From positions 62,001 through 126,000 of the forward strand of contig NZ_QCZF01000008.1 in assembly GCF_003075095.1 (NCBI RefSeq): DNA of 64,000 nucleotides, read 5' to 3'. Source of the DNA: Blastococcus litoris. Its GTDB lineage: Bacteria > Actinomycetota > Actinomycetes > Mycobacteriales > Geodermatophilaceae. Below the pieces are notes generated by a model. That model worked only from the letters and a program-made list of their open reading frames with translations, ran no database searches and was not told the origin of the DNA. Position numbers and translations under genes: made by a program. Positions 1 to 64,000 of this stretch are shown here, piece by piece (position 1 is the first letter of the stretch; every line of letters starts with the position of its first letter).

Positions 1-1051
1 GGAGGAGTACGTCCAGGAGTGGAAGGACTTCGGCACCGCCGAGGAGATCCGCCTGGGCTATGTCGCGGTCACCCGTGCCCGGCACCTCCTGCTGTGCTCG
101 GGCAGCTGGTGGCGCGACGGCGTGAAGCCGTGCGGACCGTCGTCGCTGCTGCTCACCGCCCGGCAGGCGTGCGAGGACGGCGCGGGCGCCGTCGTGCACT
201 GGGCGGAGCCGCCGGCGGACGACGCGACGAACCCGGCGCTGGAGGAGTGGCCGGTCGGCATCTGGCCGGCCGACCCGCTCTCGTCCGGGCGCCGCCGCGC
301 GCTCACCGCCGCCGCCGAGCTGGTCACCGGCGCCGCTCCGCACCCGCTCGACGCCGAGCAGGTCCTCGACGGCGGTGACCCGCTCGTCGAGCTGTGGGTG
401 CGCGACGCCGACCTGCTGCTGCGCGAGCGGGCGCGACACGCCAGCCCGACGGTCGACGTCCCGCTGCCCTCGCACCTGTCGGTGTCGGCGCTCGTGACGC
501 TCCGCCGCGACCCCGCCGAGCTGGCCCGCCGGCTGCGCCGCCCGATGCCGGCCGCGCCCGCGCCGCAGGCCCGGCGCGGCACCGCGTTCCACGCGTGGCT
601 GGAGGAGCGGTTCGGTGCCGCCAAGCTCGTCGACCTCGACGAGCTGCCGGGCTCCGGGGACGAGTTCGCGGCGCCGGACGGCGTGCTGGCCGAGCTGCAG
701 GAGGCGTTCCTCGCGAGCGAGTGGGCCGACCGCCAGCCCGCCGAGGTCGAGGTGCCGTTCGAGACGCCGCTGGGCCCGCTGACCCTGCGCGGGCGCATCG
801 ACGCGGTCTTCCAGCGGGAGGACGGCGGGTTCGAGGTCATCGACTGGAAGACCGGCCCGCCGCCGGCCGGTGGCGAGCTGTCCGCCGCGGCGGTGCAGCT
901 GGCCGCCTACCGGATCGGCTGGTCGCGCCTGACCGGTGTGCCCGTCGACCAGGTCAGCGCCGGCTTCCACCACGTCGCCGCGAACCTCACGCTCCGCCCG
1001 GTCGACCTGCTCGACGAGACCGGCCTGCTGGACCTCGTCGCCGGGGCCTGA
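1..1051 (+). CDS. adnB: AdnB-type helicase-nuclease, C-terminal part
   Basis: This is the C-terminal 349 residues of a UvrD/Rep-type helicase fused to a RecB-like nuclease; the start lies before the window and the reading frame begins at base 2. Helicase motif VI is visible near the beginning as YVAVTRARHLLL. The nuclease core is at the end: the E-x-PFE segment, then RGRIDAVF and the catalytic EVIDWKTG. This is the layout of the actinobacterial AdnAB double-strand-break resection complex. I choose AdnB over AdnA because AdnB is the downstream partner in mycobacteria and the nudC-mrx1-uvrD2 neighbourhood follows here too. The alternative is another RecB-family helicase-nuclease. Confidence 0.8.
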   Translation, partial: EEYVQEWKDFGTAEEIRLGYVAVTRARHLLLCSGSWWRDGVKPCGPSSLLLTARQACEDGAGAVVHWAEPPADDATNPALEEWPVGIWPADPLSSGRRRALTAAAELVTGAAPHPLDAEQVLDGGDPLVELWVRDADLLLRERARHASPTVDVPLPSHLSVSALVTLRRDPAELARRLRRPMPAAPAPQARRGTAFHAWLEERFGAAKLVDLDELPGSGDEFAAPDGVLAELQEAFLASEWADRQPAEVEVPFETPLGPLTLRGRIDAVFQREDGGFEVIDWKTGPPPAGGELSAAAVQLAAYRIGWSRLTGVPVDQVSAGFHHVAANLTLRPVDLLDETGLLDLVAGA

Positions 1052-1151
1052 CGCCCGCAGGCCGGGGCGAGCTGCGGAGGCCGGTGTGCCCACGGACCCA
1101 GAGGGCTGAGGACCTCCGGCTCTGCGCCCGGGACAGGACACCGACGAGGGT

Positions 1152-1185
1152 CGAGCGTCGACGGCAGTCCGAGTTCCGACGCTCG
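1152..1185. repeat. 9-bp inverted repeat before DUF998 gene
   Basis: CGAGCGTCG (1152-1160) and CGACGCTCG (1177-1185) are perfect inverted arms 16 nt apart. The right arm runs into the GAGGAG ribosome-binding site of the gene at 1196. It could be an operator or a hairpin limiting ribosome access. There is no direct evidence of function. Confidence 0.4.
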
Positions 1186-1195
1186 AGGAGTTCCC

Positions 1196-1861
1196 GTGAC
1201 CACCACCCGCACCGGTCCCGACGTCGTCGGTGAGACCGTCCCGCGCGTGTCCCGCCGCGGCGTGGCGGGGTTGCTCCTGCTGATCGCCGGGTCGGGTGTC
1301 CTCCTCGGCATCACGACCGCGGAGGTCCTGTACCCGGCGGAGTACGACGTCCACAGCAACACCGTCAGCGACCTCGCCGCGATGCGACCCGACGACCTGG
1401 TGCGGCAGCCGTCGGCGGCCATCTTCAACGTCACGATGATCGTCGCCGGCGCACTCATCGTCACCGCTGCGGTGCTCCTGCACCGTTCCCGCGCCCGCCT
1501 CCTGGAGACGCTGCCGGTAGCGGGGCTCGGGATCGGCATGATCGGCGTCGGCCTCTTCCCCGGGAACACCGTGATGGCGGTGCACCAGGCGGTGTCCCTC
1601 GCGACCTTCCTGTGCGGAGGTCTGGCGGCGATCCTCACCGCCCGGCTGTCGGCCCCGGCGCTGCGTCCGGTGCACGTCGTGCTCGGCGGCGTCGGGCTGG
1701 CGTTCCTGCTCGGCTACACCTTCCTGGGGGACCTGGCCGTCTTCGACCGGCTGGGGGAGGGCGGCGTGGAGCGGTGGATCGTCTACACCGTGGTCCTGTG
1801 GATCGTCGTCTTCGGCGCGGGACTGGCGGGGGAACGGCGCGAGCCGGCAGAGGTGCCGTGA
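1196..1861 (+). CDS. DUF998 family membrane protein
   Basis: A 221-residue integral membrane protein with about six hydrophobic segments. The first contains RGVAGLLLLIAGSGVLLG and the last VYTVVLWIVVFGAGLAG. The SNTVSDL segment after the first helix, and GLFPGNTVMAVHQ in the middle, fit the DUF998 family, whose function is not established. The GTG start at 1196 is supported by a GAGGAG ribosome-binding site 5-6 nt upstream. It lies 145 nt after the helicase-nuclease gene and converges on the hydrolase gene, leaving only 7 bp between stops. Transport or signalling cannot be decided from sequence. Confidence 0.75.
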   Translation: MTTTRTGPDVVGETVPRVSRRGVAGLLLLIAGSGVLLGITTAEVLYPAEYDVHSNTVSDLAAMRPDDLVRQPSAAIFNVTMIVAGALIVTAAVLLHRSRARLLETLPVAGLGIGMIGVGLFPGNTVMAVHQAVSLATFLCGGLAAILTARLSAPALRPVHVVLGGVGLAFLLGYTFLGDLAVFDRLGEGGVERWIVYTVVLWIVVFGAGLAGERREPAEVP

Positions 1862-1868
1862 CCGGACG

Positions 1869-2720
1869 TCACGTCGACGCGATGCGGTCCAGGATCGCGC
1901 GGGCCAGCTGCTCCGGCGCCTGCTCCGGGATCCAGTGGGTGATGCCCGGCAGCTCCACGAACCGGTAGTCGCCGGTCACGTAGTTCGCGCACGCCTCGGC
2001 AGCGGTCCGGCCGATGGCGGCGTCCCCGTCGCTCCAGACGTACGTCGTCGGCAGGTCGACCGGGTCGACCCGGGTGTCCGAGCTCATCGCGCGGTACCAG
2101 TTCAGCGCGGCGGTCAACGCTCCCGGCGCCGACAGCACCGACACGTACTCCTCGATCGCCTCCGCGGGGATCCCGCTGGCCTGGTCGCCCCCGCTGAGCA
2201 TCCGGCGCAGCCGCCGGGCGTCGTCCTCGAGCAGCACGTCCTCGGCCTTGCCGGCCTGCCAGAACAGCCGGATGTAGCCCGACCGCTCCTTCTGCTCGGG
2301 ATCGGTCCGGTAGGCGACGGTGTAGGCGGCCGGGTGCGGCACCGAGGCGGCGGTCAGCGAGCGGACGCGGTCGGAGTGCCACGCGGCCAGGGTCCACGCC
2401 ACGTTCGCGCCCCAGTCGTGGCCGACCACGTCGGCGACCGGGATCTCCAGGGCCGTCATCAGGTCGGCGGTCACCTGCGCCAGGTTCTGCGCCGAGTAGG
2501 CCTCGACCTCGCCGGGGCGGGCGCCGGGGGAGTAGCCCAGCTGGTCGGGGGCGTAGGTGCGCAGCCCGGCCTGCGCGAGCAGCGGCGACACCGCCGCCCA
2601 CGACGCCGACGTCTCCGGGAACCCGTGCAGGAGCAGCACCGGGCGCCCGTCCTCCGGACCGTCGACGCGGACGTCGAAGGTCAGGTCGCCGACGTCGGTC
2701 CGCAGCAGCTCTCCGCCCAT
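1869..2720 (-). CDS. Alpha/beta hydrolase, epoxide-hydrolase-like
   Basis: A 283-residue alpha/beta-hydrolase-fold enzyme. The oxyanion segment HGFP is at about 32-35 and the nucleophile elbow GHDWGANVAW at about 100-109, with Asp rather than Ser as nucleophile. This points to epoxide hydrolases and haloalkane dehalogenases rather than esterases. The acid (YVWSDGD) and the base His (GITHWIPEQAPEQL) are also present. The start at 2720 begins MGGELLRTDV; in-frame codons further upstream overlap the divergent peptidase gene and look non-coding. The substrate is unknown. A lipase or peroxidase of the same fold is less likely because the DWG motif is intact. Confidence 0.82.
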   Translation of the reverse strand: MGGELLRTDVGDLTFDVRVDGPEDGRPVLLLHGFPETSASWAAVSPLLAQAGLRTYAPDQLGYSPGARPGEVEAYSAQNLAQVTADLMTALEIPVADVVGHDWGANVAWTLAAWHSDRVRSLTAASVPHPAAYTVAYRTDPEQKERSGYIRLFWQAGKAEDVLLEDDARRLRRMLSGGDQASGIPAEAIEEYVSVLSAPGALTAALNWYRAMSSDTRVDPVDLPTTYVWSDGDAAIGRTAAEACANYVTGDYRFVELPGITHWIPEQAPEQLARAILDRIAST

Positions 2721-2764
2721 GCCCCGGACGCTAGCCGGACGCGGAGCGCGCCGCCGACGGGCAC

Positions 2765-2770
2765 TACCGT
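2765..2770 (+). promoter_or_regulatory. -10 element, leaderless M20 peptidase
   Basis: TACCGT sits 8 nt before the GTG start at 2779 and no ribosome-binding site is visible, so transcription probably starts at the start codon. Confidence 0.5.
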
Positions 2771-2778
2771 CGGCACCC

Positions 2779-4200
2779 GTGAGCAACCCCGAACGCGACT
2801 TCGTGCTCGACCACGTCGACGACCTGCACACCGACCTCGAGGCCTGGGTCCGCATCCCGTCGATCTCGGCCGACCCGGCCCACGCCGGCGACGTCGCCGC
2901 CAGCGCCGAGTGGCTCGCCGACGCGCTGCGCCGCACAGGCTTCCCGACCGTCGAGATCTGGCCGACGCCTGGTGCTCCCGCCGTCTTCGCCGAGTGGCCG
3001 TCGGCCGACGCCGACGCCCCGGTCGCCCTCGTCTACGGCCACCACGACGTCCAGCCGGTCGACCCGCCCGAGCTGTGGGTGCACCCGCCGTTCGAGCCCA
3101 CCCGTGTCGACGGTCCCGACGGACCCGAGCTGCACGGCCGCGGCGCCAGCGACGACAAGGGCGTGCTGATCGTCCACCTGCTCGGCCTGCGCGCCCACCT
3201 GGCCGCCACCGGCCGCGACACCCCCGCCGTCACCGTCAAGGTGCTGATCGAGGGCGAGGAGGAGTCGGGCTCCCCGCACTTCGCCGCCCTCCTCGCCGAG
3301 CGCCGCGCGCGGCTGGGCTGCGACGTCGTCGTCGTCAGCGACACCGGCATGGCCGCTCCCGACGTCCCGAGCGCGGTCACCGCCATGCGCGGGCTGGCCG
3401 ACGCCGAGATCACCCTCCGCGGACCGGCGGTCGACCTGCACTCGGGGTCGTTCGGCGGCGCCGTCCCCAACCCGCTGCACGCCCTGGCCGAGCTGCTGGC
3501 GAGGCTGCACGACGACCAGGGCCGGGTCACGCTGCCCGGCTTCTACGACAAGGTCCGCCTGCTGACCGACCGCGAGCGCGAGCTGATGAGCCGCGTGCCC
3601 TTCGACGAGCAGGCATGGCTGGCCGGCCCGGCCGCCTCGCGCGCCACCTACGGCGAAGCCGGTTTCAGCACCCTGGAGCGCACCGGCGCCCGCCCGACCG
3701 CCGAGGTCAACGGCATGTGGGGCGGTTACACCGGCCCCGGCCACAAGACGATCATCCCTTCCGAGGCGCACGCCAAGCTCACCTTCCGGCTGGTCTCCGA
3801 CCAGCGGCCCGAGGACGTCGGACCGCAGCTGCGCGCGTGGGTGGAGGCCAACGTGCCGGCCGGCATCGAGGCCGAGGTGCACACCCCGCCCGGCGGCGTC
3901 TCGCCGTGCGCCAGCGACCTCGACTCCCCGGCGATGGAGGCGCTCCTGCGTGCCATCGGCCAGGCCTTCGACACCGAGCCCGCGGACGTCCTGTTCACCC
4001 GCGAGGGCGGCAGCGGCCCCGAGGCCGACCTGGTCGAGGCGCTCGGAGCCCCCCTGCTGTTCCTCGGCGCCGGGTTGCCCACCGACCGCATCCACTCGCC
4101 GAACGAGCGCGTGCTGCTGCCGATGCTGCACCGCGGCGCCGAGGCGGCCGCCCACCTGTGGCGCGAGCTGGGCGCCATGCGGCTCCGAGGCGGTCGGTGA
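2779..4200 (+). CDS. M20 family dipeptidase
   Basis: A 473-residue zinc-dependent M20 metallopeptidase of the cytosolic dipeptidase type. The first metal-ligand motif YGHHDVQP is at about 86-93. It is followed by GRGASDDKG (bridging Asp, about 120-128) and EGEEESGS carrying the general-base and metal Glu pair. The C-terminal part has FTREGGSGPEADL and the terminal metal His in DRIHSPNERVLL. The dimerisation domain lies between these halves. The leaderless GTG at 2779 was chosen because a TACCGT -10 lies 8 nt upstream and similarity begins there. Its stop overlaps the start of the kinase gene (GTGA), so the two are translationally coupled. The exact peptide substrate is unknown. Confidence 0.9.
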   Translation: MSNPERDFVLDHVDDLHTDLEAWVRIPSISADPAHAGDVAASAEWLADALRRTGFPTVEIWPTPGAPAVFAEWPSADADAPVALVYGHHDVQPVDPPELWVHPPFEPTRVDGPDGPELHGRGASDDKGVLIVHLLGLRAHLAATGRDTPAVTVKVLIEGEEESGSPHFAALLAERRARLGCDVVVVSDTGMAAPDVPSAVTAMRGLADAEITLRGPAVDLHSGSFGGAVPNPLHALAELLARLHDDQGRVTLPGFYDKVRLLTDRERELMSRVPFDEQAWLAGPAASRATYGEAGFSTLERTGARPTAEVNGMWGGYTGPGHKTIIPSEAHAKLTFRLVSDQRPEDVGPQLRAWVEANVPAGIEAEVHTPPGGVSPCASDLDSPAMEALLRAIGQAFDTEPADVLFTREGGSGPEADLVEALGAPLLFLGAGLPTDRIHSPNERVLLPMLHRGAEAAAHLWRELGAMRLRGGR

Positions 4201-5741
4201 GCGCACCCCCCGAGGAGCGGTTCGGCCCCTACCGGGTCCTCGGGGTCCTCGGCAACGGAGGCATGGGCCGGGTCCTCCGCGCCCACGACGCCGAGCACCA
4301 GCGGGACGTCGCCCTGAAGGTCCTCCACCCGCAGTGGGCGCAGGACGAGAACTACCGCAGCCGGTTCCGGCGCGAGGCGCAGATCGCGGCCCGGCTCAAC
4401 GAACCGCACGTCATCCCGATCCACCGGTACGGCGAGATCGACGGCCAGCTCTTCCTCGACATGCGCCTGGTCGAGGGGGAGAACCTCGACTCGCTGCTCC
4501 GCCGGAGCGGGCCCATGGACCCGGCGCGCGCCGTCGACGTCGTCGGCCAGGTGGCCCGGGCGCTGGACGCCGCCCACGCCGGTGGCCTGGTGCACCGGGA
4601 CGTCAAGCCGTCCAACGTCCTGCTGGTCGCCCGCGGCGACGGCGGTGACCTGGCCGCCTCCGCGGCCGGCGAGGACTTCGCCTACCTGGCCGACTTCGGC
4701 ATCGCCCGCATGGCCGACGAGGGCACCGGGCCGGCGCTCACCACGACGGGCACCGCGATCGGCAGCACCGAGTACATGGCGCCCGAGCGTTTCGGACCGA
4801 ACCCGCCCGACGCACGGTCCGACGTCTACTCGCTGGCCTGCGTGCTGTTCGAGCTCCTCACCGGTTCCCGGCCGGTCCCTGTCTCCGAGCCCGTGGCCGC
4901 CATGTACGCGCACCTGCACGAGCAGCCGCCCGCGCCCTCCCGGGTGCGGCCCGGGGTGCCCGCCGCGCTCGACGGCGTGGTCCTGCGCGGGCTCGCCAAG
5001 GACCCGGCCCAGCGCTGGCAGACCGCCGGGCAGCTGGCGGCCGCCGCACGGTCCGCGCTCGCGGCGAGCGGCGTCCCGGTCCCACCGCCGGACGGCGTCC
5101 GCGCGGGGGTGGCGCCCGCTCCCGTGGACGGCGGGTCGGCCGGAGCGCGTCGGGCCTCCCGGGGCCTCGCCGCCCGGGCGCCCTGGCTGGTGGCCACCGC
5201 GGCGCTGGCGGCGGTCGTGCTGCTGGCCGTCGTCCTCGTCGTCCTCGACCGCCGGGTCGACGCCGCCCGCGAGGGCCGCACCGAGGCCGCCGAGCGCCTG
5301 GTGCGGTTCGCCCTGCCCGCCGGCCTCGACCGGGGGGAGTGCAGCACGGACGCCCCCGGGGACGGCGAGCTGTACGCCCTGAGCTGCCCGGCGGCGGGGC
5401 AGCCCGACGGGTTCCCGGCGTCCACCTGGACGGTGCTCGCGGACGACGGTGCCGAGGCGGCCGTGGCCGCCGTCGTCCACGACCTCGACCTCCCGGAGCT
5501 CGACGACGTGTTCTCCTGCGGCGACGAGGACGCACCCGAGGGCTGGGTGCAGCTGGCCGGCTTCGACGACGAGCCGCTCGGGCGCCTCACCTGCACCGTC
5601 GACGGCGACGGCGACCCGCAGCTGCGCTGGTACTGGGAGGACCTCGGCGTCCTCGGCTTCGCCGAGCTGCGCGGAGGTGGGGCCGAGGCCCTGGCGGACC
5701 TGCAGTCGTGGTGGTCGGACAACGCCGACCGCGGCCTCTGA
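4197..5741 (+). CDS. Transmembrane Ser/Thr protein kinase
   Basis: A 514-residue PknB-type kinase. The glycine-rich loop is LGNGGMGRV (18-26), catalytic Lys41 lies in ALKVL, and HRDVKPSN (133-140), DFG (166-168) and the APE-type MAPERFG (about 194-200) are intact, so it should be active. An Ala/Pro/Gly-rich linker leads to one membrane helix (about 329-350) and an extracytoplasmic domain of about 160 residues. That domain has cysteines but no PASTA repeats, so the sensed ligand is unknown. The RD motif and a Thr-rich activation loop (LTTTGT) suggest control by autophosphorylation. The GTG start overlaps the M20 stop by 4 nt. Confidence 0.9.
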   Translation: MSAPPEERFGPYRVLGVLGNGGMGRVLRAHDAEHQRDVALKVLHPQWAQDENYRSRFRREAQIAARLNEPHVIPIHRYGEIDGQLFLDMRLVEGENLDSLLRRSGPMDPARAVDVVGQVARALDAAHAGGLVHRDVKPSNVLLVARGDGGDLAASAAGEDFAYLADFGIARMADEGTGPALTTTGTAIGSTEYMAPERFGPNPPDARSDVYSLACVLFELLTGSRPVPVSEPVAAMYAHLHEQPPAPSRVRPGVPAALDGVVLRGLAKDPAQRWQTAGQLAAAARSALAASGVPVPPPDGVRAGVAPAPVDGGSAGARRASRGLAARAPWLVATAALAAVVLLAVVLVVLDRRVDAAREGRTEAAERLVRFALPAGLDRGECSTDAPGDGELYALSCPAAGQPDGFPASTWTVLADDGAEAAVAAVVHDLDLPELDDVFSCGDEDAPEGWVQLAGFDDEPLGRLTCTVDGDGDPQLRWYWEDLGVLGFAELRGGGAEALADLQSWWSDNADRGL

Positions 5742-5747
5742 CCGCGG

Positions 5748-6512
5748 TCAGGCCCGGTTGCCGGTGCCGACGACGACGGTCGCGCCGATCTCGTCGTCGG
5801 TGACCACCCTCGGCGCGAACCCGGCCGCGGCGACCACCGCGGTCGCCGTCGGCACCTGGGCCTCGCCGACCTCGAAGAGCAGCGACCCGCCGGGCGCCAG
5901 CCACGCACCGGCGCCCCCGACGACCCGCCGGGCCACGTCGAGGCCGTCGCCGCCGCCGTCCAGGGCGGTGCTCGGCTCGTGGTCCCGGGCCTCCGGCGGC
6001 ATGAACGCGATGGCCGCGCTCGGCACGTAGGGGACGTTGGCCACCAGGACGTCCACCCGCCCGTGCAGCGAGGACGGCAGCGCGTCGAACAGGTCGCCGA
6101 GGTGCACCGAGCCCTCGGGCAGGTTCCGGCGGGCGCAGGCCACCGCCGCCGGGTCGACGTCCGAGGCGTGCACCTCCACGCGGTCGAGCCGGTCGACGAG
6201 CGCCGCGGCCACCGCGCCCGAGCCGCAGCACAGGTCGACGACGACCGCCCCGGGCGGCGCCAGTGCCAGCGCCTCGCAGACCAGCAGCTCCGACCGGCGC
6301 CGCGGCACGAACACGCCCGGCGCCACCGCGACGCGCAGGCCGCAGAACTCGGCCCACCCCAGCAGGTGCTCCAGCGGCTCGCCGGCGACGCGGCGGCGCA
6401 CCAGTTCCTCGAGCCGAGCCGAGGAGCCGGCCTCCGCGGTGAGCAGCCGCGCCTCGTCCTCGGCGAACACGCAGCCGGCCGCGCGCAGCCGGGCGACGGC
6501 AGCAACGCTCAC
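5748..6512 (-). CDS. PrmC-related protein glutamine methyltransferase
   Basis: A 254-residue class I SAM methyltransferase of the PrmC/HemK-related branch. The N-terminal helical part contains GEPLEHLLGWAEFCGL, like the release-factor-binding domain of PrmC, followed by PGVFVPRRRSELL. The SAM-binding motif is VVDLCCGSGAVAAAL. The family's NPPY catalytic motif reads NVPY here (ANVPYVPS), as in the 'PrmC-related' subgroup, so the substrate may not be a release factor. It is followed by a glutamine methyltransferase-like DHEPSTALDGGGDGLD. It converges with the kinase gene and is divergent from the DUF2510 gene. Confidence 0.8.
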   Translation of the reverse strand: MSVAAVARLRAAGCVFAEDEARLLTAEAGSSARLEELVRRRVAGEPLEHLLGWAEFCGLRVAVAPGVFVPRRRSELLVCEALALAPPGAVVVDLCCGSGAVAAALVDRLDRVEVHASDVDPAAVACARRNLPEGSVHLGDLFDALPSSLHGRVDVLVANVPYVPSAAIAFMPPEARDHEPSTALDGGGDGLDVARRVVGGAGAWLAPGGSLLFEVGEAQVPTATAVVAAAGFAPRVVTDDEIGATVVVGTGNRA

Positions 6513-6552
6513 GGCGCCTCCTCGGTGGGGGCGCGAACGCTACGCGCCGTCC

Positions 6553-6558
6553 TAGGGT
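6553..6558 (+). promoter_or_regulatory. -10 element, leaderless DUF2510 gene
   Basis: TAGGGT lies 7 nt before GTG 6566 with no ribosome-binding site between them. This decides the start in favour of 6566 over the in-frame GTG at 6557. Confidence 0.5.
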
Positions 6559-6565
6559 GGACGCC

Positions 6566-7453
6566 GTGACCGGACCCGACCAGCCGGCCCCGCCCCCCGG
6601 CTGGTACCCCGACCCCGACGGGACACCGGGGCTCGTGCGCTGGTGGAACGGGCTCACCTGGTCCGACGTCGCCATCCCGTCCGGTCCGGGCGTCGCCGTC
6701 CAGTCCTCGCCGGTCCTCGCTCCGCCGTCGCGCCCGCCGTCGCCGGTGCCGCCGGCCGAGGAGCCGTCCGGCGGGGGCGGCGGCGCGCGGACGGCCTGGG
6801 TCGTCGGCGTCTCGCTCGTCGTGCTGGTCGCCGTCGTCGTGGCCGCCGTGTTCCTGGGCCGGCCCGCGTCGGAACCGGTCGCGGAGCAGCCGACGCCGTC
6901 CGCGCAGCTGCCGCCGGCCGGACCGGAGTTCCCGCCGGGGACCGTGCGGATCATCGACGAGGCCTCCGGGATCTCCTACCCCTACCTCGGCGAGAACTGG
7001 TACGAGTTCGACCTGGGCATGCAGGCCGAGGTCACCGCGATCGCCGGGCAGTACTTCGTCACCCAGGACCTGACCCCCGAGGGGACGACGTTCATCGCCC
7101 AGTGCACGTCCGGCCCGCTCTCGGACGGCCTCGGCTGGGCCGGCCCGTCGACGCTGCAGACGACGACGCTCACCATCGCCGACAGCGTGCGGTTCAACTA
7201 CTACCCGCGGCCCAACGAGCGGACCGTCCTCCGTGACGAGGCGCGCACCGTCGACGGGCACGAGGCCTACCTCTACGAGTTCCAGCTGGCGTGGGATGCC
7301 CCGGGCTACGACGCGAGCGGGGAACGCGCGGCGCTGCTGCTCATCGACGTCGGCCGGCCCGCGCCTGCGCTGCTCTACCTCTCGATCCCCAACACCCACG
7401 CCGAGCTCTACGGCGTGATCGACCGGGTCATCGACGCCGTCGACGTGCTGTGA
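6566..7453 (+). CDS. DUF2510 membrane-anchored protein
   Basis: A 295-residue protein. A DUF2510 motif is at the N-terminus (PPGWYPDP followed by RWWNGLTWS), with the pattern of tryptophans typical of actinobacterial envelope proteins. Then come a proline-rich linker, one membrane helix (VVGVSLVVLVAVVVAAVFLG, about residues 78-97) and an extracytoplasmic domain of about 190 residues with one visible cysteine. The outer domain includes YPYLGENWYEF and resembles no enzyme I recognise. The start at 6566 follows from the leaderless -10. Copy 1 of the dispersed hairpin repeat begins directly at its stop codon. Function unknown; probably surface or cell-envelope associated. Confidence 0.75.
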   Translation: MTGPDQPAPPPGWYPDPDGTPGLVRWWNGLTWSDVAIPSGPGVAVQSSPVLAPPSRPPSPVPPAEEPSGGGGGARTAWVVGVSLVVLVAVVVAAVFLGRPASEPVAEQPTPSAQLPPAGPEFPPGTVRIIDEASGISYPYLGENWYEFDLGMQAEVTAIAGQYFVTQDLTPEGTTFIAQCTSGPLSDGLGWAGPSTLQTTTLTIADSVRFNYYPRPNERTVLRDEARTVDGHEAYLYEFQLAWDAPGYDASGERAALLLIDVGRPAPALLYLSIPNTHAELYGVIDRVIDAVDVL

Positions 7454-7557
7454 CACGGCGATCCTCCGGATCGCACCGCGGCCACGTGCCGTCCCCCTGC
7501 TGCGCTGAGCCGCTCCGTCGCGCCTGCGCGGACCCCTCCGGGGCCCACTCGGCCCGA
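7451..7557 (-). repeat. Dispersed GGA-hairpin repeat, copy 1
   Basis: About 105 bp, read on the minus strand, roughly 90% identical to copy 2 by eye and related to copy 3. It has two GGA-loop hairpins. One is at 7530-7546, with arms GGGCCCC and GGGGTCC including one G-U pair. The other is at 7458-7474, with arms GCGATCC and GGATCGC. Between them lie CGCGCAGGCGCG and a GGGGGACGGC block. It fills most of the gap between the DUF2510 and M16 genes, and its last 7 nt include the DUF2510 stop codon. It could be an RNA gene, a 3' UTR element or a palindromic repeat. Confidence 0.8.
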
Positions 7558-7589
7558 CACCGCTGCCCTCGCCGATCGTCCTCCGCCGT

Positions 7590-7595
7590 TACTGT
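7590..7595 (+). promoter_or_regulatory. -10 element, leaderless M16 gene
   Basis: TACTGT lies 6 nt before GTG 7602 with no ribosome-binding site, indicating a leaderless transcript for the M16 pair. Confidence 0.5.
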
Positions 7596-7601
7596 CGTGG
7601 T

Positions 7602-8912
7602 GTGACTGCAGCCGGGACCGAACTGACCCTGCGGCACCCGGTGGAACGCTTCACCCTCGACAACGGGCTGCGCGTCGTCCTCGCCCCCGACCGCAGCGTG
7701 CCGGTGGTCGCGGTGAGCGTCTTCTACGACGTCGGGATGCGCAACGAACCCGAGGGGCGCACGGGCTTCGCCCACCTCTTCGAGCACATGATGTTCCAGG
7801 GCTCGGCCAACGTGCCGAAGATGGAGCACGCCCGCCTGGTGCAGGCGGCCGGCGGCACCTTCAACGGCTCGACCCACCAGGACTACACGAACTACTTCGA
7901 GGCGCTCCCGGCCGAGGCCCTCGAACGCGCGCTCTTCCTCGAGGCCGACCGCATGGCGGCGCCGGCGATCACCGAGGAGAACCTCCGCAACCAGATCGAC
8001 GTGGTGAAGGAGGAGATCCGGGTCAACGTGCTCAACCGGCCCTACGGCGCCTTCCCCTGGCTGCAGCTGCCGCAGATCGCCTTCGAGAGCTTCGCCAACA
8101 CCCACGACGGCTACGGCTCCTTCGTCGACCTCGAGTCCTCGACCGTCGACGACGCGGCCGACTTCTTCTCCACCTACTACGCACCCGGCAACGCCGTCCT
8201 CTGCATCGGCGGCGACCTCGACGTCGCCGAGACCGAGCGGCTGGTCCAGCGGTGGTTCGGCCCGGTGACCGCCCGACCGGTGCCGCCGCTCCCGCCGACC
8301 GGTGAGCCGCTGCCGACGAGCGTGCGCACCACGGTCGTCGAGGACGCGCTGGCCCCCGCGCCGGCCCTGGCCATCGGCTGGCGGGTCCCCGACCCCGTCG
8401 GCGACTTCGACCGCTACCTGGGCACCGTGCTGCTCGGCGAGCTGCTCAGCGAGGGCGACGCCTCCCGGCTGGAGCGCCGGCTCGTGCACGACGACCGCAT
8501 CGCCATCGCGCAGAGCAGCTACGTCGGTCTCTTCGGTGACCCGTTCGACGTCCGGGACGCCACGCTGCTCACCACCCAGGTGCACCACCCCGCCGCCGTC
8601 GCGCCGGAGACGGTGCAGGCCGCGGTGCACGAGGAGGTCGCGAAGATCGCCGACGACGGCGTCCCCGCCGACGAGCTGCGCCGCGTGCAGGCCCGCACCG
8701 AGGCGCAGCTGCTCCGGCAGGCCGACTCGGTGCTGGGCCGGACCCTCGGCTTCGCCGCTGCGGAGCTGGTCCACGGCCGTGCCGAGCTCGCCGGCGAGCT
8801 GGCCGCGCGGCTCGCTGCGGTGACGCCCGAGCAGGTGCAGGCCGCGGCCCGCGACCTGGATCCCGGCACCGCCGCCGTCCTCGAGCTGCGCGCCACGGGA
8901 GGACGGCGATGA
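7602..8912 (+). CDS. M16 zinc peptidase, catalytic subunit
   Basis: A 436-residue M16 (pitrilysin/processing-peptidase) protein. The inverted zinc motif HLFEH is at 58-62 and the distal ligand region ALFLEADRM is present, so this subunit binds zinc. The two halves are related M16 domains; the second carries no metal motif. The stop overlaps the start of the next M16 gene (ATGA). That neighbour lacks HxxEH but keeps the Arg/Tyr substrate-binding segment, so the two probably form an M16B heterodimer that degrades or processes oligopeptides. The GTG start follows a leaderless -10. It is the first gene of an operon with the second M16 gene and nudC. Confidence 0.9.
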   Translation: MTAAGTELTLRHPVERFTLDNGLRVVLAPDRSVPVVAVSVFYDVGMRNEPEGRTGFAHLFEHMMFQGSANVPKMEHARLVQAAGGTFNGSTHQDYTNYFEALPAEALERALFLEADRMAAPAITEENLRNQIDVVKEEIRVNVLNRPYGAFPWLQLPQIAFESFANTHDGYGSFVDLESSTVDDAADFFSTYYAPGNAVLCIGGDLDVAETERLVQRWFGPVTARPVPPLPPTGEPLPTSVRTTVVEDALAPAPALAIGWRVPDPVGDFDRYLGTVLLGELLSEGDASRLERRLVHDDRIAIAQSSYVGLFGDPFDVRDATLLTTQVHHPAAVAPETVQAAVHEEVAKIADDGVPADELRRVQARTEAQLLRQADSVLGRTLGFAAAELVHGRAELAGELAARLAAVTPEQVQAAARDLDPGTAAVLELRATGGRR

Positions 8913-10264
8913 GTCTCGACCTGTCCCTGATCCCGCCGCTGGGGGAGCCGCGGCCGCAGCCCGTCCCGACGGCGGTCGAGTCGACGCTGCCGAGCGGCCT
9001 GCGGCTGGTCGTGGTCCCGCGCCCCGGCGTCCCGCTGATCGAGCTGCGGCTGCGCGTGCCCTTCGCGGCGACGACGGCCGCCGACGCCGGCCTGCACACC
9101 GCGCAGGGCTCCGTGCTCTCCGGAGCGGTCCTGCTGGGCACCGCTGCCCACGACCAGACCGGCATCGCCCAGCTCCTGCAGGGCCACGGAGCCGAGCTGT
9201 CGGTCTCCACCGACCCCGACCGGCTGCTCTTGGCGACCACGCTGCTGCCCGACGGGCTCGGCCCCGTCCTCGGGGTGCTGGCCGAGCTGCTGACCGGGGC
9301 CACCTACCCCGACGACAAGGTGGAGGGCGAGCGCGAGCGCGTCGCCGAGCGGATCGCGATCGCCCTCTCCCAGCCCGGCGTCATCGCGCGCAGCGCCCTG
9401 GCCGCGCGACGCTACGGCGACCACCCCTACGCGATCACGCTCCCGGACCCGGGACTGGTGACCGGCGTCGACGGCGCCGCGCTGCGCGAGCTCCACCGCG
9501 CGCGGGTGCTCCCCGCAGGCAGCAGCCTGGTGCTCGTGGGCGACCTCGACCCGGCGGCCGCCGCCGACGCGGTCGCCGCGGCGCTGGGGGAGTGGGCCGG
9601 CAGCGGGCACGCCGTCGAGGCGCCCCCGGCACCCGAGCTGCACGGCGCCGGCATCGAGGTGGTCGACCGTCCTGGGGCGGTGCAGTCGAACATCCGCCTC
9701 GGCGGCCCGGCTCCCGGCCGGACCGACCCCGACCTGCCCGCGGTGCGCCTGGCCAACATGATCTACGGCGGGTACTTCTCCTCCCGCCTGGTCGAGAACA
9801 TCCGCGAGAACAAGGGCTACACGTACAGCCCGCGCAGCTCGGTCGACCACCTGGCCGCCGGCTCGTCGTTCCTCGTCGAGGCCGACGTCGCGACCGAGGT
9901 CACCGGCCCCGCACTGCTCGAGACCTGGTACGAGCTCGGCCGCATGGCCCTGCTGCCGGTGACCGAGGCCGAGCTCGACGCGGCGCGGCGCTACGTGCTG
10001 GGCAGCATGGCGCTGTCCACGGCCACGCACGCCGGGCTCGCCAGCACCCTCTCCGCCCTGGTCGGCGCGGGCCTGCCGCCGGGCTGGCTGGCCGAGCACC
10101 AGCAGGCACTGGCCCAGGTGACGGTCGAGCAGGTCCGGGAGGTCTCGCACCGGTACCTCGCCTCGACCGGGCTCACCGCGGTGGTCGTGGGCGACGCCGA
10201 GCGGATCTCCGGTCCGCTGGGTGCGCTCGCCCCGGTCAGCGTCCGGGCCGGCACCCCCGGATGA
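8909..10264 (+). CDS. M16 peptidase, non-catalytic partner subunit
   Basis: A 451-residue M16 family protein. The place of the HxxEH motif is occupied by HTAQGSVLSG, so zinc binding is lost. The C-terminal half keeps RENKGYTYSPRSS, the Arg/Tyr region that contacts substrate in active M16 enzymes. In characterised M16B heterodimers one subunit supplies zinc and the other supplies R/Y, and this pair has exactly that split. Its ATG start lies in the stop of the catalytic subunit (ATGA) and its stop overlaps nudC in the same way, implying coupled translation. A processing role for a specific peptide is possible but not shown. Confidence 0.88.
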   Translation: MSLDLSLIPPLGEPRPQPVPTAVESTLPSGLRLVVVPRPGVPLIELRLRVPFAATTAADAGLHTAQGSVLSGAVLLGTAAHDQTGIAQLLQGHGAELSVSTDPDRLLLATTLLPDGLGPVLGVLAELLTGATYPDDKVEGERERVAERIAIALSQPGVIARSALAARRYGDHPYAITLPDPGLVTGVDGAALRELHRARVLPAGSSLVLVGDLDPAAAADAVAAALGEWAGSGHAVEAPPAPELHGAGIEVVDRPGAVQSNIRLGGPAPGRTDPDLPAVRLANMIYGGYFSSRLVENIRENKGYTYSPRSSVDHLAAGSSFLVEADVATEVTGPALLETWYELGRMALLPVTEAELDAARRYVLGSMALSTATHAGLASTLSALVGAGLPPGWLAEHQQALAQVTVEQVREVSHRYLASTGLTAVVVGDAERISGPLGALAPVSVRAGTPG

Positions 10265-11181
10265 CGGTCCCCGCATCCGCGTGGCCGGAGGGCACCGGTC
10301 CCTCCACCGGCGAGGTCCCGGTGCTCAGCCGCGTCGCGCACGACCGGGCGCACCTGTCCCGCACGCAGCCCGACCCCACGGGCGGGCGGCCGGTCCGCGT
10401 CCTGACCGTCGACCTGAAGCGCACCGTGCCGGTGGTCGAGGGCGCCACCGGGCCGGCCCTGGTCTGGGACGAGCAGCCCGAGCTGCCCCTGGGCGCGGTC
10501 TACCTCGGCGAGGCCGACGGCGTCCCGTACGCGGCCGTACGCGGCGAGCGCTCCCTCACCGTGAACGGGCGGCCGGTGGACACCTGGACCGGGCTGCGCG
10601 AGGTCGGCGCCGACCTGGGTGACCTGGACGCCGGCCTGCTCGTCGAGGCCATCGGCATCCTGGAATGGCACGACCGGCACCGCTTCAGCCCGCTGACCGG
10701 CAACGCCACCACCGTGGAGCGCGCCGGCTGGGTGCAGCGCGACCCGGAGACCGGCACCGAGTTCTTCCCGCGCACCGACCCCGCGGTGATCATGCTCGTC
10801 CACGACGGCGACCGCGTCGTCCTCGGTCGGCAGGCCGTCTGGCCACCAGGACGCTTCTCCATCCTGGCCGGCTTCGTGGAGCCGGGGGAGTCGGCCGAGG
10901 CGGCGGTGGCCCGCGAGGTCGCCGAGGAGGTCGGCCTGGCGGTGACCGGCATCCGGTACGTCGGCAGCCAGCCCTGGCCGTTCCCGCAGTCGCTGATGCT
11001 GGGCTTCGTCGCCCGCGTCGATGGTCCCGACGACCTCGTGCTCGACCCCACGGAGATCGAGGAGGCCCGCTGGTTCACGCGGGAGGAGCTGGCTCGAGGG
11101 GAGGGACCGGCCGCGCTGCCGCCGCCGGTCTCGATCGCCCGGCACATCCTCGACCGCTGGATCGCCGGCGAGTTCAGCTGA
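10261..11181 (+). CDS. nudC: NAD(+) diphosphatase / Nudix hydrolase
   Basis: A 306-residue NudC-type enzyme that splits NADH to NMNH and AMP and in some bacteria removes NAD caps from RNA. The Nudix box GFVEPGESAEAAVAREVAEEVGL is complete, and the NudC signature SQPWPFPQS follows it. The zinc ribbon before the Nudix domain has no cysteines: the region reads LTGNATTVERAGW, so zinc is not expected. This is the usual third gene of the block also seen in mycobacteria. The ATG start overlaps the M16 stop. The gene converges with the kinase-like gene at 11174, overlapping it by 8 nt. Confidence 0.9.
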   Translation: MTVPASAWPEGTGPSTGEVPVLSRVAHDRAHLSRTQPDPTGGRPVRVLTVDLKRTVPVVEGATGPALVWDEQPELPLGAVYLGEADGVPYAAVRGERSLTVNGRPVDTWTGLREVGADLGDLDAGLLVEAIGILEWHDRHRFSPLTGNATTVERAGWVQRDPETGTEFFPRTDPAVIMLVHDGDRVVLGRQAVWPPGRFSILAGFVEPGESAEAAVAREVAEEVGLAVTGIRYVGSQPWPFPQSLMLGFVARVDGPDDLVLDPTEIEEARWFTREELARGEGPAALPPPVSIARHILDRWIAGEFS

Positions 11182-11827
11182 GGAAGCGGCCGGCCAGCAC
11201 GAGGGCCGGCCGGTCCGGGTGGTCGGCGAGGACGACGGCGTCGGCGAGCGCGGCCGGGTCGACCTCCTCGTCGTACCGGTCGAAGGCCGGCAGCTCCCAG
11301 GCCTGGTCCGGCGGGGTGAGCCGGCGGCGCGCGGCCGGTGCCATCCGCAGGTGGACCACGACGTCGAAGGGCAGCCCGATGCCCTGCAGGAGGGGCCCGG
11401 GCACCAGCAGCACGCCCGCCGGTGGGGCCGGCAGCCGGCGGGCCCGGGCGGCGCGGTCGCGGACGACGTCCCACAGCACGGGCAGGTACTCGCCGGTCCC
11501 GCCGGGCCCCACGGGGGCGAGCACCTCGCGGGTGAGCGCCCCGGCGTCGAGCCAGTCGGTGTAGCGGGCGTCGGGGTCGGTGCGTCCGTGCTCCAGCCGG
11601 AGCGAGGCTGGGCGGTAGAAGCCGTCGGCGGGGACGACGACGGCCGGGCGGCCCAGCGTCGGGAGGTGGTCGGCGACCGCCGCCGCGAGGCGCGCGGGAG
11701 CCGCCGCGTCCGGGCCGTCGAGGGCTATGCGCAGCGCGGATGCGCCCGGCTCGGGTGGCAGCGGGGCCAGGAGGGCGGCCAGGCGCTCGGCGAGGGCCGG
11801 CGGGGTGAGCGGCTGCGGACTGCTCAG
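11174..11827 (-). CDS. Uridine-kinase-like protein, degenerate P-loop
   Basis: About 217 residues if started at CTG 11827. It resembles actinobacterial 'uridine kinase' annotations. The P-loop position reads IALDGPDAAAPARLA, lacking the GKT/GKS. It is followed by VVVPADGFYRPASLRLEHG, RYTDWLDAGAL, LAPVGPGGTGEYLP and LLVPGPLLQG. No ATG, GTG or TTG occurs in frame upstream of GTG 11524, yet the similarity extends well past it. The most economical start is CTG inside a CTGA overlap with the ANTAR gene stop. If GTG 11524 is used, only 116 residues remain and the nucleotide-binding half is lost. ATP-dependent activity is doubtful. Confidence 0.6.
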   Translation of the reverse strand: MSSPQPLTPPALAERLAALLAPLPPEPGASALRIALDGPDAAAPARLAAAVADHLPTLGRPAVVVPADGFYRPASLRLEHGRTDPDARYTDWLDAGALTREVLAPVGPGGTGEYLPVLWDVVRDRAARARRLPAPPAGVLLVPGPLLQGIGLPFDVVVHLRMAPAARRRLTPPDQAWELPAFDRYDEEVDPAALADAVVLADHPDRPALVLAGRFLS

Positions 11828-12546
11828 GAAACGCCGTCCACGGCGGCGGCCGACGGCTCGCGGGGCGCGCGGGGCAGCGGGGGAGCCACCTCGGCGACCA
11901 CGGCGCCGGGACGCAGCCCGGGAGCGGGTACCGACCGGCTCCCGCGGCGGGAGGCGTCGTCGGCCGGTGGGGGGTCGGCGGTCAGGCCGTCGAGGACCTC
12001 GCGGGCCAGCTCGGCGACCGGCCGGCCCTGGGAGCGGGCGTCGCGGCGCAGCGACTCGAACGCGTCGCGGGCGCTGGTGCCGTGCCGCTCGGCCAGCACA
12101 CCGATGGCGCGCTCGGTGGAGACGCGCGCGGCCAGGGCGTGCTCGAGCTGCGCGACGGTGCGCTCCAGCTCGGCCACCCGTGCGGCCGCCGGGTCGAGCG
12201 GTTCGGCCTCCGAGGCGGGACCCCGGGCCGACCGGCGGGCGGTGCGGTCGGGCTCGACGAGGGCACCGAACTCCTCGGCCACGAGGTCGGCGAGCGAGAG
12301 ACCCTCCACCAGGTCTGCCGCCGGGTCGGCCCCGGCCGGGGACTGGACCGCCCAGCCGCGGGCAGTGCGGGTCAGCGCCACCGGGGAGGGGCAGGGCCCA
12401 GCCGGGGAGGGGGACTCGGGTCCCGAATTCTCCACGGGGGCCTCCGGGAGGGAGTCCGGCGAAGCGTGCCGGAGGACGTCGGTGCCGCGGTCGCGGCCCG
12501 CTCCAGGGCGATTGTGCCCTGTCGAGGGCCGGGGACCGGGGATCAC
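11824..12546 (-). CDS. ANTAR-domain protein without receiver
   Basis: A 240-residue protein. Its recognisable domain is an ANTAR RNA-binding helix bundle at about 130-200, including LEHALAARVSTERAIGVLAERHGTSARDAFESLRRDARS with the conserved A/IGVLAER core. Upstream is a charged stretch that may form a coiled coil (VAELERTVAQLEHAL). The N-terminal 100 residues and C-terminal 45 are proline- and alanine-rich with no receiver or GAF domain. ANTAR proteins usually act as antiterminators that bind paired RNA hairpins. The start used here (GTG 12546) lies 7 nt after the mrx1 stop, so the two may be co-transcribed. A start further in is possible, since the first 50 residues look atypical. Confidence 0.7.
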   Translation of the reverse strand: MIPGPRPSTGHNRPGAGRDRGTDVLRHASPDSLPEAPVENSGPESPSPAGPCPSPVALTRTARGWAVQSPAGADPAADLVEGLSLADLVAEEFGALVEPDRTARRSARGPASEAEPLDPAAARVAELERTVAQLEHALAARVSTERAIGVLAERHGTSARDAFESLRRDARSQGRPVAELAREVLDGLTADPPPADDASRRGSRSVPAPGLRPGAVVAEVAPPLPRAPREPSAAAVDGVS

Positions 12547-12553
12547 CTGGTGC

Positions 12554-12820
12554 TCACGCCTCCGCAGCCGAGCTCAGCTGGGCCTTCACCTGGTCGATCG
12601 AGGGGTTGGTCAGCGCGACGCCGTCCGGGAACACCAGCGTGGGCACGGTGCGGTTGCCGCCGTTGGCCTGCATGACCAGCTCGGCCGCCGTGGCGTCGCG
12701 CTCGATGTTGACCTCGGAGAAGGCGATCCCCTCGCGCTCCATGAGCTTCTTGAGCCGGACGCAGTACCCGCACCAGTCGGTGGTGTACATGGTCACGAGG
12801 GCCGTGGGGGTCGAGGTCAT
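12554..12820 (-). CDS. mrx1: Mycoredoxin-like glutaredoxin
   Basis: An 88-residue glutaredoxin-fold protein with active site CGYC at 17-20 (TTDWCGYCVRLKK) and the cis-Pro segment TVPTLVFPDG. It matches mycoredoxin-1, which reduces mycothiol mixed disulfides. Length and position divergent from uvrD2 both fit mycobacterial mrx1. ATG 12820 has a GGAGG site about 11 nt upstream. A SigR-like promoter (GGGAAG-N18-GTT) lies at 12893-12919 on the same strand, about 70 nt upstream, linking it to the thiol-stress sigma factor encoded at 54.0 kb. The ANTAR gene follows closely downstream. Confidence 0.92.
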   Translation of the reverse strand: MTSTPTALVTMYTTDWCGYCVRLKKLMEREGIAFSEVNIERDATAAELVMQANGGNRTVPTLVFPDGVALTNPSIDQVKAQLSSAAEA

Positions 12821-12892
12821 CGAGGGGGATCCTCCCTGGTAGCGCCGAGCGGGTCCACCCCCGTGAGGGTGGCCTTGATCTGTCCCCGGACC

Positions 12893-12919
12893 AACGCCCC
12901 GACCCTGGGGATGCTTCCC
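12893..12919 (-). promoter_or_regulatory. SigR-type promoter for mrx1
   Basis: On the minus strand GGGAAG (12914-12919) is followed by 18 nt and GTT (12893-12895). The SigR/SigH consensus is GGGAAT-N18-GTT, so one base differs. Mycoredoxin is a known SigH target in mycobacteria. Confidence 0.6.
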
Positions 12920-12986
12920 GGCCTCGTCGCACCCGGCTGAGAGGATCGGGGTACGCACGTCGGCCGCGAGGACGGAAGGGGGTCCG

Positions 12987-14999
12987 ATGGCGCAGACCGG
13001 AGCCGAACCGGCCTCCCGGGCCGAGGCCGTGCTCGCCGCGCTCGACGACGAGCAGCGCGCCGCCGCGCAGGCGGTCACCGGGCCGGTGTGCATCCTCGCC
13101 GGCGCCGGCACCGGCAAGACGCGCACGATCACGCACCGGATCGCCTACGGCGTCCACTCGGGGGTCTACGTCCCGGAGCAGGTCCTCGCCGTCACCTTCA
13201 CCGCCCGGGCGGCGGGCGAGCTGCGCGGGCGTCTGGCCGCCCTGGACGTCGGCGGCGTGCAGGCCCGCACCTTCCACGCCGCGGCGATGCGCCAGCTGCG
13301 CTACTTCGCGCCCCGGGTGCTCGGCGGCCCCATGCCGGGGCTGATCGAGAACAAGCTCCGCGTGGTCGCGACGGCGGCGGCGCGCAACCGCCTCACCACC
13401 GACCGCGCCAGCCTCCGCGACCTGGCCAGCGAGATCGAGTGGGCGAAGACCACCCTGGCCACGCCCGACGACTACCCGGCGCGAGCGCAGGCGGCCGGTC
13501 GCGAGCCGCCGTTCGACGCCGCCGCCGTGGCGTCCGTGTACGCCAGCTACGAGACCGCCAAGCAGCGCGACGGTGCCCTGGACTTCGAGGACCTGCTGCT
13601 GGTCACCGCCTACGCGATCGAGGAGCACCCCGCGGTCGCCCGCGAGGTGCGCGCGCAGTACCGGCACTTCGTCGTCGACGAGTACCAGGACGTCAACCCG
13701 CTCCAGCAGCGGCTCCTCGACGCGTGGCTGGGCGGCCGTGCCGAGGTCTGCGTCGTCGGCGACCCCAACCAGACCATCTACTCCTTCACCGGCGCCGATC
13801 CCGACTACCTGCTCGGCTTCGCCGACCGGTATCCCGACGCCGCGGTGGTCAAGCTCGAGCGCGACTACCGCTCGACCCCGCAGGTGGTCGGCCTGGCCAA
13901 CCGGCTGATCGGGCAGGCGCCGAAGCGCAAGGGGCTGCCCGGCCTGCGGCTGCTCGGCCAGCGCCCCGACGCAGGCGAGCCCACGTTCGTCGAGCACCCC
14001 GACGAGCCGGCCGAGGCGGCCGCGGTCGCGGCGAGGTGCAAGGCCCTCATCGACTCCGGGATGCCGGCTGCGGAGATCGCGGTGCTCTTCCGCATCAACG
14101 CCCAGTCGGAGGTCTACGAGTCGGCGCTGGCCGACGTCGGGGTGCCCTACGTGCTCAAGGGCGGGGAGCGCTTCTTCGAGCGGCCCGAGGTCCGCGAGGC
14201 CGTGCTGCTGCTCCGCGGCGCCGCCGCCGGGGGCAGCGACCCCGGCGCGCTGGTGCCCACGGTCCGCGACGTGCTGGCCTCCATGGGTTGGGCCGAGCAC
14301 CGGCCGCCGGCCGGCGGAGCCGCCCGGGACCGCTGGCAGTCCCTGGCCGCCCTCGTCGACCTCGCCGTCGACCTCGTCCAGGAGAACCCGACGCTCGACC
14401 TGGCCGGCTTCGTCGGGCACCTCGCAGAGCGGGCCAACGCCCAGCACGCCCCCACGGTGCAGGGCGTCACGCTGGCGTCGATGCACGCGGCCAAGGGCCT
14501 GGAGTGGGACGCCGTCTTCGTCGTGGGCCTGGTCGACGGCGTCGTGCCGATCTCCCAGTCGTTGAGCAGGCCCGTCGCGGTCGAGGAGGAGCGTCGCCTG
14601 CTCTACGTGGCCATCACGCGGGCGCGCGAGCACCTCTCGCTCTCCTGGTCGCTCGGGCGCAACCCGGGGGCCAAGCGCGCCCGTCCGCGCAGCCGCTTCC
14701 TCGACGGGCTGGCCCCCGGCTCCGGTCCCACCGCTCCCGCGGCCCGCCGGCCGGCCAAACGGGCGAAGGTGGTCCTCGAGGGCGAGGCGGGGGAGCTGTT
14801 CGAGCGGCTCCGGGCATGGCGCAGCCAGGCGGCGCAGTCGGCGTCGGTGCCGGCCTACGTCGTCTTCACCGACGCGACCCTCCAGGCCATCGCGGAGACC
14901 CGGCCCTCGACGATGCGCGAGCTGTCGGGGCTCCCCGGTATCGGCGCCCGCAAGCTGGAGCTCTACGGCGCGGACGTGCTGGCCACCGTCACCACCTGA
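12987..14999 (+). CDS. uvrD2: UvrD2-type DNA helicase with HRDC domain
   Basis: A 670-residue superfamily 1A helicase. Walker A AGAGTGKT is at 38-45, motif II is VVDEYQDVNPLQQ, motif III is VVGDPNQTIYSF, motif IV is ERDYRSTPQVV, and motifs V-VI include MHAAKGLEWDAVFVVG and YVAITRAREHL. The last 70 residues form an HRDC domain (SGLPGIGARKLELYG). In M. tuberculosis UvrD2 a tetracysteine motif sits between helicase and HRDC; here that linker (about 570-600, Arg/Ala/Pro-rich) has no cysteine at all. ATG 12987 follows a purine-rich GGAAGGGGG sequence. The gene is divergent from mrx1, as in mycobacteria. Confidence 0.93.
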   Translation: MAQTGAEPASRAEAVLAALDDEQRAAAQAVTGPVCILAGAGTGKTRTITHRIAYGVHSGVYVPEQVLAVTFTARAAGELRGRLAALDVGGVQARTFHAAAMRQLRYFAPRVLGGPMPGLIENKLRVVATAAARNRLTTDRASLRDLASEIEWAKTTLATPDDYPARAQAAGREPPFDAAAVASVYASYETAKQRDGALDFEDLLLVTAYAIEEHPAVAREVRAQYRHFVVDEYQDVNPLQQRLLDAWLGGRAEVCVVGDPNQTIYSFTGADPDYLLGFADRYPDAAVVKLERDYRSTPQVVGLANRLIGQAPKRKGLPGLRLLGQRPDAGEPTFVEHPDEPAEAAAVAARCKALIDSGMPAAEIAVLFRINAQSEVYESALADVGVPYVLKGGERFFERPEVREAVLLLRGAAAGGSDPGALVPTVRDVLASMGWAEHRPPAGGAARDRWQSLAALVDLAVDLVQENPTLDLAGFVGHLAERANAQHAPTVQGVTLASMHAAKGLEWDAVFVVGLVDGVVPISQSLSRPVAVEEERRLLYVAITRAREHLSLSWSLGRNPGAKRARPRSRFLDGLAPGSGPTAPAARRPAKRAKVVLEGEAGELFERLRAWRSQAAQSASVPAYVVFTDATLQAIAETRPSTMRELSGLPGIGARKLELYGADVLATVTT

Positions 15000-15097
15000 C
15001 CTGCGCCGGCGCCGCTCCGGACGCGGGCCGGGGTCCGCCCCGAGCGCGACGGCAGGCGCTCGACGTGGCCGTCCTGACACGTTCTGAGGAACTCGTC

Positions 15098-15137
15098 GTT
15101 AATTCGATTGACCCGCTTCCGGCCGGGGTCATAGTGT
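15098..15137 (+). promoter_or_regulatory. whiB7 leader promoter with AT-rich box
   Basis: A -35 TTGACC is at 15108-15113 and a -10 is either TAGTGT (15132-15137, spacing 18) or CATAGT (15130-15135, spacing 16). Directly before the -35 is the AT-rich GTTAATTCGA, unusual in this GC-rich DNA. WhiB7 proteins activate promoters with an AT-rich block next to the -35, so autoregulation is likely. The transcript leader would be about 520 nt. Confidence 0.6.
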
Positions 15138-15214
15138 CCCCGCACACACGAGATGCACCCCCGTGCTCCTGGCCGTCCTGGCCAGGGCCGCGACCGAGGA
15201 AGGAGGGGGTACCT

Positions 15215-15508
15215 GTGATCAGCACGACGTGGACCAAGACCCCCGCCGATCTCCTCGGCGCGGGTGGCATCGACGTGCGCCCGGCCTACGGCCCGGGCCT
15301 GTGCGGCGGCTCCGCCGATCTCCTGGCGGTGCAGATCGCTGCGCCCACCGCTCCGCTCCAGGGGACCGGTCTGCCCGCAGGCAGCACCGCTGTCCGCCTC
15401 CGTCCCGTCACGCGCCGGCCGATCGGCGACGTCGTCGTGACCGAGCACCTCTTCCAGAACAACGGCACCACCCTCGGGATCCACTCCTCGAGGAGACCGC
15501 AGAGCTAA
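15215..15508 (+). CDS. Leader ORF upstream of whiB7
   Basis: A 97-codon frame with GTG start 15215, preceded by a strong AAGGAGGGGG site 5 nt upstream. The product (VISTTWTKTPADLLGAGG to TTLGIHSSRRPQS) has no recognisable domain, signal peptide or membrane helix. It lies in the transcript leader of whiB7 and stops 21 nt before an intrinsic terminator. Leader ORFs that sense ribosome stalling are known for whiB7/wblC genes in other actinobacteria, though usually shorter. I therefore read it as a regulatory ORF rather than an enzyme. The last codons (GAGGAGACCG at 15490-15499) can pair with a sequence just before the terminator. Confidence 0.65.
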   Translation: MISTTWTKTPADLLGAGGIDVRPAYGPGLCGGSADLLAVQIAAPTAPLQGTGLPAGSTAVRLRPVTRRPIGDVVVTEHLFQNNGTTLGIHSSRRPQS

Positions 15509-15517
15509 GCGCTCGAC

Positions 15518-15529
15518 CGGTCCTCCTCC
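15518..15529 (+). promoter_or_regulatory. Anti-Shine-Dalgarno/antiterminator arm
   Basis: CGGTCCTCCTCC can pair either with GAGGAGACCG at the end of the leader ORF (one bulge) or with the whiB7 ribosome-binding site GGAGGAG at 15654-15660. It is a plausible switch element, predicted from complementarity only. Confidence 0.4.
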
Positions 15530-15570
15530 AGGCCGCGGAACCCGAACCCCGGGATCCGCGGCCTTTCTCT
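15530..15570 (+). terminator. Intrinsic terminator/attenuator before whiB7
   Basis: Perfect 10-bp stem AGGCCGCGGA (15530-15539) with TCCGCGGCCT (15555-15564), 15-nt loop, followed by the T-rich run TTCTCTTTCTC. It lies between the leader ORF and whiB7, so it should end transcription unless disrupted. Confidence 0.75.
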
Positions 15571-15665
15571 TTCTCCGCGACTCCCGGCACCGACCACCGG
15601 TCGGCGGGCCACCGCCGGCCACCTGCCTGAAGCCCAGCAGAGACGAGAAGCAAGGAGGAGCGGCA

Positions 15666-16007
15666 GTGCAGCAGACGATCGCCCGCCCGACGTCCCACCG
15701 CCGAACCGGGCTCCCCTGGACCGGGGGATCCCCGCCGAGACGACCCACGCCACTGGCCCCCGCGCCGGTGCGGCGCCCGCTGCCGTGCCGGGTCGAGGAC
15801 CCGGAGCTGTGGTTCGCCGAGAGCCCCGCACAGCTCGAGCAGGCCAAGAGCTTCTGCGGCGGGTGCCCCATCCGGAGCGCCTGTCTGGCCGGCGCCCTGG
15901 ACCGGGGCGAGCCGTGGGGTGTCTGGGGCGGCGAGATCTTCGAACGGGGCGCCGTCATCGCCCGCAAGCGTCCGCGGGGCCGTCCCCGCAAGGTCGTCGC
16001 GGCGTGA
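15666..16007 (+). CDS. whiB7: WhiB7 antibiotic-stress transcription factor
   Basis: A 113-residue Wbl protein. The four Fe-S cysteines are C41, C64, C67 and C73, followed by the G(V/I)WGG turn (GVWGGE, 85-90) and a C-terminal AT-hook RGRPRK (104-109) that identifies WhiB7 among Wbl proteins. In known species it binds SigA and turns on intrinsic resistance genes when ribosomes are inhibited. GTG 15666 has a strong AAGGAGGAG site. Its leader contains an ORF, a terminator and an anti-RBS sequence (separate entries). It lies directly after uvrD2, as in mycobacteria. Confidence 0.93.
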   Translation: MQQTIARPTSHRRTGLPWTGGSPPRRPTPLAPAPVRRPLPCRVEDPELWFAESPAQLEQAKSFCGGCPIRSACLAGALDRGEPWGVWGGEIFERGAVIARKRPRGRPRKVVAA

Positions 16008-16099
16008 GCCGCGACGGCAGCACCGCTGAATGCATCCAGCTCGACCGGTCCCTCCTCATGTCGGAGGGATCGACCACTCACCCAGAAGGAACGACTGCC

Positions 16100-16264
16100 A
16101 TGTACATGCTCGAACAGGATCTGGCGCGCAGCCGGATGGGCGAGATGCAGGCGGAGGCCGCCGCGGCCTCGCGCGCTCGTCGTCTCTACCTGGCCCGCCG
16201 CGCGGCTCGTCGCGCGGAGCGTGCGGTCCGCCGTGCCGCGCGGGCTTCCGCCGCCGTCTACTGA
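16100..16264 (+). CDS. Small basic Ala/Arg-rich protein
   Basis: A 54-residue protein starting MYMLEQDLARSRMGEMQ and continuing as an Ala/Arg-rich helix (RLYLARRAARRAERAVRR). It has no cysteine and no membrane segment. ATG 16100 has an AGAAGGA site about 9 nt upstream. A 7-bp hairpin (TCCCTCC/GGAGGGA, 16049-16069) sits in its leader. Similar short amphipathic basic proteins occur in actinobacteria without known function; nucleic-acid binding is only a guess from charge. It follows whiB7 by 92 nt and may share its transcript. Confidence 0.65.
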   Translation: MYMLEQDLARSRMGEMQAEAAAASRARRLYLARRAARRAERAVRRAARASAAVY

Positions 16265-16322
16265 CGGCACCAGCCCCGGCGGAGCCGGCCGACCAGGCCG
16301 GTGACCCGCCTACCCCCGAGCC

Positions 16323-16366
16323 GAGGCCGGGTTCGGGACGCTCCCGGTGCGTCCCGACCCGGCCTC
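16323..16366 (+). terminator. Bidirectional terminator hairpin
   Basis: GAGGCCGGGTTCGGGACG (16323-16340) pairs with CGTCCCGACCCGGCCTC (16350-16366) with one bulged T. It lies between the converging small basic protein gene and ABC1 kinase gene and can serve both strands. Confidence 0.75.
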
Positions 16367-16380
16367 GCCCATGCCCGGGG

Positions 16381-17703
16381 TCACTCCACGAAGCCGGGGA
16401 GCCACTCCTCCAGGACGCTGCGGAAGTCCCCGGCCGCGTCGAGCTGGCACAGCACGCCGATGGACCCGATGGTCACCCGGTGGATGAGCAGGTAGGCCGG
16501 TGGCAGGTTGAGCTGCCGGCCCAGCCTGCTGGCGTCGTTGCGCGGATCGGCGATCCGCGCCGCCTGCTCCTGCATCCACGCGCGGGTGAAGTGGAAGTGG
16601 TGGGTCGCCACCGGGTCGAGCATCGGGCGCAGGAAGTCGTGCACGCCCTGGGCGTCGATCTCGATGTTCGCCCGGACGAACCCCTCGGCCCGCAGGTCGG
16701 CCAGCACCTCGTCCGCCTTGCCGGCCAGCGCCCACCGCAGCAGCCGGCCGATCGGTTCGGGGTGCCCGTCGGGCAACCGCGCCGTCGCCCCGAAGTCGAT
16801 GACGCCGAGGCGCCCGTCGGGGAGCAGCCGGAAGTTCCCCGGGTGCGGGTCGGCGTGCAGCATCCCCGCCCGCTCCGGACCCGAGAAGTGCAGCACCGCC
16901 AGCAGCTGCCCGGCCCGGTCGCGCTGCTCGCGGGTGCCGTCGGCGATGATCCGGGACAGCGGAGTGCCGTCCAGCCACTCGGAGACGATCACCTTGGGCG
17001 CGCTCGCGACGACCCGGGGGACGACGATCTGGTCGTCACCGGCGTAGGCCTTCGCGAAGGCGCGCTGCGCGTCGGCCTCCAGCCCGTAGTCCAGCTCCTC
17101 GACGACGCGCGCCTTGAGCTCGGCGATCAGCGGCTTGACGTCCATGCCCGGGAACAGCGCCGCGAACAGGCGCGCGAATCGGGCCAGCTGGTTGAGGTCG
17201 GCCATCAGGGCGGTGGCCGCACCCGGGTACTGGATCTTGACGGCGACGTCACGCCCGTCCCGCCAGGTCGCACGGTGCACCTGGCCGATGCTGGCCGCGG
17301 CGGCGGGCTGGTCGTCGAACTCGGCGAACCGCGTGCGCCAGGTGCCGCCCAGCTGCTGGGCGAGGACCGCGTGCACGGTCCGCACCGGCATCGGCGGCGC
17401 CTCTTCCTGGAGCTTGACCAGGGCCTCGCGGTACGGGGCGGCGACCTCCTCCGGTACGGCCGCTTCGAAGACCGAGAGCGTCTGGCCGAGCTTCATGGCT
17501 CCGCCCTTGAGCTGCCCGAGCACGGCGAACAGCTGCTCGGCCGTCCGCTGCTGCAGCTCCGCGGTGACGGCGTCCGCCGGCCGGCCCGAGAGGCGCTTGC
17601 CCAGGCCGAGGGTCGCCCGGCCGGCCGCCCCCAGGGGGAGCGACGCCAGTCGTGCGGTCCGCGACACGGAGCCCCTCGGCATCACCGGTCCGTCGTCACT
17701 CAC
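16381..17703 (-). CDS. ABC1/AarF (UbiB-like) atypical kinase
   Basis: A 440-residue ABC1-family protein. The family's KxGQ motif ([11 protein letters not shown]), the Ala-rich loop [12 protein letters not shown], the catalytic Lys in [18 protein letters not shown] and the metal motif VIDFGA are all present, so it is a complete atypical kinase/ATPase. The family supports quinone or lipid metabolism in other organisms; the substrate here is unknown. GTG 17703 is preceded by GAGGAGGAA. It occupies the place of Rv3197 next to whiB7 in mycobacteria. The RRE/ThiF-like gene is 71 nt upstream on the same strand. Confidence 0.88.
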
Positions 17704-17774
17704 GCGTTCCTCCTCGCCGGCGCTCGCGCCCCGTCCGGCACCGCCGTGTGGTCTCGGTGAGCTCGTGAGCTCGG

Positions 17775-18905
17775 TCAGCCGCCCATTGTTCCCTGCCGAG
17801 GGGCCTCCGTGCCCACGGGAACCGCGGTCGGCTCGCCCGGGCGGGTGGCGGCGGAGGTGGCGGGAGGCCTCTCCGCGGCTCCGCACGGGCACGCCGGGTG
17901 CGCCGGCCACCTGCGGACCCGCGGCGTCAGGTGCGGTGGCGGCAGCTCCACCGTGGCCGCGAGGGCGGCGGGGGCCGACGTGCCGTCCAGGTAGGCGAGC
18001 ACCTGGAGCGCCGCCGTGGCGGCGGTCAGCAGGCAGGTGATCGTCGCGCCGCTGGGCGGGGGCTGGCTCCGGGTCAGCTGGGCGGCGAGCCGCGGCCAGC
18101 GGGGGTCGGCGTCGCGGCGGCGCAGATCGGCGCACTGCAGGCAGCTGGTGACGCCCGGGACGACCAGCGGTCCGACGACACCCGTCTCCCCGCGCACGGT
18201 CGCGACCAGGTGCGGCACGCCGGCGCGGTGGGCTCCGGCCGCGAGCGGGTCGGACGCCGCCCACGGCCGGGCCAGCACGACCAGATCGGCGGCGGTGTCG
18301 GCGCCCAGGGGCCGCAGGTCGGTGAGCGGGCTCGCGCGGCGCACGGCGTCGGCTGCCGCGAGGGCCCGCGGTCGTCCCTCGTCGGCCGCGCCGAGGCCGC
18401 CGACGACGGCGTCGCCGGCTGCCGTCAGCCCGGTGTCCCGGACCGTCACGCGACCTATCCCGCTCGCGGCGAGCATGGCGGCCAGCGGGGCGCCGACGCG
18501 CGTGGCGCCCTCGACGACGACGGCGGCCTGCCGTCGCGTGCGCCAGCCGCCGGGACGGGCCGATGCCGCGGGCAGCTCCACGGCGGTGCGGGCGGCGGCC
18601 GCCGGTCCCGCGTCAGCAGCGAGCAGGTCGCCGGCGTCGAGGTCGACCAGCAGCCCTGCCGAGCGCAGCCCGTCGAGCACCCGGAGGACGACGGCGGGGT
18701 CCAGGCCCGCCTCGGCCGCGTCGGCGAGGACGGCCTTCTGCGCGCGCCGCCCGTCGAGCCCGCGCAGCAGGGCCACGACGGCGGCACCCCCCGGACCGAG
18801 CGCGAGCCCGTCGCTGCCGTCGACCCCGCCCACCTGCGCGGCCCCGTCGTCATCGCGCAGCAGCGGGGTGGCGGCGGGGAGCAGGGGGTGGGCGAAGTCG
18901 GTCAC
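17775..18905 (-). CDS. RRE/ThiF-like TOMM-type protein
   Basis: A 376-residue protein. The first 90 residues look like a small winged-helix (RRE-like) domain ([20 protein letters not shown], then [20 protein letters not shown]). Then comes a degenerate ThiF/E1-like Rossmann part in which the nucleotide-binding glycines are poor ([13 protein letters not shown]). [11 protein letters not shown] and the C-terminal HPACPCGA supply a probable zinc site. This combination matches proteins annotated as 'TOMM precursor leader peptide-binding' or ThiF-family cyclodehydratase partners. No precursor peptide, YcaO or dehydrogenase gene is next to it, so its role may be different. The start GTG 18905 begins [10 protein letters not shown]. 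Confidence 0.65.
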
Positions 18906-18970
18906 CCGGGCAGCGTCGCAGCGCCGAGGAGGGCGCGCGGGCGCCGTCCACAGGCTCCGGGACGACGAAC

Positions 18971-18996
18971 GGCGGCGCCCCCGCAGGGGCACCGCC
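18971..18996 (-). terminator. Hairpin terminator for DUF5679 gene
   Basis: GGCGGCGCCCC and GGGGCACCGCC form an 11-bp stem around CGCA. The single mismatch is C-A on the plus strand but G-U on the minus strand, so it best serves the minus-strand gene ending at 19021. Confidence 0.55.
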
Positions 18997-19020
18997 GTGT
19001 CAGGAGCGCGCGGTCAGCGC

Positions 19021-19173
19021 TCAGGCCTTGCCGAGGATCCGGTTCATCTTGGTGCCGCAGACGGGGCAGGTGCCCTGCGCCATCCGGCGGCCGGACTCGC
19101 TGACCTTCACCTCGCCGTCGAAGTCGCGCTTCTCCTTGCACTTCACGCAGTAGCCGTTGTAGCTCTCCGCCAC
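19021..19173 (-). CDS. DUF5679 small zinc-ribbon protein
   Basis: A 50-residue protein with CVKC near the N-terminus (YCVKCKEKRDF) and CPVCGTKM near the C-terminus, a zinc ribbon of the DUF5679 type. GTG 19173 is preceded by GAGGAG at a suitable distance. Such proteins are short, cytosolic and of unknown role; nucleic-acid contact is common for zinc ribbons but not shown here. A terminator hairpin follows at 18971-18996. Confidence 0.8.
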   Translation of the reverse strand: MAESYNGYCVKCKEKRDFDGEVKVSESGRRMAQGTCPVCGTKMNRILGKA

Positions 19174-19302
19174 GGGGGTCTCCTCGAACTCGGGGTGCCT
19201 CGGCACGCGCGCCGGGCGCCGTTGCGCAGGCACGCTACCCGTGCGGGCGGTCGATGGTGTGACGGGCGGTCGCCGGAACACGGCCGTTCGGGACCCCTCT
19301 GC

Positions 19303-19327
19303 CCACAGCCTGTGGACAAGGCTGTGG
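19303..19327. repeat. Hairpin with DnaA-box-like loop
   Basis: CCACAGCC (19303-19310) and GGCTGTGG (19320-19327) form an 8-bp stem. The 9-nt loop TGTGGACAA is the exact reverse complement of the actinobacterial DnaA box TTGTCCACA. It is a single box far from any replication gene, so an origin is not implied. Confidence 0.45.
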
Positions 19328-19564
19328 AGCGCGTGGGGACGACCCGGCGTGTCCCTGTGCGCGGAGCGGGGACAGGGTGGGGGAGCAGCCCGACCCGGAC
19401 GGGCCGACCTGCCGTCCCACCTGCGGCTACGGGCCCGTCCGGGCTGTGGACCGACCACCCAGCGCAACCCTTGTCACCGGGTGGAGCGGCGGTCGTGTCC
19501 ACCGTCCGTGCGACGTGCACCCGAGTGGGTGCCCTCGCAGAGGCGCAGGGTCGGCACGGTGCCT

Positions 19565-19570
19565 TACGGT
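19565..19570 (+). promoter_or_regulatory. -10 element, leaderless metallopeptidase
   Basis: TACGGT lies 6 nt before GTG 19577, with no ribosome-binding site. This decides the start. Confidence 0.5.
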
Positions 19571-19576
19571 GCCCCC

Positions 19577-20281
19577 GTGCCCGGATCGACTCCCGACGCT
19601 CACGCGTGCCCCGAGCCGACCGGCCCGTCCACCTCCGCCGGCCGGGCCGGCCGCGCGATCCCGGCTGCCCGGCCGCGCAAGGGAGCCGATCAGGGTCTCC
19701 CGGCGCCGGAGCAGGCGCGCGGAGATCTCGCCGGCGGCCCGGCGAGCCTCGGGGAGGTCGAGGTCCGGCGCAGCGCCCGCCGGCGCCGGACGGTGACCGC
19801 CTACCGCGAGAAGGGGCGGACCGTCGTCCTCATCCCGGCCGCCTTCAGCCCGGCCGAGGAGCGGCGCTGGGTGGCGCAGATGGTGGCGAAGCTGCAGACC
19901 CGCGAGGAGCGCCGCCGCCGGTCCCTCGGGGGCGACGACGAGCTGATGGACCGCGCCCGCGCGCTGTCGGCCGCCCATCTCGACGGTCTGGCCGAGCCGC
20001 TCAGCGTGCGGTGGGTGGACAACCAGAACCGCCGCTGGGGCTCCTGCACGCCCGCCGACGGCAGCATCCGCCTGTCGAGCCGGCTGCGGTCGATGCCGGA
20101 GTACGTCGTCGACTACGTCCTCGTGCACGAGCTGGTGCACCTGCTCGAGCCCGGTCACGACGAGAACTTCTGGGCACTCGTCGCGCGTTACCCGCGCGCC
20201 GAGCGCGCCCGCGGTTTCCTCGAGGGCGTCGAGACGGCGGGCGCGGGGGCCGAGGGGGAGTCGGCCGACCTCGTCGACTAG
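19577..20281 (+). CDS. YgjP/SprT-like DUF45 metallopeptidase
   Basis: A 234-residue protein with the zincin motif HELVHLLEPGHDENFW near residue 190 and the preceding RWGSCTPADGSIRLSSRL segment, both typical of the YgjP/WLM-like DUF45 family. The N-terminal 60 residues are Pro/Ala-rich and poorly conserved. The start GTG 19577 follows from a leaderless -10. It converges on the DUF2342 gene and shares the palindromic stop CTAG with it (20278-20281). The family is predicted to act on nucleic-acid-bound or damaged proteins, but the substrate is unknown. Confidence 0.85.
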   Translation: MPGSTPDAHACPEPTGPSTSAGRAGRAIPAARPRKGADQGLPAPEQARGDLAGGPASLGEVEVRRSARRRRTVTAYREKGRTVVLIPAAFSPAEERRWVAQMVAKLQTREERRRRSLGGDDELMDRARALSAAHLDGLAEPLSVRWVDNQNRRWGSCTPADGSIRLSSRLRSMPEYVVDYVLVHELVHLLEPGHDENFWALVARYPRAERARGFLEGVETAGAGAEGESADLVD

Positions 20282-21648
20282 CCCTGCTGCCGGCCGCCCT
20301 CGTCGTCCTCGGGCTTCTCCGCGTCCTCGGCGGTCAGGGCCGCCAGCTCGTCGTCCAGCCCCTGGCGGGCCACGAAGTCCAGGGGCTCGTCCAGGTCCTC
20401 GGACGTGGGCAGCAGGTCGGGGTGCGACCACAGGCGGTCCCGGGCGTCCGACCCGTGCTGCTGGGTCATGGCGCCCCACACCGTCGCCGCGTCGCGGAGC
20501 CGGCGGGGACGCAGCTCCAGGCCGACCAGCGTGGCGAAGGTCTGCTCGGCGGGACCACCCGAGGCCCGACGGCGGCGCATCGTCTCGGCGAGCGCCGGGT
20601 GACCGGGCAGCCGGTCCCTGGCCGCCTCGGCGACGACGGTGTCGACCCAGCCCTCGACCAGCGCGAGCAGCGTCTCGAGGCGGCGCAGCGCCATCTGCTG
20701 CTCCGGGGTCTCCTCCGGCTCGAGGACGCCGCTGCCGAGCAGCTGCTGGATGCTCTCCGGGTTGCTGGGGTCGATGCCGCCCTCCATGCCCGACATCGCC
20801 TCGCCGAGCTTCTGCTCGATGGCCTCGCGGTCGATCGTGATCCCGCGGGCGTAGGCGTGGACGGCGTCCTGCAGCTGCTGGCGCAGCCACGGGACGTGCG
20901 CGAACAGCCGCTGCGACGCCGCCTCGCGCAGGGCGAGGAACAGCCGCACCTCGTCGGCCGGCCGGTCCAGGCCGTCGGCGAAGGCCCCGACGTTCTGCGG
21001 CACCAGGACACCGGTGCCCGCGGGGGCCAGGGGGAGCCCGACGTCGGTGCTGGTGACGACCTCGTCGGCGAGCTTGCCGAGCGCCTGGCCGACCTGGGCG
21101 CCGAACATCAGCCCGCCCATCCGGCCCATGATCCCGGCGACCGGGCCGAAGGACATGGCCGCCTCCTGGGGGAGGGCGCTGGTCATCGCGCCGACGACCT
21201 TCTCGGCGAGGGGGTCGATGAGCGCGCGCCACGCGGGCAGCGTCTGCTCCACCCACTCGACCCGCGACCAGGCGGCGGTGCGCTCGATGCCGGAGGGCAA
21301 CCCGGTGGCCTGGTCCAGCCACAGGTCGGCCAGCCGCAGCGCCTCGGCCACGGCGGTGCGCTCGGCGTCCGACGACGGCTGGTGCCCGGCGGCGAGCTGG
21401 CTGATCGCGCCCTGCCGGGCGAGGTCCCAGTTGACCGGCCCGCCGGACCAGTTCATGAGCTTCTGCAGCTCGGCGAACAGCGGCATCTTGCCGAGCAGGT
21501 CCTCGGGCGAGCCGCCGCCGGCGATGCCACCGAACAGGGCGCCCAGGCCGAAGGGGTCGCCGGGGTTGCCGGGGGTGCCCCCCTGGCCGGGCTCGCGGCG
21601 CTCCGGGTCGCGGTCGGGCAGTCCGAAGCCGAACGGCACGTCACTCAT
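20278..21648 (-). CDS. DUF2342 zincin-like 'putative hydrolase'
   Basis: A 456-residue protein of the actinobacterial DUF2342/zinc-dependent-metalloprotease-like family (the Rv3195 position). The N-terminus is Gly/Pro-rich (GFGLPDRDPERR). The conserved centre includes FGPVAGIMGRMGGLMFGAQVGQALGKLADEV and ALREAASQRLFAHVPWL, followed by DAVHAYARGI. I see no intact HExxH: the place where a His would be expected after REAA reads Ser. The annotation as a metalloprotease is therefore by family only. The ATG start at 21648 has a TACCGT -10 6 nt upstream (21655-21660) and is probably leaderless. Confidence 0.78.
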   Translation of the reverse strand: MSDVPFGFGLPDRDPERREPGQGGTPGNPGDPFGLGALFGGIAGGGSPEDLLGKMPLFAELQKLMNWSGGPVNWDLARQGAISQLAAGHQPSSDAERTAVAEALRLADLWLDQATGLPSGIERTAAWSRVEWVEQTLPAWRALIDPLAEKVVGAMTSALPQEAAMSFGPVAGIMGRMGGLMFGAQVGQALGKLADEVVTSTDVGLPLAPAGTGVLVPQNVGAFADGLDRPADEVRLFLALREAASQRLFAHVPWLRQQLQDAVHAYARGITIDREAIEQKLGEAMSGMEGGIDPSNPESIQQLLGSGVLEPEETPEQQMALRRLETLLALVEGWVDTVVAEAARDRLPGHPALAETMRRRRASGGPAEQTFATLVGLELRPRRLRDAATVWGAMTQQHGSDARDRLWSHPDLLPTSEDLDEPLDFVARQGLDDELAALTAEDAEKPEDDEGGRQQG

Positions 21649-21740
21649 GCACCCACGGTAGACGCGTGATCTTCGCCGGGGTGACGACGCGTTGCGCCCA
21701 CGGCGGACAGGACGCGACGGCGCCGTCCAGCTCCGCCGCA

Positions 21741-21746
21741 TAGGCT
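21741..21746 (+). promoter_or_regulatory. -10 element, leaderless PDZ-Lon gene
   Basis: TAGGCT lies 8 nt before GTG 21755. The divergent DUF2342 gene has its own leaderless TACCGT (minus, 21655-21660). Confidence 0.5.
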
Positions 21747-21754
21747 CGCCCGTC

Positions 21755-22777
21755 GTGACCCGCCGGATCGCCGTCCTGACCGCCGGTGTCGTGCTCCTGC
21801 TCCTCTTCGGGATCCTGGGGACGACGCTGCCGGTGCCCTACGTCGCGCAGGTGCCGGGGCCGACGTTCAACACCCTGGGCGACATCGACGGCGAGCCGAT
21901 CATCGACGTCCAGGGCCGCGAGCGGAACGACGTCGAGGGCAACCTGAACCTGACGACGGTCGGCGTGAGCCGTGGCGGGCTCAGTCTGGTTCAGGCGGTG
22001 CGCGGCTGGTTCGACGACGAGGTGAGCGTGGTCCCGGAGGAGGCGGTCTACCCGCCCGACCGCTCCGAGGAGGAGACCCGGCAGGCCAACCGCCAGGCGT
22101 TCCTGACCTCCGAGCAGGCGGCCATGTCGGTGGCCCTGGGCCGGCTCGGCTACCCGGTGAAGGTGGTCGTCCAGGGGCTGGCCGACGACTCGCCGTCGGA
22201 GGGCGCGCTCGAGGAGGGCGACGCCATCGAGGCCGTCGACGGCGTCCCGACCCCGGACACCGACGCCCTCGACGAGGTCCTGAGGGCCATCCCCGGCGGA
22301 TCGACGGTGACGGTGTCCTACACGCGGCTCGGCGAGCCGGGGACGGCGACGGTCACCACCCGCGAGGCGGAGGACAGGGAGGGGTCGCTGCTCGGCATCA
22401 CGATCCTCGAGCAGCCGTCGGCCCCGTTCGACGTCGACATCCAGGTGGAGGACGTCGGGGGTCCGTCCGCGGGGCTGATGCTCACTCTCGGCATCCTCGA
22501 CCTCGTCGGCGACGAGGACCTGACGGGCGGTGCGGTGATCGCCGGGACGGGCACGATCGACGCCGACGGCGCCGTGGGGCCGATCGGCGGCATCCCGCTG
22601 AAGATGGTCGCCGCCGAGGAGATCGGCGCGGAGCTCTTCCTCGTCCCGGAGGGCAACTGCGCCGAGGCGGACGCCGCGGCCGACCCGGGCTTCCCCCTCG
22701 CCAAGGTCGCCACCCTCGACGACGCGCTCGACGCCCTCGCCGACTTCCGCGCCGGGCGCACACCGGAGACCTGCTGA
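21755..22777 (+). CDS. Membrane-anchored PDZ/Lon-like protease
   Basis: A 340-residue protein: one N-terminal membrane helix (VLTAGVVLLLLFGILGTTLP), a PDZ domain at about 130-210 (GDAIEAVDGVPTPDTDALDEVL) and a Lon-type S16 protease domain. The catalytic dyad is Ser238 (GGPSAGLML) and Lys283 (GGIPLKMVAA). It has no ATPase, as in the YlbL/Rv3194c group of extracytoplasmic serine proteases. The leaderless GTG 21755 was chosen over codons further upstream because the membrane anchor begins right after it. It precedes the UPF0182 gene, as in mycobacteria. Confidence 0.9.
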   Translation: MTRRIAVLTAGVVLLLLFGILGTTLPVPYVAQVPGPTFNTLGDIDGEPIIDVQGRERNDVEGNLNLTTVGVSRGGLSLVQAVRGWFDDEVSVVPEEAVYPPDRSEEETRQANRQAFLTSEQAAMSVALGRLGYPVKVVVQGLADDSPSEGALEEGDAIEAVDGVPTPDTDALDEVLRAIPGGSTVTVSYTRLGEPGTATVTTREAEDREGSLLGITILEQPSAPFDVDIQVEDVGGPSAGLMLTLGILDLVGDEDLTGGAVIAGTGTIDADGAVGPIGGIPLKMVAAEEIGAELFLVPEGNCAEADAAADPGFPLAKVATLDDALDALADFRAGRTPETC

Positions 22778-22888
22778 ACCGCTGACCTCGCGGGGAACCC
22801 CGTCGGCCCCCGCGCGTTGTGCTGGGATGACCGGGCGTCCCCCGTGTCACCGCACTCTGCAACTGCCTGCAACTGAAGGAGAGCGCTC

Positions 22889-25861
22889 GTGGCCATGCGG
22901 CCCCCCGTGCCGGTGCCGACCCTGTCGCGCCGCGCGAAGCTGGTCCTCGGCGCCGTCGCCGTGCTCCTGGTCCTGTTCACGGCCATCGGCACGCTGACCA
23001 ACGTCTACGTCGACTACCTGTGGTTCGACGAGACGAACTACACCGAGGTCTTCTGGACCGAGATCCAGACCCGGGCGCTGCTGTTCGCCGTGGCCGGAGT
23101 GGCCACCGGTGGCCTGGTCGCCCTGTCGATCCACCTGGCGTACCGGTTCCGGCCGACGTTCCGGCCGATGTCGCTCGAGCAGCAGAACCTCGAGCGCTAC
23201 CGCCAGTCGCTCGAGCCGCGCCGCGGGCTGGTGCTCACCGCCGTGGCCGTCGTGCTGGGCCTGTTCGCCGGGTTCACGGCGCAGGGCAGCTGGCAGACCT
23301 GGCTGACGTTCCGCAACAGCACCGACTTCGGCCGGACCGACCCGCAGTTCGGCGTCGACCTGTCGTTCTTCGTCTTCGACTACCCCTTCTACCGGTTGGC
23401 CCTCGGCTTCGGGTTCGCCATCGTGCTGCTGGCGCTGATCGGGGCGGTGCTGACCCACTACGTCTTCGGCGGGCTGCGCCTGCAGACCCCGGGCCAGAAG
23501 CTGACGGCGGCGGCCCGCGTGCAGCTGTCGGTGCTGCTGGGCCTCTTCGTCGCGCTCAAGGCGGTCGCCTACTGGCTGGACCGCTACGGGCTGGTCTACT
23601 CCGACCGCGGTGACGTCTTCACCGGCGCGAGCTACACCGACGTCAACGCCCTGCTGGTCCCCAAGACCATCCTGATGTTCGTCGCCATCGTCTGCGCTCT
23701 GGCGTTCTTCGCCAACATCTTCGTGCGCAACTTCCTGCTGCCCGCCGCCGCGCTGGTGCTGCTGCTGGTCTCCAGCCTGGTGATCGGCGTGGCCTACCCG
23801 GCGATCGTCCAGCAGTTCGTCGTGCGGCCCAGCGCCGACCAGAAGGAGGCGCCCTACATCGAGCGGGCGATCGACTCCACCCTCGACGCGTACAACCTGT
23901 CCGACATCGACTACGTCAACTACGCGCAGGACGCGACCGGCGACTCGGTGGACACCGCGGCGGCGCAGGCGGAGCTCCGCAACGACACGGAGACGATCCC
24001 CAACGCGCGGCTGCTGGACCCGAACGTCCTGTCCCCGACGTTCACCGCCCGCCAGCAGATCCGCAACGTCTACGGCTTCCCGGAGAAGCTGGACATCGAC
24101 CGGTACACGGTCGACGGCGAGACCCGTGACTACGTGGTGGCGGTGCGCGAGCTCAACAGCTCCGGTCTCTCCGAGAACCAGAGCAGCTGGATCAACCGGC
24201 ACACCGTCTACACCCACGGCAACGGGTTCGTCGCCGCACCGGCCAACGAGGTCGTCGCCGGCCAGGAGGGCGGCGAGCCGAACTTCACGACCGGGGACCT
24301 GCCCACCCGCGGCAACATCGAGGTGGACGCGAACGGTGCGCGGATCTACTACGGCGAGCTGATCCAGCAGAACGGCCAGGACGTCTACTCCGTCGTCGGC
24401 GCTCCCGAGGGTTCGGAGCCGCGCGAGTTCGACCGTCCCGAGGACGGTTCGGACGAGGGCCAGGTGAACAACACCTACGACGGCGAGGGCGGCGTCGAGA
24501 TCGGCAGCTTCTTCCGTCAGCTGACCTTCGCCATCTACTACCGGGAGCGGAACTTCCTGCTGTCCGGGGCGGTCAACGACGAGTCGAAGGTGCTCTACGT
24601 GCGTGACCCCCGGGACCGCGTCGAGAAGGCGGCACCGTTCCTCGAGGTGGACGGCGACCCGTACCCGGCGGTGATCGACGGCCGCGTGACCTGGATCCTC
24701 GACGGCTACACGACCTCGGACGCCTACCCGTACGCGGAGCTGCGCGACCTCGGGACGACGGCCGCCGACTCGCTGACCGGCGCCGGCACCACGGCGCTGC
24801 CCAACGACCAGTTCAACTACATCCGCAACTCGGTGAAGGCGACGGTCGACGCGTACGACGGCACGGTCACGCTCTACGAGTGGGACCGCGAGGACCCCGT
24901 CCTGCAGACGTACATGAAGGCGTTCCCGGGCACGGTCACCTCGTACGACGACATCCCGGACGAGCTGATGAGCCACGTCCGGTACCCGGAGGACCTGTTC
25001 AAGCTGCAGCGCGACATCCTGACGCGCTACCACGTCTCGAACCCGGTCGACTTCTACAACCAGAACGACCGTTGGCAGGTGCCCGACGACCCGACCCAGG
25101 ACACCGATGCCGCGCAGCCGCCGTACTACATCCTGGCGCAGCGGCCCGGTGACGACGAGGCGTCGTTCCAGCTGACCAGTGCGCTGAACGCCTTCAACCG
25201 CGAGAACCTGTCCTCGTTCATCTCGGCGTCCAGCGATCCGGACACCTACGGCGAGATCCAGGTCCTCCGATTGCCGGGCAACACCCCGTTCCGTGGCCCT
25301 CAGCAGGTGCAGCAGTCGTTCATCACGAACAACCAGGTGAGACCTGACCTGACGCTGTTCAACAGCCAGGAGTCCCGGGCGGTCTTCGGGAACCTGCTGA
25401 CGCTGCCGATCGGGGAGGACGGGCTGCTCTACGTCGAGCCGCTGTACGTCCAGGGCACGGGGGAGAACTCCTTCCCGCTGCTGCAGAAGGTCCTCGTGAA
25501 CTACGGGGACCGGGTCGGGTACGCCAACACGCTGTCGGAGGCGCTCGACCAGGTCTTCGGCGCCGGGGCGGGGGAGTCGGCCGTGGACAGCGGTGACGCG
25601 CCGCCCACGGATGCGCCCGAGTCGCCGGAGACGACGGCACCTACGACGCCGACCGCCCCGCCGGACACCGGCGACGGCACCTCCGGGAACGCGTCGCTGG
25701 ACCAGGCGGTCGCGGACATCCAGAGCGCGCTGGAGGCCCTGCAGACCGCGCAGCGCAACGGCGACTTCGCCGGTCAGGGGCAGGCGCTCGAGGACCTGCA
25801 GCAGGCGGTCACCGCCTACCAGCAGGCGCAGCAGGCCGCCGCGACGTCGCCGGGCGGCTGA
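22889..25861 (+). CDS. UPF0182 large membrane protein
   Basis: A 990-residue UPF0182 (Rv3193c-like) protein. About seven membrane helices lie in the first 310 residues (LVLGAVAVLLVLFTAIGTL is the first), followed by a large extracytoplasmic region containing YPAIVQQFVVRPSADQK and YVDYLWFDE-type signatures. The last 100 residues are Pro/Thr/Asp-rich and then form a Gln/Ala coiled coil (LEALQTAQRNGDFAGQGQAL). The function of the family is unknown. GTG 22889 has GAAGGAGAG upstream. A very strong hairpin terminator follows. Confidence 0.9.
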   Translation: MAMRPPVPVPTLSRRAKLVLGAVAVLLVLFTAIGTLTNVYVDYLWFDETNYTEVFWTEIQTRALLFAVAGVATGGLVALSIHLAYRFRPTFRPMSLEQQNLERYRQSLEPRRGLVLTAVAVVLGLFAGFTAQGSWQTWLTFRNSTDFGRTDPQFGVDLSFFVFDYPFYRLALGFGFAIVLLALIGAVLTHYVFGGLRLQTPGQKLTAAARVQLSVLLGLFVALKAVAYWLDRYGLVYSDRGDVFTGASYTDVNALLVPKTILMFVAIVCALAFFANIFVRNFLLPAAALVLLLVSSLVIGVAYPAIVQQFVVRPSADQKEAPYIERAIDSTLDAYNLSDIDYVNYAQDATGDSVDTAAAQAELRNDTETIPNARLLDPNVLSPTFTARQQIRNVYGFPEKLDIDRYTVDGETRDYVVAVRELNSSGLSENQSSWINRHTVYTHGNGFVAAPANEVVAGQEGGEPNFTTGDLPTRGNIEVDANGARIYYGELIQQNGQDVYSVVGAPEGSEPREFDRPEDGSDEGQVNNTYDGEGGVEIGSFFRQLTFAIYYRERNFLLSGAVNDESKVLYVRDPRDRVEKAAPFLEVDGDPYPAVIDGRVTWILDGYTTSDAYPYAELRDLGTTAADSLTGAGTTALPNDQFNYIRNSVKATVDAYDGTVTLYEWDREDPVLQTYMKAFPGTVTSYDDIPDELMSHVRYPEDLFKLQRDILTRYHVSNPVDFYNQNDRWQVPDDPTQDTDAAQPPYYILAQRPGDDEASFQLTSALNAFNRENLSSFISASSDPDTYGEIQVLRLPGNTPFRGPQQVQQSFITNNQVRPDLTLFNSQESRAVFGNLLTLPIGEDGLLYVEPLYVQGTGENSFPLLQKVLVNYGDRVGYANTLSEALDQVFGAGAGESAVDSGDAPPTDAPESPETTAPTTPTAPPDTGDGTSGNASLDQAVADIQSALEALQTAQRNGDFAGQGQALEDLQQAVTAYQQAQQAAATSPGG

Positions 25862-25869
25862 TCCGGCCG

Positions 25870-25904
25870 GGTGGGGGGACCGCGGGACCCGCGGTCCCCC
25901 CACC
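25870..25904 (+). terminator. Strong hairpin terminator after UPF0182 gene
   Basis: Arms GGTGGGGGGACCGCGGG (25870-25886) and CCCGCGGTCCCCCCACC (25888-25904) are perfectly complementary over 17 bp. It separates UPF0182 from the tRNA gene. Confidence 0.7.
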
Positions 25905-25934
25905 TCCGGTGGCGTGTACAGTGGGTTCTACCGA

Positions 25935-26008
25935 CGCGGGGTGGAGCAGCTCGGTAGCTCGCTGGGCTCATAACCCAGAGGTCGCAGGTTCGAATCCTGC
26001 CCCCGCTA
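25935..26008 (+). tRNA. Initiator tRNA-Met (CAT), copy 1
   Basis: A 74-nt cloverleaf: acceptor CGCGGGG/CCCCGCT, anticodon loop CTCATAA, T-loop TTCGAAT. The three consecutive G-C pairs in the anticodon stem (GGG/CCC) and the unpaired 1:72 position mark an initiator tRNA. CCA is not encoded. A TACAGT -10 at 25917-25922 suggests its own promoter. It differs from copy 2 only by one compensated T-stem base pair (G-C here, A-T there). Confidence 0.95.
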
Positions 26009-26020
26009 CAACATGCAGGG

Positions 26021-26043
26021 GCCCTCACAGTGACTGTGAGGGC
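26021..26043 (+). terminator. Terminator after tRNA copy 1
   Basis: Stem GCCCTCACA/TGTGAGGGC with a 5-nt loop begins 12 nt after the tRNA. Confidence 0.6.
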
Positions 26044-26134
26044 TCCTGTCGTATGCGCAAGGATCCGCGAGCAGTCGCATCGAGATGTCGCTCACCTGCG
26101 GCCCGACGCTGGCGCGGTCCCCCACCGGGGAGTC

Positions 26135-26174
26135 CGACGCAGGGCCCCGGTGGGCCGACCGGAGCCCTGCGTCG
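26135..26174. repeat. 10-bp inverted repeat
   Basis: CGACGCAGGG (26135-26144) and CCCTGCGTCG (26165-26174) are perfect inverted arms around 20 nt in the 234-nt gap between the tRNA and the first island gene. No gene is visible in this gap. Confidence 0.35.
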
Positions 26175-26242
26175 ACGGGGTGAGGGACGCGGCCCGAATC
26201 CGCGCGGGTGTGCCGTGCGGGCAGCGGCCCGTGGTCGGTTCG

Positions 26243-27049
26243 CTATCGGACGAGTTCCGAGCCCCGCTCGTCGAGTTGGGGCTGGCCGGTCCTCGGGGCG
26301 GGAATCCCGACCTCGGTGTTCGGCCGGGCAAACACAGGGGAGGCGGGGTTGAAGCCCTTGACGAGCAACCAGATCCCGACGGAGAGCTCGAAGGCAGCGA
26401 CCGGGATCACGGCGAGCCCGGCGAGGAGCGCCACCCGGTCGTAGACCCCGAAGAAGATCGCGATGTCGGAGGCCAGCAGCAGCGGGGCGCCGACGAACGC
26501 GACGATCGGGAGGATGCGAGGTACCAAGCGGGACCTGAAGAGCAGGTAGCCCAGGAGTAGGTCGCAGAAGACGGGCATGAGGCTCTGCGACAGCAGGAAC
26601 GTCCGGTCGTAGGCCGCGAGCAGGGTGTGGCCGGTCGTGGTCAGCGAGGCGTTGTCCGCGCCGGCGGTTCCGGCGACGTCGGTGCGCAGGGTGATGATCG
26701 TCAGCAGGCTCGTGACGCTGACGAAGATCAGCGTGGTCTCCACGAGTCGGGCGGCGACCAGCCCGAGCGCGGCGGACTCGTTCTGCCGCTTGAGCACGGG
26801 GAACAACACGAGCGCGGTGCTGATGCCGGCAACGCCGACGATCACCTCGGTGAAGGCGCCCCAGAGCACGCCGGTTTGGCTTCCAGCTCCCAGGATGAAG
26901 TCGGCGTGATCCCGGATGGGGTTGTAGAGCCCGAGGGTGGGGATCGAGACGAAGGTGAGCAGGTAGAGCACGCCGGCGAGGCGGGCTCTGCCCCTCATCG
27001 GGTTCGTCGCGGCTCGTGCGGCGGCCGGGGTGTGGGCGGTGGCGGTCAT
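26243..27049 (-). CDS. DUF4386 family membrane protein
   Basis: A 268-residue membrane protein with about six hydrophobic helices (for example ARLAGVLYLLTFVSIPTLGL and LPIVAFVGAPLLLASDIAIFFG), fitting the DUF4386 family, whose function is unknown. I use ATG 27049 (MTATAHTPAA) because AGGAAG lies at a good distance. An alternative ATG at 27145 overlaps the upstream stop (ATGA) and would add 32 Ala/Thr-rich residues. The first ten residues are identical to those of the upstream membrane protein. It is the last gene of a minus-strand set in the tRNA-bracketed accessory segment. Confidence 0.75.
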   Translation of the reverse strand: MTATAHTPAAARAATNPMRGRARLAGVLYLLTFVSIPTLGLYNPIRDHADFILGAGSQTGVLWGAFTEVIVGVAGISTALVLFPVLKRQNESAALGLVAARLVETTLIFVSVTSLLTIITLRTDVAGTAGADNASLTTTGHTLLAAYDRTFLLSQSLMPVFCDLLLGYLLFRSRLVPRILPIVAFVGAPLLLASDIAIFFGVYDRVALLAGLAVIPVAAFELSVGIWLLVKGFNPASPVFARPNTEVGIPAPRTGQPQLDERGSELVR

Positions 27050-27141
27050 GGTCGGCTTCCTGGGCGTCGGTGCGGGGGACGCAGCGGCGGTCGCCGCTGT
27101 GGGCAAGTCGGGGGCCGCGCCGGCGGGCGCGGTGCGGCGGC

Positions 27142-27597
27142 TCATCGCCACCGCTCGCCCTTCGCGACGACGTAGTGGCGCCAGACGTACCCCCAGGGCA
27201 CGACGGCCAGGATGACGATGTCGAACGAGCAGTTGAAGATGGTCTGGCTCATCGCCTGGTTGACCTCGCCGGCGAGCGCCGCCGGCAGCGCCACCACCGA
27301 CAGCCAGATCACCTTCCACAGCGACTCGAACAGCAGGATCGGCAACAGCCGCACCGGATACCGCAGCCCCAGGAACGCCAGCAGGGACATCGCCGTCAGC
27401 AGCACGGCGACGACTCCTTCGAAGAGCGGGAAGGACTGGTCGTAGCCGATGACGATGGGCCACTTCACCACGGCGAGACCGACGCCCATGAAGGCGTAGC
27501 CGACTCTCATCGCGTGCAGCCGCCACAGCGGCAGCTCTTCCGCGTCGACGCTCGGGGAACGGTCGGACGCAGCCGGGGTGTGCGCGGTGGCGGTCAT
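27142..27597 (-). CDS. Four-helix membrane protein, unknown
   Basis: A 151-residue protein with about four membrane helices (LLPILLFESLWKVIWLSVVALPA is one) and no known motif. ATG 27597 has GAAGG upstream. Its first residues, MTATAHTPAA, are repeated exactly at the start of the DUF4386 gene; the DNA repeat covers about 31 bp (27021-27051 and 27570-27600) with two mismatches. This suggests either local duplication or transfer of a start region. Function unknown. Similar proteins are often neighbours of small membrane proteins of the DUF4386 type. Confidence 0.65.
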   Translation of the reverse strand: MTATAHTPAASDRSPSVDAEELPLWRLHAMRVGYAFMGVGLAVVKWPIVIGYDQSFPLFEGVVAVLLTAMSLLAFLGLRYPVRLLPILLFESLWKVIWLSVVALPAALAGEVNQAMSQTIFNCSFDIVILAVVPWGYVWRHYVVAKGERWR

Positions 27598-27725
27598 GGA
27601 TCACCTTCGGAGTGGTGGTGCGCGGTGCGCAGGCGGCTCGTGCCGCCGCTGGCCAACGCCGTGCGGCAGGTCAGGTCGGGAGTCCTACGGACGTGACCGA
27701 TGAGACGACCTCGCCCTGGCTGCCT

Positions 27726-28529
27726 CTACTTGACTTCGGATCTCATGACCAGACGGAGGCCGATCAGCACGGGGATGAGCAGCCACGTGATGCCGGTGAC
27801 GGCGATGTGGGCCCATTCGTGGCCGGTCAGGGCGTGGGCGAAGAGGAACAGTCCGGCTTGGGCGAACTGGATGTCGATCCAGGGCTGCAGGGTGTGGAAC
27901 CACTGCTGTGAGTTGGCCAGCAGCCCGAACACGGTGGGGATGAGGAAGGTGAGCACGAAGTAGGCCACGAGCGCCCCGATCGACGCCCGGAAGAGCACTC
28001 CGAGCATGAAGCCGATGAGCAGGCTCAGCACCATGCCCAGGACGTAGTACAGGCACTGGGTCACATTCACGTCCCAGACCAGGGCCGAGCCTCGGATGGC
28101 GGCGCCCAGCAGGTTCCCGAGCGCGCCGACCGCGAACGCCAGCACCATGGCGGCGATGGCGATGCCGACTGAGGAGATGGCCTTGGCGGTGATGATGCGG
28201 CCGCGGTGGGGAACCAGGGTGAACGTGGTGAGTCCGGTGCGTTGGCTCCACTCGCTGGTGACCGCCAGGATCGCGATCAGCGGCAGGATGATGACGACCG
28301 GGAAGCGGATGGCAGTCGCGAAGGTCGAGTAGGTGAGGCTGCCGTCGGGTGCCCACAGGATGACGCCGCCCGCGGCAAGCAGCGAGGTGATCGCGATGCT
28401 GGCGATCAGCCAGAACCCGGAGCGGGTGTCGAACATCTTGCGGAGCTCGACCGCGATGATCCGGGTCAGGGGGATCGGCTCGACGGTCGCGCGAGGGAGG
28501 CGGACTTGAGCTGCTGCGATGGCGGTCAT
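27726..28529 (-). CDS. ABC-2 type transporter permease
   Basis: A 267-residue integral membrane protein with an N-terminal cytosolic RIIAVELRKMFDTRSGFWL segment, typical of ABC-2 permeases, and six hydrophobic helices. The ATG start at 28529 overlaps the stop of the ATPase gene (ATGA), so the two form an exporter pair. The substrate is unknown; related actinobacterial pairs are annotated as multidrug or bacitracin-type exporters without proof. Confidence 0.88.
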   Translation of the reverse strand: MTAIAAAQVRLPRATVEPIPLTRIIAVELRKMFDTRSGFWLIASIAITSLLAAGGVILWAPDGSLTYSTFATAIRFPVVIILPLIAILAVTSEWSQRTGLTTFTLVPHRGRIITAKAISSVGIAIAAMVLAFAVGALGNLLGAAIRGSALVWDVNVTQCLYYVLGMVLSLLIGFMLGVLFRASIGALVAYFVLTFLIPTVFGLLANSQQWFHTLQPWIDIQFAQAGLFLFAHALTGHEWAHIAVTGITWLLIPVLIGLRLVMRSEVK

Positions 28530-29428
28530 GCCGGTGCTCCTTCTCGTTGGGTGCCGGCGGTGAGCTGGAGGAACGTGTCTTCGAGCCCGGCGCTGGAGGC
28601 GGCCCGGAGCTCGGTGAGCGGGATGCCGGCGTCGAAGGTGACCTGCCCGACCAGGGCGGCGGCCGCGTCGGTGTGCAGCGTCGAGCCGTCGGAGGAGGTC
28701 GTGGCGGTCAGCCCGCGCTGGGTGAGGGCGAGCTCGAGCGCCAGGAGGTCGACGGCACCGACGACGGTGCCGGCCTCATGAAGTAGGTCGGCCTTGGTCC
28801 CCATCGACACGATGCGGCCGAGCCCGATCATGACGATGTCGTCGGCGATGACCTCGATCTCGTGGAGCAGGTGCGAGGACAGCAGGACCGTGCCGCCGCG
28901 GTCGGCATAGCCGCGGAGAAGGTCACGCATCCACCGGATCCCGGCCGGGTCCAGGCCGTTGGCGGGCTCGTCGAGGATCAGCACTTCGGGGTCACCGATC
29001 AAGGCGGTCGCTATCCCGAGCCGTTGACGTATCCCGAGTGAGTACTCGCCCACCCGACGCGACGCCTCGGTCGGGGTCAGACTGACGATCTCCAGCATCT
29101 CCTCGACGCGGGCCCGCGGCAGTCCCATGAACTGCTGGGCCAGGGTGAGGATCTCCCGGCCGGTGCGGCCGGCGTGCTGGGCCGAGGCGTCCAGCAGGAC
29201 GCCGACCTCGAGTCCCGGGTTGGGCAGATCCACGTAGCGGCGCACGGAGATGGTGGCGCTCCCGGCGTCGGGTCGGGTGAGCCCGACCATGATCCGCAGG
29301 GTGGTCGACTTCCCGGCCCCGTTCGGTCCCAGAAAACCGGTGACCCGGCCCGGGGAGGCGGTGAAGCTGACGTCGTCGACCGCGAGGGTGGTGCCGTACT
29401 GCTTGGTGAGGTTCTCGATGGTGATCAT
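28526..29428 (-). CDS. ABC transporter ATP-binding protein
   Basis: A 300-residue ATPase. Walker A GPNGAGKS is at 34-41, the signature is YSLGIRQRL, Walker B is VLILDEPANGLDP and the switch His is in LLSSHLLHE. The C-terminal 90 residues form the accessory domain seen in DrrA/NatA-like exporters. It partners the permease encoded by the overlapping downstream gene. The SDR gene is 62 nt upstream on the same strand, so they may be co-transcribed. Confidence 0.92.
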   Translation of the reverse strand: MITIENLTKQYGTTLAVDDVSFTASPGRVTGFLGPNGAGKSTTLRIMVGLTRPDAGSATISVRRYVDLPNPGLEVGVLLDASAQHAGRTGREILTLAQQFMGLPRARVEEMLEIVSLTPTEASRRVGEYSLGIRQRLGIATALIGDPEVLILDEPANGLDPAGIRWMRDLLRGYADRGGTVLLSSHLLHEIEVIADDIVMIGLGRIVSMGTKADLLHEAGTVVGAVDLLALELALTQRGLTATTSSDGSTLHTDAAAALVGQVTFDAGIPLTELRAASSAGLEDTFLQLTAGTQREGAPA

Positions 29429-29490
29429 GTTCCGACTCGCTGACTTCGGGCTGAGGGGCGGTGTGGGGTCGGCCGAATGCCGCTGGTGGT

Positions 29491-30408
29491 TCAGGCGGTC
29501 GCGGTGAGCCCGACCGATTCGGCGCTGACCTGCCAGAGCCGCGCAGCCACTGCCTCGTCGTAGCTGCCCGGGGAGGACGACGTGGCTGTGCTGCTGACGA
29601 AGTACCGGCCGCTCACCTCCGCCAGCTCGGGGGCCGAGGTCAGATGAATGGAGGTGACCGCGCCTCGGGTCACCGACTTCATGAACGGCCGCAGCAGCGG
29701 GACGAAGATGCGTTGGGTGCCTGCGGGGTCTTCAGAGCCGAAGCCGGTGCGCACCATGCCCGGGTGCAGGGCGTTGACGGTGACGGCGAAGCCCTCCAGT
29801 CGCCTGGCCAGTTCGTAGCTGAACAGGATGTTGGCGAGCTTGGACTGGTTGTACGCCCGACCGCCGGAGTAGCTGCGTTCGCCCCGCAGGTCGTCGAAAT
29901 CGATGCGGCCCAGCTTGTGGGCGTTGGAGGCGACGGTGACCACGCGGGCCGGGGCGCTGTCCTTGAGCCGGTCGAGGAGCAGGTTGGTGAGCAGGAACGG
30001 CGCGAGGTGGTTGAGGGCGAAGGTGCGTTCGAGCCCGTCCGCGGTGATGTGTCGGGTGTTCCAGTAGCCCCCGACGTTGTTGACCAGTGCGTCGATGCGG
30101 GGCATGCGCTCGAACACCTCGCCGGCCACCCGCCGCACCTCGGACTGGGCGGACAGGTCGGCGATGAACGCATCCACCGGTCCGCCGCCGGCGGCACGGA
30201 TCTCGCGGACCGCGTCCTGGGTCCGCTGGGGGTCGCGGCCGGTGACTGCGACATGCGCTCCGAGCGCGGCGAGGCCGAGGGCCGTCGCCTTGCCGATGCC
30301 TCCGGTGCCGCCGGTGATCAGCACCGTCTTCCCGATCATCGGCCTCGACCGGGGTGGTGGGTGTCGGTGGCCCAGCGCCGACGGGGAGGGCGTTCGGTTC
30401 TCGGTCAT
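29491..30408 (-). CDS. Short-chain dehydrogenase/reductase
   Basis: A 305-residue SDR. The cofactor motif TGGTGGIG follows VLITGG, NNVGG is the structural motif, and the active site is YNQSK with Ser in VTVASNAHK. The sequence resembles retinol-dehydrogenase-like SDRs. ATG 30408 overlaps the stop of the upstream MDR gene (ATGA). The first 23 residues are Pro/His-rich and may be a coupling-derived extension; ATG 30339 (MIGKTVLITGG) would give a standard N-terminus. It is likely co-expressed with the MDR oxidoreductase; the substrate is unknown. Confidence 0.85.
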   Translation of the reverse strand: MTENRTPSPSALGHRHPPPRSRPMIGKTVLITGGTGGIGKATALGLAALGAHVAVTGRDPQRTQDAVREIRAAGGGPVDAFIADLSAQSEVRRVAGEVFERMPRIDALVNNVGGYWNTRHITADGLERTFALNHLAPFLLTNLLLDRLKDSAPARVVTVASNAHKLGRIDFDDLRGERSYSGGRAYNQSKLANILFSYELARRLEGFAVTVNALHPGMVRTGFGSEDPAGTQRIFVPLLRPFMKSVTRGAVTSIHLTSAPELAEVSGRYFVSSTATSSSPGSYDEAVAARLWQVSAESVGLTATA

Positions 30409-31487
30409 GCCGCGCTCCCCGCGTCCGGAGTGGGGGTCGTGGTGGGGGTGACGGAGACGACGAGCTTGCCCCGGGCCCGCCCGTCGAGCAGGTGACGGAT
30501 GGCTGCGGCGACGCCGGTCAGCGGGTAGGTCCGGTCGATGGCGGGGGTGACCGTGCCGGCCTCGATGAGCTCGCGCAGGGCTTCTAGGTCAGCGGCGTTC
30601 TCCGACGCGACGAAGGTGCCGAGCTTCTGGCCGATGAACGCCGACAGCAGCGTGGCCCGGATCTGGCGGTCGCTGCCACCCAGCCACCGTCCGTCGGTCT
30701 CGCCGCCGACGATGACCAGCCGCCCGGTCGGGGTGAGCGCGCGGCGCAGCCGGGAAAGCCGGCTGTTGCCGCCGGTGTCGAGGACGACGTCGTAGCGATG
30801 CCGGCCGTCGGTGGCATCCTCCCGGGTGTAGTCGAGAACATGGTCGGCACCCAACGCGCGGACCGCGTCGACCTTCGCCGTGCTGCACACCCCGGTGACC
30901 TCGGCCCCGAACGCCTTGGCGATCTGCACAGCGAAGCTGCCCACTCCACCGGAGGCGCCGATGACGAGCACCTGCTGGCCGGCCTGGATCCGTCCGTGAT
31001 CGCGGACGGCCTGCAGCGCGGTCAGTCCGGAGACGGGCACGGCTGCGGCCTGGTCGAAGGTGAGGTTCACCGGCTTGGCGGCCAGCTTGTCCGGTCGGGC
31101 GCGGGCGTACTCGGCGAAGGTGGCGTCGCCGACACCGAACACGGCGTCGCCCACTGCGAAGCCGGTCACGGCGGCCCCGACCGCCTCGACCGTTCCTGCC
31201 AGACTCCGTCCCGGGTTGGTGTACTTGGGACGGCGCACCCCGAAGCCGGCCAGCCGGATGGGGTAGGGCAGCCCGGCCATGATGTGCCAGGTGCCACGGT
31301 CGACGCTGGCCGCGTGCACCCGGACGAGGACCTCGTCGTCCGCGATGGTGGGCCGGTCAATCCCTTCGACGCGGAGGACCTCCTCGGGGGCGGGGCCGTA
31401 GCGGTCCTGCACGACCGACGTCATGGTGAGGCGCCCTCTGCCCGTGGCGGGCGGGTCGGTGAGCGGGTTGGAGTGCGTGGTCGCCAT
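30405..31487 (-). CDS. NAD(P)-dependent MDR oxidoreductase (quinone reductase-like)
   Basis: A 360-residue medium-chain dehydrogenase/reductase. The Rossmann motif is VIGASGGVGSFAVQIAKAFGAEV, and the catalytic-domain segment VRVHAASVDRGTWHIMAG lacks the zinc-binding cysteine. This places it with zinc-independent quinone reductases/enoyl reductases rather than alcohol dehydrogenases. The start could be ATG 31487 (MATTHSNPL) or ATG 31424 (MTSVVQDRYG), the latter matching typical family starts. The stop overlaps the SDR start. Confidence 0.85.
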   Translation of the reverse strand: MATTHSNPLTDPPATGRGRLTMTSVVQDRYGPAPEEVLRVEGIDRPTIADDEVLVRVHAASVDRGTWHIMAGLPYPIRLAGFGVRRPKYTNPGRSLAGTVEAVGAAVTGFAVGDAVFGVGDATFAEYARARPDKLAAKPVNLTFDQAAAVPVSGLTALQAVRDHGRIQAGQQVLVIGASGGVGSFAVQIAKAFGAEVTGVCSTAKVDAVRALGADHVLDYTREDATDGRHRYDVVLDTGGNSRLSRLRRALTPTGRLVIVGGETDGRWLGGSDRQIRATLLSAFIGQKLGTFVASENAADLEALRELIEAGTVTPAIDRTYPLTGVAAAIRHLLDGRARGKLVVSVTPTTTPTPDAGSAA

Positions 31488-31707
31488 CGGGATCGTCTTC
31501 TCTCGTCGTTGACCGGGTCGTTCGGGAGGTGGCGCGCTGGAGGACGAAGTCGCTGTGGTGCTGTGGTCGAGCCCGATGCTGGAACCGACAGAACGGTTGC
31601 GGGTCCGGAAGAAGGGACGGATTCAGTGGGTTACCCGCCTGGTCTGGTGCGGGGGTGGAAGGCCGTCCCTAGCCCGCCGACAAGGTTGGCGCCCGATGGG
31701 ACGTTGG

Positions 31708-32463
31708 CTAGGCGACCGGCGCCGGAGCCACCGGGCTGGGACCACCGGGCACCCCGGAAGGCGGCGGGGCCGTGGATACCGCCGGGGTGGAGCCGGGGTC
31801 GGTGCCGCCCTGGTCGAGCCGGAACGGCGGATACCGGTCGGTCATCAGCGCGGCGTAGGCGGCCACCCGCAGCGCCCAGCGGTCCATGCCGAGGATGAAG
31901 TCGTACAGCGACCGGGGGTAGCGGCCGGTGAACAGGATCACGATGCCGGCGATGAGCACGAGCAGGCCGACCAGCCCGCCGGCCGCCCACGCGTCGCTGC
32001 TGTGCCGCCCGTGCGCGCCGAACCACAGGCCGCCGCCGACGAAGATGCCGACGATCACGTACTGCGGGATGGCCAGCAGCCACCACTTGATCAGGACGAG
32101 CCCGCGGGACAGCCGCTCGGGATAGGCGACGTCCAGGTGCGCCGGGTAGTCCGCGACCTCAGCGAGGGTGAAGGGCGGGTAGCGGTCGGTGGCCAGTGCC
32201 CCGTAGCCGTAGTAGTGCACCCGCCACGACCAGCGCATGACACCGATGTTGAAGTCGAACAGCCCCCGCGGGTAGCGGCCGGTGACAAGGATCGCGAAGA
32301 ACGCGACGATCCCGACCGCGTAGAACGCCAGCCACAGGAACACCAGCACGACCAGGTGTGGCACCAGCAGCAGCCACTTGACCAGCCACAGCCCGCGGGA
32401 GACGGCTTCGGGCTCTGCTGCCCCGTCCACGCGCACGGGGTATGGCGGGCGGTACTCGGTCAT
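31708..32463 (-). CDS. DUF4389 membrane protein
   Basis: A 251-residue protein with two internally repeated halves, each containing LVKWLLL(V/A)(I/V)[10 protein letters not shown](G/S)L and (V/M)RW..RV..YG/AAL.TDRYPPF. This is the DUF4389 pattern with about five membrane helices and a Pro-rich C-terminal tail. ATG 32463 has GGAGAGG about 7 nt upstream. Function unknown. The 220-nt stretch between this gene and the MDR gene shows no feature I can identify. Confidence 0.78.
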
Positions 32464-32638
32464 GACGACCTCTCCGCCCATCGGCTCGTGCCAATCCCGG
32501 CGAAAGCCGGAGTGCCGGTGGAGCGCCCCCGCTCGGTGCGCACCCCACGATGTGAGGTGGCGTCGGGGACCATCCTCGCGGCCGGAAAGGGTGTCAAGGG
32601 GCGCAGCCGCGGCCCCGCATCCCCGGCCTGGACGGCGG

Positions 32639-32896
32639 TCACCGGGTCCTCCCGCGCGTGAGGCGGACCCGCAGCCGATGCAGCTGGGGCATCAGCCCGT
32701 AGATGACGATCGGCACCGCGACGGTGGCCAGCACGAACGTGCGCAGCAGGGGCGGCAGCGTCGTCAGCCAGTCGCCCAGTGCCAGGTTGAGCACGGTGAG
32801 GGTGGGGAAGACGGCCAGCCAGATCATCAAAGCCAGCTGGTGCTTGCTCGGCGGCGCGATCGGCGCGGACGCGGGAATCGGGGATCGGTCGGACAT
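32639..32896 (-). CDS. Small two-helix membrane protein
   Basis: An 85-residue protein with two membrane helices ([22 protein letters not shown] and [20 protein letters not shown]) and an Arg-rich tail. This resembles the C-terminal membrane segment that follows antibiotic-biosynthesis-monooxygenase domains in other proteins, but no such domain is present here, so it may be a split or reduced form. ATG 32896 has CAGGAG upstream. It follows the FAD reductase gene on the same strand by 52 nt and may be co-transcribed. Confidence 0.7.
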
Positions 32897-32948
32897 GGGT
32901 GCTCCTGGGGGTCGAAGGGGGGGGTGAGGTGCGAATGGGCGGGTGGTC

Positions 32949-33884
32949 TCAGACCACGGCGCCGGTGGTGAAGGCGTGCACGGCGGCGCGGACGTCCTCA
33001 TCGACGAGGTCGCCGTTGATAGCGATGGCGGCCGCGGAACCTTCGCCGGCGGCGGTGATGACCTGAGCGCGCGGATTGGCGACATTGCCGGCGACCCAGA
33101 CGCCGCCGACGCTGGTCGACCCGTGGGGACCTGTGGTGACCCAGCCGTTCTCGTCCATGGCGCAGCCCAGGCCCACCAGCAGGTCGTTGTTCGCGATGAA
33201 CCGCTGCGGGACGAACAGCGCCGTCCGCGGGACGACGCGCCCGTCGTCGAGCTCGACGCCGCAGAGGTGGTCGTCCTCGACGAGGACCTGCTTCACGGGG
33301 CCCTCGACGATCCCGATGGCCCGGGCCACCAGCTGCGCCCGCTCGGCGGCGGTGAGTCTGCCGGCCTGCGTGAAGAGGACGACGTCGTCGGTCCACTGGC
33401 GGACGATCTGGGTGTAGCGGACCGCGTCGGGTGAACCGCCGAGGACGCCGAGGGGCTGGTCCCGGACCTCGTAGCCGTGGCAGTACGGGCAGTGCAGCAC
33501 GTCGCGCGCCCACCGGTCCCGCAATCCAGGGATGTCGGGCAGTTCGTCTCGCAGGCCGGTCGTCACGAGCAGTCGGCGCGTCGAGATCCGCCGGCCGTCG
33601 AAGAGGAGGACCCAGAAGCCCGCGGACCCGTACCGCACCAGCACCCTGACGGTGCCGGACAGGATCTCCCCGCCGTAGCCGATCACCTCCGCCCGTCCGA
33701 GGGCCAGGAGGTCACCGGGCGGCAGACCGTCGCGGGACAGGAATCCCTGCATGTGCGCGGCTGGAGCGTTGCGCGGCGTTCCGGCGTCCACCACGAGAAC
33801 GCGGCGGCGGGCCCGCGCCAGCACCAGCGCCGCGGACAGCCCGGCCGCGCCGCCGCCGATCACCACTACGTCGCAATCGCTCAT
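32949..33884 (-). CDS. NAD(P)/FAD oxidoreductase, thioredoxin-reductase-like
   Basis: A 311-residue flavoprotein. The FAD-binding GGGAAGLSAALVLARARRRVLVVDAG opens the protein, CPYC lies in DVLHCPYCHGYEVRD near the middle, and VWVAGNVANPRAQVITAAGEGS closes the FAD site. It has the size and CxxC of thioredoxin reductases, but this subgroup is usually paired with an XRE-cupin regulator rather than a thioredoxin, as here (divergent gene at 33961). The partner or substrate is unknown. ATG 33884 begins MSDCDVVVIGGG. Confidence 0.85.
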   Translation of the reverse strand: MSDCDVVVIGGGAAGLSAALVLARARRRVLVVDAGTPRNAPAAHMQGFLSRDGLPPGDLLALGRAEVIGYGGEILSGTVRVLVRYGSAGFWVLLFDGRRISTRRLLVTTGLRDELPDIPGLRDRWARDVLHCPYCHGYEVRDQPLGVLGGSPDAVRYTQIVRQWTDDVVLFTQAGRLTAAERAQLVARAIGIVEGPVKQVLVEDDHLCGVELDDGRVVPRTALFVPQRFIANNDLLVGLGCAMDENGWVTTGPHGSTSVGGVWVAGNVANPRAQVITAAGEGSAAAIAINGDLVDEDVRAAVHAFTTGAVV

Positions 33885-33960
33885 GCCGGAAGGCTGGCGA
33901 GGGCATCGCCGCCGCGACAACAAGCGTCCCTGTTTCCGGGAAACGCGGTGGGATGGGTGC

Positions 33961-34542
33961 GTGGACACGACAGTTATCGCGGCGGCGCTTGATCAGGTGG
34001 CACCGCGGCTGAAACGCTTGCGCACCGCACGGGGGCTGACGCTCACCGGTCTCGCGGCGACGACCGGCATCTCGAAGAGCACCTTGTCCCGGCTGGAAAC
34101 CGGACAGCGCCGCCCCAGCCTGGAGCTGTTGCTCCCGCTCGCGCAGGCCTACCGCGTACCCCTGGACGACCTTGTGGGCGCACCCGAGGTGGCCGACCCT
34201 CGCCTTCGCCTCAAGCCCCGGCGCGCCCGCGGGCGGACCGTCATCCCGCTCACCCAGCAGCCCGGCGGCATCCAGGCACGCAAGATCCTTATCCCCATCG
34301 CGACTGCCGAGCCCGCACTGCGCTCCCATGAGGGGCACGAGTGGTTGTTCGTCCTGACCGGCCGCATGCGGCTCCTCCTCGGCGAGCAGGACCTCGTCCT
34401 CGGACGAGGTGAGGTGGCCGAGTTCGACACCCACGTGCCGCACTGGTTCGGCAGCACCGGTGACGACTCCGCGGAGGTCTTGAGCCTGTTCGGAGAACAG
34501 GGCGAGCGGATACACGTCCGCGCCAAGGCGGGGCGTACGTAG
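33961..34542 (+). CDS. XRE family regulator with cupin domain
   Basis: A 193-residue regulator. The N-terminal helix-turn-helix (LRTARGLTLTGLAATTGISKSTLSRLETGQRRPSLELL) is followed by a cupin (HEGHEWLFVLTGRMRLLLGEQDLVLGRGEVAEF) with metal-ligand-like His and Glu residues. Such proteins sense a small ligand and often control the divergent gene, here the FAD reductase 76 nt away. The intergenic region is therefore the likely operator, although I see no clear palindrome. GTG 33961 has a weak GGGATGG upstream. Confidence 0.85.
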   Translation: MDTTVIAAALDQVAPRLKRLRTARGLTLTGLAATTGISKSTLSRLETGQRRPSLELLLPLAQAYRVPLDDLVGAPEVADPRLRLKPRRARGRTVIPLTQQPGGIQARKILIPIATAEPALRSHEGHEWLFVLTGRMRLLLGEQDLVLGRGEVAEFDTHVPHWFGSTGDDSAEVLSLFGEQGERIHVRAKAGRT

Positions 34543-35056
34543 CCACACTGACACCTCATTCCATGCATCGACCCTGAGCTCAACGCTGTCCGCCGCCAAG
34601 GAGGGCGCCGCCCTCGCCGCCTGCCTGAGAGCCACCATGCGCGCCGGAGACGGGGAGCCCGGCGCGGTGCAAGACCTGCGGTCCATCCATGACGACACCG
34701 AGAGTTTCGGTGACCGCGAGGTTCAGGCGATGGCGAGCGCGGCACGGGTCGGAGCGACGAACCTCTGATCGGTGGATCTGGTTGAGATCAAGTTTCCGGC
34801 ATGCATGTCAAGATCACTTCGAATCCCGAGGCGACAGGGCGGCGGGTCGGGAAACGGACCAGACGGGGGTATGCAGATGCCTAGGCGCAACGCCCCGACC
34901 TGCAGGAACGGGCGACAACCAACAGTGAAAGCGGTGGTTCGGCCGGTCCCCCCGCTACCACCGACAGGAAGCCCGGCCCCTCAGGGGGTCGGGCTTCCTG
35001 TCTTTCAACGACGCTGTCCCGGGCCCGTGCGGGGTCGGGGGTCGCTGTCGAGCCGC
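34543..35056. other. 514-nt region with remnant frame and tRNA-like tail
   Basis: There is no intact gene. A plus frame ending at TGA 34765-34767 reads coding-like (SIHDDTESFGDREVQAMA) and may be the C-terminus of a lost gene. At 34950-34960 CCCCGCTACCA matches the mature 3' end of the initiator tRNA, directly followed by a strong terminator. No proper T-arm precedes it, so it is not a whole tRNA. Confidence 0.4.
34963..35002 (+). terminator. Strong intrinsic terminator
   Basis: GACAGGAAGCCCG (34963-34975) pairs with CGGGCTTCCTGTC (34990-35002). An inner CCCC/GGGG adds four pairs and TTTC follows. It has no gene directly upstream except the tRNA-3'-like sequence. Confidence 0.75.
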
Positions 35057-35521
35057 TCAGACGACGCTGAGGTAGGCCTCGACCTTGGTCAGGTGGTGCG
35101 TGCGCCGGGGCGCCGGCACCGGTTCGGGCCGCGCGACCGCGTCGGAGGGCGCCGGTGGCACGGAGCTCCGCGGCGCCGGCGGCTGCACGACGTGGGCGGG
35201 CTTCGCCGGGCGGATGCCCATCGCCGCGAAGAGCGCGTGCGGTCGCGTGGCGTCCGCCTCGTCGCGGTCCTGGCGGTGCACGACCGCCGGGAACGGCTCC
35301 TTGTGCGGCGGACGCTTCGGATCGGGCAGGCGCAGGTCGGACAGGTCCACCCAGGCGGAGTGGCGCAGCCCGTCGACGCGGCAGCGCACGCGTGCGGCCA
35401 CCCGGTCGTCGCTCTCGTGCCGCCAGCCGATCAGCTCGCCGGAGTACCAGATCCCACGGTGGTGGATCTCCACCGGCTGTGGCTCCCCGGCGAACATGCT
35501 CGCCGCGTCATCCCCCACCAC
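35057..35521 (-). CDS. Conserved hypothetical, WYSGEL/WVDL motif protein
   Basis: A 154-residue protein without a known domain. The N-terminal half reads HRGIWYSGELIGWRHE and RVDGLRHSAWVDLSDLRLPDPKRP, a small beta-type module seen in actinobacterial proteins of unknown function. The C-terminal half is Pro/Ala/Arg-rich. GTG 35521 is the first in-frame start; TACAGT (minus, 35529-35534) lies 7 nt upstream, suggesting a leaderless transcript. ATG 35497 (MFAGEPQPVE) is the alternative. Confidence 0.6.
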   Translation of the reverse strand: MVGDDAASMFAGEPQPVEIHHRGIWYSGELIGWRHESDDRVAARVRCRVDGLRHSAWVDLSDLRLPDPKRPPHKEPFPAVVHRQDRDEADATRPHALFAAMGIRPAKPAHVVQPPAPRSSVPPAPSDAVARPEPVPAPRRTHHLTKVEAYLSVV

Positions 35522-35660
35522 GTAGCGGACTGTAAGCGGGCGAGCACGCTGCGAGCGGCAAGGCGCGCGCGTGCTGGGACCGGTGTGACGGAGTGGTACC
35601 GGAGGGCGTCCCGGGTGGCGGTGGGGCCGCTCCGGGTGGTGTGTAACCTGGGACGCGCGA

Positions 35661-35734
35661 CGCGGGGTGGAGCAGCTCGGTAGCTCGCTGGGCTCATAAC
35701 CCAGAGGTCACAGGTTCGAATCCTGTCCCCGCTA
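35661..35734 (+). tRNA. Initiator tRNA-Met (CAT), copy 2
   Basis: A 74-nt initiator tRNA with the same acceptor, D-arm and GGG/CCC anticodon stem as copy 1. The only difference is one T-stem pair (A-T instead of G-C). The flanks are unlike those of copy 1. It has its own -10 (TAACCT at 35644-35649) and terminator. CCA is not encoded. Confidence 0.95.
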
Positions 35735-35740
35735 CGACGA

Positions 35741-35770
35741 AAGGCCCGGTCACCACGGCGACCGGGCCTT
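35741..35770 (+). terminator. Terminator after tRNA copy 2
   Basis: AAGGCCCGGT (35741-35750) pairs with ACCGGGCCTT (35761-35770), 10-nt loop, followed by TTTCG. Confidence 0.75.
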
Positions 35771-35870
35771 TTTCGTGCGCGCACCGGTGCAGTGTGTTGT
35801 GCACCACGGCCTGCACTCCCTAACGTCAGCGCCAGTCACCGTTGACCGTTACTGCAGGAGGTCGTGCCCC

Positions 35871-37169
35871 ATGGCCGTCGACGCCGCATCCGGACTGGCT
35901 CCCGCAGCCCCCGACCTGGACGACATCGACCTCTCCGACCGCGACTTCTGGGTCGAGCCGCCCGAGGTGCGGCACGCCGTCTTCGACCGCCTGCGCGCCG
36001 AGCGCCCCTTCGCCTTCTTCGCCGAGCCGGAGGTGCCCGGCATGCCCATGGGGCCGGGCTACTGGGCTGTCACCCGGCACGCGGACCTCGACGCGATCAG
36101 CTCCCAGCCCCAGGTCTTCTGCTCGGGCAAGGGCGCGGTCTCGATCCAGGACATCCCGGCCGACCTGCACGAGTTCTACGGCTCGATGATCAGCATGGAC
36201 GACCCCCGGCACGCCCGGATCCGGCGGATCGTCTCGAAGACCTTCACGCCACGGATGCTGGAGCGCGTCGTCGACTCGGTGCGCGGGATCGTCGAGGAGG
36301 TGCTGGCCGAGGCGCGGCGCACCGCCGAGGCGAACGGCGGGTCGCTAGACGTCGTCGCCGACATCGCCGCGCCCATCCCGCTCCGGGTCATCTGCGACAT
36401 GATGGGCGTGCCCGCGGAGGACCGTGCGCAGGTGCTGGCGGCGTCCAACATCATCCTGTCCGGCGGCGACCCCGAGCTGATCGAGGACCAGGAGGAGCCG
36501 CTCACGGCTCTCTTCCAGGCCGGTATCGACCTCGCCGGGATCATGGAGCGGCTGGCCGCCGAGCGGTTGGAGAACCCCACAGACGACCTGACGACGGCGT
36601 TGGTGACCACCGAGGTCGACGGCGAGCGCCTGACCCACCAGGAGATCGGCTCGTTCTTCATCCTGCTGCTCGTCGCCGGCAACGAGACGACGCGCAACGC
36701 CATCTCGCAGGGCATCCTCGCGCTGTCGGAGCACCCCGAGCAGCGGGCGCGCTGGATGTCCGACCCGTCGATCGACAAGACGGCGGTGGAGGAGATCGTG
36801 CGCTGGACCAGCCCGATCACGTGGATGCGGCGCACGGCGACGCAGGACGGCGAGGTGAACGGGCACCGGTTCGCCGCCGGTGACAAGTTCCTGCTGTTCT
36901 ACGCCGCGGCCAACCGCGACCCGGCGTTGTTCGCCGACCCCCAGGTCTTCGACCTGACCCGCGACCCGAACCCGCACGTCGGGTTCGGCGGGCACGGTCC
37001 GCACTTCTGCCTCGGCGCGCACCTGGCCCGACGGGAGATCGCGGTGACCTTCCGCCAGCTGTTCGACCAGCTGCCCGACCTCGAGGTCGCCGGGGAGCCG
37101 GCCCGCCTCCGGTCGTCGTTCGTCAACGGGCTCAAGCGGTTCCCGGCACGGCTGACCGGTGCGGCGTGA
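35871..37169 (+). CDS. Cytochrome P450
   Basis: A 432-residue P450. The I-helix oxygen-binding motif is LLVAGNETTRNAI, the K-helix EIVR follows, and the heme loop is FGGHGPHFCLGAHL with the heme-ligand Cys near residue 379. It is soluble (no membrane anchor), as usual for bacteria. ATG 35871 has GCAGGAGG upstream. It overlaps the ferredoxin gene by GTGA, so the electron donor is encoded in the same operon. Similarity to steroid- or fatty-acid-oxidising actinobacterial P450s is likely, but the substrate cannot be read from sequence. Confidence 0.93.
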   Translation: MAVDAASGLAPAAPDLDDIDLSDRDFWVEPPEVRHAVFDRLRAERPFAFFAEPEVPGMPMGPGYWAVTRHADLDAISSQPQVFCSGKGAVSIQDIPADLHEFYGSMISMDDPRHARIRRIVSKTFTPRMLERVVDSVRGIVEEVLAEARRTAEANGGSLDVVADIAAPIPLRVICDMMGVPAEDRAQVLAASNIILSGGDPELIEDQEEPLTALFQAGIDLAGIMERLAAERLENPTDDLTTALVTTEVDGERLTHQEIGSFFILLLVAGNETTRNAISQGILALSEHPEQRARWMSDPSIDKTAVEEIVRWTSPITWMRRTATQDGEVNGHRFAAGDKFLLFYAAANRDPALFADPQVFDLTRDPNPHVGFGGHGPHFCLGAHLARREIAVTFRQLFDQLPDLEVAGEPARLRSSFVNGLKRFPARLTGAA

Positions 37170-37360
37170 GCCGCGTCGAGGTGGACCGCGAGCGCTGCGT
37201 GGGATCGGGTACCTGCGAGGCGCTGGCGCCCGACGTGTTCGAGGTGGACGACGACGGAGTCCTGGTCGTGCACCGACCGGAGCCGGGCGAGGACGAGCGC
37301 AACGACGTCGAGGACGCCGTCCAGGCATGCCCGACGCGGGCGCTGTCGCTCGCGGAGTGA
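37166..37360 (+). CDS. P450-associated 3Fe-4S ferredoxin
   Basis: A 64-residue ferredoxin. CVGSGTCEALAPDVF supplies two cluster cysteines with the central one replaced, giving a 3Fe-4S type, and ACPTRALSL near the end supplies the third. Acidic residues fill the middle. It is translationally coupled to the P450 gene (GTGA overlap), so it is the probable electron donor. A ferredoxin reductase is not in the vicinity. Confidence 0.92.
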   Translation: MSRVEVDRERCVGSGTCEALAPDVFEVDDDGVLVVHRPEPGEDERNDVEDAVQACPTRALSLAE

Positions 37361-37392
37361 TCGGACCGGCTCAGCCGGGGTAGGGGAGCGGC

Positions 37393-37677
37393 ATGGAGCC
37401 CACTGTGAAGGACGTCCCCGAGGCCAACCGGTACGAGATCCGCGACGGCGAGCAACTGCTCGGCCACGCCGACTACCAGCGGCGGGGCGACACCACCGTC
37501 TTCACCCACACCGAGGTCGACCAGGACTCCGGACGCACGGGGCTGGGCAGCACGCTGGTGAAGGCCGCGCTGGACGACGTCCGGTCGAAGGGCGGCTCGG
37601 TCGTCCCGCAGTGCTCGTTCGTGCGGGGTTACATCGACAAGCACGAGGAGTACGCCGACCTGGTGCAGGCGCGGTAG
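37393..37677 (+). CDS. YjdJ-type GNAT-like protein
   Basis: A 94-residue short GNAT-fold protein (COG2388-like): HTEVDQDSGRTGLGSTLVKAALDDVR carries the acetyl-CoA-binding loop, and PQCSFVRGYIDKHEEYADLV is the usual C-terminal motif. Family members are small, single-domain and poorly characterised. ATG 37393 has a GGGGAG-like site upstream. It converges on the VOC gene with 7 bp between. Confidence 0.85.
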   Translation: MEPTVKDVPEANRYEIRDGEQLLGHADYQRRGDTTVFTHTEVDQDSGRTGLGSTLVKAALDDVRSKGGSVVPQCSFVRGYIDKHEEYADLVQAR

Positions 37678-37684
37678 CTCCGCG

Positions 37685-38194
37685 TCAGAGCACGTGCTGG
37701 CCGTACATCTCGCCGAGCGGGTCGGCGATGAGCTCGATGCGGGCACCGTCGGGGTCGCGGAAGTAGACCGAGACGCCGCTGTGCACCTCGTGCTCGACGC
37801 CGGCCTCGGTCAGTCGCTGGACCAGGGTCGACCAGCGCTCGGGGTCGACGCTGATCGCCATGTGGTGCAGCCCGCCGAGCACCTCGGCGTACGGGCCGAC
37901 GTCCAGGCCGGGGAAGTCGAAGAACGCCAGCAGGTTGCCGTTGCCGATGTCGAAGAAGAAGTGCGACGAGCCGGGGTAGTCGCGGTTCTCGATCAGCTCG
38001 GTGAGCGGGAAGCCGAGCACGTCCTGGTAGAAGCGCACGGTCCGCTCGACGTCGCCGCTGATCAGCGCGGTGTGGTGGAGCCCGCGCGCGGTCGACCCGG
38101 GGCGCTCGCCGGCCGGCTTGAGGTGCACCTCGCGGATGCGGGCGCGCTCGGCCTCGAGTGCGGTCAGGTCGCGGGTGTTCTCGGTGGTGCTCAC
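37685..38194 (-). CDS. VOC family protein
   Basis: A 169-residue vicinal-oxygen-chelate protein. The N-terminal LHHTALISGDVERTVRFYQDVLGFPL and the C-terminal HHMAISVDPERW plus VYFRDPDGARIELIA are the two metal-ligand repeats with His and Glu in place. A roughly 40-residue helical extension precedes the first repeat. It could be a glyoxalase, a ring-cleaving dioxygenase or a resistance protein; the sequence does not decide. ATG 38194 has AGGAGGAT upstream. Confidence 0.85.
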   Translation of the reverse strand: MSTTENTRDLTALEAERARIREVHLKPAGERPGSTARGLHHTALISGDVERTVRFYQDVLGFPLTELIENRDYPGSSHFFFDIGNGNLLAFFDFPGLDVGPYAEVLGGLHHMAISVDPERWSTLVQRLTEAGVEHEVHSGVSVYFRDPDGARIELIADPLGEMYGQHVL

Positions 38195-38261
38195 GGGGCG
38201 GATCCTCCTCGGTCGGGCCGTCTGCCGGGCCCAACCGCGACGCGGTGGATCTGCTTCCCGC

Positions 38262-38528
38262 TCAGGCGGTGAGGGCGCCGTCGCCGGACGGGGCCAGCTC
38301 TGCCGTCAGCCGGTCGAGCGGGATGCCCAGCGCCTGGGCGAGCGCGGCGACGGTGAAGAAGGCCGGCGTGGGCACGCGCCCGGTCTCGATCTTGCGCAGC
38401 GCCTCCAGGCTGACGCCCGAGGCGGCCGACACCTCCGCCGGGGTGCGGGTGCCGCGGGCCTCGCGGAGCAGCGCACCCAGCCGGCGGCCGCGCTCGCGCT
38501 CGGCAGGGGTCAGCGGGGGGCGCACCAT
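38262..38528 (-). CDS. XRE family transcriptional regulator
   Basis: An 88-residue protein, essentially one Cro/C1-type DNA-binding domain (LGALLREARGTRTPAEVSAASGVSLEALRKIETGRVPTPAFFTVAALAQALG). ATG 38528 (MVRPPLTPAE) is followed upstream by tandem GATAGTnATACCGG repeats that are probably its operator. It is divergent from map, so it may regulate itself and methionine aminopeptidase. Confidence 0.85.
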   Translation of the reverse strand: MVRPPLTPAERERGRRLGALLREARGTRTPAEVSAASGVSLEALRKIETGRVPTPAFFTVAALAQALGIPLDRLTAELAPSGDGALTA

Positions 38529-38534
38529 GCCCGT

Positions 38535-38562
38535 GATAGTAATACCGGGATAGTCATACCGG
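38535..38562. promoter_or_regulatory. Tandem operator between xre and map
   Basis: GATAGTAATACCGG (38535-38548) and GATAGTCATACCGG (38549-38562) are adjacent direct repeats with one mismatch and no spacer, in the 46-nt divergent region. Confidence 0.6.
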
Positions 38563-38574
38563 AAGGACGGCGAC

Positions 38575-39345
38575 GTGATCGAACTGCGCACACCCGGCGA
38601 GCTGGACGCGATGCGGGCGGCCGGCGCCGTCGTGGCCGACATGCTGGCCGCCGTCCGGGCGACCGCGGCACCCGGCGTCCGGCTGAGCCAGCTCGACGCC
38701 GTCGCCCGCGACGTCCTGGCCGACGCCGGCGCCACCTCGCCGTTCCTCGGCTACGCGCCGCTGTCCACCACGCCGCCCTTCCCGGGCGTCGTGTGCCTGT
38801 CGGTGAACGACGTCGCCCTGCACGGGATCCCCTCGCCGGACGTCCTCGACGACGGCGACCTGCTCAGCGTCGACGCCGGCGCGACCCTCGACGGCTGGGT
38901 CGGCGACGCGGCGATCACCTTCCCGGTGGGGACGCCGCGCCCCGAGGACCTCGAGCTCGTGGCGACCACCGAGCGGGCGCTGGAGGCCGGCATCGCGGCG
39001 GCCGTCGTCGGCAACCGGATCGGGGACATCTCCGCCGCCATCGGCGCCGTCGGCCGGGCTGGGGGAGTCGGCATCAACACCGACCAGGGCGGCCACGGGG
39101 TCGGCCGGTCGATGCACGAGGCGCCGAGCGTCCCGAACGAGGGCCGGGCCGGTCGCGGGGTGCCCCTGCGCGCCGGGCTGGTCATCGCGATCGAGCCGTG
39201 GTTCCTGGGCGGTGGGAGCGACGACTACCGGGTCGACGCCGACGGCTGGACGCTGCGCAGCGCCGACGGCAGCCGCGCCGCCCACGTCGAGCACACCGTC
39301 GCCGTGACAGCTGACGGACCGAGGATCTTGACCCTTCCCAGGTAG
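38575..39345 (+). CDS. map: Methionine aminopeptidase type I
   Basis: A 256-residue cytosolic enzyme that removes the initiator Met. The dinuclear metal-site ligands are recognisable in LLSVDAGATLDGWVGDAAITF (two Asp), GGHGVGRSMHEAP (His), LVIAIEPW (Glu) and HVEHTVAVT (Glu), and YAPL is the substrate loop. The length fits type Ia. GTG 38575 has GGAAGGACG upstream. The divergent XRE gene and tandem repeats suggest local regulation. Copy 2 of the dispersed repeat begins 8 nt after its stop. Confidence 0.92.
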   Translation: MIELRTPGELDAMRAAGAVVADMLAAVRATAAPGVRLSQLDAVARDVLADAGATSPFLGYAPLSTTPPFPGVVCLSVNDVALHGIPSPDVLDDGDLLSVDAGATLDGWVGDAAITFPVGTPRPEDLELVATTERALEAGIAAAVVGNRIGDISAAIGAVGRAGGVGINTDQGGHGVGRSMHEAPSVPNEGRAGRGVPLRAGLVIAIEPWFLGGGSDDYRVDADGWTLRSADGSRAAHVEHTVAVTADGPRILTLPR

Positions 39346-39352
39346 CCACCCG

Positions 39353-39458
39353 GTCGTGCCGAGTGGGCCCGGAGGGTCCGCGCAGGCGCGACGAAGCGGC
39401 TCAGTGCGGCCGGGGGACGGCTCCTGGCCGCGGTGTGACCCGGAGGGTCACCGTGTCA
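39353..39458 (+). repeat. Dispersed GGA-hairpin repeat, copy 2
   Basis: About 105 bp on the plus strand. The first hairpin is 39365-39379 (GGGCCC/GGGTCC, one G-U, GGA loop) and the last is 39435-39451 (GTGACCC/GGGTCAC, GGA loop). The right arm of the last hairpin contains the stop codon of metB, and the match to copy 1 continues 8 nt into the metB coding end. It lies between convergent map and metB. Confidence 0.8.
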
Positions 39459-40583
39459 TCGCCTGGTCGAGGTCGGCGAGGAGGTCGTCGACGTCCTCGA
39501 TGCCGACCGAGAGCCGCACCAGGTCGGCCGGCACCTCGAGCGGTGAGCCCGCTGCGCTGGCGTGGGTCATGCGGCCCGGGTGCTCGATCAGCGACTCGAC
39601 ACCGCCCAGCGACTCGGCCAGCGTGAACAGCTGCGCGCGCTCGCACACCTTCAGCGCGGCGTCCTCGCCGTCCTCCAGCCGGAACGAGATCATCCCGCCG
39701 AACCCCGACATCTGCTTCGCCGCGACGTCGTGACCCGGGTGCGACGGCAGGCCCGGGTACAGCACGGTCGAGACGGCGGGGTGGTCGAGCAGGAACTCCG
39801 CCACGCGCGCGGCGTTCGCCGAGTGCCGGTCCATCCGGACGCCGAGCGTCTTGAGGCTGCGCAGCACCAGCCACGAGTCGAACGGCGACGCGACGGCGCC
39901 CATCGCGTTGTGGTTGTAGGCCAGGCGCTCGCCGAGCCCCGCGTCCCGCGTCACCAGGGCACCGCCCACGACGTCGGAGTGCCCGCCGAGGTACTTGGTC
40001 GTGGAGTGGACGACGACGTCGGCGCCGAGGGTGAGCGGGCGCTGCAGGTACGGCGAGGCGAAGGTGTTGTCGACGACGAGCAGCGCGCCGGCCTCGTGCG
40101 CGACCGCCGCGGTGGCCTCGATGTCGGTGATGTTCAGCAGCGGGTTGCTCGGCGTCTCGCACCAGACCACCCGCGTCGTGGGCCGCATCGCGGCGCGCAC
40201 GGCGTCGGGGTCGTCGAGGTGGACCGGCGTGTGCTCCAGGTCCCACTCCGACAGCACCCGGGAGATCAGCCGGAAGGTGCCGCCGTACGCGTCGCCGCCC
40301 AGCACGACGTGGTCACCGGCGCGGCAGACCGTCCGGAGGAGGGTGTCCTCCGCGGCGAGACCGGACGCGAAGGCCAGCGCCGTCGAGCCCTCCTCCAGCG
40401 AGGCGAGCGCCTCGTGCAGGGCGTTGCGCGTCGGGTTGCCGCTGCGGCTGTACTCGTAGCCGCCGCGCAGGCCGCCCACGCCGTCCTGCTTGTACGTCGT
40501 CGTCAGGTGCACCGGGGGGATGACCGCGCCGGTGGCCGGGTCGGGCTCCTGCCCCGCGTGGATCGCCCGCGTGCTGAAGCCGC

Positions 40584-40587
<4 letters not shown>
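39448..40587 (-). CDS. metB: Cystathionine gamma-synthase
   Basis: A 379-residue PLP enzyme of the Cys/Met-metabolism family. The Schiff-base Lys is in HSTTKYLGGHSDVVGG, with VWCETPSNPLLNI and TRAIHAGQEPDPATGA at the N-terminus. It makes cystathionine from cysteine and an activated homoserine, or in reverse acts as a gamma-lyase; the sequence does not separate MetB from a reverse transsulfuration lyase. The ATG overlaps the stop of cbs (ATGA), so the two are an operon. Its stop lies inside repeat copy 2. Confidence 0.88.
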
Positions 40588-41966
<1,379 letters not shown>

Positions 41967-42056
41967 GGTGCCTCCTCGGTGCGGGTACGCGTGCCCGCTG
42001 CCCCCATCCCACCAGACGGACGTGTCCGGGGGTGGGCAGCGGGGCAGCCCCCGTGC

Positions 42057-42839
42057 ATGACGACCCCTTCGATCCCCGTCGCCGAGCTCCGGGGCGGTGG
42101 CCGGATGCCGCTGCTCGGCTTCGGCACCTGGCAGCTGCGCGGACGCGAGTGCTACGACGCCGTCCGCGCAGCGCTCGACAGCGGCTACCGGCACCTGGAC
42201 ACCGCGACGATGTACCGGAACGAGGCGGAGGTGGGCCGGGCGCTGCGGGACTCCTGCGTCTCCCGGGACGAGGTCTTCGTGACCACGAAGCTGCCGCCCG
42301 ACCGGGCCGACCGCCCCGAGGAGACGATCGCGGCGTCCCTCGACGCGCTCGGCCTGGAGTCCGTCGACCTCTGGCTGGTGCACTGGCCGCCCGGCGGTCC
42401 CGGTGTGGAGCTGTGGCGCCGGTTCCTCGCCGCGAGGGACGCCGGGCAGGCGAGGGACGTCGGCGTCAGCAACTACTCGCTGGCGCAGCTGGACACCCTG
42501 GCCGAGGAGACCGGGGAGATGCCGGCCGTGAACCAGATCCGCTGGGCGCCCGCCCTGCACGACGCCGCGGTCGAGGAGGGCCACCGGGAGCGCGGCGTCG
42601 TCCTGGAGGGCTACAGCCCGCTCACGAGCACCGACCTGGACGACCCGGTGCTGCGGGACGTCGCCGGGGCGCACGGCGCCACGACGGCGCAGGTGGTGCT
42701 GCGCTGGCACCTGGAGCACGGGATCGTGGTGATCCCGAAGTCCGCCGACCCCGGGCGGATCGCGGCCAACGCCGCGGTCACCGGGTTCTCCCTGTCGCCG
42801 GAGGAGGTCGGCCGCATCGACGCGCTGGCGGGCGGCTGA
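42057..42839 (+). CDS. Aldo/keto reductase (AKR5-like)
   Basis: A 260-residue AKR with the catalytic tetrad visible: Asp and Tyr in [10 protein letters not shown], Lys in VTTKLP, His in LVHWPP. C-terminal [12 protein letters not shown] is the NADPH-phosphate site. It is probably a 2,5-didehydrogluconate or general aldehyde reductase, but the substrate is open. ATG 42057 has only a weak GGGGCAGC upstream. The second AKR gene follows by 22 nt. Confidence 0.88.
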
Positions 42840-42861
42840 CGGCCGGGGCGAGGATGCGGGC

Positions 42862-43865
<1,004 letters not shown>

Positions 43866-43869
<4 letters not shown>

Positions 43870-44339
43870 GCGACCGGCTGCTCGTGGCGGTGTTCGCCTC
43901 GCCGGTGGCCGAGGTGCTGCTGCGGTGGGGGACGGAGCTCGGCTTCCGCACGGTGCTGGTGGAGCCCGGCGAGTCAGCGGGCGACGTCCGCGCCGACCGG
44001 ACCGCGCGCGGCTTCGCGGAGATCGAGGACGAGCTCGCCGGCGGCAGCGCCGACGTCGTCGTCACCGACCACCACCGGGACGAGCTGGGCGAACTCCTCC
44101 GGGACGCGCTCGCGCGGCCGGCGCGCTGGATCGGCGTCATGGGCAACCCCCGGCACGAGGGCCCCCACGTCGCGGCGCTGACCTGCCTCGGGGTCCCGCC
44201 GGCGGAGATCGCCCGGGTGCACCGGCCGATCGGGCTGGACATCGGGTCCCGCCGGCCGGCCGAGATCGCCGTGTCGACGCTGGCCGGGCTGCTCGCCGAC
44301 CGCAACGGCCGCGCCGGCGGCTTCGCCCACGGCGGCTGA
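43866..44339 (+). CDS. XdhC Rossmann domain protein (C-terminal half only)
   Basis: A 157-residue protein matching only the C-terminal NAD-binding-like domain of XdhC/Cox[29 protein letters not shown] and [32 protein letters not shown]. The family's N-terminal domain is missing, and no xanthine or CO dehydrogenase gene is nearby, so a role in molybdenum-cofactor insertion is uncertain. It is coupled to the upstream AKR gene (GTGA). Confidence 0.8.
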
Positions 44340-44344
44340 CCGAC

Positions 44345-45724
44345 GTGACCGACGTGCTGCTCGGCGCAGATCTGGGCACCTCGGGTCTGAAGCTGGTCGC
44401 ACTGGACGCGACGGGGGCGGTGGTCGCCGAGGCCGAGCACGCCTACGGGTACGACCGTCCGGCGCCGGGACGGGCGGAGAGCGACGTCGCGACGTGGCGG
44501 TCGGCCCTGGACAGCACGCTCGCGGAGGTCGCGTCCCGGCTCGGCGGGCGCCGGGCCGCGGCCCTCGGCTTCTCCGGGCAGATGCACGGGGCGGTCCTGG
44601 TGGACGACGACGGCGCGCCCCTGCGCCCCGCCGTGCTGTGGCCCGACCAGCGGGCCGCCGCCGAGCTCGACCGCTGGCGCGCCCTGCCCCCCGGCGCGCG
44701 CGCCGGTCTGGCCAACCCGCTGGTGCCCGGGATGACCGGTCCGGTGCTCGCGTGGCTGGGTGACCACGAACCGGAGGTGCTCGACCGGGCGGCGGCGCTG
44801 CTCCTGCCCAAGGACGCGCTGCGGGCCTCGGTGCTGCCCGGCGCCGCACCGGTCACCGACCGCAGCGACGCCTCGGCGACCCTGCTGTGGGACGTCGTCG
44901 CCGACTGCTGGAGCGCGCCGGCGGTCGGGGCGGCCGGCATCGACGCCGGTCTGCTGCCGCGGGTCGTCCCGTCGGCCGAGGTCGTCGGTGCCGCGGAGCT
45001 CGCGGTCGGGCAGGTGCCCGTGGTGGTGGGTGGCGCGGACACGCCGCTGGCGATGCTGGCGGCCGGCGCGGCCGGCGCACAGGTCAACCTCGGCACCGGC
45101 GCGCAGCTGCTGCGGTCCCGCCGGGAACCGACCGCGGCCCCCGACCCCGTCGTGCACACCTACGCCGACACCGCCGACGGCTGGTACGCGATGGCCGCGC
45201 TGCAGAACGGGGGCTCGGCGTGGGAGTGGGTGTGCGGGATCCTCGGGCTGTCGCTGACCGAGTTCGTCGCGGCTGCCGCGTCGGTGCCGGCCGGTGCCGG
45301 CGGCGTGGTGTTCCGGCCGTTCCTCACAGGGGAGCGCGGCGGCGTGGCCGGCCCGGACGACCGCGGGGCGTGGACCGGGCTGCACGCGGGCACCACCCGC
45401 GCCGACCTGGCACGGGCCGCGGCGGAGGGCGTCGTCTTCGCGATCCGGGCCGCGTTCGACCTGCTCGACGTCACCGACCACGCAGCCGTCCTGCTCACCG
45501 GCGGGGCGGCGCGCTCGGGCATCCTCACCCAGCTGCTGGCCGACGCCCTCGGGCGGCCGGTGCGTCCCCTCGGCCTGCGCAGCGCCTCCGCCGTCGGCGC
45601 CGCGCTCCTGGCCGGGCGGGGCGTCGGGCTCGACGTCGACCCTGCCCGGGAGGAGGGGCCGCTCGTGGAGCCCTACGGCGAGACGCACCTGGAGCAGGCG
45701 TACGCCCGCTGGGCGGCCTGCTGA
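44345..45724 (+). CDS. xylB: FGGY carbohydrate kinase, xylulokinase-like
   Basis: A 459-residue kinase: ATP-binding LLGADLGTSGLKLVALD at the N-terminus, substrate motif GFSGQMHGAVL, AVLWPDQRAA, and the C-terminal FRPFLTGERGGVAGPDDRG and LLTGGAARSGI. The SGQMHG motif and order match xylulokinase, although other pentulose kinases cannot be excluded. GTG 44345 lies 5 nt after the XdhC-like stop. No xylose isomerase is in the window. Confidence 0.82.
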   Translation: MTDVLLGADLGTSGLKLVALDATGAVVAEAEHAYGYDRPAPGRAESDVATWRSALDSTLAEVASRLGGRRAAALGFSGQMHGAVLVDDDGAPLRPAVLWPDQRAAAELDRWRALPPGARAGLANPLVPGMTGPVLAWLGDHEPEVLDRAAALLLPKDALRASVLPGAAPVTDRSDASATLLWDVVADCWSAPAVGAAGIDAGLLPRVVPSAEVVGAAELAVGQVPVVVGGADTPLAMLAAGAAGAQVNLGTGAQLLRSRREPTAAPDPVVHTYADTADGWYAMAALQNGGSAWEWVCGILGLSLTEFVAAAASVPAGAGGVVFRPFLTGERGGVAGPDDRGAWTGLHAGTTRADLARAAAEGVVFAIRAAFDLLDVTDHAAVLLTGGAARSGILTQLLADALGRPVRPLGLRSASAVGAALLAGRGVGLDVDPAREEGPLVEPYGETHLEQAYARWAAC

Positions 45725-45728
45725 GAGG

Positions 45729-46532
45729 TCAGTCGTGCCCGGGCAACCGGACGTGGCCGAGCGCGGCGTCGTGCAGGGCACCGTTGGTGGCGATCGCGTG
45801 CCCGCCGGCCGGACCGGGGGCCCCGGTCAGGTCGGTGAACCGGCCGCCGGCCTCGCGGACGATGACGTCGAGGGCGGCGAGGTCCCAGATCGACACCTCC
45901 GGCTCGCAGGCGATGTCCACCGCGCCCTCGGCGAGCAGGCAGTAGCTCCAGAAGTCGCCGTAGGCGCGGGTCCGCCAGACCGACCGGGTGAGGTCGAGGA
46001 AGCCGTCGAGCACGCCGCGCTCCTCCCAGCCCGAGAGGCTCGAGTAGGACAGGCTCGCGTCGCTGAGCTCGGTCACCTCGGAGACCCGGCAGCGGGCGGC
46101 GTTCTCCAGCCGCCGACCGGTCCAGGCACCCACGTCCTTGGCCGCCCACCAGCGCTTGTTGAGCGCGGGCGCCGACACCAGCCCGACGACCGGCTCGTCG
46201 CCGTCGAAGAGCGCGATCAGCGTCGCCCACACCGGCACCCCGCGGACGAAGTTCTTCGTGCCGTCGATCGGGTCGAGCACCCAGCGGCGCGGCCCGTGGC
46301 CGGTCGTCCCGAACTCCTCGCCCATCACCGCGTCGCGGGTGCGCGCCCGGCTCAGGGTGATCCGCAGCTGCTCCTCGACGGCGCGGTCGGCATCCGTGAC
46401 CGGCGTCAGGTCGGGCTTGGTGTCGACCGCGAGGTCCTGCGCCTTGAACCTGTCGAGGCTGATCGAGTCGGCCTGGTCGGCCAGCACGTGAGCCAGCCGC
46501 ATGTCCTCCGAGAAGCCCCGCCCCGACGTCAT
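45729..46532 (-). CDS. hisN: Histidinol-phosphatase, IMPase type
   Basis: A 267-residue inositol-monophosphatase-fold enzyme with GEEFG, WVLDPIDGTKNFVRG and WDLAALDVIVREAGG metal motifs. The pattern is that of actinobacterial HisN rather than SuhB (DTKPDLTPVTDADRAVE). It would dephosphorylate histidinol phosphate. ATG 46532 is supported by TAGGTT (minus, 46541-46546) 8 nt upstream, so it is probably leaderless. It is divergent from the DUF2087 regulator. Confidence 0.88.
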   Translation of the reverse strand: MTSGRGFSEDMRLAHVLADQADSISLDRFKAQDLAVDTKPDLTPVTDADRAVEEQLRITLSRARTRDAVMGEEFGTTGHGPRRWVLDPIDGTKNFVRGVPVWATLIALFDGDEPVVGLVSAPALNKRWWAAKDVGAWTGRRLENAARCRVSEVTELSDASLSYSSLSGWEERGVLDGFLDLTRSVWRTRAYGDFWSYCLLAEGAVDIACEPEVSIWDLAALDVIVREAGGRFTDLTGAPGPAGGHAIATNGALHDAALGHVRLPGHD

Positions 46533-46594
46533 GGGCACCCAACCTAGTCGGGCCGGTCCCCGAGGACGTCGAAGCGGGCCCGGAACGGCGTCGA

Positions 46595-46600
46595 TACCGT
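46595..46600 (+). promoter_or_regulatory. -10 element, leaderless DUF2087 gene
   Basis: TACCGT lies 6 nt before GTG 46607. Confidence 0.5.
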
Positions 46601-46606
46601 CGGGGA

Positions 46607-47143
46607 GTGGACGCCGCGACGATCGCCGGGCTGCTGGCCGACCCCGCCCGGCTCAAGGTCGTCGCCGCTCTCGCCCTCGGTGCCACCACCATCGAGGAGG
46701 CCGCCGAGGCATCGGGCCTCCCGCTCAAGGACGTCGCGCTCGCCGCCCGTCGGCTGGCCCGTGCCGGGCTGGTCGCTCGCGACGGGCACGGGCTGGCCCT
46801 GCACACCGAGCGGTTCGGTGCCGCGGCGCGGGCCGCTGCGGAGTCGGCGCCGCCGCCGGAGCCGCTGTCCGCCGACCCCGCCGAGGACGCGGTGCTGTCG
46901 GCGTTCGTCCGCGGGGGCCGGCTGGTGTCGATCCCCGCCCAGCACAGCAAGCGCCGGGTGGTGCTGGACCACCTGGTGCGCGTCTTCGAGCCCGGCGTGC
47001 GCTACCCGGAGCGCGAGGTCAACGCGCTGCTCGGCGTGTGGCACCCGGACGTCGCGGCGCTGCGGCGGTACCTCGTCGACGAGGGGCTGCTGACCCGCGA
47101 GGCCGGTGTCTACTGGCGCAGCGGAGGCTGGGTCGACGTCTAG
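46607..47143 (+). CDS. ArsR-like HTH plus DUF2087 regulator
   Basis: A 178-residue protein. The N-terminal winged helix-turn-helix (LADPARLKVVAALALGATTIEEAAEASGLPLKDVALAARRLARAGLV) is followed by a DUF2087 domain (SIPAQHSKRRVVLDHLVRVFEPGVRYPEREVNALLGVWHPDVAALRRYLVDEGLL). It is a predicted transcription factor; the target is unknown. It shares a CTAG double stop with rsgA (47140-47143) at its end. Confidence 0.82.
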   Translation: MDAATIAGLLADPARLKVVAALALGATTIEEAAEASGLPLKDVALAARRLARAGLVARDGHGLALHTERFGAAARAAAESAPPPEPLSADPAEDAVLSAFVRGGRLVSIPAQHSKRRVVLDHLVRVFEPGVRYPEREVNALLGVWHPDVAALRRYLVDEGLLTREAGVYWRSGGWVDV

Positions 47144-48156
47144 TAGCCGGGGCCGACCTGGCCGACGGCGCCGAGCAGCACCCGGAGGGCGGCCAGCTGC
47201 TGCTGCCGCACGGGCGGTCCCGCGGCCGCCCACGCGTCGAGGGCGCAGTCGGGGTCCTCGGCGGTGTGCCCGCAGCCGGGTGGGCACTCGGTGGCCGCCT
47301 CGGCGATGTCCTCGAAGGCCGCCAGGACGTCGTCGGCGGTGACGTGGGCCAGCCCGAACGAGCGGATCCCCGGCGTGTCGATGACCGTGCCGCCGCCGGG
47401 CAGGTCGAAGAGCACGGCCGAGGACGACGTGTGCCGTCCCTTGCCGATCTTGCTGACGTCGCCGGTCGCCCGGAACGCGTCGGGGACCAGCCGGTTCACC
47501 AGGGTCGACTTGCCGACGCCGGACTGCCCGACGAACACGCTCATCCGGTCGAACAGCCGGTCCAGGAGCGGCTCCAGCGGCGCCTCGCGGGAGAGGGCGA
47601 CCGCGTCCAGGCTCAACCCCGCGTAGCGGTCGAGCAGCGGCTGGGGGCTGCCGAGATCGGTCTTGGTCAGGCAGAGCAGCGGCTCGAGGCCCCCGGCGTA
47701 GGCGGCGACCAGGCACCTGTCGAGGAAGCCCAGCGCCGGCTCGGGGTCGGTGACGGCGGTGACGACGACCAGCAGGTCGGCGTTGGCCACGACGACGCGC
47801 TCGGTGGGGTCGGTGTCGTCGGCCGTGCGGCGCAGCGACGTCGTCCGCTCCTCGATCGTGACGATGCGGGCGAGGGTGTCGGGGCGGCCGCTGGTGTCGC
47901 CGACGAGGCGCACGCGGTCACCGACCACCACTCCGTGCTTGCCGAGCTCGCGGGCCCGCATGGAGGTGACGTCGACCGGCTCGCCGGCCGGGCCCTCGAC
48001 GCGCACGGTCATGCGCCCGCGGTCGACCGCCACGACCAGCCCGGGGACGGCGTCTTCGTGGGTCGGCCGCTGCCGGGTGCGCGGACGGGAGCCACGACGG
48101 TTGGGCCGGACCCGGATGTCGTCCTCGTCCGAGCGGCTGTCGTGCCGGCGGCTCAG
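47140..48156 (-). CDS. rsgA: Ribosome small subunit GTPase RsgA
   Basis: A 338-residue circularly permuted GTPase. LTKTDL (G4) precedes GQSGVGKSTLVNRL (G1) and DTPGIRSFGL (G3), and the zinc-finger region is CPPGCGHTAEDPDCAL. It aids 30S maturation. The family's N-terminal segment (DEDDIRVRPNRRGSRPRTR, then HEDAVPGLVVAVDRGR) extends 41 codons upstream of GTG 48033. No ATG, GTG or TTG lies in frame there. The start is therefore probably CTG 48154-48156, which overlaps the aroA stop as CTGA and is followed by AGC. It is downstream of aroA, as in mycobacteria. Confidence 0.9.
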   Translation of the reverse strand: MSRRHDSRSDEDDIRVRPNRRGSRPRTRQRPTHEDAVPGLVVAVDRGRMTVRVEGPAGEPVDVTSMRARELGKHGVVVGDRVRLVGDTSGRPDTLARIVTIEERTTSLRRTADDTDPTERVVVANADLLVVVTAVTDPEPALGFLDRCLVAAYAGGLEPLLCLTKTDLGSPQPLLDRYAGLSLDAVALSREAPLEPLLDRLFDRMSVFVGQSGVGKSTLVNRLVPDAFRATGDVSKIGKGRHTSSSAVLFDLPGGGTVIDTPGIRSFGLAHVTADDVLAAFEDIAEAATECPPGCGHTAEDPDCALDAWAAAGPPVRQQQLAALRVLLGAVGQVGPGY

Positions 48157-49433
48157 GAGACCACCCCGGCCGGCTCGCCCAGCAGCCCGCTCCAGCGGTC
48201 CACGAAGTCGGGCAGCGTCTTGGTCACGGCGCCCGGGTCGCCCGCCCGCACGCCCTCGATGGCGAGCCCGAGGACGGCCGCCGCGTGGACCATGCGGTGG
48301 TCGGCGTAGGAGTCCAGCAGCGCAGGCCGCTGCGGGCCGGGCTCGATCACCAGTCCGTCGGGCAGCTGTTCCACCCGCGCGCCGACCGCCGTCAGCACCT
48401 CGTCGAGGGCCTGCAGCCGGTCGGTCTCGTGGCCGCGCAGGTGCCCGATGCCGGTCAGCCGCGAGGGCCCTCCGGCGAGCGCGCAGAGCGCGGCGAGCAC
48501 GGGCGTCAGCTCGCCCACCTCGCCGAGGTCGGCGACCAGCGGCGCGATCGTGCCCGAGCCGGTGACCTGCAGCCCGTCGGCGGTCCGCCGCACCTCCGCG
48601 CCCATCTGCGTGAGCAGCCGGTCGAGCTGGGCGCCGGGCTGGGTGGTGGCCTCCGGCCAGTCGCGCACGGTCACCCGTCCGCCGGTCACCAGCGCGGCGG
48701 CGAGGAAGGGAGCCGCATTGGAGAGGTCGGGTTCGACGACGACGTCGCGCGCGGCGATGTCGCCGTGCGCGACCCGCCAGCCACGGCCGGTCGCGGCGAC
48801 GTCGACGCCGTGCGCCCGCAGGGTCGTCACGGTCATGTCGACGTGCGGCATGGAGGGGACGCCGCCGGTCAGCGACAGGTCGAGCCCGTCGTCGAACAGC
48901 GCCGCGGCGAGGAGCAGACCGGAGACGATCTGGGAGGACTCGCTCGCGTCGACGGTGATGGCACCCCCGGCCACCCCTCCGGTGCCGTGCACGGTGAAGG
49001 GCGCCTTGCCGCGACCGCCGTCGTCCACCTCGACCCCGAGGTCCCGGAGGGCGGCGATCAGCCCCGCGTTCGGCCGTTCCCGCAGCCGCGGATCGCCATC
49101 GAAGGCGACCCGGCCGGAGGTGAGCGCCGCGACCGGCGGCAGGAAGCGGAGCACCGTGCCTGCCAGTCCGGCGTCGATGTCGGCCGGGCCGCGGAGCAGC
49201 TGCGGCGTCACCAGCCAGTCGGCGCCGTCCTCGGTGATCTCGGTGCCCAGGGACCGCAGGCCGGCCGCCATCAGGTCGGTGTCCCGGGCACGCAGCGGCC
49301 GCACCAGGCGGCTGGGCCCGTCGGCGAGGGCCGCCAGGATCAGGGCCCGCGCGGTGATCGACTTCGACCCGGGCAGGCTGACGACGGCGTCGACGGGTGC
49401 CGTGCGGTGCGGCGTCGTCCAGACCGGGGTCAT
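48153..49433 (-). CDS. aroA: EPSP synthase (3-phosphoshikimate 1-carboxyvinyltransferase)
   Basis: A 426-residue shikimate-pathway enzyme. The phosphoenolpyruvate/shikimate site includes LPGSKSITARAL, LAGTVLRFLPPVAAL, DASESSQIVSGLLL, and the C-terminal DSYADHRMVHAAAVLGLAIEG with KTLPDF. It has the length and motif set of actinobacterial AroA. The ATG start has no good ribosome-binding site on the minus strand; the divergent space to the aldehyde dehydrogenase gene is 46 nt on the same strand, so they may be co-transcribed. It is coupled to rsgA by CTGA. Confidence 0.93.
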   Translation of the reverse strand: MTPVWTTPHRTAPVDAVVSLPGSKSITARALILAALADGPSRLVRPLRARDTDLMAAGLRSLGTEITEDGADWLVTPQLLRGPADIDAGLAGTVLRFLPPVAALTSGRVAFDGDPRLRERPNAGLIAALRDLGVEVDDGGRGKAPFTVHGTGGVAGGAITVDASESSQIVSGLLLAAALFDDGLDLSLTGGVPSMPHVDMTVTTLRAHGVDVAATGRGWRVAHGDIAARDVVVEPDLSNAAPFLAAALVTGGRVTVRDWPEATTQPGAQLDRLLTQMGAEVRRTADGLQVTGSGTIAPLVADLGEVGELTPVLAALCALAGGPSRLTGIGHLRGHETDRLQALDEVLTAVGARVEQLPDGLVIEPGPQRPALLDSYADHRMVHAAAVLGLAIEGVRAGDPGAVTKTLPDFVDRWSGLLGEPAGVVS

Positions 49434-49479
49434 GGCTACATCCTGCCCGGTCGGCGGCGTCGCACCGCGCGGCCCCGCC

Positions 49480-50943
49480 TCAGCCCGCCTGCGGCTTCTC
49501 GGCCTTCTTCGCCGGCACGGTGCGCAGCAGCCGCCGGTTGGCGAACTCGAACATCGCCAACTCGGAGAGCTCGCGGCCGTACCCGGAGCGCTTGATCCCG
49601 CCGAAGGGCAGCTCGGGGGAGGACCCGGTGGGCTGGTTGATCCAGACCATGCCGGCCTCGATCCGCTCGGCCACCGCGCGCGCCCGGTCGAGGTCGCCGC
49701 TCATGACGGTGGCGCCCAGGCCGTACACGGTGTCGTTGGCCAGGGCGACCGCCTCGTCCTCGTCCTTGACCTTGTAGACGACGGCGGCCGGGCCGAACAG
49801 CTCCTCGTGGTAGGCCCGCATGTCGGGGGTGACGTCGGCCAGCAGGGTCGGCTCGACGAAGGCGCCGGGCAGGTCTGGCCGGCCGCCGCCGGCCAGCACG
49901 GTGGCGCCCTTCTCGACGGCGTCCTGGATCTGCGCGTGAAGGTCCTTGGCCGCCTGCTCCGACGACAGCGGCGCGAGCGTTGTCGACGGGTCGGAGGGGT
50001 CGCCGGGGGAGAAGGTGGCCCAGGCCTGCTGCAGCCCGGCGACGACGGGCTCGTAGACGTCCTCCGTCACGATGATCCGCTTCGCGGCGATGCAGGCCTG
50101 GCCGGTGTTCTGCATCCGGCCGGTGGTCGCCGCCTTGACCGTGGCGCCGAGGTCGTCGGCGTCCAGGACGATGAACGGGTCGCTGCCGCCGAGCTCGAGC
50201 ACCGACTTCTTCAGGTGCTTGCCGGCGAGGGCGCCGACCGCGCTGCCGGCGCGCTCGCTGCCGGTGAGCGTCACGCCCGCGATGCGCGGGTCCGCGACGA
50301 CCTGCTCGACGTCGGCGATGCGCAGGAAGGTGTTGGTGAAGACGCCCTCGGGAGCGCCGGCGTCGGTGAACAGCCGCTCGATGGCCTGCGCGCACTGCGG
50401 GACGATCTCGGCGTGCTTGAGGACCACCGTGTTCCCGAGCACCAGGTTGGGGCCGGCGACGCGGACCACCTGGTAGTAGGGGTAGTTCCACGGCTCGATG
50501 GCCAGCAGCGCGCCGACCGGCTGCGTCTCGACGACGGCTTCGCCCTTGCCCAGCAGCGGCTGGATCGGCGTGGGCTGCAGGAACGCCGGCCCGTTGTCGG
50601 CGTAGTACTTGAGGATCATCGAGCAGAGGAAGAGCTCGCCGGCGGCCTCCTCGAGGCGCTTGCCCATCTCCTTGGTGGCCAGCGCGGCCAGCTCGTCGCG
50701 CCGCTCGTCCATGAGCTCGGCGGCCCGGCGGACCACGGCCGCCCGGTCCTCCACCGACCGCTGACGCCACTCCTGGAAGGCGGCGTGCGCCCGCCCGACG
50801 ATCCCGTCGATCGCCTCGGTGGGGGTGAAGTCGAACTCCTGCTCCGTCTCGCCGGTGAACGGGTTCACCGTCGCGTAGCGCCGCTCCCCGGTGGGGCCGG
50901 CGGTCTTCGGGTGCTCGGTCGGGGGGTTCTGGGTGGCGGTCAC
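49480..50943 (-). CDS. NAD(P)-dependent aldehyde/succinate-semialdehyde dehydrogenase
   Basis: A 487-residue aldehyde dehydrogenase. The catalytic Cys is in [11 protein letters not shown], the Glu in [10 protein letters not shown], and [20 protein letters not shown] and [18 protein letters not shown] are all present. The sequence type fits succinate-semialdehyde dehydrogenase, but many ALDHs share it. GTG 50943 begins [10 protein letters not shown]. It lies upstream of aroA on the minus strand and divergent from the SRAP gene. Confidence 0.88.
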
Positions 50944-51075
50944 GCGCGTGGTCCTCGTCTCTGGGGAACGTCGTCCGCTACGAGGTCTACCCCTCGGCCC
51001 GGGACGCACGCACGGCGGGTTGTCGCAGGCCGCACCTAGAGTCGGGGGGACAGCCCGAGCAGGGAGGAAGCGCCG

Positions 51076-51822
51076 ATGTGCGGTCGCTACGCGGCCAGCC
51101 GCAGCCCCGACGACCTCGTCGTCGAGTTCGAGGCGGTCCGCGCCGAGGGCCAGGAGCCGCTGCCGGCCGACTACAACGTCGCGCCGACCAAGGACGTCTA
51201 CGTCGTCCGGCACAAGAAGGAGCGCGACGCCGAGGGGGCGCCGACCGGCGCCGGGCACCGCGAGCTGCGGTCGGTGCGCTGGGGCCTGGTCCCCTCCTGG
51301 GCGAAGGACGCCTCGGTGGGCAACCGGCTGCTCAACGCCCGCGTGGAGTCGCTGACGGAGAAGCCGGCGTTCCGCAAGGCGGCGGCCTCGCGCCGGTGCC
51401 TCGTGCCCGCGGACGGCTGGTTCGAGTGGGCCAAGCGGCTGGACGCACCCACCAAGCAGCCGTACTTCATCACCCCCCAGGACGGCTCGGTGCTGGCCTT
51501 CGCCGGCCTGTGGGAGGTGTGGGGTCGCGGTGAGGACCGGCTCTACACCTGCACGATCGTCACCGCGCCGGCCGTCGGCGAGCTCGTCGAGATCCACGAG
51601 CGGATGCCGCTGGTCCTGCCGCCGGACCGCTGGGGCGCGTGGCTGGACCCGGCCCGGGAGGACGTCGGCGAGCTGACGGAGCCGACGCCGGTCGAGGTGG
51701 TCGAGGCGCTGGAGCTGCGGCCGGTGAGCACCGCGGTGAACAACGTGGCGAACAACGGGCGCGACCTCCTCGCCCGTGCGGAGTCGGTCAGCCCGCCGGC
51801 GGACCAGCCCGCGCTCTTCTGA
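51076..51822 (+). CDS. SRAP family DNA-protein crosslink enzyme (YedK/HMCES)
   Basis: A 248-residue SRAP protein. The catalytic Cys is residue 2 (MCGRYAAS), Asn is in LLNARVESL, Glu in GWFEW and His in [10 protein letters not shown]. It covalently caps abasic sites in single-stranded DNA. It is the Rv3226c counterpart. ATG 51076 has AGGGAGGAAG upstream. The spermidine-synthase-like gene begins 3 nt after its stop. Confidence 0.93.
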
Positions 51823-51824
51823 CG

Positions 51825-53351
51825 GTGACCGCCCCCGCGGAGCCGAGCCCGAGCACGGACCGGGGTACGGCCGAACCGTTGCCCGGGTGGGTCGCGGCAG
51901 CCGTCACCTTCCTGTGCTCGGGCGCGGTGCTGGTGATGGAGATCGTCGGGCTGCGGCTGATCGCCCCCTACGTCGGCGTCACGCTGCAGACGAGCACCGC
52001 GGTCATCGGCTACGCGCTGGCGGCGATCGCCGTCGGCGCCTGGGGCGGCGGGATCGTCGCCGACCGCACCGACCCGCGCCGGCTGCTCGCCCCGCTGATG
52101 GTCGCGGGCGGTGCGCTGGTCATCGCCGTCCTGCCGCTCGTGCGGTTCACCGGGTCGCTGCTCAGCGGCCCGGACGCCGGGGCGGTGCTGCTGCTGGCCG
52201 CGGTGGCGGTGGTCGTCCCGGCGGCGCTGCTGTCGGCGGTGCCGCCGATGGTGGTCAAGCTGCAGCTCGCGAACCTCGACGAGACGGGCGCGGTGGTGGG
52301 CCGCCTGTCGGGCATCGGCACCCTCGGTGGCATCGCCGCCACGTTCGTCACCGGCTTCGTGCTGATCGCGATCCTGCCCAGCAGCGTCATCCTGGTCGGC
52401 ACCGGTGCCGTCACCGTGCTGGCCGGCGTGGCGGTGGCCGTGTTCCTGCGGCGGACTGCCGCGGGGAGGGTCCCCGCCGCGCTGCTGGTCCTCGCCCTCG
52501 CGGGGGCCGGTCTGGCGGCGATCGCGCCCAGCCCCTGCGAGACGGAGACCGGCTACCACTGCGCCCGGGTGGAAGCCGATCCCGGACGCGACTCGGGGCG
52601 CGTCCTCTACCTCGACACGGCGCGGCACTCCTACGTCGACCTGGCCGACCCGACCTACCTGGAGTTCCAGTACGTCCGGGCGATCGCCTCGGTGACGGAC
52701 GTGCTGGGCGCCGAGGCGGCGCCGCTGTCGGCGCTGCACGTCGGTGGGGGAGGCCTGACCCTGCCGCGCTACCTGGCGGACGTGCGGCCCGGCACCGAGA
52801 GCCTCGTCCTGGAGGTCGATCCGGGTGTGGTCGCCATCGACCGCGAGCAGCTGGAGCTGGAGACGTCGGACCTCCTGCGGGTGCAGGTCACCGACGGACG
52901 GGTCGGTCTCGCCGGGGAGCGCGCCGGCTCGCGCGACCTCGTGGTGGGCGACGCCTTCGGCGGGTTGTCGGTGCCCTGGCAGCTGACCACCCGCGAGGCG
53001 GTCGCGCTGGTCGACCGCGCGCTGACCGACGACGGCGTCTACGCGATCAACCTCATCGACCACCCGCCGCTGGCGTTCGTCCGCGCCGAGCTGGCGACCC
53101 TGCGGGCGGTCTTCCCGCACGTCGCGCTGCTCGCCGGCCCGGCCACCCTGAGCGGGGACGAGGGCGGCAACGTCGTCGCCGTCGCCTCCCGGTCGCCGAT
53201 CCCGGCGGCGGCCATCGCCCAGCGGCTGGCCGAGCGGGACCTCGACTGGCAGGTGGCCGAGGGGGAAGACCTCGACGACCTCGTCGGCGACGCGGCCGTG
53301 CTCACCGACGACTTCGCGCCGGTCGACCAGCTGCTCACCCCGTACGGCTGA
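51825..53351 (+). CDS. Membrane protein fused to spermidine-synthase-like domain
   Basis: A 508-residue protein. The first 230 residues hold about six to seven membrane helices ([22 protein letters not shown] is the first); the rest is a spermidine-synthase-like methyltransferase-fold domain with [21 protein letters not shown] as the nucleotide loop and [11 protein letters not shown] at the end. Polyamine synthases with membrane extensions are known in actinobacteria; whether this one makes spermidine is uncertain. GTG 51825 lies 2 nt after the SRAP stop, so it is in an operon with the SRAP gene. Confidence 0.8.
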
Positions 53352-53352
53352 G

Positions 53353-53826
53353 TCAGCGGCCGATCGGCGCGGTGCGCGCGCGGGTGAGCGCGACCAGGTC
53401 CTGGGGCGGCAGCTCCAGCTGCAGGCCGCGCTTGCCGGCGCTCACCATCACGGTCGCGAAGCCCAGCGCGGTGTCGTCGACGACGGTGGGCAGCGCCTTC
53501 TTCTGCCCGAGCGGGCTGATGCCGCCGAGCACGTAGCCGGTCGCGCGCTCGGCATCCGCGGGCTCGGCCATGGCCGCCTTCCGGCCACCGACCGCCGCGG
53601 CCAGCGCCTTGAGGTCGAGGGTGCCGGCCACGGGGACGACGGCGACGGTCAGCGTGCCGTCGACACGGGCCACCAACGTCTTGAAGACCCGGTGCGGATC
53701 GGCGCCGAGTGCGGCCACGGCGGCCTCGCCGTGGCCCTGGTCGGCCGGGTGCTCGGGGTCGTAGGGATGCAGGGTGTGCACCACCCGGGCCTTTTCCAGT
53801 ACCCGCACCGCAGGGGTCGCCGCCAC
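53353..53826 (-). CDS. YbaK/EbsC Cys-tRNA(Pro) deacylase
   Basis: A 157-residue YbaK-type editing protein. [64 protein letters not shown] contains the conserved Lys, Gly and GISP loop residues. It hydrolyses mischarged Cys-tRNA(Pro). GTG 53826 has a TACGCT -10 (minus, 53835-53840) 8 nt upstream, so it is probably leaderless. It converges on the membrane synthase gene, 1 bp between stops. Confidence 0.87.
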
Positions 53827-53870
53827 GGAGCCGGAGCGTAGCGAGGGTCTCGTGCGCGGTGGCCGCCGCC

Positions 53871-53897
53871 GGGAATCGGTGCCCACCGGCGTCGGTT
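53871..53897 (+). promoter_or_regulatory. SigR-type promoter of sigR
   Basis: GGGAAT (53871-53876), 18 nt, GTT (53895-53897): an exact match to the SigR/SigH consensus. It lies about 140 nt upstream of sigR on the same strand, suggesting autoregulation. Confidence 0.75.
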
Positions 53898-54035
53898 GCA
53901 GGGACCGTGAGCAGCACCGTCTCCAGCGCCCGCCCCAGGGCCGCGCACCGGCGGCCCCCGGGCCGTCCCGACGCCGCGCGGCTAGGATCGACCGATGCGG
54001 CGCCCCGCATCCGGGGGCCCCAGAGAGGACGGTCG

Positions 54036-54722
54036 GTGCCTGAGCAGACCGCAGATCAGACCCCCGAGGTGACGGTTCCCGTCGAGACGCCCGAGGCCCG
54101 GGCCGACGGGAGCCGGTCCGGGGTGGCCGAGACCCGTGCCGAGCGGGACGCCCGCTTCGAGCGGGACGCGCTGCCCTTCCTCGACCAGCTCTACCCGGCG
54201 GCGCTGCGGATGACCCGCAACCCGGCCGACGCCGAGGACCTGGTGCAGGAGACCTTCGTGAAGGCCTACTCGGCCTTCCACCAATTCGCCGAGGGCACGA
54301 ATCTCAAGGCGTGGCTGTACCGGATCCTGACGAACACCTACATCAACAGCTACCGCAAGAAGCAGCGCCAGCCGCAGCAGTACCCCACCGACCAGGTGCA
54401 GGACTGGCAGCTGTACGCCGCCGAGGAGCACACCTCCAGCGGCCTGCGGTCGGCCGAGATCGAGGCGCTGGACCACCTCCCGGACTCCGACATCAAGGAG
54501 GCCCTGCAGCAGCTGCCGGAGGACTTCCGGCTGGCGGTGTACCTCGCGGACGTCGAGGGCTTCGCCTACAAGGAGATCGCGGAGATCATGGGCACCCCGA
54601 TCGGCACGGTGATGTCCCGACTGCACCGCGGCCGCCGGGGCCTGCAGAAGCTGTTGGCCGATTACGCCCGCGAGCGCGGCTTCGTCCGCGCCGGAGCCGG
54701 TGAGGAGGCGAGCCAGTCATGA
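54036..54722 (+). CDS. sigR: Thiol-stress ECF sigma factor SigR/SigH
   Basis: A 228-residue ECF sigma factor. Region 2 ([23 protein letters not shown] and [22 protein letters not shown]) and region 4 ([42 protein letters not shown]) are complete. It pairs with the anti-sigma factor gene by ATGA overlap. The N-terminal 45 residues are acidic and variable. GTG 54036 has GAGAGGA upstream. SigR controls thioredoxin, mycoredoxin and proteolysis genes in other actinobacteria; here the exact consensus promoter upstream indicates autoregulation, and mrx1 at 12.8 kb has a near match. Confidence 0.93.
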
Positions 54723-55048
54723 CCGACGACGTCCATGGCGGGGCTGAGCCGATCGACATCACCTCGTGCGACGACGTGCTCTCCCACGTCTTCGAGTTCC
54801 TCGACCACGAGACCGGGGACGCGCGGCGGGCGCAGATCGCCGAGCACCTCGAGGACTGCTCGCCGTGCCTGCGCGAGTTCGGCATCGAGCAGGAGTTCAA
54901 GGCGCTGGTACGCCGCCGCTGCGGGGGCGACGCGCCGCCGTCGGGCCTCCGCGAGCGGATCAAGATCCAGCTCACGAGCATCTCCTTCGAGGAGGACGGC
55001 ACGCAGGTCAGCGTCGAGCGGATCACCGCCGAGCGCACCGGCGAGTAG
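54719..55048 (+). CDS. rsrA: Redox-sensing anti-sigma factor RsrA/RshA
   Basis: A 109-residue ZAS-type anti-sigma factor. The zinc site is H43-x3-C47-x2-C50, with C17 and C68 in the positions of the disulfide-forming cysteines (RsrA C11 and C61 shifted by six or seven). Oxidation should release zinc and free SigR. C3 and C62 of Streptomyces RsrA have no counterpart. The start overlaps sigR by ATGA, so the two are co-translated. A strong terminator follows. Confidence 0.92.
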
Positions 55049-55063
55049 CCACCCGCCGACGAC

Positions 55064-55103
55064 GAAGCGCCCCACCTCTGCATCCGCGGAGGTGGGGCGC
55101 TTC
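55064..55103. terminator. Terminator between rsrA and bL37 gene
   Basis: GAAGCGCCCCACCTC (55064-55078) pairs perfectly with GAGGTGGGGCGCTTC (55089-55103), 10-nt loop. It serves the plus-strand rsrA and possibly the convergent bL37 gene. Confidence 0.8.
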
Positions 55104-55112
55104 TCGTCGCTC

Positions 55113-55187
55113 TCAGGCGTTGGGCCGCTTGCCGTGGTTGGCCTTGTTCCCCTTGCGGGAGCGACGCTTGCGTCCACGCTTGGACAT
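55113..55187 (-). CDS. Ribosomal protein bL37 (AURKAIP1/COX24 domain)
   Basis: A 24-residue, extremely basic protein beginning MSKRGRKRRS and ending ANHGKRPNA. This is the small actinobacterial large-subunit protein bL37 first seen in mycobacterial ribosomes, encoded in the same place next to rshA. ATG 55187 has GGAGGG about 9 nt upstream. It is too short for usual gene finders, but sequence, size and neighbourhood all agree. Confidence 0.9.
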   Translation of the reverse strand: MSKRGRKRRSRKGNKANHGKRPNA

Positions 55188-55354
55188 CGCGCTGCCCTCC
55201 TCTCGCTGCCGGTGGGGCTGCAGACCCCTCGTTCTCGCGGGCCGGGACGCCGGTCACTATCGTGCGCGGGGCCGCCGGAACCGCCAAGCTGACGCTGCAA
55301 GCCTCTCACGGGGCGCTCCGGCTGCGTGCCGGGCGGGGGGTTGCTGAGGGGGCA

Positions 55355-56404
55355 GTGGTGGCGCAGCTGGCGATCGAGAGCGTGCTCGTGGCAGGACGGG
55401 GGCCGGCCGCGTGTGCCGTGATCTCGGCGTGCACCCGTCTCGGGGTGAAGGCCGTGGCGGTGCACTCGGAGGCCGAGCGGTCGGCGCGCCACGTGCGGCT
55501 GGCCGACGAGGCGGTGCTCCTCGGGCCGGCTCCGGCGAGCGAGTCCTACCTCGCCGTCGACCGCATCGTGGAGGCGGCCCGGCGCAGCGGTGTCGGCGCC
55601 GTCCTGCCGGTGCCGCCCGCGCTGGCCGGCAACGCGCGCCTGGCGGCGGCGGTGGTCGACGCCGGGCTGACGTGGGTCGGACCCGACGCCGAGGTGCTCG
55701 AGCGCCTCGGCGGTGACGGCGTGGAGCCGGCGAGCGAGCGGGGGTTCCTCGCGTGGGTGACCGCCGACGGCCTGCGGTTCGCGACCCCGGTCGCGCGTGA
55801 CCGGGCGGCCGGGATCGCCCGCGTCTCCTGGACCCCGGACGGGTGGGACGGGAGCGCGCCGGCGCTGCCCGCGGCCGCCCGCCGGGTGGCAGAGGTGGGC
55901 TGGCGCGGGCTGGCCACGGTCGGCGTGTCACCCGACGGAGAGCTCGCCGAGGTGGCGGCCGGCTTCTCGCTCGACATCGCCGTCCTCGAGCGTGCCCACG
56001 GCGTGGACGCCGTGGAGCTCGCCCTCCGCAGCGCGGGTGGCGCAGCCGCGCCGGCGCCGGCCGGCCGCGGCCCGCGTGCGGCGGTGGCCGCGCAGCTGCG
56101 GTCGACGCTCCCCCCGGGGACGGCCGGGCGGGTCACCGGCTCGCTGCCGGTGCAGTCGGGACGTCCGGCGGACGACGTGCCGGTGGTGGCCGTCAGCGGC
56201 TACGAACCCGGCGACCGGCTGGACGGGTGGTACGACGCCCTGCTGGCGACGGTCAGCGCCGGCGGCCCGGCGACAGCGACCGCTGCAGGAGCTGTCTCCC
56301 GGGAGCTGTCGGACCTCCCGGACGTGGGCGTGCCGCACGACGGCGACGAGGTCTGCGCGGTGCTCGCGCGACTGGCTGCCGGGAGCAGCGTCCCCACCGC
56401 CTGA
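55355..56404 (+). CDS. Degenerate biotin-carboxylase-like protein
   Basis: A 349-residue protein. The first 110 residues match the N-terminal domain of biotin carboxylase (SVLVAGRGPAACAVISACTRLG, then AVHSEAERSARHVRLADEAVLLGP and VVDAGLTWVGPDAEVLERLG). The ATP-grasp B domain that should follow is missing. The next stretch (AEVGWRGLATVGVSPDGELAEV) resembles the C-subdomain but lacks the RLQVEHPV-type catalytic residues. It should not bind ATP normally. It lies 54 nt upstream of the one-domain biotinyl protein gene. The start, GTG 55355, has a weak site; GTG 55358 is equally possible. Confidence 0.7.
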   Translation: MVAQLAIESVLVAGRGPAACAVISACTRLGVKAVAVHSEAERSARHVRLADEAVLLGPAPASESYLAVDRIVEAARRSGVGAVLPVPPALAGNARLAAAVVDAGLTWVGPDAEVLERLGGDGVEPASERGFLAWVTADGLRFATPVARDRAAGIARVSWTPDGWDGSAPALPAAARRVAEVGWRGLATVGVSPDGELAEVAAGFSLDIAVLERAHGVDAVELALRSAGGAAAPAPAGRGPRAAVAAQLRSTLPPGTAGRVTGSLPVQSGRPADDVPVVAVSGYEPGDRLDGWYDALLATVSAGGPATATAAGAVSRELSDLPDVGVPHDGDEVCAVLARLAAGSSVPTA

Positions 56405-56458
56405 GTGGCGTGCTTGGATGCAATCGCCGGGTTCGGTGCACGCTCACGAGGAGGCACG

Positions 56459-56683
56459 GTGGCGGTCGAGGAGATCCACGCGGAGATGGTCTCCAGCGTC
56501 TGGAAGGTCCTCGTGGAGCCCGGCGCGACGGTGGCGCCCGGCGACACCCTGGTCATCCTCGAGTCGATGAAGATGGAGATCCCCGTCCTCACCGAGCGCG
56601 CCGGTGTCGTCCAGGAGATGCACGTGGTGGAGGGCGAGGTGCTCCAGGAGGGCGACCTGATCGCCACCGTCACCGACGCCTGA
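56459..56683 (+). CDS. Biotinyl/lipoyl attachment protein (TB7.3-like)
   Basis: A 74-residue single biotinyl domain with the attachment Lys38 in ESMKMEIPV, preceded by PGDTLVILE and followed by VHVVEGEVLQEGDLIATV-like strands. It is the counterpart of the M. tuberculosis biotinylated protein TB7.3 (Rv3221c) in the same place. GTG 56459 has GAGGAGG upstream. The partner carboxylase is unknown; the neighbouring biotin-carboxylase-like protein lacks catalytic parts. Confidence 0.9.
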   Translation: MAVEEIHAEMVSSVWKVLVEPGATVAPGDTLVILESMKMEIPVLTERAGVVQEMHVVEGEVLQEGDLIATVTDA

Positions 56684-56686
56684 GGG

Positions 56687-57187
56687 TCACAGCTCCAGCG
56701 CGTAGACCATGAGGTCGATGCCGGGCACCGGCGTCCAGTCGCGCTCGGGCAGCCGCCGGAAGCCCAGCCGTTCGTAGAGGCGGTGGGCCGCCGTCATCGC
56801 CGGGCCGGTCGAGAGCACCATGCGCCGCTTGCCAGCGGCGCGGGCCAGGTCCAGGCAGGTCCGGACCAGCAGCTCGCCGGTGCCGCGGCCCCGCGCCTGC
56901 GGGTCCACGACGAGCATCCGGAACGCGGCCTCGTCGTCGGACTCGGTCACCTCGCCGAAGTTGCCGTCGAGGACGAGCGCCACGCTGCCGATCACGCGGC
57001 CGTCGTCGTCCCGGACCACCAGCAGCTGCGACCGCGCGGACCGGCCGCTGACGTCGGCCAGCTCGGCGACGTACCCGGAGGAGGCGAGGCCGCCCTCCAC
57101 GTAGACGCCGACGGTCAGCTCGGCGATGCGCTCGAACTCGTCGGGGCGGGCAGGCTGCACGGACGGAGCAGGAGCGGGGCGGACCAC
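56687..57187 (-). CDS. GNAT family N-acetyltransferase
   Basis: A 166-residue GNAT enzyme. The acetyl-CoA loop is MLVVDPQARGRGTGELLV, preceded by a beta-bulge (IGSVALVLDG) and followed by LSTGPAMTAAHRLYERLGFRRL. The substrate is unknown. GTG 57187 has TAGGCT (minus, 57194-57199) 6 nt upstream, so it is probably leaderless. It is divergent from pdtaS with 42 bp between starts. Confidence 0.88.
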   Translation of the reverse strand: MVRPAPAPSVQPARPDEFERIAELTVGVYVEGGLASSGYVAELADVSGRSARSQLLVVRDDDGRVIGSVALVLDGNFGEVTESDDEAAFRMLVVDPQARGRGTGELLVRTCLDLARAAGKRRMVLSTGPAMTAAHRLYERLGFRRLPERDWTPVPGIDLMVYALEL

Positions 57188-57214
57188 CCGGGCAGCCTAA
57201 GGCGTGGGCCGCCT

Positions 57215-57220
57215 TACGCT
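57215..57220 (+). promoter_or_regulatory. -10 element for pdtaS leader
   Basis: TACGCT lies 9 nt before ATG 57230 of the seven-codon leader peptide. It would give a leaderless transcript starting at that ATG. Confidence 0.45.
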
Positions 57221-57229
57221 CGGAGCACC

Positions 57230-57253
57230 ATGGACACCTCCGGCGCCGCATGA
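57230..57253 (+). CDS. Possible seven-residue leader peptide of pdtaS
   Basis: ATG 57230 encodes MDTSGAA followed by TGA (57251-57253), which overlaps the pdtaS ATG as ATGA. With a TACGCT -10 9 nt upstream and no separate ribosome-binding site for pdtaS, the kinase may be translated only by reinitiation after this peptide. It is inferred from spacing only. Confidence 0.5.
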   Translation: MDTSGAA

Positions 57254-58731
57254 GCAGCCTCTCGGACCGGCTGACCCGCGGGTCGGCGTCGCACCCCTCG
57301 CAGGTCGAGCACGCCCGTCGGCTGGTCGCCGACTGGCAGCTGCTCGCCGACCTCGCCTTCGCCGACCTCACGCTGTGGGTGCCGCTGGCGAGCGGGGCCT
57401 GGTGGTGCGTGGCGCAGGTGCGGCCGCTCACCGCACCGACGAGCCGGCCGGAGGACCTGGTCGGCAGCGAGGTGTCCGGAGAGATCGCCGCGCCCTTCGT
57501 GACCGCGCACCGGGAGGGCCGGCCGGTCACCGAGGGCGAGCCCGACTGGTCGGGTGCGGCACCTCGGCGCCGCGAGGTCATCCCCGTCCGCCACGACGGG
57601 GTGGTGGTGGCGGTCCTGGCCAAGGACACCAATCTGGCCGTCACCCGGTCGCCGTCGACGCTGGAGCTCACCTACCTCGACATCGCCGCTGACCTGTGCC
57701 TGATGGTGTCGGCCGGCACGTTCCCGCCGGAGAAGCTGCAGGACGCCGAGATGAGCCCGCGGGTGGGTGACGGTCTGGTGCGCCTGGACGCCGGGGGCCG
57801 GGCCATCTACGCGAGCCCCAACGCGCTGTCGGCCTACCGGCGCATCGGCGTCCCGGGCGACGTGGTGGGCGCCGACCTCGCGGAGCTGACCCGGGTGGCG
57901 GCGGCCGACCGGGTCGCCGGCGAGTCCGCCGCCGCGGGCATCGCCGCCGCCGTGTCGGGGCGGTTCCCCGACCCCGTGGACGTCGAGGGGCCCACGGCCA
58001 CGATGCTGGTGCGGGCGCTGCCGCTGCAGGCACCCGGGGCAGAGGCGGGTGCCCTGGTCCTCGTGCGCGACGTCACCGACGTCCGGCGCCGGGACCGGGC
58101 GCTGCTGACCAAGGACGCGACCATCCGCGAGATCCACCACCGGGTGAAGAACAACCTGCAGACGGTCGCCGCGCTGCTGCGGCTGCAGGCCCGGCGCATG
58201 ACCGAGCCGGCGGCACGGGCCGCGCTGGAGGAGTCGGTGCGGCGGGTGGCGTCGATCGCCGTCGTCCACGAGACGCTGGCCGGCAGCCGGGAGGACGTCG
58301 TGGACGTCGACGACGTCCTCGACCAGGTGCTGCCGATGCTGGGCGACCTGACGTCGGTCGGTCCCGCGGCCCGCACCCGGCGGACGGGGTCCTTCGGGGA
58401 GCTGCCCGCGGCCGCGGCCACGCCGCTGGTCCTGGCGGTGACCGAGCTGCTGCACAACGCCGCCGAGCACGCCTTCCCCGACGGGGAGCCGGGGAGCATC
58501 GAGCTGGTCGCGGAGCGGGACGGCGACGACCTGGTGGTGCGGGTGCGGGACAACGGTCGCGGCCTGCCCGAGGACTTCGACCCCGCGGCCAGCGACGGGC
58601 TGGGCCTGCAGATCGTGCGGACGCTGGTCACCAGCGAGCTGGGCGGCACGCTGACGATGGGCAGCCCGCCCGACCAGCAGGGAACAGAGGCCGTTCTGAC
58701 GCTCCCAGGAGCCGGCCAGCCGAGGCGCTAG
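57250..58731 (+). CDS. pdtaS: Sensor histidine kinase PdtaS
   Basis: A 493-residue soluble histidine kinase. The N-terminal GAF-like domain (WQLLADLAFADLTLWVPL) is followed by a PAS-like domain (about 170-280), a HisKA_2 dimerisation domain with IHHRVKNNLQTVAALLRLQARR (phospho-His in the HHR motif), and an HATPase with ELLHNAAEHAFP and DNGRGLP. It is the counterpart of Rv3220c, whose partner is the ANTAR regulator PdtaR. The start ATG 57250 overlaps a small leader ORF. No PdtaR gene is in the window. Confidence 0.9.
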   Translation: MSSLSDRLTRGSASHPSQVEHARRLVADWQLLADLAFADLTLWVPLASGAWWCVAQVRPLTAPTSRPEDLVGSEVSGEIAAPFVTAHREGRPVTEGEPDWSGAAPRRREVIPVRHDGVVVAVLAKDTNLAVTRSPSTLELTYLDIAADLCLMVSAGTFPPEKLQDAEMSPRVGDGLVRLDAGGRAIYASPNALSAYRRIGVPGDVVGADLAELTRVAAADRVAGESAAAGIAAAVSGRFPDPVDVEGPTATMLVRALPLQAPGAEAGALVLVRDVTDVRRRDRALLTKDATIREIHHRVKNNLQTVAALLRLQARRMTEPAARAALEESVRRVASIAVVHETLAGSREDVVDVDDVLDQVLPMLGDLTSVGPAARTRRTGSFGELPAAAATPLVLAVTELLHNAAEHAFPDGEPGSIELVAERDGDDLVVRVRDNGRGLPEDFDPAASDGLGLQIVRTLVTSELGGTLTMGSPPDQQGTEAVLTLPGAGQPRR

Positions 58732-58752
58732 CAGGGAGCCGGGGACGAGCCG

Positions 58753-58851
58753 TCGCGGCGAGTGGGGGCCGGAGGCTCCCGCGCAGCCGCGACACAGCGG
58801 CTCCGCTCAACAGGGGACGGCAATTGGTGGCGGTGTCGTCCGGAGGACGAC
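58753..58851 (+). repeat. Dispersed GGA-hairpin repeat, copy 3
   Basis: A diverged copy: hairpin 58764-58780 (GGGGGCC/GGCTCCC with one G-U, GGA loop) and hairpin 58835-58851 (GTCGTCC/GGACGAC, GGA loop). Between them lie GCGCAGCCGCGAC and GGGGACGGC. It begins 21 nt after pdtaS and is followed by a strong terminator. Confidence 0.75.
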
Positions 58852-58862
58852 AGATCACACGG

Positions 58863-58903
58863 CACGAAGGCCGGCCCGGGAAGTTCCCGGACCGGCCTTC
58901 GTG
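58863..58903. terminator. Strong bidirectional terminator
   Basis: CACGAAGGCCGG (58863-58874) pairs with CCGGCCTTCGTG (58892-58903); an inner CCGGGA/TCCCGG stem extends it. It lies between convergent pdtaS (with repeat copy 3) and whiB1. Confidence 0.8.
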
Positions 58904-58966
58904 GCGTTCTGTCGGTCGTGCGGGGCGCCGCGGGGGAGGTCCCCCGGGTGCCGGTGGTGCTCCGGC

Positions 58967-59218
58967 TCAGGCGGTGTGCACCCGGGTGCGAGCCTGACGG
59001 CGCTTCAGTGCGCGTCGCTCGTCCTCGGACAGCCCACCCCAGACGCCGGAGTCCTGACCCGAGCGCAGGGCCCAGTCCAGGCACGACTGCACCACGGGGC
59101 AGCGGCGGCACACGGCCTTGGCCTGCTCGATCTGCACGACGGCCGGACCGGTCGTCCCGATGGGGAAGAACAGTTCCGGATCCTCGTCCCGGCAGAGCGC
59201 GCGGTGGCGCCAGTCCAT
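58967..59218 (-). CDS. whiB1: WhiB1 Fe-S transcription regulator
   Basis: An 83-residue Wbl protein with cysteines C9, C37, C40 and C46 for the 4Fe-4S cluster, GVWGG at 58-62 and a basic C-terminus (LKRRQARTRVHTA) instead of an AT-hook. The short form and its place next to pdtaS identify WhiB1, a NO-sensitive essential regulator in mycobacteria. ATG 59218 (MDWRHRALC) has GAGGAGT upstream. Confidence 0.92.
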   Translation of the reverse strand: MDWRHRALCRDEDPELFFPIGTTGPAVVQIEQAKAVCRRCPVVQSCLDWALRSGQDSGVWGGLSEDERRALKRRQARTRVHTA

Positions 59219-59528
59219 GGCGGTGTACTCCTCGGTGTCGTCTACGGTTGGTACATCAGTCGCCGGCCTCGGACCGCGGTTCAGGGCCGACACCGGTTGC
59301 CCAGCGCTTTGGCTCAGCGACTCACTTGCTTTGTTACCGGCAAGTTGCGTTCTTCACGCGATGTTTTCACGAGAAAGACGCCTGTCAAGCAGATCGAGGC
59401 CGTCGTGGGACCCCTCGTGAGCAAGCTCACCACGGGCGTGCTAGGCCCGCCACTCGACGGAACCACACGCCGTCGAGGAGCGTTGACAACGCCCGTCCGC
59501 CGTGCGTGAGGGGCCGGGGCGGCACGGG
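59219..59528. other. 310-nt region upstream of whiB1
   Basis: A non-coding stretch, less GC-rich than its surroundings, between the lipid kinase stop and whiB1 start. A minus-strand promoter is at 59360-59388 (separate entry). No other feature was identified. Confidence 0.5.
59360..59388 (-). promoter_or_regulatory. Sigma70-type promoter candidate for whiB1
   Basis: On the minus strand TTGACA (59383-59388) is followed by 17 nt and AACATC (59360-59365). The -35 is perfect, the -10 weak. The transcript would carry a leader of about 135 nt. Confidence 0.45.
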
Positions 59529-60551
59529 TCAGGCGACGACCCGGAGAGCGGCCGGCACGTGCTGCACGCGCAGACCCGTCGCCGTCCCCAGGTGCTCGCC
59601 GTCCACCTGCCACCCCTGGGGTCGCGACGCCGTCAGCGTCAGCTCCCCGAGGTCGTGCCGGCGGTGCACGCCACGGCCGCGGGCGTCGGGTTCGCGCGCC
59701 AGGGTCTGGCGGAGGGTGTGCAGCATCCGCAGGGGCCCCATCCGGCCCATGGCGAAGACGTCGAGGCCGGTGTCGAAGGAGGCTTCCGGGGACGGGTTCA
59801 CCGGGCGGGCGCCCAGGTACGTCCAGGGGCTGACGTTGGAGACCAGGCAGAGGAACAGCCCGTCGAGGTCCGGCTCGCCCGGCAGGTGCAGGGACATCGC
59901 CGGACGGCGCCGTTCGCGGCCGAGCAGGAAGGCCGCGGTGGCCTCCTTGACGTACAGCGGGCCGGTGGAGCGCCGGCCCGCGGCCCGACGGGCCTCGACA
60001 CGGGCGATGACCTCGGCGTCGAAGCCCAGGCCGGCGGCGAAGACGAACCAGCGCGGCGTCGTCCACCGGTCGTGCGCGGCGGCGTCGGCGGCGGCCACCA
60101 CCTCGGCGGCGCCGGGTGCGGTGCCGCTCACCGGCGCGGTGCTCGTCCCCGTCGCGCTCGCCGTGCCGAGCGAGACCAGCCGGGTGCGGCCCGCGCGCAG
60201 CGAGGCGAGGATCTCGGCCGTCGCCTCCACCGGGTCCCGCGAACGGCCCAGCGCCCGCGAGAACACGTTGGTCGATCCGCCCGGGACCACGGCGAGCGTG
60301 GGCAGGTGCGGGGACGGCCCCTCGGCCAGCAGGCCGTTGACGACCTCGTTGACGGTGCCGTCGCCCCCGACGGACACCACGAGATCCATGCCCTCGGCGG
60401 CGGCCTGCGCGCCGAGCTCGCGGGCGTGCCCGCGGTGGGAGGTCTCGACGACGTCCAGCTTCAGCTCGCTGGCGAGCGCGCCGACCAGCACGTCGCGCAT
60501 CTTGGAGCTGGTGCTGGTCGCCGCCGGATTCACCACCACGAGCGCGCGCAT
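59529..60551 (-). CDS. Diacylglycerol-kinase-family lipid kinase
   Basis: A 340-residue DAGK-catalytic-domain protein: VVVNPAATSTSSKMRDV, VVSVGGDGTVNEVVNGLL and AVVPGGSTNVFSRALG are the nucleotide and substrate motifs. The C-terminal half forms the second beta domain. It phosphorylates a lipid such as diacylglycerol, or a related long-chain substrate. It is the counterpart of Rv3218. ATG 60551 begins MRALVVVNPAA. The next gene upstream is divergent. Confidence 0.88.
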   Translation of the reverse strand: MRALVVVNPAATSTSSKMRDVLVGALASELKLDVVETSHRGHARELGAQAAAEGMDLVVSVGGDGTVNEVVNGLLAEGPSPHLPTLAVVPGGSTNVFSRALGRSRDPVEATAEILASLRAGRTRLVSLGTASATGTSTAPVSGTAPGAAEVVAAADAAAHDRWTTPRWFVFAAGLGFDAEVIARVEARRAAGRRSTGPLYVKEATAAFLLGRERRRPAMSLHLPGEPDLDGLFLCLVSNVSPWTYLGARPVNPSPEASFDTGLDVFAMGRMGPLRMLHTLRQTLAREPDARGRGVHRRHDLGELTLTASRPQGWQVDGEHLGTATGLRVQHVPAALRVVA

Positions 60552-60633
60552 GGAGGTCAGGCTAACCAGCAGGGGCGCGGATCCGCCGGAGGCCGGCCCC
60601 GACCGGAACGGCCGGACGGCGGGCGCACCCGCG

Positions 60634-60639
60634 TAATCT
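60634..60639 (+). promoter_or_regulatory. -10 element, leaderless membrane protein gene
   Basis: TAATCT lies 7 nt before GTG 60647. Confidence 0.5.
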
Positions 60640-60646
60640 CGCCGTC

Positions 60647-61131
60647 GTGACCGAGCCGACGCAGCCGCCCCGCCGCGCCCTGGACCGGTTGTTCGGCGCG
60701 GCCGCCGACCCGACGGCACCGCGCCCCGAGCGACCGCGCACCGAGGCCCCCGGGTCGCTGCGCTGGGCCGCCGTCGTCGTCGGCGTCCAGGCGGCCGCCG
60801 TGGGTGCCGGTGCCGTCGTCTGGCTGTGGCTGACCCTGACCAGCACGCCGGACAGCTACGCCCGGGCCCTGGCCGAGGTGGTGATCCTCGCCCTCGTCGC
60901 GGTGGGCCTCGCCACGGCGGCACGCGCGCTGGCGCGGGTCGCCGGCTGGGCGCGCGGGCCCGTCATCGCGGCCCAGATCTTCTTCGGCCTCACCGGGTTC
61001 GTCACCGCGTTCGAGGCCCAGCGCCCCCTGATCGGGCTGCCGATCCTGCTGCTCGTCGCCGCGGTGCTCTACCTGCTGACCACTCCCGAGGCCCGGCTGG
61101 CCTACGTCGAGCGCGACGAGGAGCGTCGCGG

Positions 61132-61135
<4 letters not shown>
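60647..61135 (+). CDS. Small conserved membrane protein (Rv3217c-like)
   Basis: A 162-residue protein with four membrane helices (for example WAAVVVGVQAAAVGAGAVVWLWL and LPILLLVAAVLYLLT) after a Pro/Arg-rich cytosolic N-terminus. It matches a conserved actinobacterial membrane protein of unknown function found next to the lipid kinase. The start is leaderless. Its TAG stop overlaps that of the HAD gene as CTAG. Confidence 0.78.
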
Positions 61136-61914
<779 letters not shown>

Positions 61915-61930
61915 GGTGTTCTCCCGTTCG

Positions 61931-62368
61931 TCAGAGCCACGTGCGAGGTGTGCCCTCGGCCAGGCGGAGGGCGGCGAAGCGTGCGCGCTTCCGGATGAGG
62001 CCCTGCAGCGAGTAGGGCGCCAGCACCGCCAGGGCGGGTCCTCCGTCGCGGTGTTCGAGCTCGACGCGGACGGCGTCGGACCCCTCGTACCGGACGTCGG
62101 CGACGAAGGCGACGGCGCGCAGGGAGTCGCGCTCGGCGCCGGCACCGTCGTACAGGACCTCCAGCACCGCCTGCGAGGGTGGGCGTTCGCCGTGTCCGGG
62201 GTCGCCGTGGACGAAGCCGAGACCCCCGTCAGCTGTCAGGGTCAGGGAGAAGGGGAAGAACTCCCCGTTCTCGTTGAGCAGCTGCTCGGCTGTGTCCAGG
62301 GCGGGCCCGACCAGCCCATCGAGATCGTCCTGGACCGGCTGGGGGGTGCTGTCGCGCCAGTCGATCAT
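61931..62368 (-). CDS. Conserved hypothetical protein
   Basis: A 145-residue soluble protein with a conserved LLNENGEFFPFSLTLTADGGLGFVHGD stretch and no membrane segment or known domain. ATG 62368 overlaps the stop of the GNAT gene (ATGA), so the two are translationally coupled. Proteins with this motif are found in actinobacteria; function unknown. Confidence 0.7.
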   Translation of the reverse strand: MIDWRDSTPQPVQDDLDGLVGPALDTAEQLLNENGEFFPFSLTLTADGGLGFVHGDPGHGERPPSQAVLEVLYDGAGAERDSLRAVAFVADVRYEGSDAVRVELEHRDGGPALAVLAPYSLQGLIRKRARFAALRLAEGTPRTWL

Positions 62369-62871
62369 GAAGGAGACGCTAGCGGTCGAGCCGTCCCCTC
62401 GACGGAGGCGAACGAGGTCAGCGCGTCGTCGGTGAGCCGGAAGACAGTCCACTCGTCCATCGGGACCGCGCCGGCGGCCTTGTAGAACTCGATCGACGGC
62501 GCGTTCCAGTCCAGCACCGACCACTCCAGCCGGGAGTACCCGCGCTCGACGCAGACCGCCGCCAGCGTGCGGAGCAGCTCCTTGCCGAGCCCGCTGCCGC
62601 GGTGCCCGGGGGAGACGTACAGGTCCTCGAGGTAGATGCCGTGGGTGCCGCGCCAGGTCGAGAAGTTGAGGAACCACAGCGCGATGCCGACGACCTCGCC
62701 GTCGTGCTCGGCGACGTGCCCGAACAGCGCGGGGGAGTCGCCGAAGAGGCACGCGGTGAGCTGCTCCTCGGTGAGGCGGACCTCGTGCAGCGCGCGCTCG
62801 TAGTCGGCCAGCTCGCGGACGAGCCCGACGACGGCCGGGACGTCGTCCGGGCGGACGGGGCGCACGGTCAT
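62365..62871 (-). CDS. GNAT acetyltransferase, diamine (SSAT) type
   Basis: A 168-residue GNAT enzyme with VGLVRELADYERALHEVRLTEEQL, YLEDLYVSPGHRGSGLGKELL and LEWSVLDWNAPSIEFYKAAGA, the pattern of diamine/spermidine N-acetyltransferases. Whether it acts on polyamines is not shown. ATG 62871 overlaps the pssA stop (ATGA). It forms an operon with pssA and psd upstream. Confidence 0.85.
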   Translation of the reverse strand: MTVRPVRPDDVPAVVGLVRELADYERALHEVRLTEEQLTACLFGDSPALFGHVAEHDGEVVGIALWFLNFSTWRGTHGIYLEDLYVSPGHRGSGLGKELLRTLAAVCVERGYSRLEWSVLDWNAPSIEFYKAAGAVPMDEWTVFRLTDDALTSFASVEGTARPLASPS

Positions 62872-63668
62872 GACAGGACCTCCTTGAGGCGAGTCGGCAG
62901 GAGCTTCGCCAGCGGGGACACGATCGGCAGCAGCAGCGGTGCGAGCAGGTAGCCGTAGGCCAGCGCGACGCCGGTGACCGTCGGCGCCAGCGCGAAACCG
63001 ACGACCAGGACGACGGCGAGGGCGATGATCGCGTAGGGCTTGCCGCTCTTCGGGCTGACCAGCGACCGGAACGACCGGAACCGGATGTTGCTGACCATCA
63101 GCAGGGCCGGCACGACGACGACCAGGAGCACCCAGAGCCGGTCACGGCCCTCCAGGTGGTCGCCGAAGGCGAACACCGACGCCAGGACGACACCGGCCGC
63201 CCCGGGGCTCGGCAGGCCGGTGAAGTACCGCTTGTCGGCCGTCGGGTCGACCGTCGTGTTGAAGCGCGCCAGCCGGATGGCGGCGCAGGCCAGCCACACG
63301 AAGCAGGCGACCCAGCCCAGGGGGTCCCACTCGTCGCGGCCCTGCGAGAAGAGCGTGAAGGCCAGGAGCGACGGGGCCAGCCCGAACGACACCAGGTCGG
63401 CCAGCGAGTCGAACTGCAACCCGAACGGCGTCACCGCTCCGACCAGCCGGGCCACGGCGCCGTCGGTGATGTCGAAGACGATCGACAGACCGATGAGGAC
63501 GGCGGCCAGCCGGTACTCGCCGCGGATGGCGACCAGGATGGCGAAGAACCCGCAGAACATGTTGGCGAGCGTGAACAGGCTGGGCAGCGTCGCGAGCGCC
63601 CGCCGGCGGGTGCCGCGGACGGACCCGCGGACGAACTCGACGGTGGTCGTGCGGCGTGTCGATGGCAT
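62868..63668 (-). CDS. pssA: CDP-diacylglycerol-serine O-phosphatidyltransferase
   Basis: A 266-residue membrane enzyme with about seven helices. The CDP-alcohol transferase motif DGAVARLVGAVTPFGLQFDSLAD (D-G-x2-A-R-x8-G-x3-D-x3-D) is complete and followed by LVSFGLAPSLLAF. It makes phosphatidylserine, the substrate of the psd gene product. ATG 63668 lies 10 nt after psd on the same strand. Active in the cytoplasmic membrane. Confidence 0.92.
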   Translation of the reverse strand: MPSTRRTTTVEFVRGSVRGTRRRALATLPSLFTLANMFCGFFAILVAIRGEYRLAAVLIGLSIVFDITDGAVARLVGAVTPFGLQFDSLADLVSFGLAPSLLAFTLFSQGRDEWDPLGWVACFVWLACAAIRLARFNTTVDPTADKRYFTGLPSPGAAGVVLASVFAFGDHLEGRDRLWVLLVVVVPALLMVSNIRFRSFRSLVSPKSGKPYAIIALAVVLVVGFALAPTVTGVALAYGYLLAPLLLPIVSPLAKLLPTRLKEVLS

Positions 63669-63678
63669 GCGGTCCCCC

Positions 63679-64000
63679 TCAGCCCGCGGCGGGCCAGCGG
63701 GCGATGACGGTCTCGCCGCCCCGCACCCGCTGCCCCTTCGTCACGGTGACCGTGCACTCGGGTGGCACGAAGACGTCCATCCGGGAGCCGAACTTCATCA
63801 GGCCCATCCGCTCGCCCGTGGCCAGCCGCTGACCCGGCCCCGTCCGCGTGACGATGCGCCGCGCCAGCACGCCCACGATCTGCCGGAAGACGACGGTGCG
63901 GTCGCCATCGCGCACCCGCAGCTCGCTGCGCTCGTTCCGGTGCGCGGACTCCTTGCGGTAGGCGGCCAGGAAGCTGCCCTTGCGGTAGGAGCTCTCCACG
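63679..64000 (-). CDS. psd: Phosphatidylserine decarboxylase, C-terminal part
   Basis: The gene continues beyond the window; the last 106 residues are visible. RMGLMKFGSRMDVFVP contains the autocleavage site (Gly-Ser) of the short Psd type, and ESSYRKGSFLAAYRKESAHRNER is the conserved segment before it. It converts phosphatidylserine to phosphatidylethanolamine using a pyruvoyl group made by self-cleavage. The 9-nt gap to pssA indicates one operon. The codon at 63997-63999 (GTG) is probably internal, because family similarity begins earlier. Confidence 0.88.
   Translation of the reverse strand, partial: VESSYRKGSFLAAYRKESAHRNERSELRVRDGDRTVVFRQIVGVLARRIVTRTGPGQRLATGERMGLMKFGSRMDVFVPPECTVTVTKGQRVRGGETVIARWPAAG

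Follow-up and report, generated by a model that had tools for sequence, protein, structure and literature searches.

Introduction

REP, BIME and REPIN elements, the closest described systems, are short interspersed extragenic palindromes that go together with RAYT (Y1) transposases, according to the parts of PMC3116915, PMC3733652 and PMC12306157 on which this comparison is based. Excerpts of PMC3733652 describe REPs tagged with CGTC (8-9 bp stems, 4-5 nt loops, CGTC end) without a dedicated transposase, and they mention that M. tuberculosis and D. radiodurans have untagged families resembling REPs. In actinobacteria, MIRU are interspersed units of 40-100 bp with a tandem number that is variable in some of them (PMC2734929, in part).

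The present analysis would add to these a large family of interspersed palindromic repeats from Geodermatophilaceae, for which searches of the literature returned no description. With REP and REPIN elements it has in common dispersed extragenic palindromes in many copies, and with BIME the alternation of different palindromes with conserved linkers, also in tandem. Mosaic and tandem layouts, compensatory stem changes, hairpins that are possible in single-stranded DNA or mRNA and, for some elements, a position within 15 nt of stop codons are further likenesses to REP, BIME and REPIN as these are presented in the same parts of PMC3116915, PMC3733652 and PMC12306157. In contrast to the elements presented there, hairpins 1 and 3 of our repeat are separate self-palindromes and not two inverted REPs, a conserved core of about 42 nt is present, the hairpin-3 end is turned to the 3' end of the neighbouring gene, and the genomes are free of Y1 transposase. 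Like the CGTC-tagged REPs it consists of palindromes without an associated transposase, but stems of 7 and 8+9 bp, GNA triloops and the tail TGTCAT.GC set it apart from the features given in the excerpts of PMC3733652. Inspection by eye of alignment A3 and of the tail consensus showed no conserved GTAG or CGTC beside the palindrome. As a partly tandem, interspersed actinobacterial unit it can, going by their description, also be set beside MIRU (PMC2734929, in part).

Occurrence and anatomy of the repeat

The analysed window is a stretch of 64,000 nt from Blastococcus litoris (GCF_003075095.1, contig NZ_QCZF01000008.1, positions 62,001 to 126,000 of the forward strand). An earlier note on this DNA had claimed a three-copy element with two hairpins. 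Using the model R1, which was built from 45 copies including window copy 1 (as L002) and excluding copies 2 and 3, all three copies were recovered at the claimed sites and in the claimed orientations, at 7449-7558 (minus), 39353-39460 (plus) and 58752-58860 (plus), with E values from 1e-22 to 1.3e-20; the next-best match in the window had an E value of 0.078. The number three did not hold, since the genome of Blastococcus litoris contains 26 R1 matches (67 candidates scored). The parts of the window copies are as follows.

7517..7558, minus strand: copy 1 hairpin 1, outer 8-bp stem with one non-standard pair (G-G), GA/GCA internal loop, inner 9-bp stem, C(GGA)G loop
7475..7516, minus strand: copy 1 conserved core, GCTC...GGGGACGGC...TGGCCGCGGT
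7458..7474, minus strand: copy 1 hairpin 3, GCGATCC-GGA-GGATCGC
7449..7457, minus strand: copy 1 tail, CGTGTCACA
39353..39392, plus strand: copy 2 hairpin 1, inner stem shorter by one pair
39393..39434, plus strand: copy 2 conserved core
39435..39451, plus strand: copy 2 hairpin 3, GTGACCC-GGA-GGGTCAC
39452..39460, plus strand: copy 2 tail, CGTGTCATC
58752..58793, plus strand: copy 3 hairpin 1
58794..58834, plus strand: copy 3 conserved core
58835..58851, plus strand: copy 3 hairpin 3, GTCGTCC-GGA-GGACGAC
58852..58862, plus strand: copy 3 diverged tail

A plus-strand gene (6557-7453, DUF2510 protein) ends inside the tail of copy 1, where its TGA stop corresponds to the TCA at 7451-7453. A Peptidase_M24 gene (ORF 38575-39345, plus) stops 7 nt upstream of hairpin 1 of copy 2, and hairpin 1 of copy 3 starts 20 nt past the stop of a PdtaS-type histidine kinase gene (57250-58731, plus). 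The description of the copies as always between genes has to be qualified for copy 2, because the stop codon (39448-39450) of an opposing gene for a Cys/Met-metabolism PLP enzyme lies inside its hairpin 3. A long GC-rich inverted repeat (CACGAAGGCCGG...CCGGCCTTCGTG) comes next after the tail of copy 3.

The repeat unit of about 110 bp consists of hairpin 1, the core, hairpin 3 and the tail. Hairpin 1 has a two-part stem with an outer part of 8 bp (GTCGTGCC/GGCACGAC type), the GA/GCA internal loop and an inner part of 9 bp (8 in copy 2); the earlier account, a stem that shortens from 7 to 6 pairs, was right about the pair missing from copy 2 but had captured only part of the hairpin. The 7-bp stems of hairpin 3 are exactly as first reported, with four of seven positions varying and pairing kept. 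TGTCAT.GC is the consensus even among 68 copies without a facing stop nearby, so the tail is part of the repeat itself. A pairing of GCGGC with GCCGC within the core was judged by eye and dropped on account of its variable 5' side.

The core and the loops are conserved between different genera. The reported GGA loops are the rule in hairpin 3 (176 of 182), but hairpin 1, with GGA in 143 of 172, can instead carry GCA (13) or GAA (7). Its loop rule is thus C(GNA)G and not strictly GGA: among 19 single-base loop variants with the C-G closing pair kept, the central base is altered in 17. There is no general excess of GGA triloop hairpins, as the 12 most frequent triloops in 734 kb do not include GGA.

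A hairpin loop with GGA is also the signature of CsrA, and the hairpins could accordingly act as a dispersed sponge or as a site of post-transcriptional control. One CsrA gene is found in 48 of the 57 Geodermatophilaceae genomes, and the nine genomes without it are all without an R1 match. These nine belong to only three genera (g18, g21, g23) and five of them are less than 90% complete, so that the coincidence may go back to one or two lineage events. Since genome G062 has CsrA yet no R1 match, and since the central-base variants are explained by the GNA fold and not by strict GGA binding, we regard CsrA binding as highly improbable.

The repeat is restricted to Geodermatophilaceae, where it is interspersed in many copies. 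R1 matches were present in 47 of the 57 genomes of the family, with up to 68 per genome, and one weak match was obtained among 295 other genomes searched in the class. Searches of plasmids, phages and viral contigs, one of them by exact pattern, gave no copy. In agreement with the claim that no known family matches, no Rfam family was found: a scan of the whole window with Rfam 15 at gathering scores returned two tRNAs only, and a relaxed scan of the copy 2 region gave six matches up to E 10, all far under gathering scores (best E 0.97). The microRNA matches among the latter were set aside as chance.

Covariation and strand of the wobble pairs

Judged against shuffles, the covariation of the stems is strong: 98.0% of 1079 stem cells were paired (88.4% in shuffles), 109 cells showed a double change (36 in shuffles), and none of five covariation measures was reached by any of 500 shuffles. 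This bears out the claim that the element is structured, and further copies with stem changes that break the pairing, which the earlier note had named as contrary evidence, were not seen.

The note had also counted one G-U pair in each copy and taken the strand listed above as sense. The full inner stem of hairpin 1 holds two wobbles in each window copy, and over the family the wobbles favour the strand chosen there. Without model fitting the ratio of G.U to A.C was 108:14 for nine pairs of hairpin 1 and 97:8 for its pairs 4-8; it was 215:20 in the model-fitted alignment and 24:3 in hairpin 3. Some wobbles recur at set positions: of 45 copies, 42 have U.G at pair 12-30 and 30 have G.U at 15-27. 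The lower folding energy of this strand (-11.1 kcal/mol observed, -8.1 in shuffles) was rejected as strand proof because the shuffles reproduce most of the strand gap, of which about 73% is composition.

Position relative to genes

The repeat tends to sit at the 3' ends of genes, and its hairpin-3 end is preferentially turned to the neighbouring gene. For 220 copies both neighbouring genes were called. The gene on the side of hairpin 3 presents its stop end in 185 of them, at a distance of -5 to 15 nt in 120 and of exactly 4 nt in 46, and the gene on the side of hairpin 1 in 143 (49 at -5 to 15 nt). In a survey of gene pairs in three stretches of together 734 kb, not chosen for single copies, the 11 complete elements were located in 7 of the 111 convergent pairs and 4 of the 453 co-directional ones, and none of the 112 divergent pairs had any. 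MIRU are placed at stop/start codons between co-directional genes, in contrast to this enrichment between convergent genes, and we know of no two-hairpin fold in MIRU. A protein stop codon is not required, since the repeat adjoins the 3' end of tRNA-Leu(CAA) at six loci, with hairpin 3 located 9-14 nt behind the tRNA end. The functions of the neighbouring genes, inspected partly by eye, have nothing evidently in common.

The position of hairpin 3 a few nucleotides past stops and tRNA-Leu ends, together with the enrichment in convergent pairs, would suit a terminator, an insulator or a guard of mRNA 3' ends that serves either the hairpin-3-side gene, read on the other strand, or the two members of a convergent pair. 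Ordinary hairpins at several empty orthologous sites (by eye) point the same way, as do 35 of 67 convergent regions in which the repeat leaves no 44-nt piece for another hairpin. However, a T-run after the hairpins, the intrinsic terminator signature, is absent by eye on both strands of the three window copies, and the strand favoured by the wobbles is not the one read by the gene beside hairpin 3. In regions with at least 44 nt left, a strong extra hairpin was found in 30 of 32, versus 27 of 30 length-matched controls; the repeat therefore does not simply replace terminators, and this comparison gives terminator replacement no support. Such a 3'-end function, which would be compatible with a mobile repeat, appears quite improbable as the explanation of the family.

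A cis-acting structured RNA, with the listed strand transcribed as 3' UTR of the hairpin-1-side gene or from its own promoter and bound by a protein or processed, would agree with the covariation, with the wobble ratios in both hairpins and with the conserved core; in the 143 copies mentioned the gene on the hairpin-1 side reads into this strand. In the remaining 77 of 220 (69 <E<, 8 <E>) it does not, which together with the lack of an evident common function of the neighbours, the share of composition in the strand energy gap and the few intermediates among hairpin-3 changes at orthologous sites makes such an RNA unlikely in our view. The hairpins may nevertheless be under selection as RNA. 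The earlier conclusion, which preferred a structured RNA to a simple DNA repeat, is not upheld: besides the copies that the hairpin-1-side gene does not read in this strand there are arrays, lone modules and empty and inverted sites, and the repeat looks more like a mobile repeat than a classical regulatory RNA. The turn of its hairpin-3 end to gene 3' ends, those of tRNA-Leu included, and the moderate excess in likeness of orthologous over random copies also count against a simple regulatory RNA. Strong covariation and a wobble-marked strand are by themselves no proof of a functional RNA.

Turnover and proposed spread of the repeat

Tandem arrays of the form (hairpin 1-core)n-hairpin 3, duplicated hairpin 3 and lone hairpin 1 are present. 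Orthologous copies are 78% identical, compared to 73% for random copies and 85% for the flanks over their aligned parts. The 50 orthologous pairs analysed for hairpin 3 have 75 changed pair positions, namely 52 double paired, 14 single paired and 9 single broken, and these mostly complete double changes are less well explained by stepwise selection on an RNA than by replacement of copies or correction of the palindromes. The excess of double paired over single changes (52 versus 23) would also be consistent with inert repeats in which template-switch palindrome correction or gene conversion maintains the match between the arms, so that covariation arises without function. Correction should erase the wobbles that persist at set positions, though, and core and loops are kept across genera; inert repeats, a reading that overlaps with that of a mobile repeat, seem rather unlikely.

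A Y1 (RAYT) transposase (PF01797) was found in 0 of 57 Geodermatophilaceae genomes, the genome of Blastococcus litoris included, and in 5 of 14 in the control rings. It was for this reason rejected as mover, and no mobilising enzyme was found. We consider it probable that the repeat is an interspersed mosaic of palindromes, specific to Geodermatophilaceae, and that it works in the manner of REP/BIME/REPIN elements but without RAYT; its mobility and any effect at gene ends are what we infer from the sequence comparisons. It would spread as DNA, perhaps via a folded single strand that would be the one earlier called sense, moved by a putative enzyme other than a Y1/RAYT transposase. Positions in which its tail adjoins a gene's 3' end would be tolerated and might even be favoured. 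In one frame the tail can provide a TGA stop there, and the hairpins, coming directly after the gene, could have a secondary effect on mRNA 3' ends. The question of how repeats of this kind spread in the absence of RAYT is already open for the CGTC-tagged REPs in the part of PMC3733652 considered here, and with the preferred orientation to gene 3' ends both the spread and the effect can be tested directly.

More specifically, the family could represent a RAYT-free class of mobile mosaic repeat whose moving form is a single DNA strand in the folded state. Its marks would be C(GNA)G triloops, a motif of stable DNA hairpins, and wobbles confined to one strand, and it would land in a preferred orientation at gene 3' ends, tRNA genes included, via a putative recombinase in Geodermatophilaceae; this extended proposal is doubtful. 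A replication-strand bias, which would support the single-strand route, was absent in six genomes (46 versus 39 of 85, p 0.52, with rounded genome lengths).

Most of the 286 orthologous sites retain the orientation of the repeat (212), an observation that speaks against mobility, as do the negative searches for a mobilising enzyme and for copies on plasmids, phages and viral contigs; the 45 sites that are inverted and the 29 without repeat speak for turnover. Within 20-kb stretches the orientation is the same at 19 of 30 sites. The 212 sites and the 75% of orthologous pairs above the random median identity also fit vertical descent with fast change or gene conversion. At the empty sites exact insertion boundaries or a target duplication could not be read because the flanks are too different, and several of these sites hold ordinary hairpins instead, as judged by eye. 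Copy 3 is missing at the orthologous sites of two genomes of the same genus, and at the site of copy 1 one relative carries a different type of hairpin 1 and another has no repeat.

The element in the window

Inspection of the sequence and a search with R1, a model built from alignment A3 (45 copies), found the three copies in the orientations claimed in the earlier note. The E values ranged from 1e-22 to 1.3e-20, and no further match in the window fell under E 0.078. For A3, 12 of the 57 starting sequences had been dropped for length variation or gap placement; copy 1 was part of the training set, copies 2 and 3 were not.

Copies of the element in the window
7449-7558, minus strand: copy 1, R1 match
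39353-39460, plus strand: copy 2, R1 match
58752-58860, plus strand: copy 3, R1 match

The two tRNA genes in the window (25935-26008 and 35661-35734) bear no relation to the element.

On the strand proposed in the earlier note, hairpin 1 has a two-part stem, 8 bp outside and 9 bp inside, interrupted by a GA/GCA internal loop, and occurs in several sequence types across genera. It is followed by a core of about 42 nt, in which GCTC and GGGnACGGC...TGGCCGCGGT are largely invariant, by the 7-bp stem of hairpin 3 and by the tail TGTCAT.GC. The tail belongs to the element, because its consensus also holds in 68 copies for which no facing stop was called within 16 nt (majority letters 46-87% per position). 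The GGA loops described for both hairpins held for hairpin 3 (176 of 182, picked by the outer five pairs only) and in part for hairpin 1, where 172 loops comprised 143 GGA, 13 GCA, 7 GAA and 9 others. In a slightly different set of hairpins, 19 loops were single-base variants keeping a C-G closing pair, a number that excludes the CGA loop of locus L106 with its other closing pair; 17 of the 19 changed the middle base (13 distinct stems). The hairpin-1 loop rule is C(GNA)G; in an excerpt of PMC5815330 a d(GNA) triloop with a C-G closing pair is treated as a stable DNA motif.

Covariation and strand

The proposed covariation of the stems was borne out on A3: 98.0% of 1079 cells were paired (shuffles: 88.4%), a double change was present in 12 of 24 pairs (shuffles: 7.0), double-change cells numbered 109 (36 in shuffles), and sliding controls dropped to 34-52%. 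The wobbles marked the same sense strand as the earlier note. G.U exceeded A.C by 215:20 in 111 model-aligned matches and, without model fitting, by 108:14 over nine hairpin-1 pairs of 84 distinct stems (97:8 for pairs 4-8); hairpin 3 gave 24:3 in 168 hairpins and 17:3 in the 40 distinct ones. Many of these wobbles are inherited, so the events are not independent. Folding energy was discarded as strand evidence. Of 133 selected copies, 130 folded better on this strand, but the energy gap of -11.1 kcal/mol is mostly composition, since dinucleotide shuffles gave -8.1 kcal/mol.

Distribution of the element

The element is not limited to three copies. With part of the candidates scored in each case, the genome of the window yielded at least 26 R1 matches and at least 24 BLAST sites at E 0.001 or better with copy 2 as query; copy 3 was missing from one BLAST list of matches. 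Copy 2 matched 19 of 31 genomes by BLAST: the own genome, all 15 others in the genus and all 3 from other genera of the family, but none of the 12 from other families. R1 matched 47 of 57 Geodermatophilaceae genomes, with 1 to at least 68 matches each; 67 candidates per genome were scored with stricter filters, so high counts may have been truncated.

In a class-wide draw of 296 genomes (12 candidates scored per genome) two matched R1, the own genome and, weakly (47.5 bits), G096 from another family. The latter match, L207, was the sole one outside the family. L207 and L021, a copy in the own genome, precede genes that belong to one cluster, at the nearly equal distances of 78 and 79 nt; either L207 is an old shared copy or G096 is wrongly placed. 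When named genomes were scanned with a pattern, at least 118 stretches matched. The 80 listed titles (L059-L138) named Blastococcus, Geodermatophilus, Modestobacter, Klenkia or unnamed Geodermatophilaceae, with the exception of L077 (SPQJ01000031.1), flagged UNVERIFIED_ORG Bacillus sp. AZ43. This record is probably mislabelled, because it carries a good copy (99.3 bits) of a Geodermatophilaceae element. The plasmids and phages searched contained no element match, viral contigs had no match to the exact pattern, and the portions of the literature searched held no description of the repeat itself.

Position relative to genes

Using a simple purpose-made gene caller, 245 copies, most from loci retrieved for holding an element, were reduced to 220 with a gene on both sides; the excluded ones comprised 15 at the edge of a locus and 10 within a called gene. 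With the hairpin-1-side gene on the left, the arrangements were 116 >E<, 69 <E<, 27 >E> and 8 <E>. The hairpin-3-side gene pointed its stop at the element in 185 of the 220 copies; its distance from hairpin 3 fell between -5 and 15 nt in 120 copies and was exactly 4 nt in 46 (42 TGA, 3 TAA, 1 TAG). On the hairpin-1 side a stop faced the element in 143 of 220, and 49 of these stops were between -5 and 15 nt away. In three longer stretches selected for synteny with the window's contig (own genome, G011 and G002), the 11 complete elements were located in 7 of the 111 convergent gene pairs, in 4 of the 453 co-directional ones and in none of the 112 divergent ones.

Six of the eight <E> loci had the 3' end of tRNA-Leu(CAA) 9-14 nt from hairpin 3. 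Thus the common factor of placement is gene 3' ends rather than stop codons as such. At these six loci (L010, L063, L136, L145, L192, L195) a nearby gene resembles, on visual inspection, a response regulator. Genes by the window copies encode a DUF2510 protein, M16 and M24 peptidases, a Cys/Met PLP enzyme and a PdtaS-type kinase, with a DAGK-domain gene at greater distance; at other sites of the genome, ten genes on the hairpin-3 side were just as mixed.

The element may act as a terminator: of 67 convergent regions that hold an element, 35 have no remaining piece of 44 nt. Where such a piece remains, however, 30 of 32 regions had another strong hairpin, and so did 27 of 30 matched controls. 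A weak alternative is a family of CsrA-binding sites, of which the GGA loops are reminiscent. CsrA is encoded in 48 of the 57 family genomes (once in the own genome, L256, G000:C1:648669-648824), and none of the 9 genomes that lack it has an R1 match. These nine, however, fall in three genera and five are <90% complete, one genome has CsrA yet no R1 match, and the GNA loop pattern argues against strict GGA binding.

Turnover and probable mobility

Besides arrays of the form (hairpin 1-core)n-hairpin 3, there were repeats of hairpin 3 and cases of hairpin 1 on its own. At L031, L049 (G015:C1 about 24300-24590) and L172 the element forms tandem arrays; their periods are about 87 bp and 113 bp, and their inner units have no hairpin 3.

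Two genomes of the same genus lacked copy 3 at the orthologous site, and the copy-1 site held another hairpin-1 type in one relative and no element in another. Orthologous sites of 154 query copies had the element in the same orientation in 212 cases, inverted in 45 and absent in 29; these counts include reciprocal pairs and repeatedly retrieved own-genome loci, are not independent and are biased toward occupied sites. The 20-kb stretches alone gave 19, 2 and 9. In 57 same-orientation pairs, arrays and near-identical flanks excluded, element identity was 78% compared to 73% in random pairs, 75% of pairs lay above the random median, and flanks were 85% alike over their aligned parts only. Some sites may have descended vertically. 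In 50 orthologous pairs with GGA loops, 275 hairpin-3 pair positions were the same and 52 double-changed and paired; 14 single changes were still paired and 9 broken. Stepwise compensation would be expected to leave a larger number of intermediates; the counts agree better with gene conversion, palindrome correction or the replacement of one copy by another.

We infer a mobile DNA repeat, perhaps folded as a single strand and moved by some enzyme. The closest working analogue is REP/BIME/REPIN. As excerpted, PMC3116915 describes compensatory changes as common in REPINs, together with clustering in tandem and hairpins of ssDNA or mRNA, and PMC12306157 reports that E. coli REPs up to 15 nt from a stop can stall ribosomes and predicts REPs in three Actinomycetota, none of them, in that excerpt, from Geodermatophilaceae. 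Membership in the RAYT-mobilised REP/REPIN class was rejected: unlike RAYT-linked repeats, the element occurs in a family with Y1 transposase (RAYT) in 0 of 57 genomes, the control search having matched in 5 of 14. The available part of PMC3733652 reports REPs without a transposase and mentions that M. tuberculosis and D. radiodurans have REP-like families with no tag. Among 90 matches in six genomes, merged to 85 at tandem neighbours, there was no replication-strand bias (46 versus 39), which disfavours a single-strand route.

As a separate observation, contig C1 of G010 has six weak DnaA-domain matches of equal score, in 269-aa frames at scattered sites; at a guess, these may be copies of a helper ATPase of an insertion sequence.
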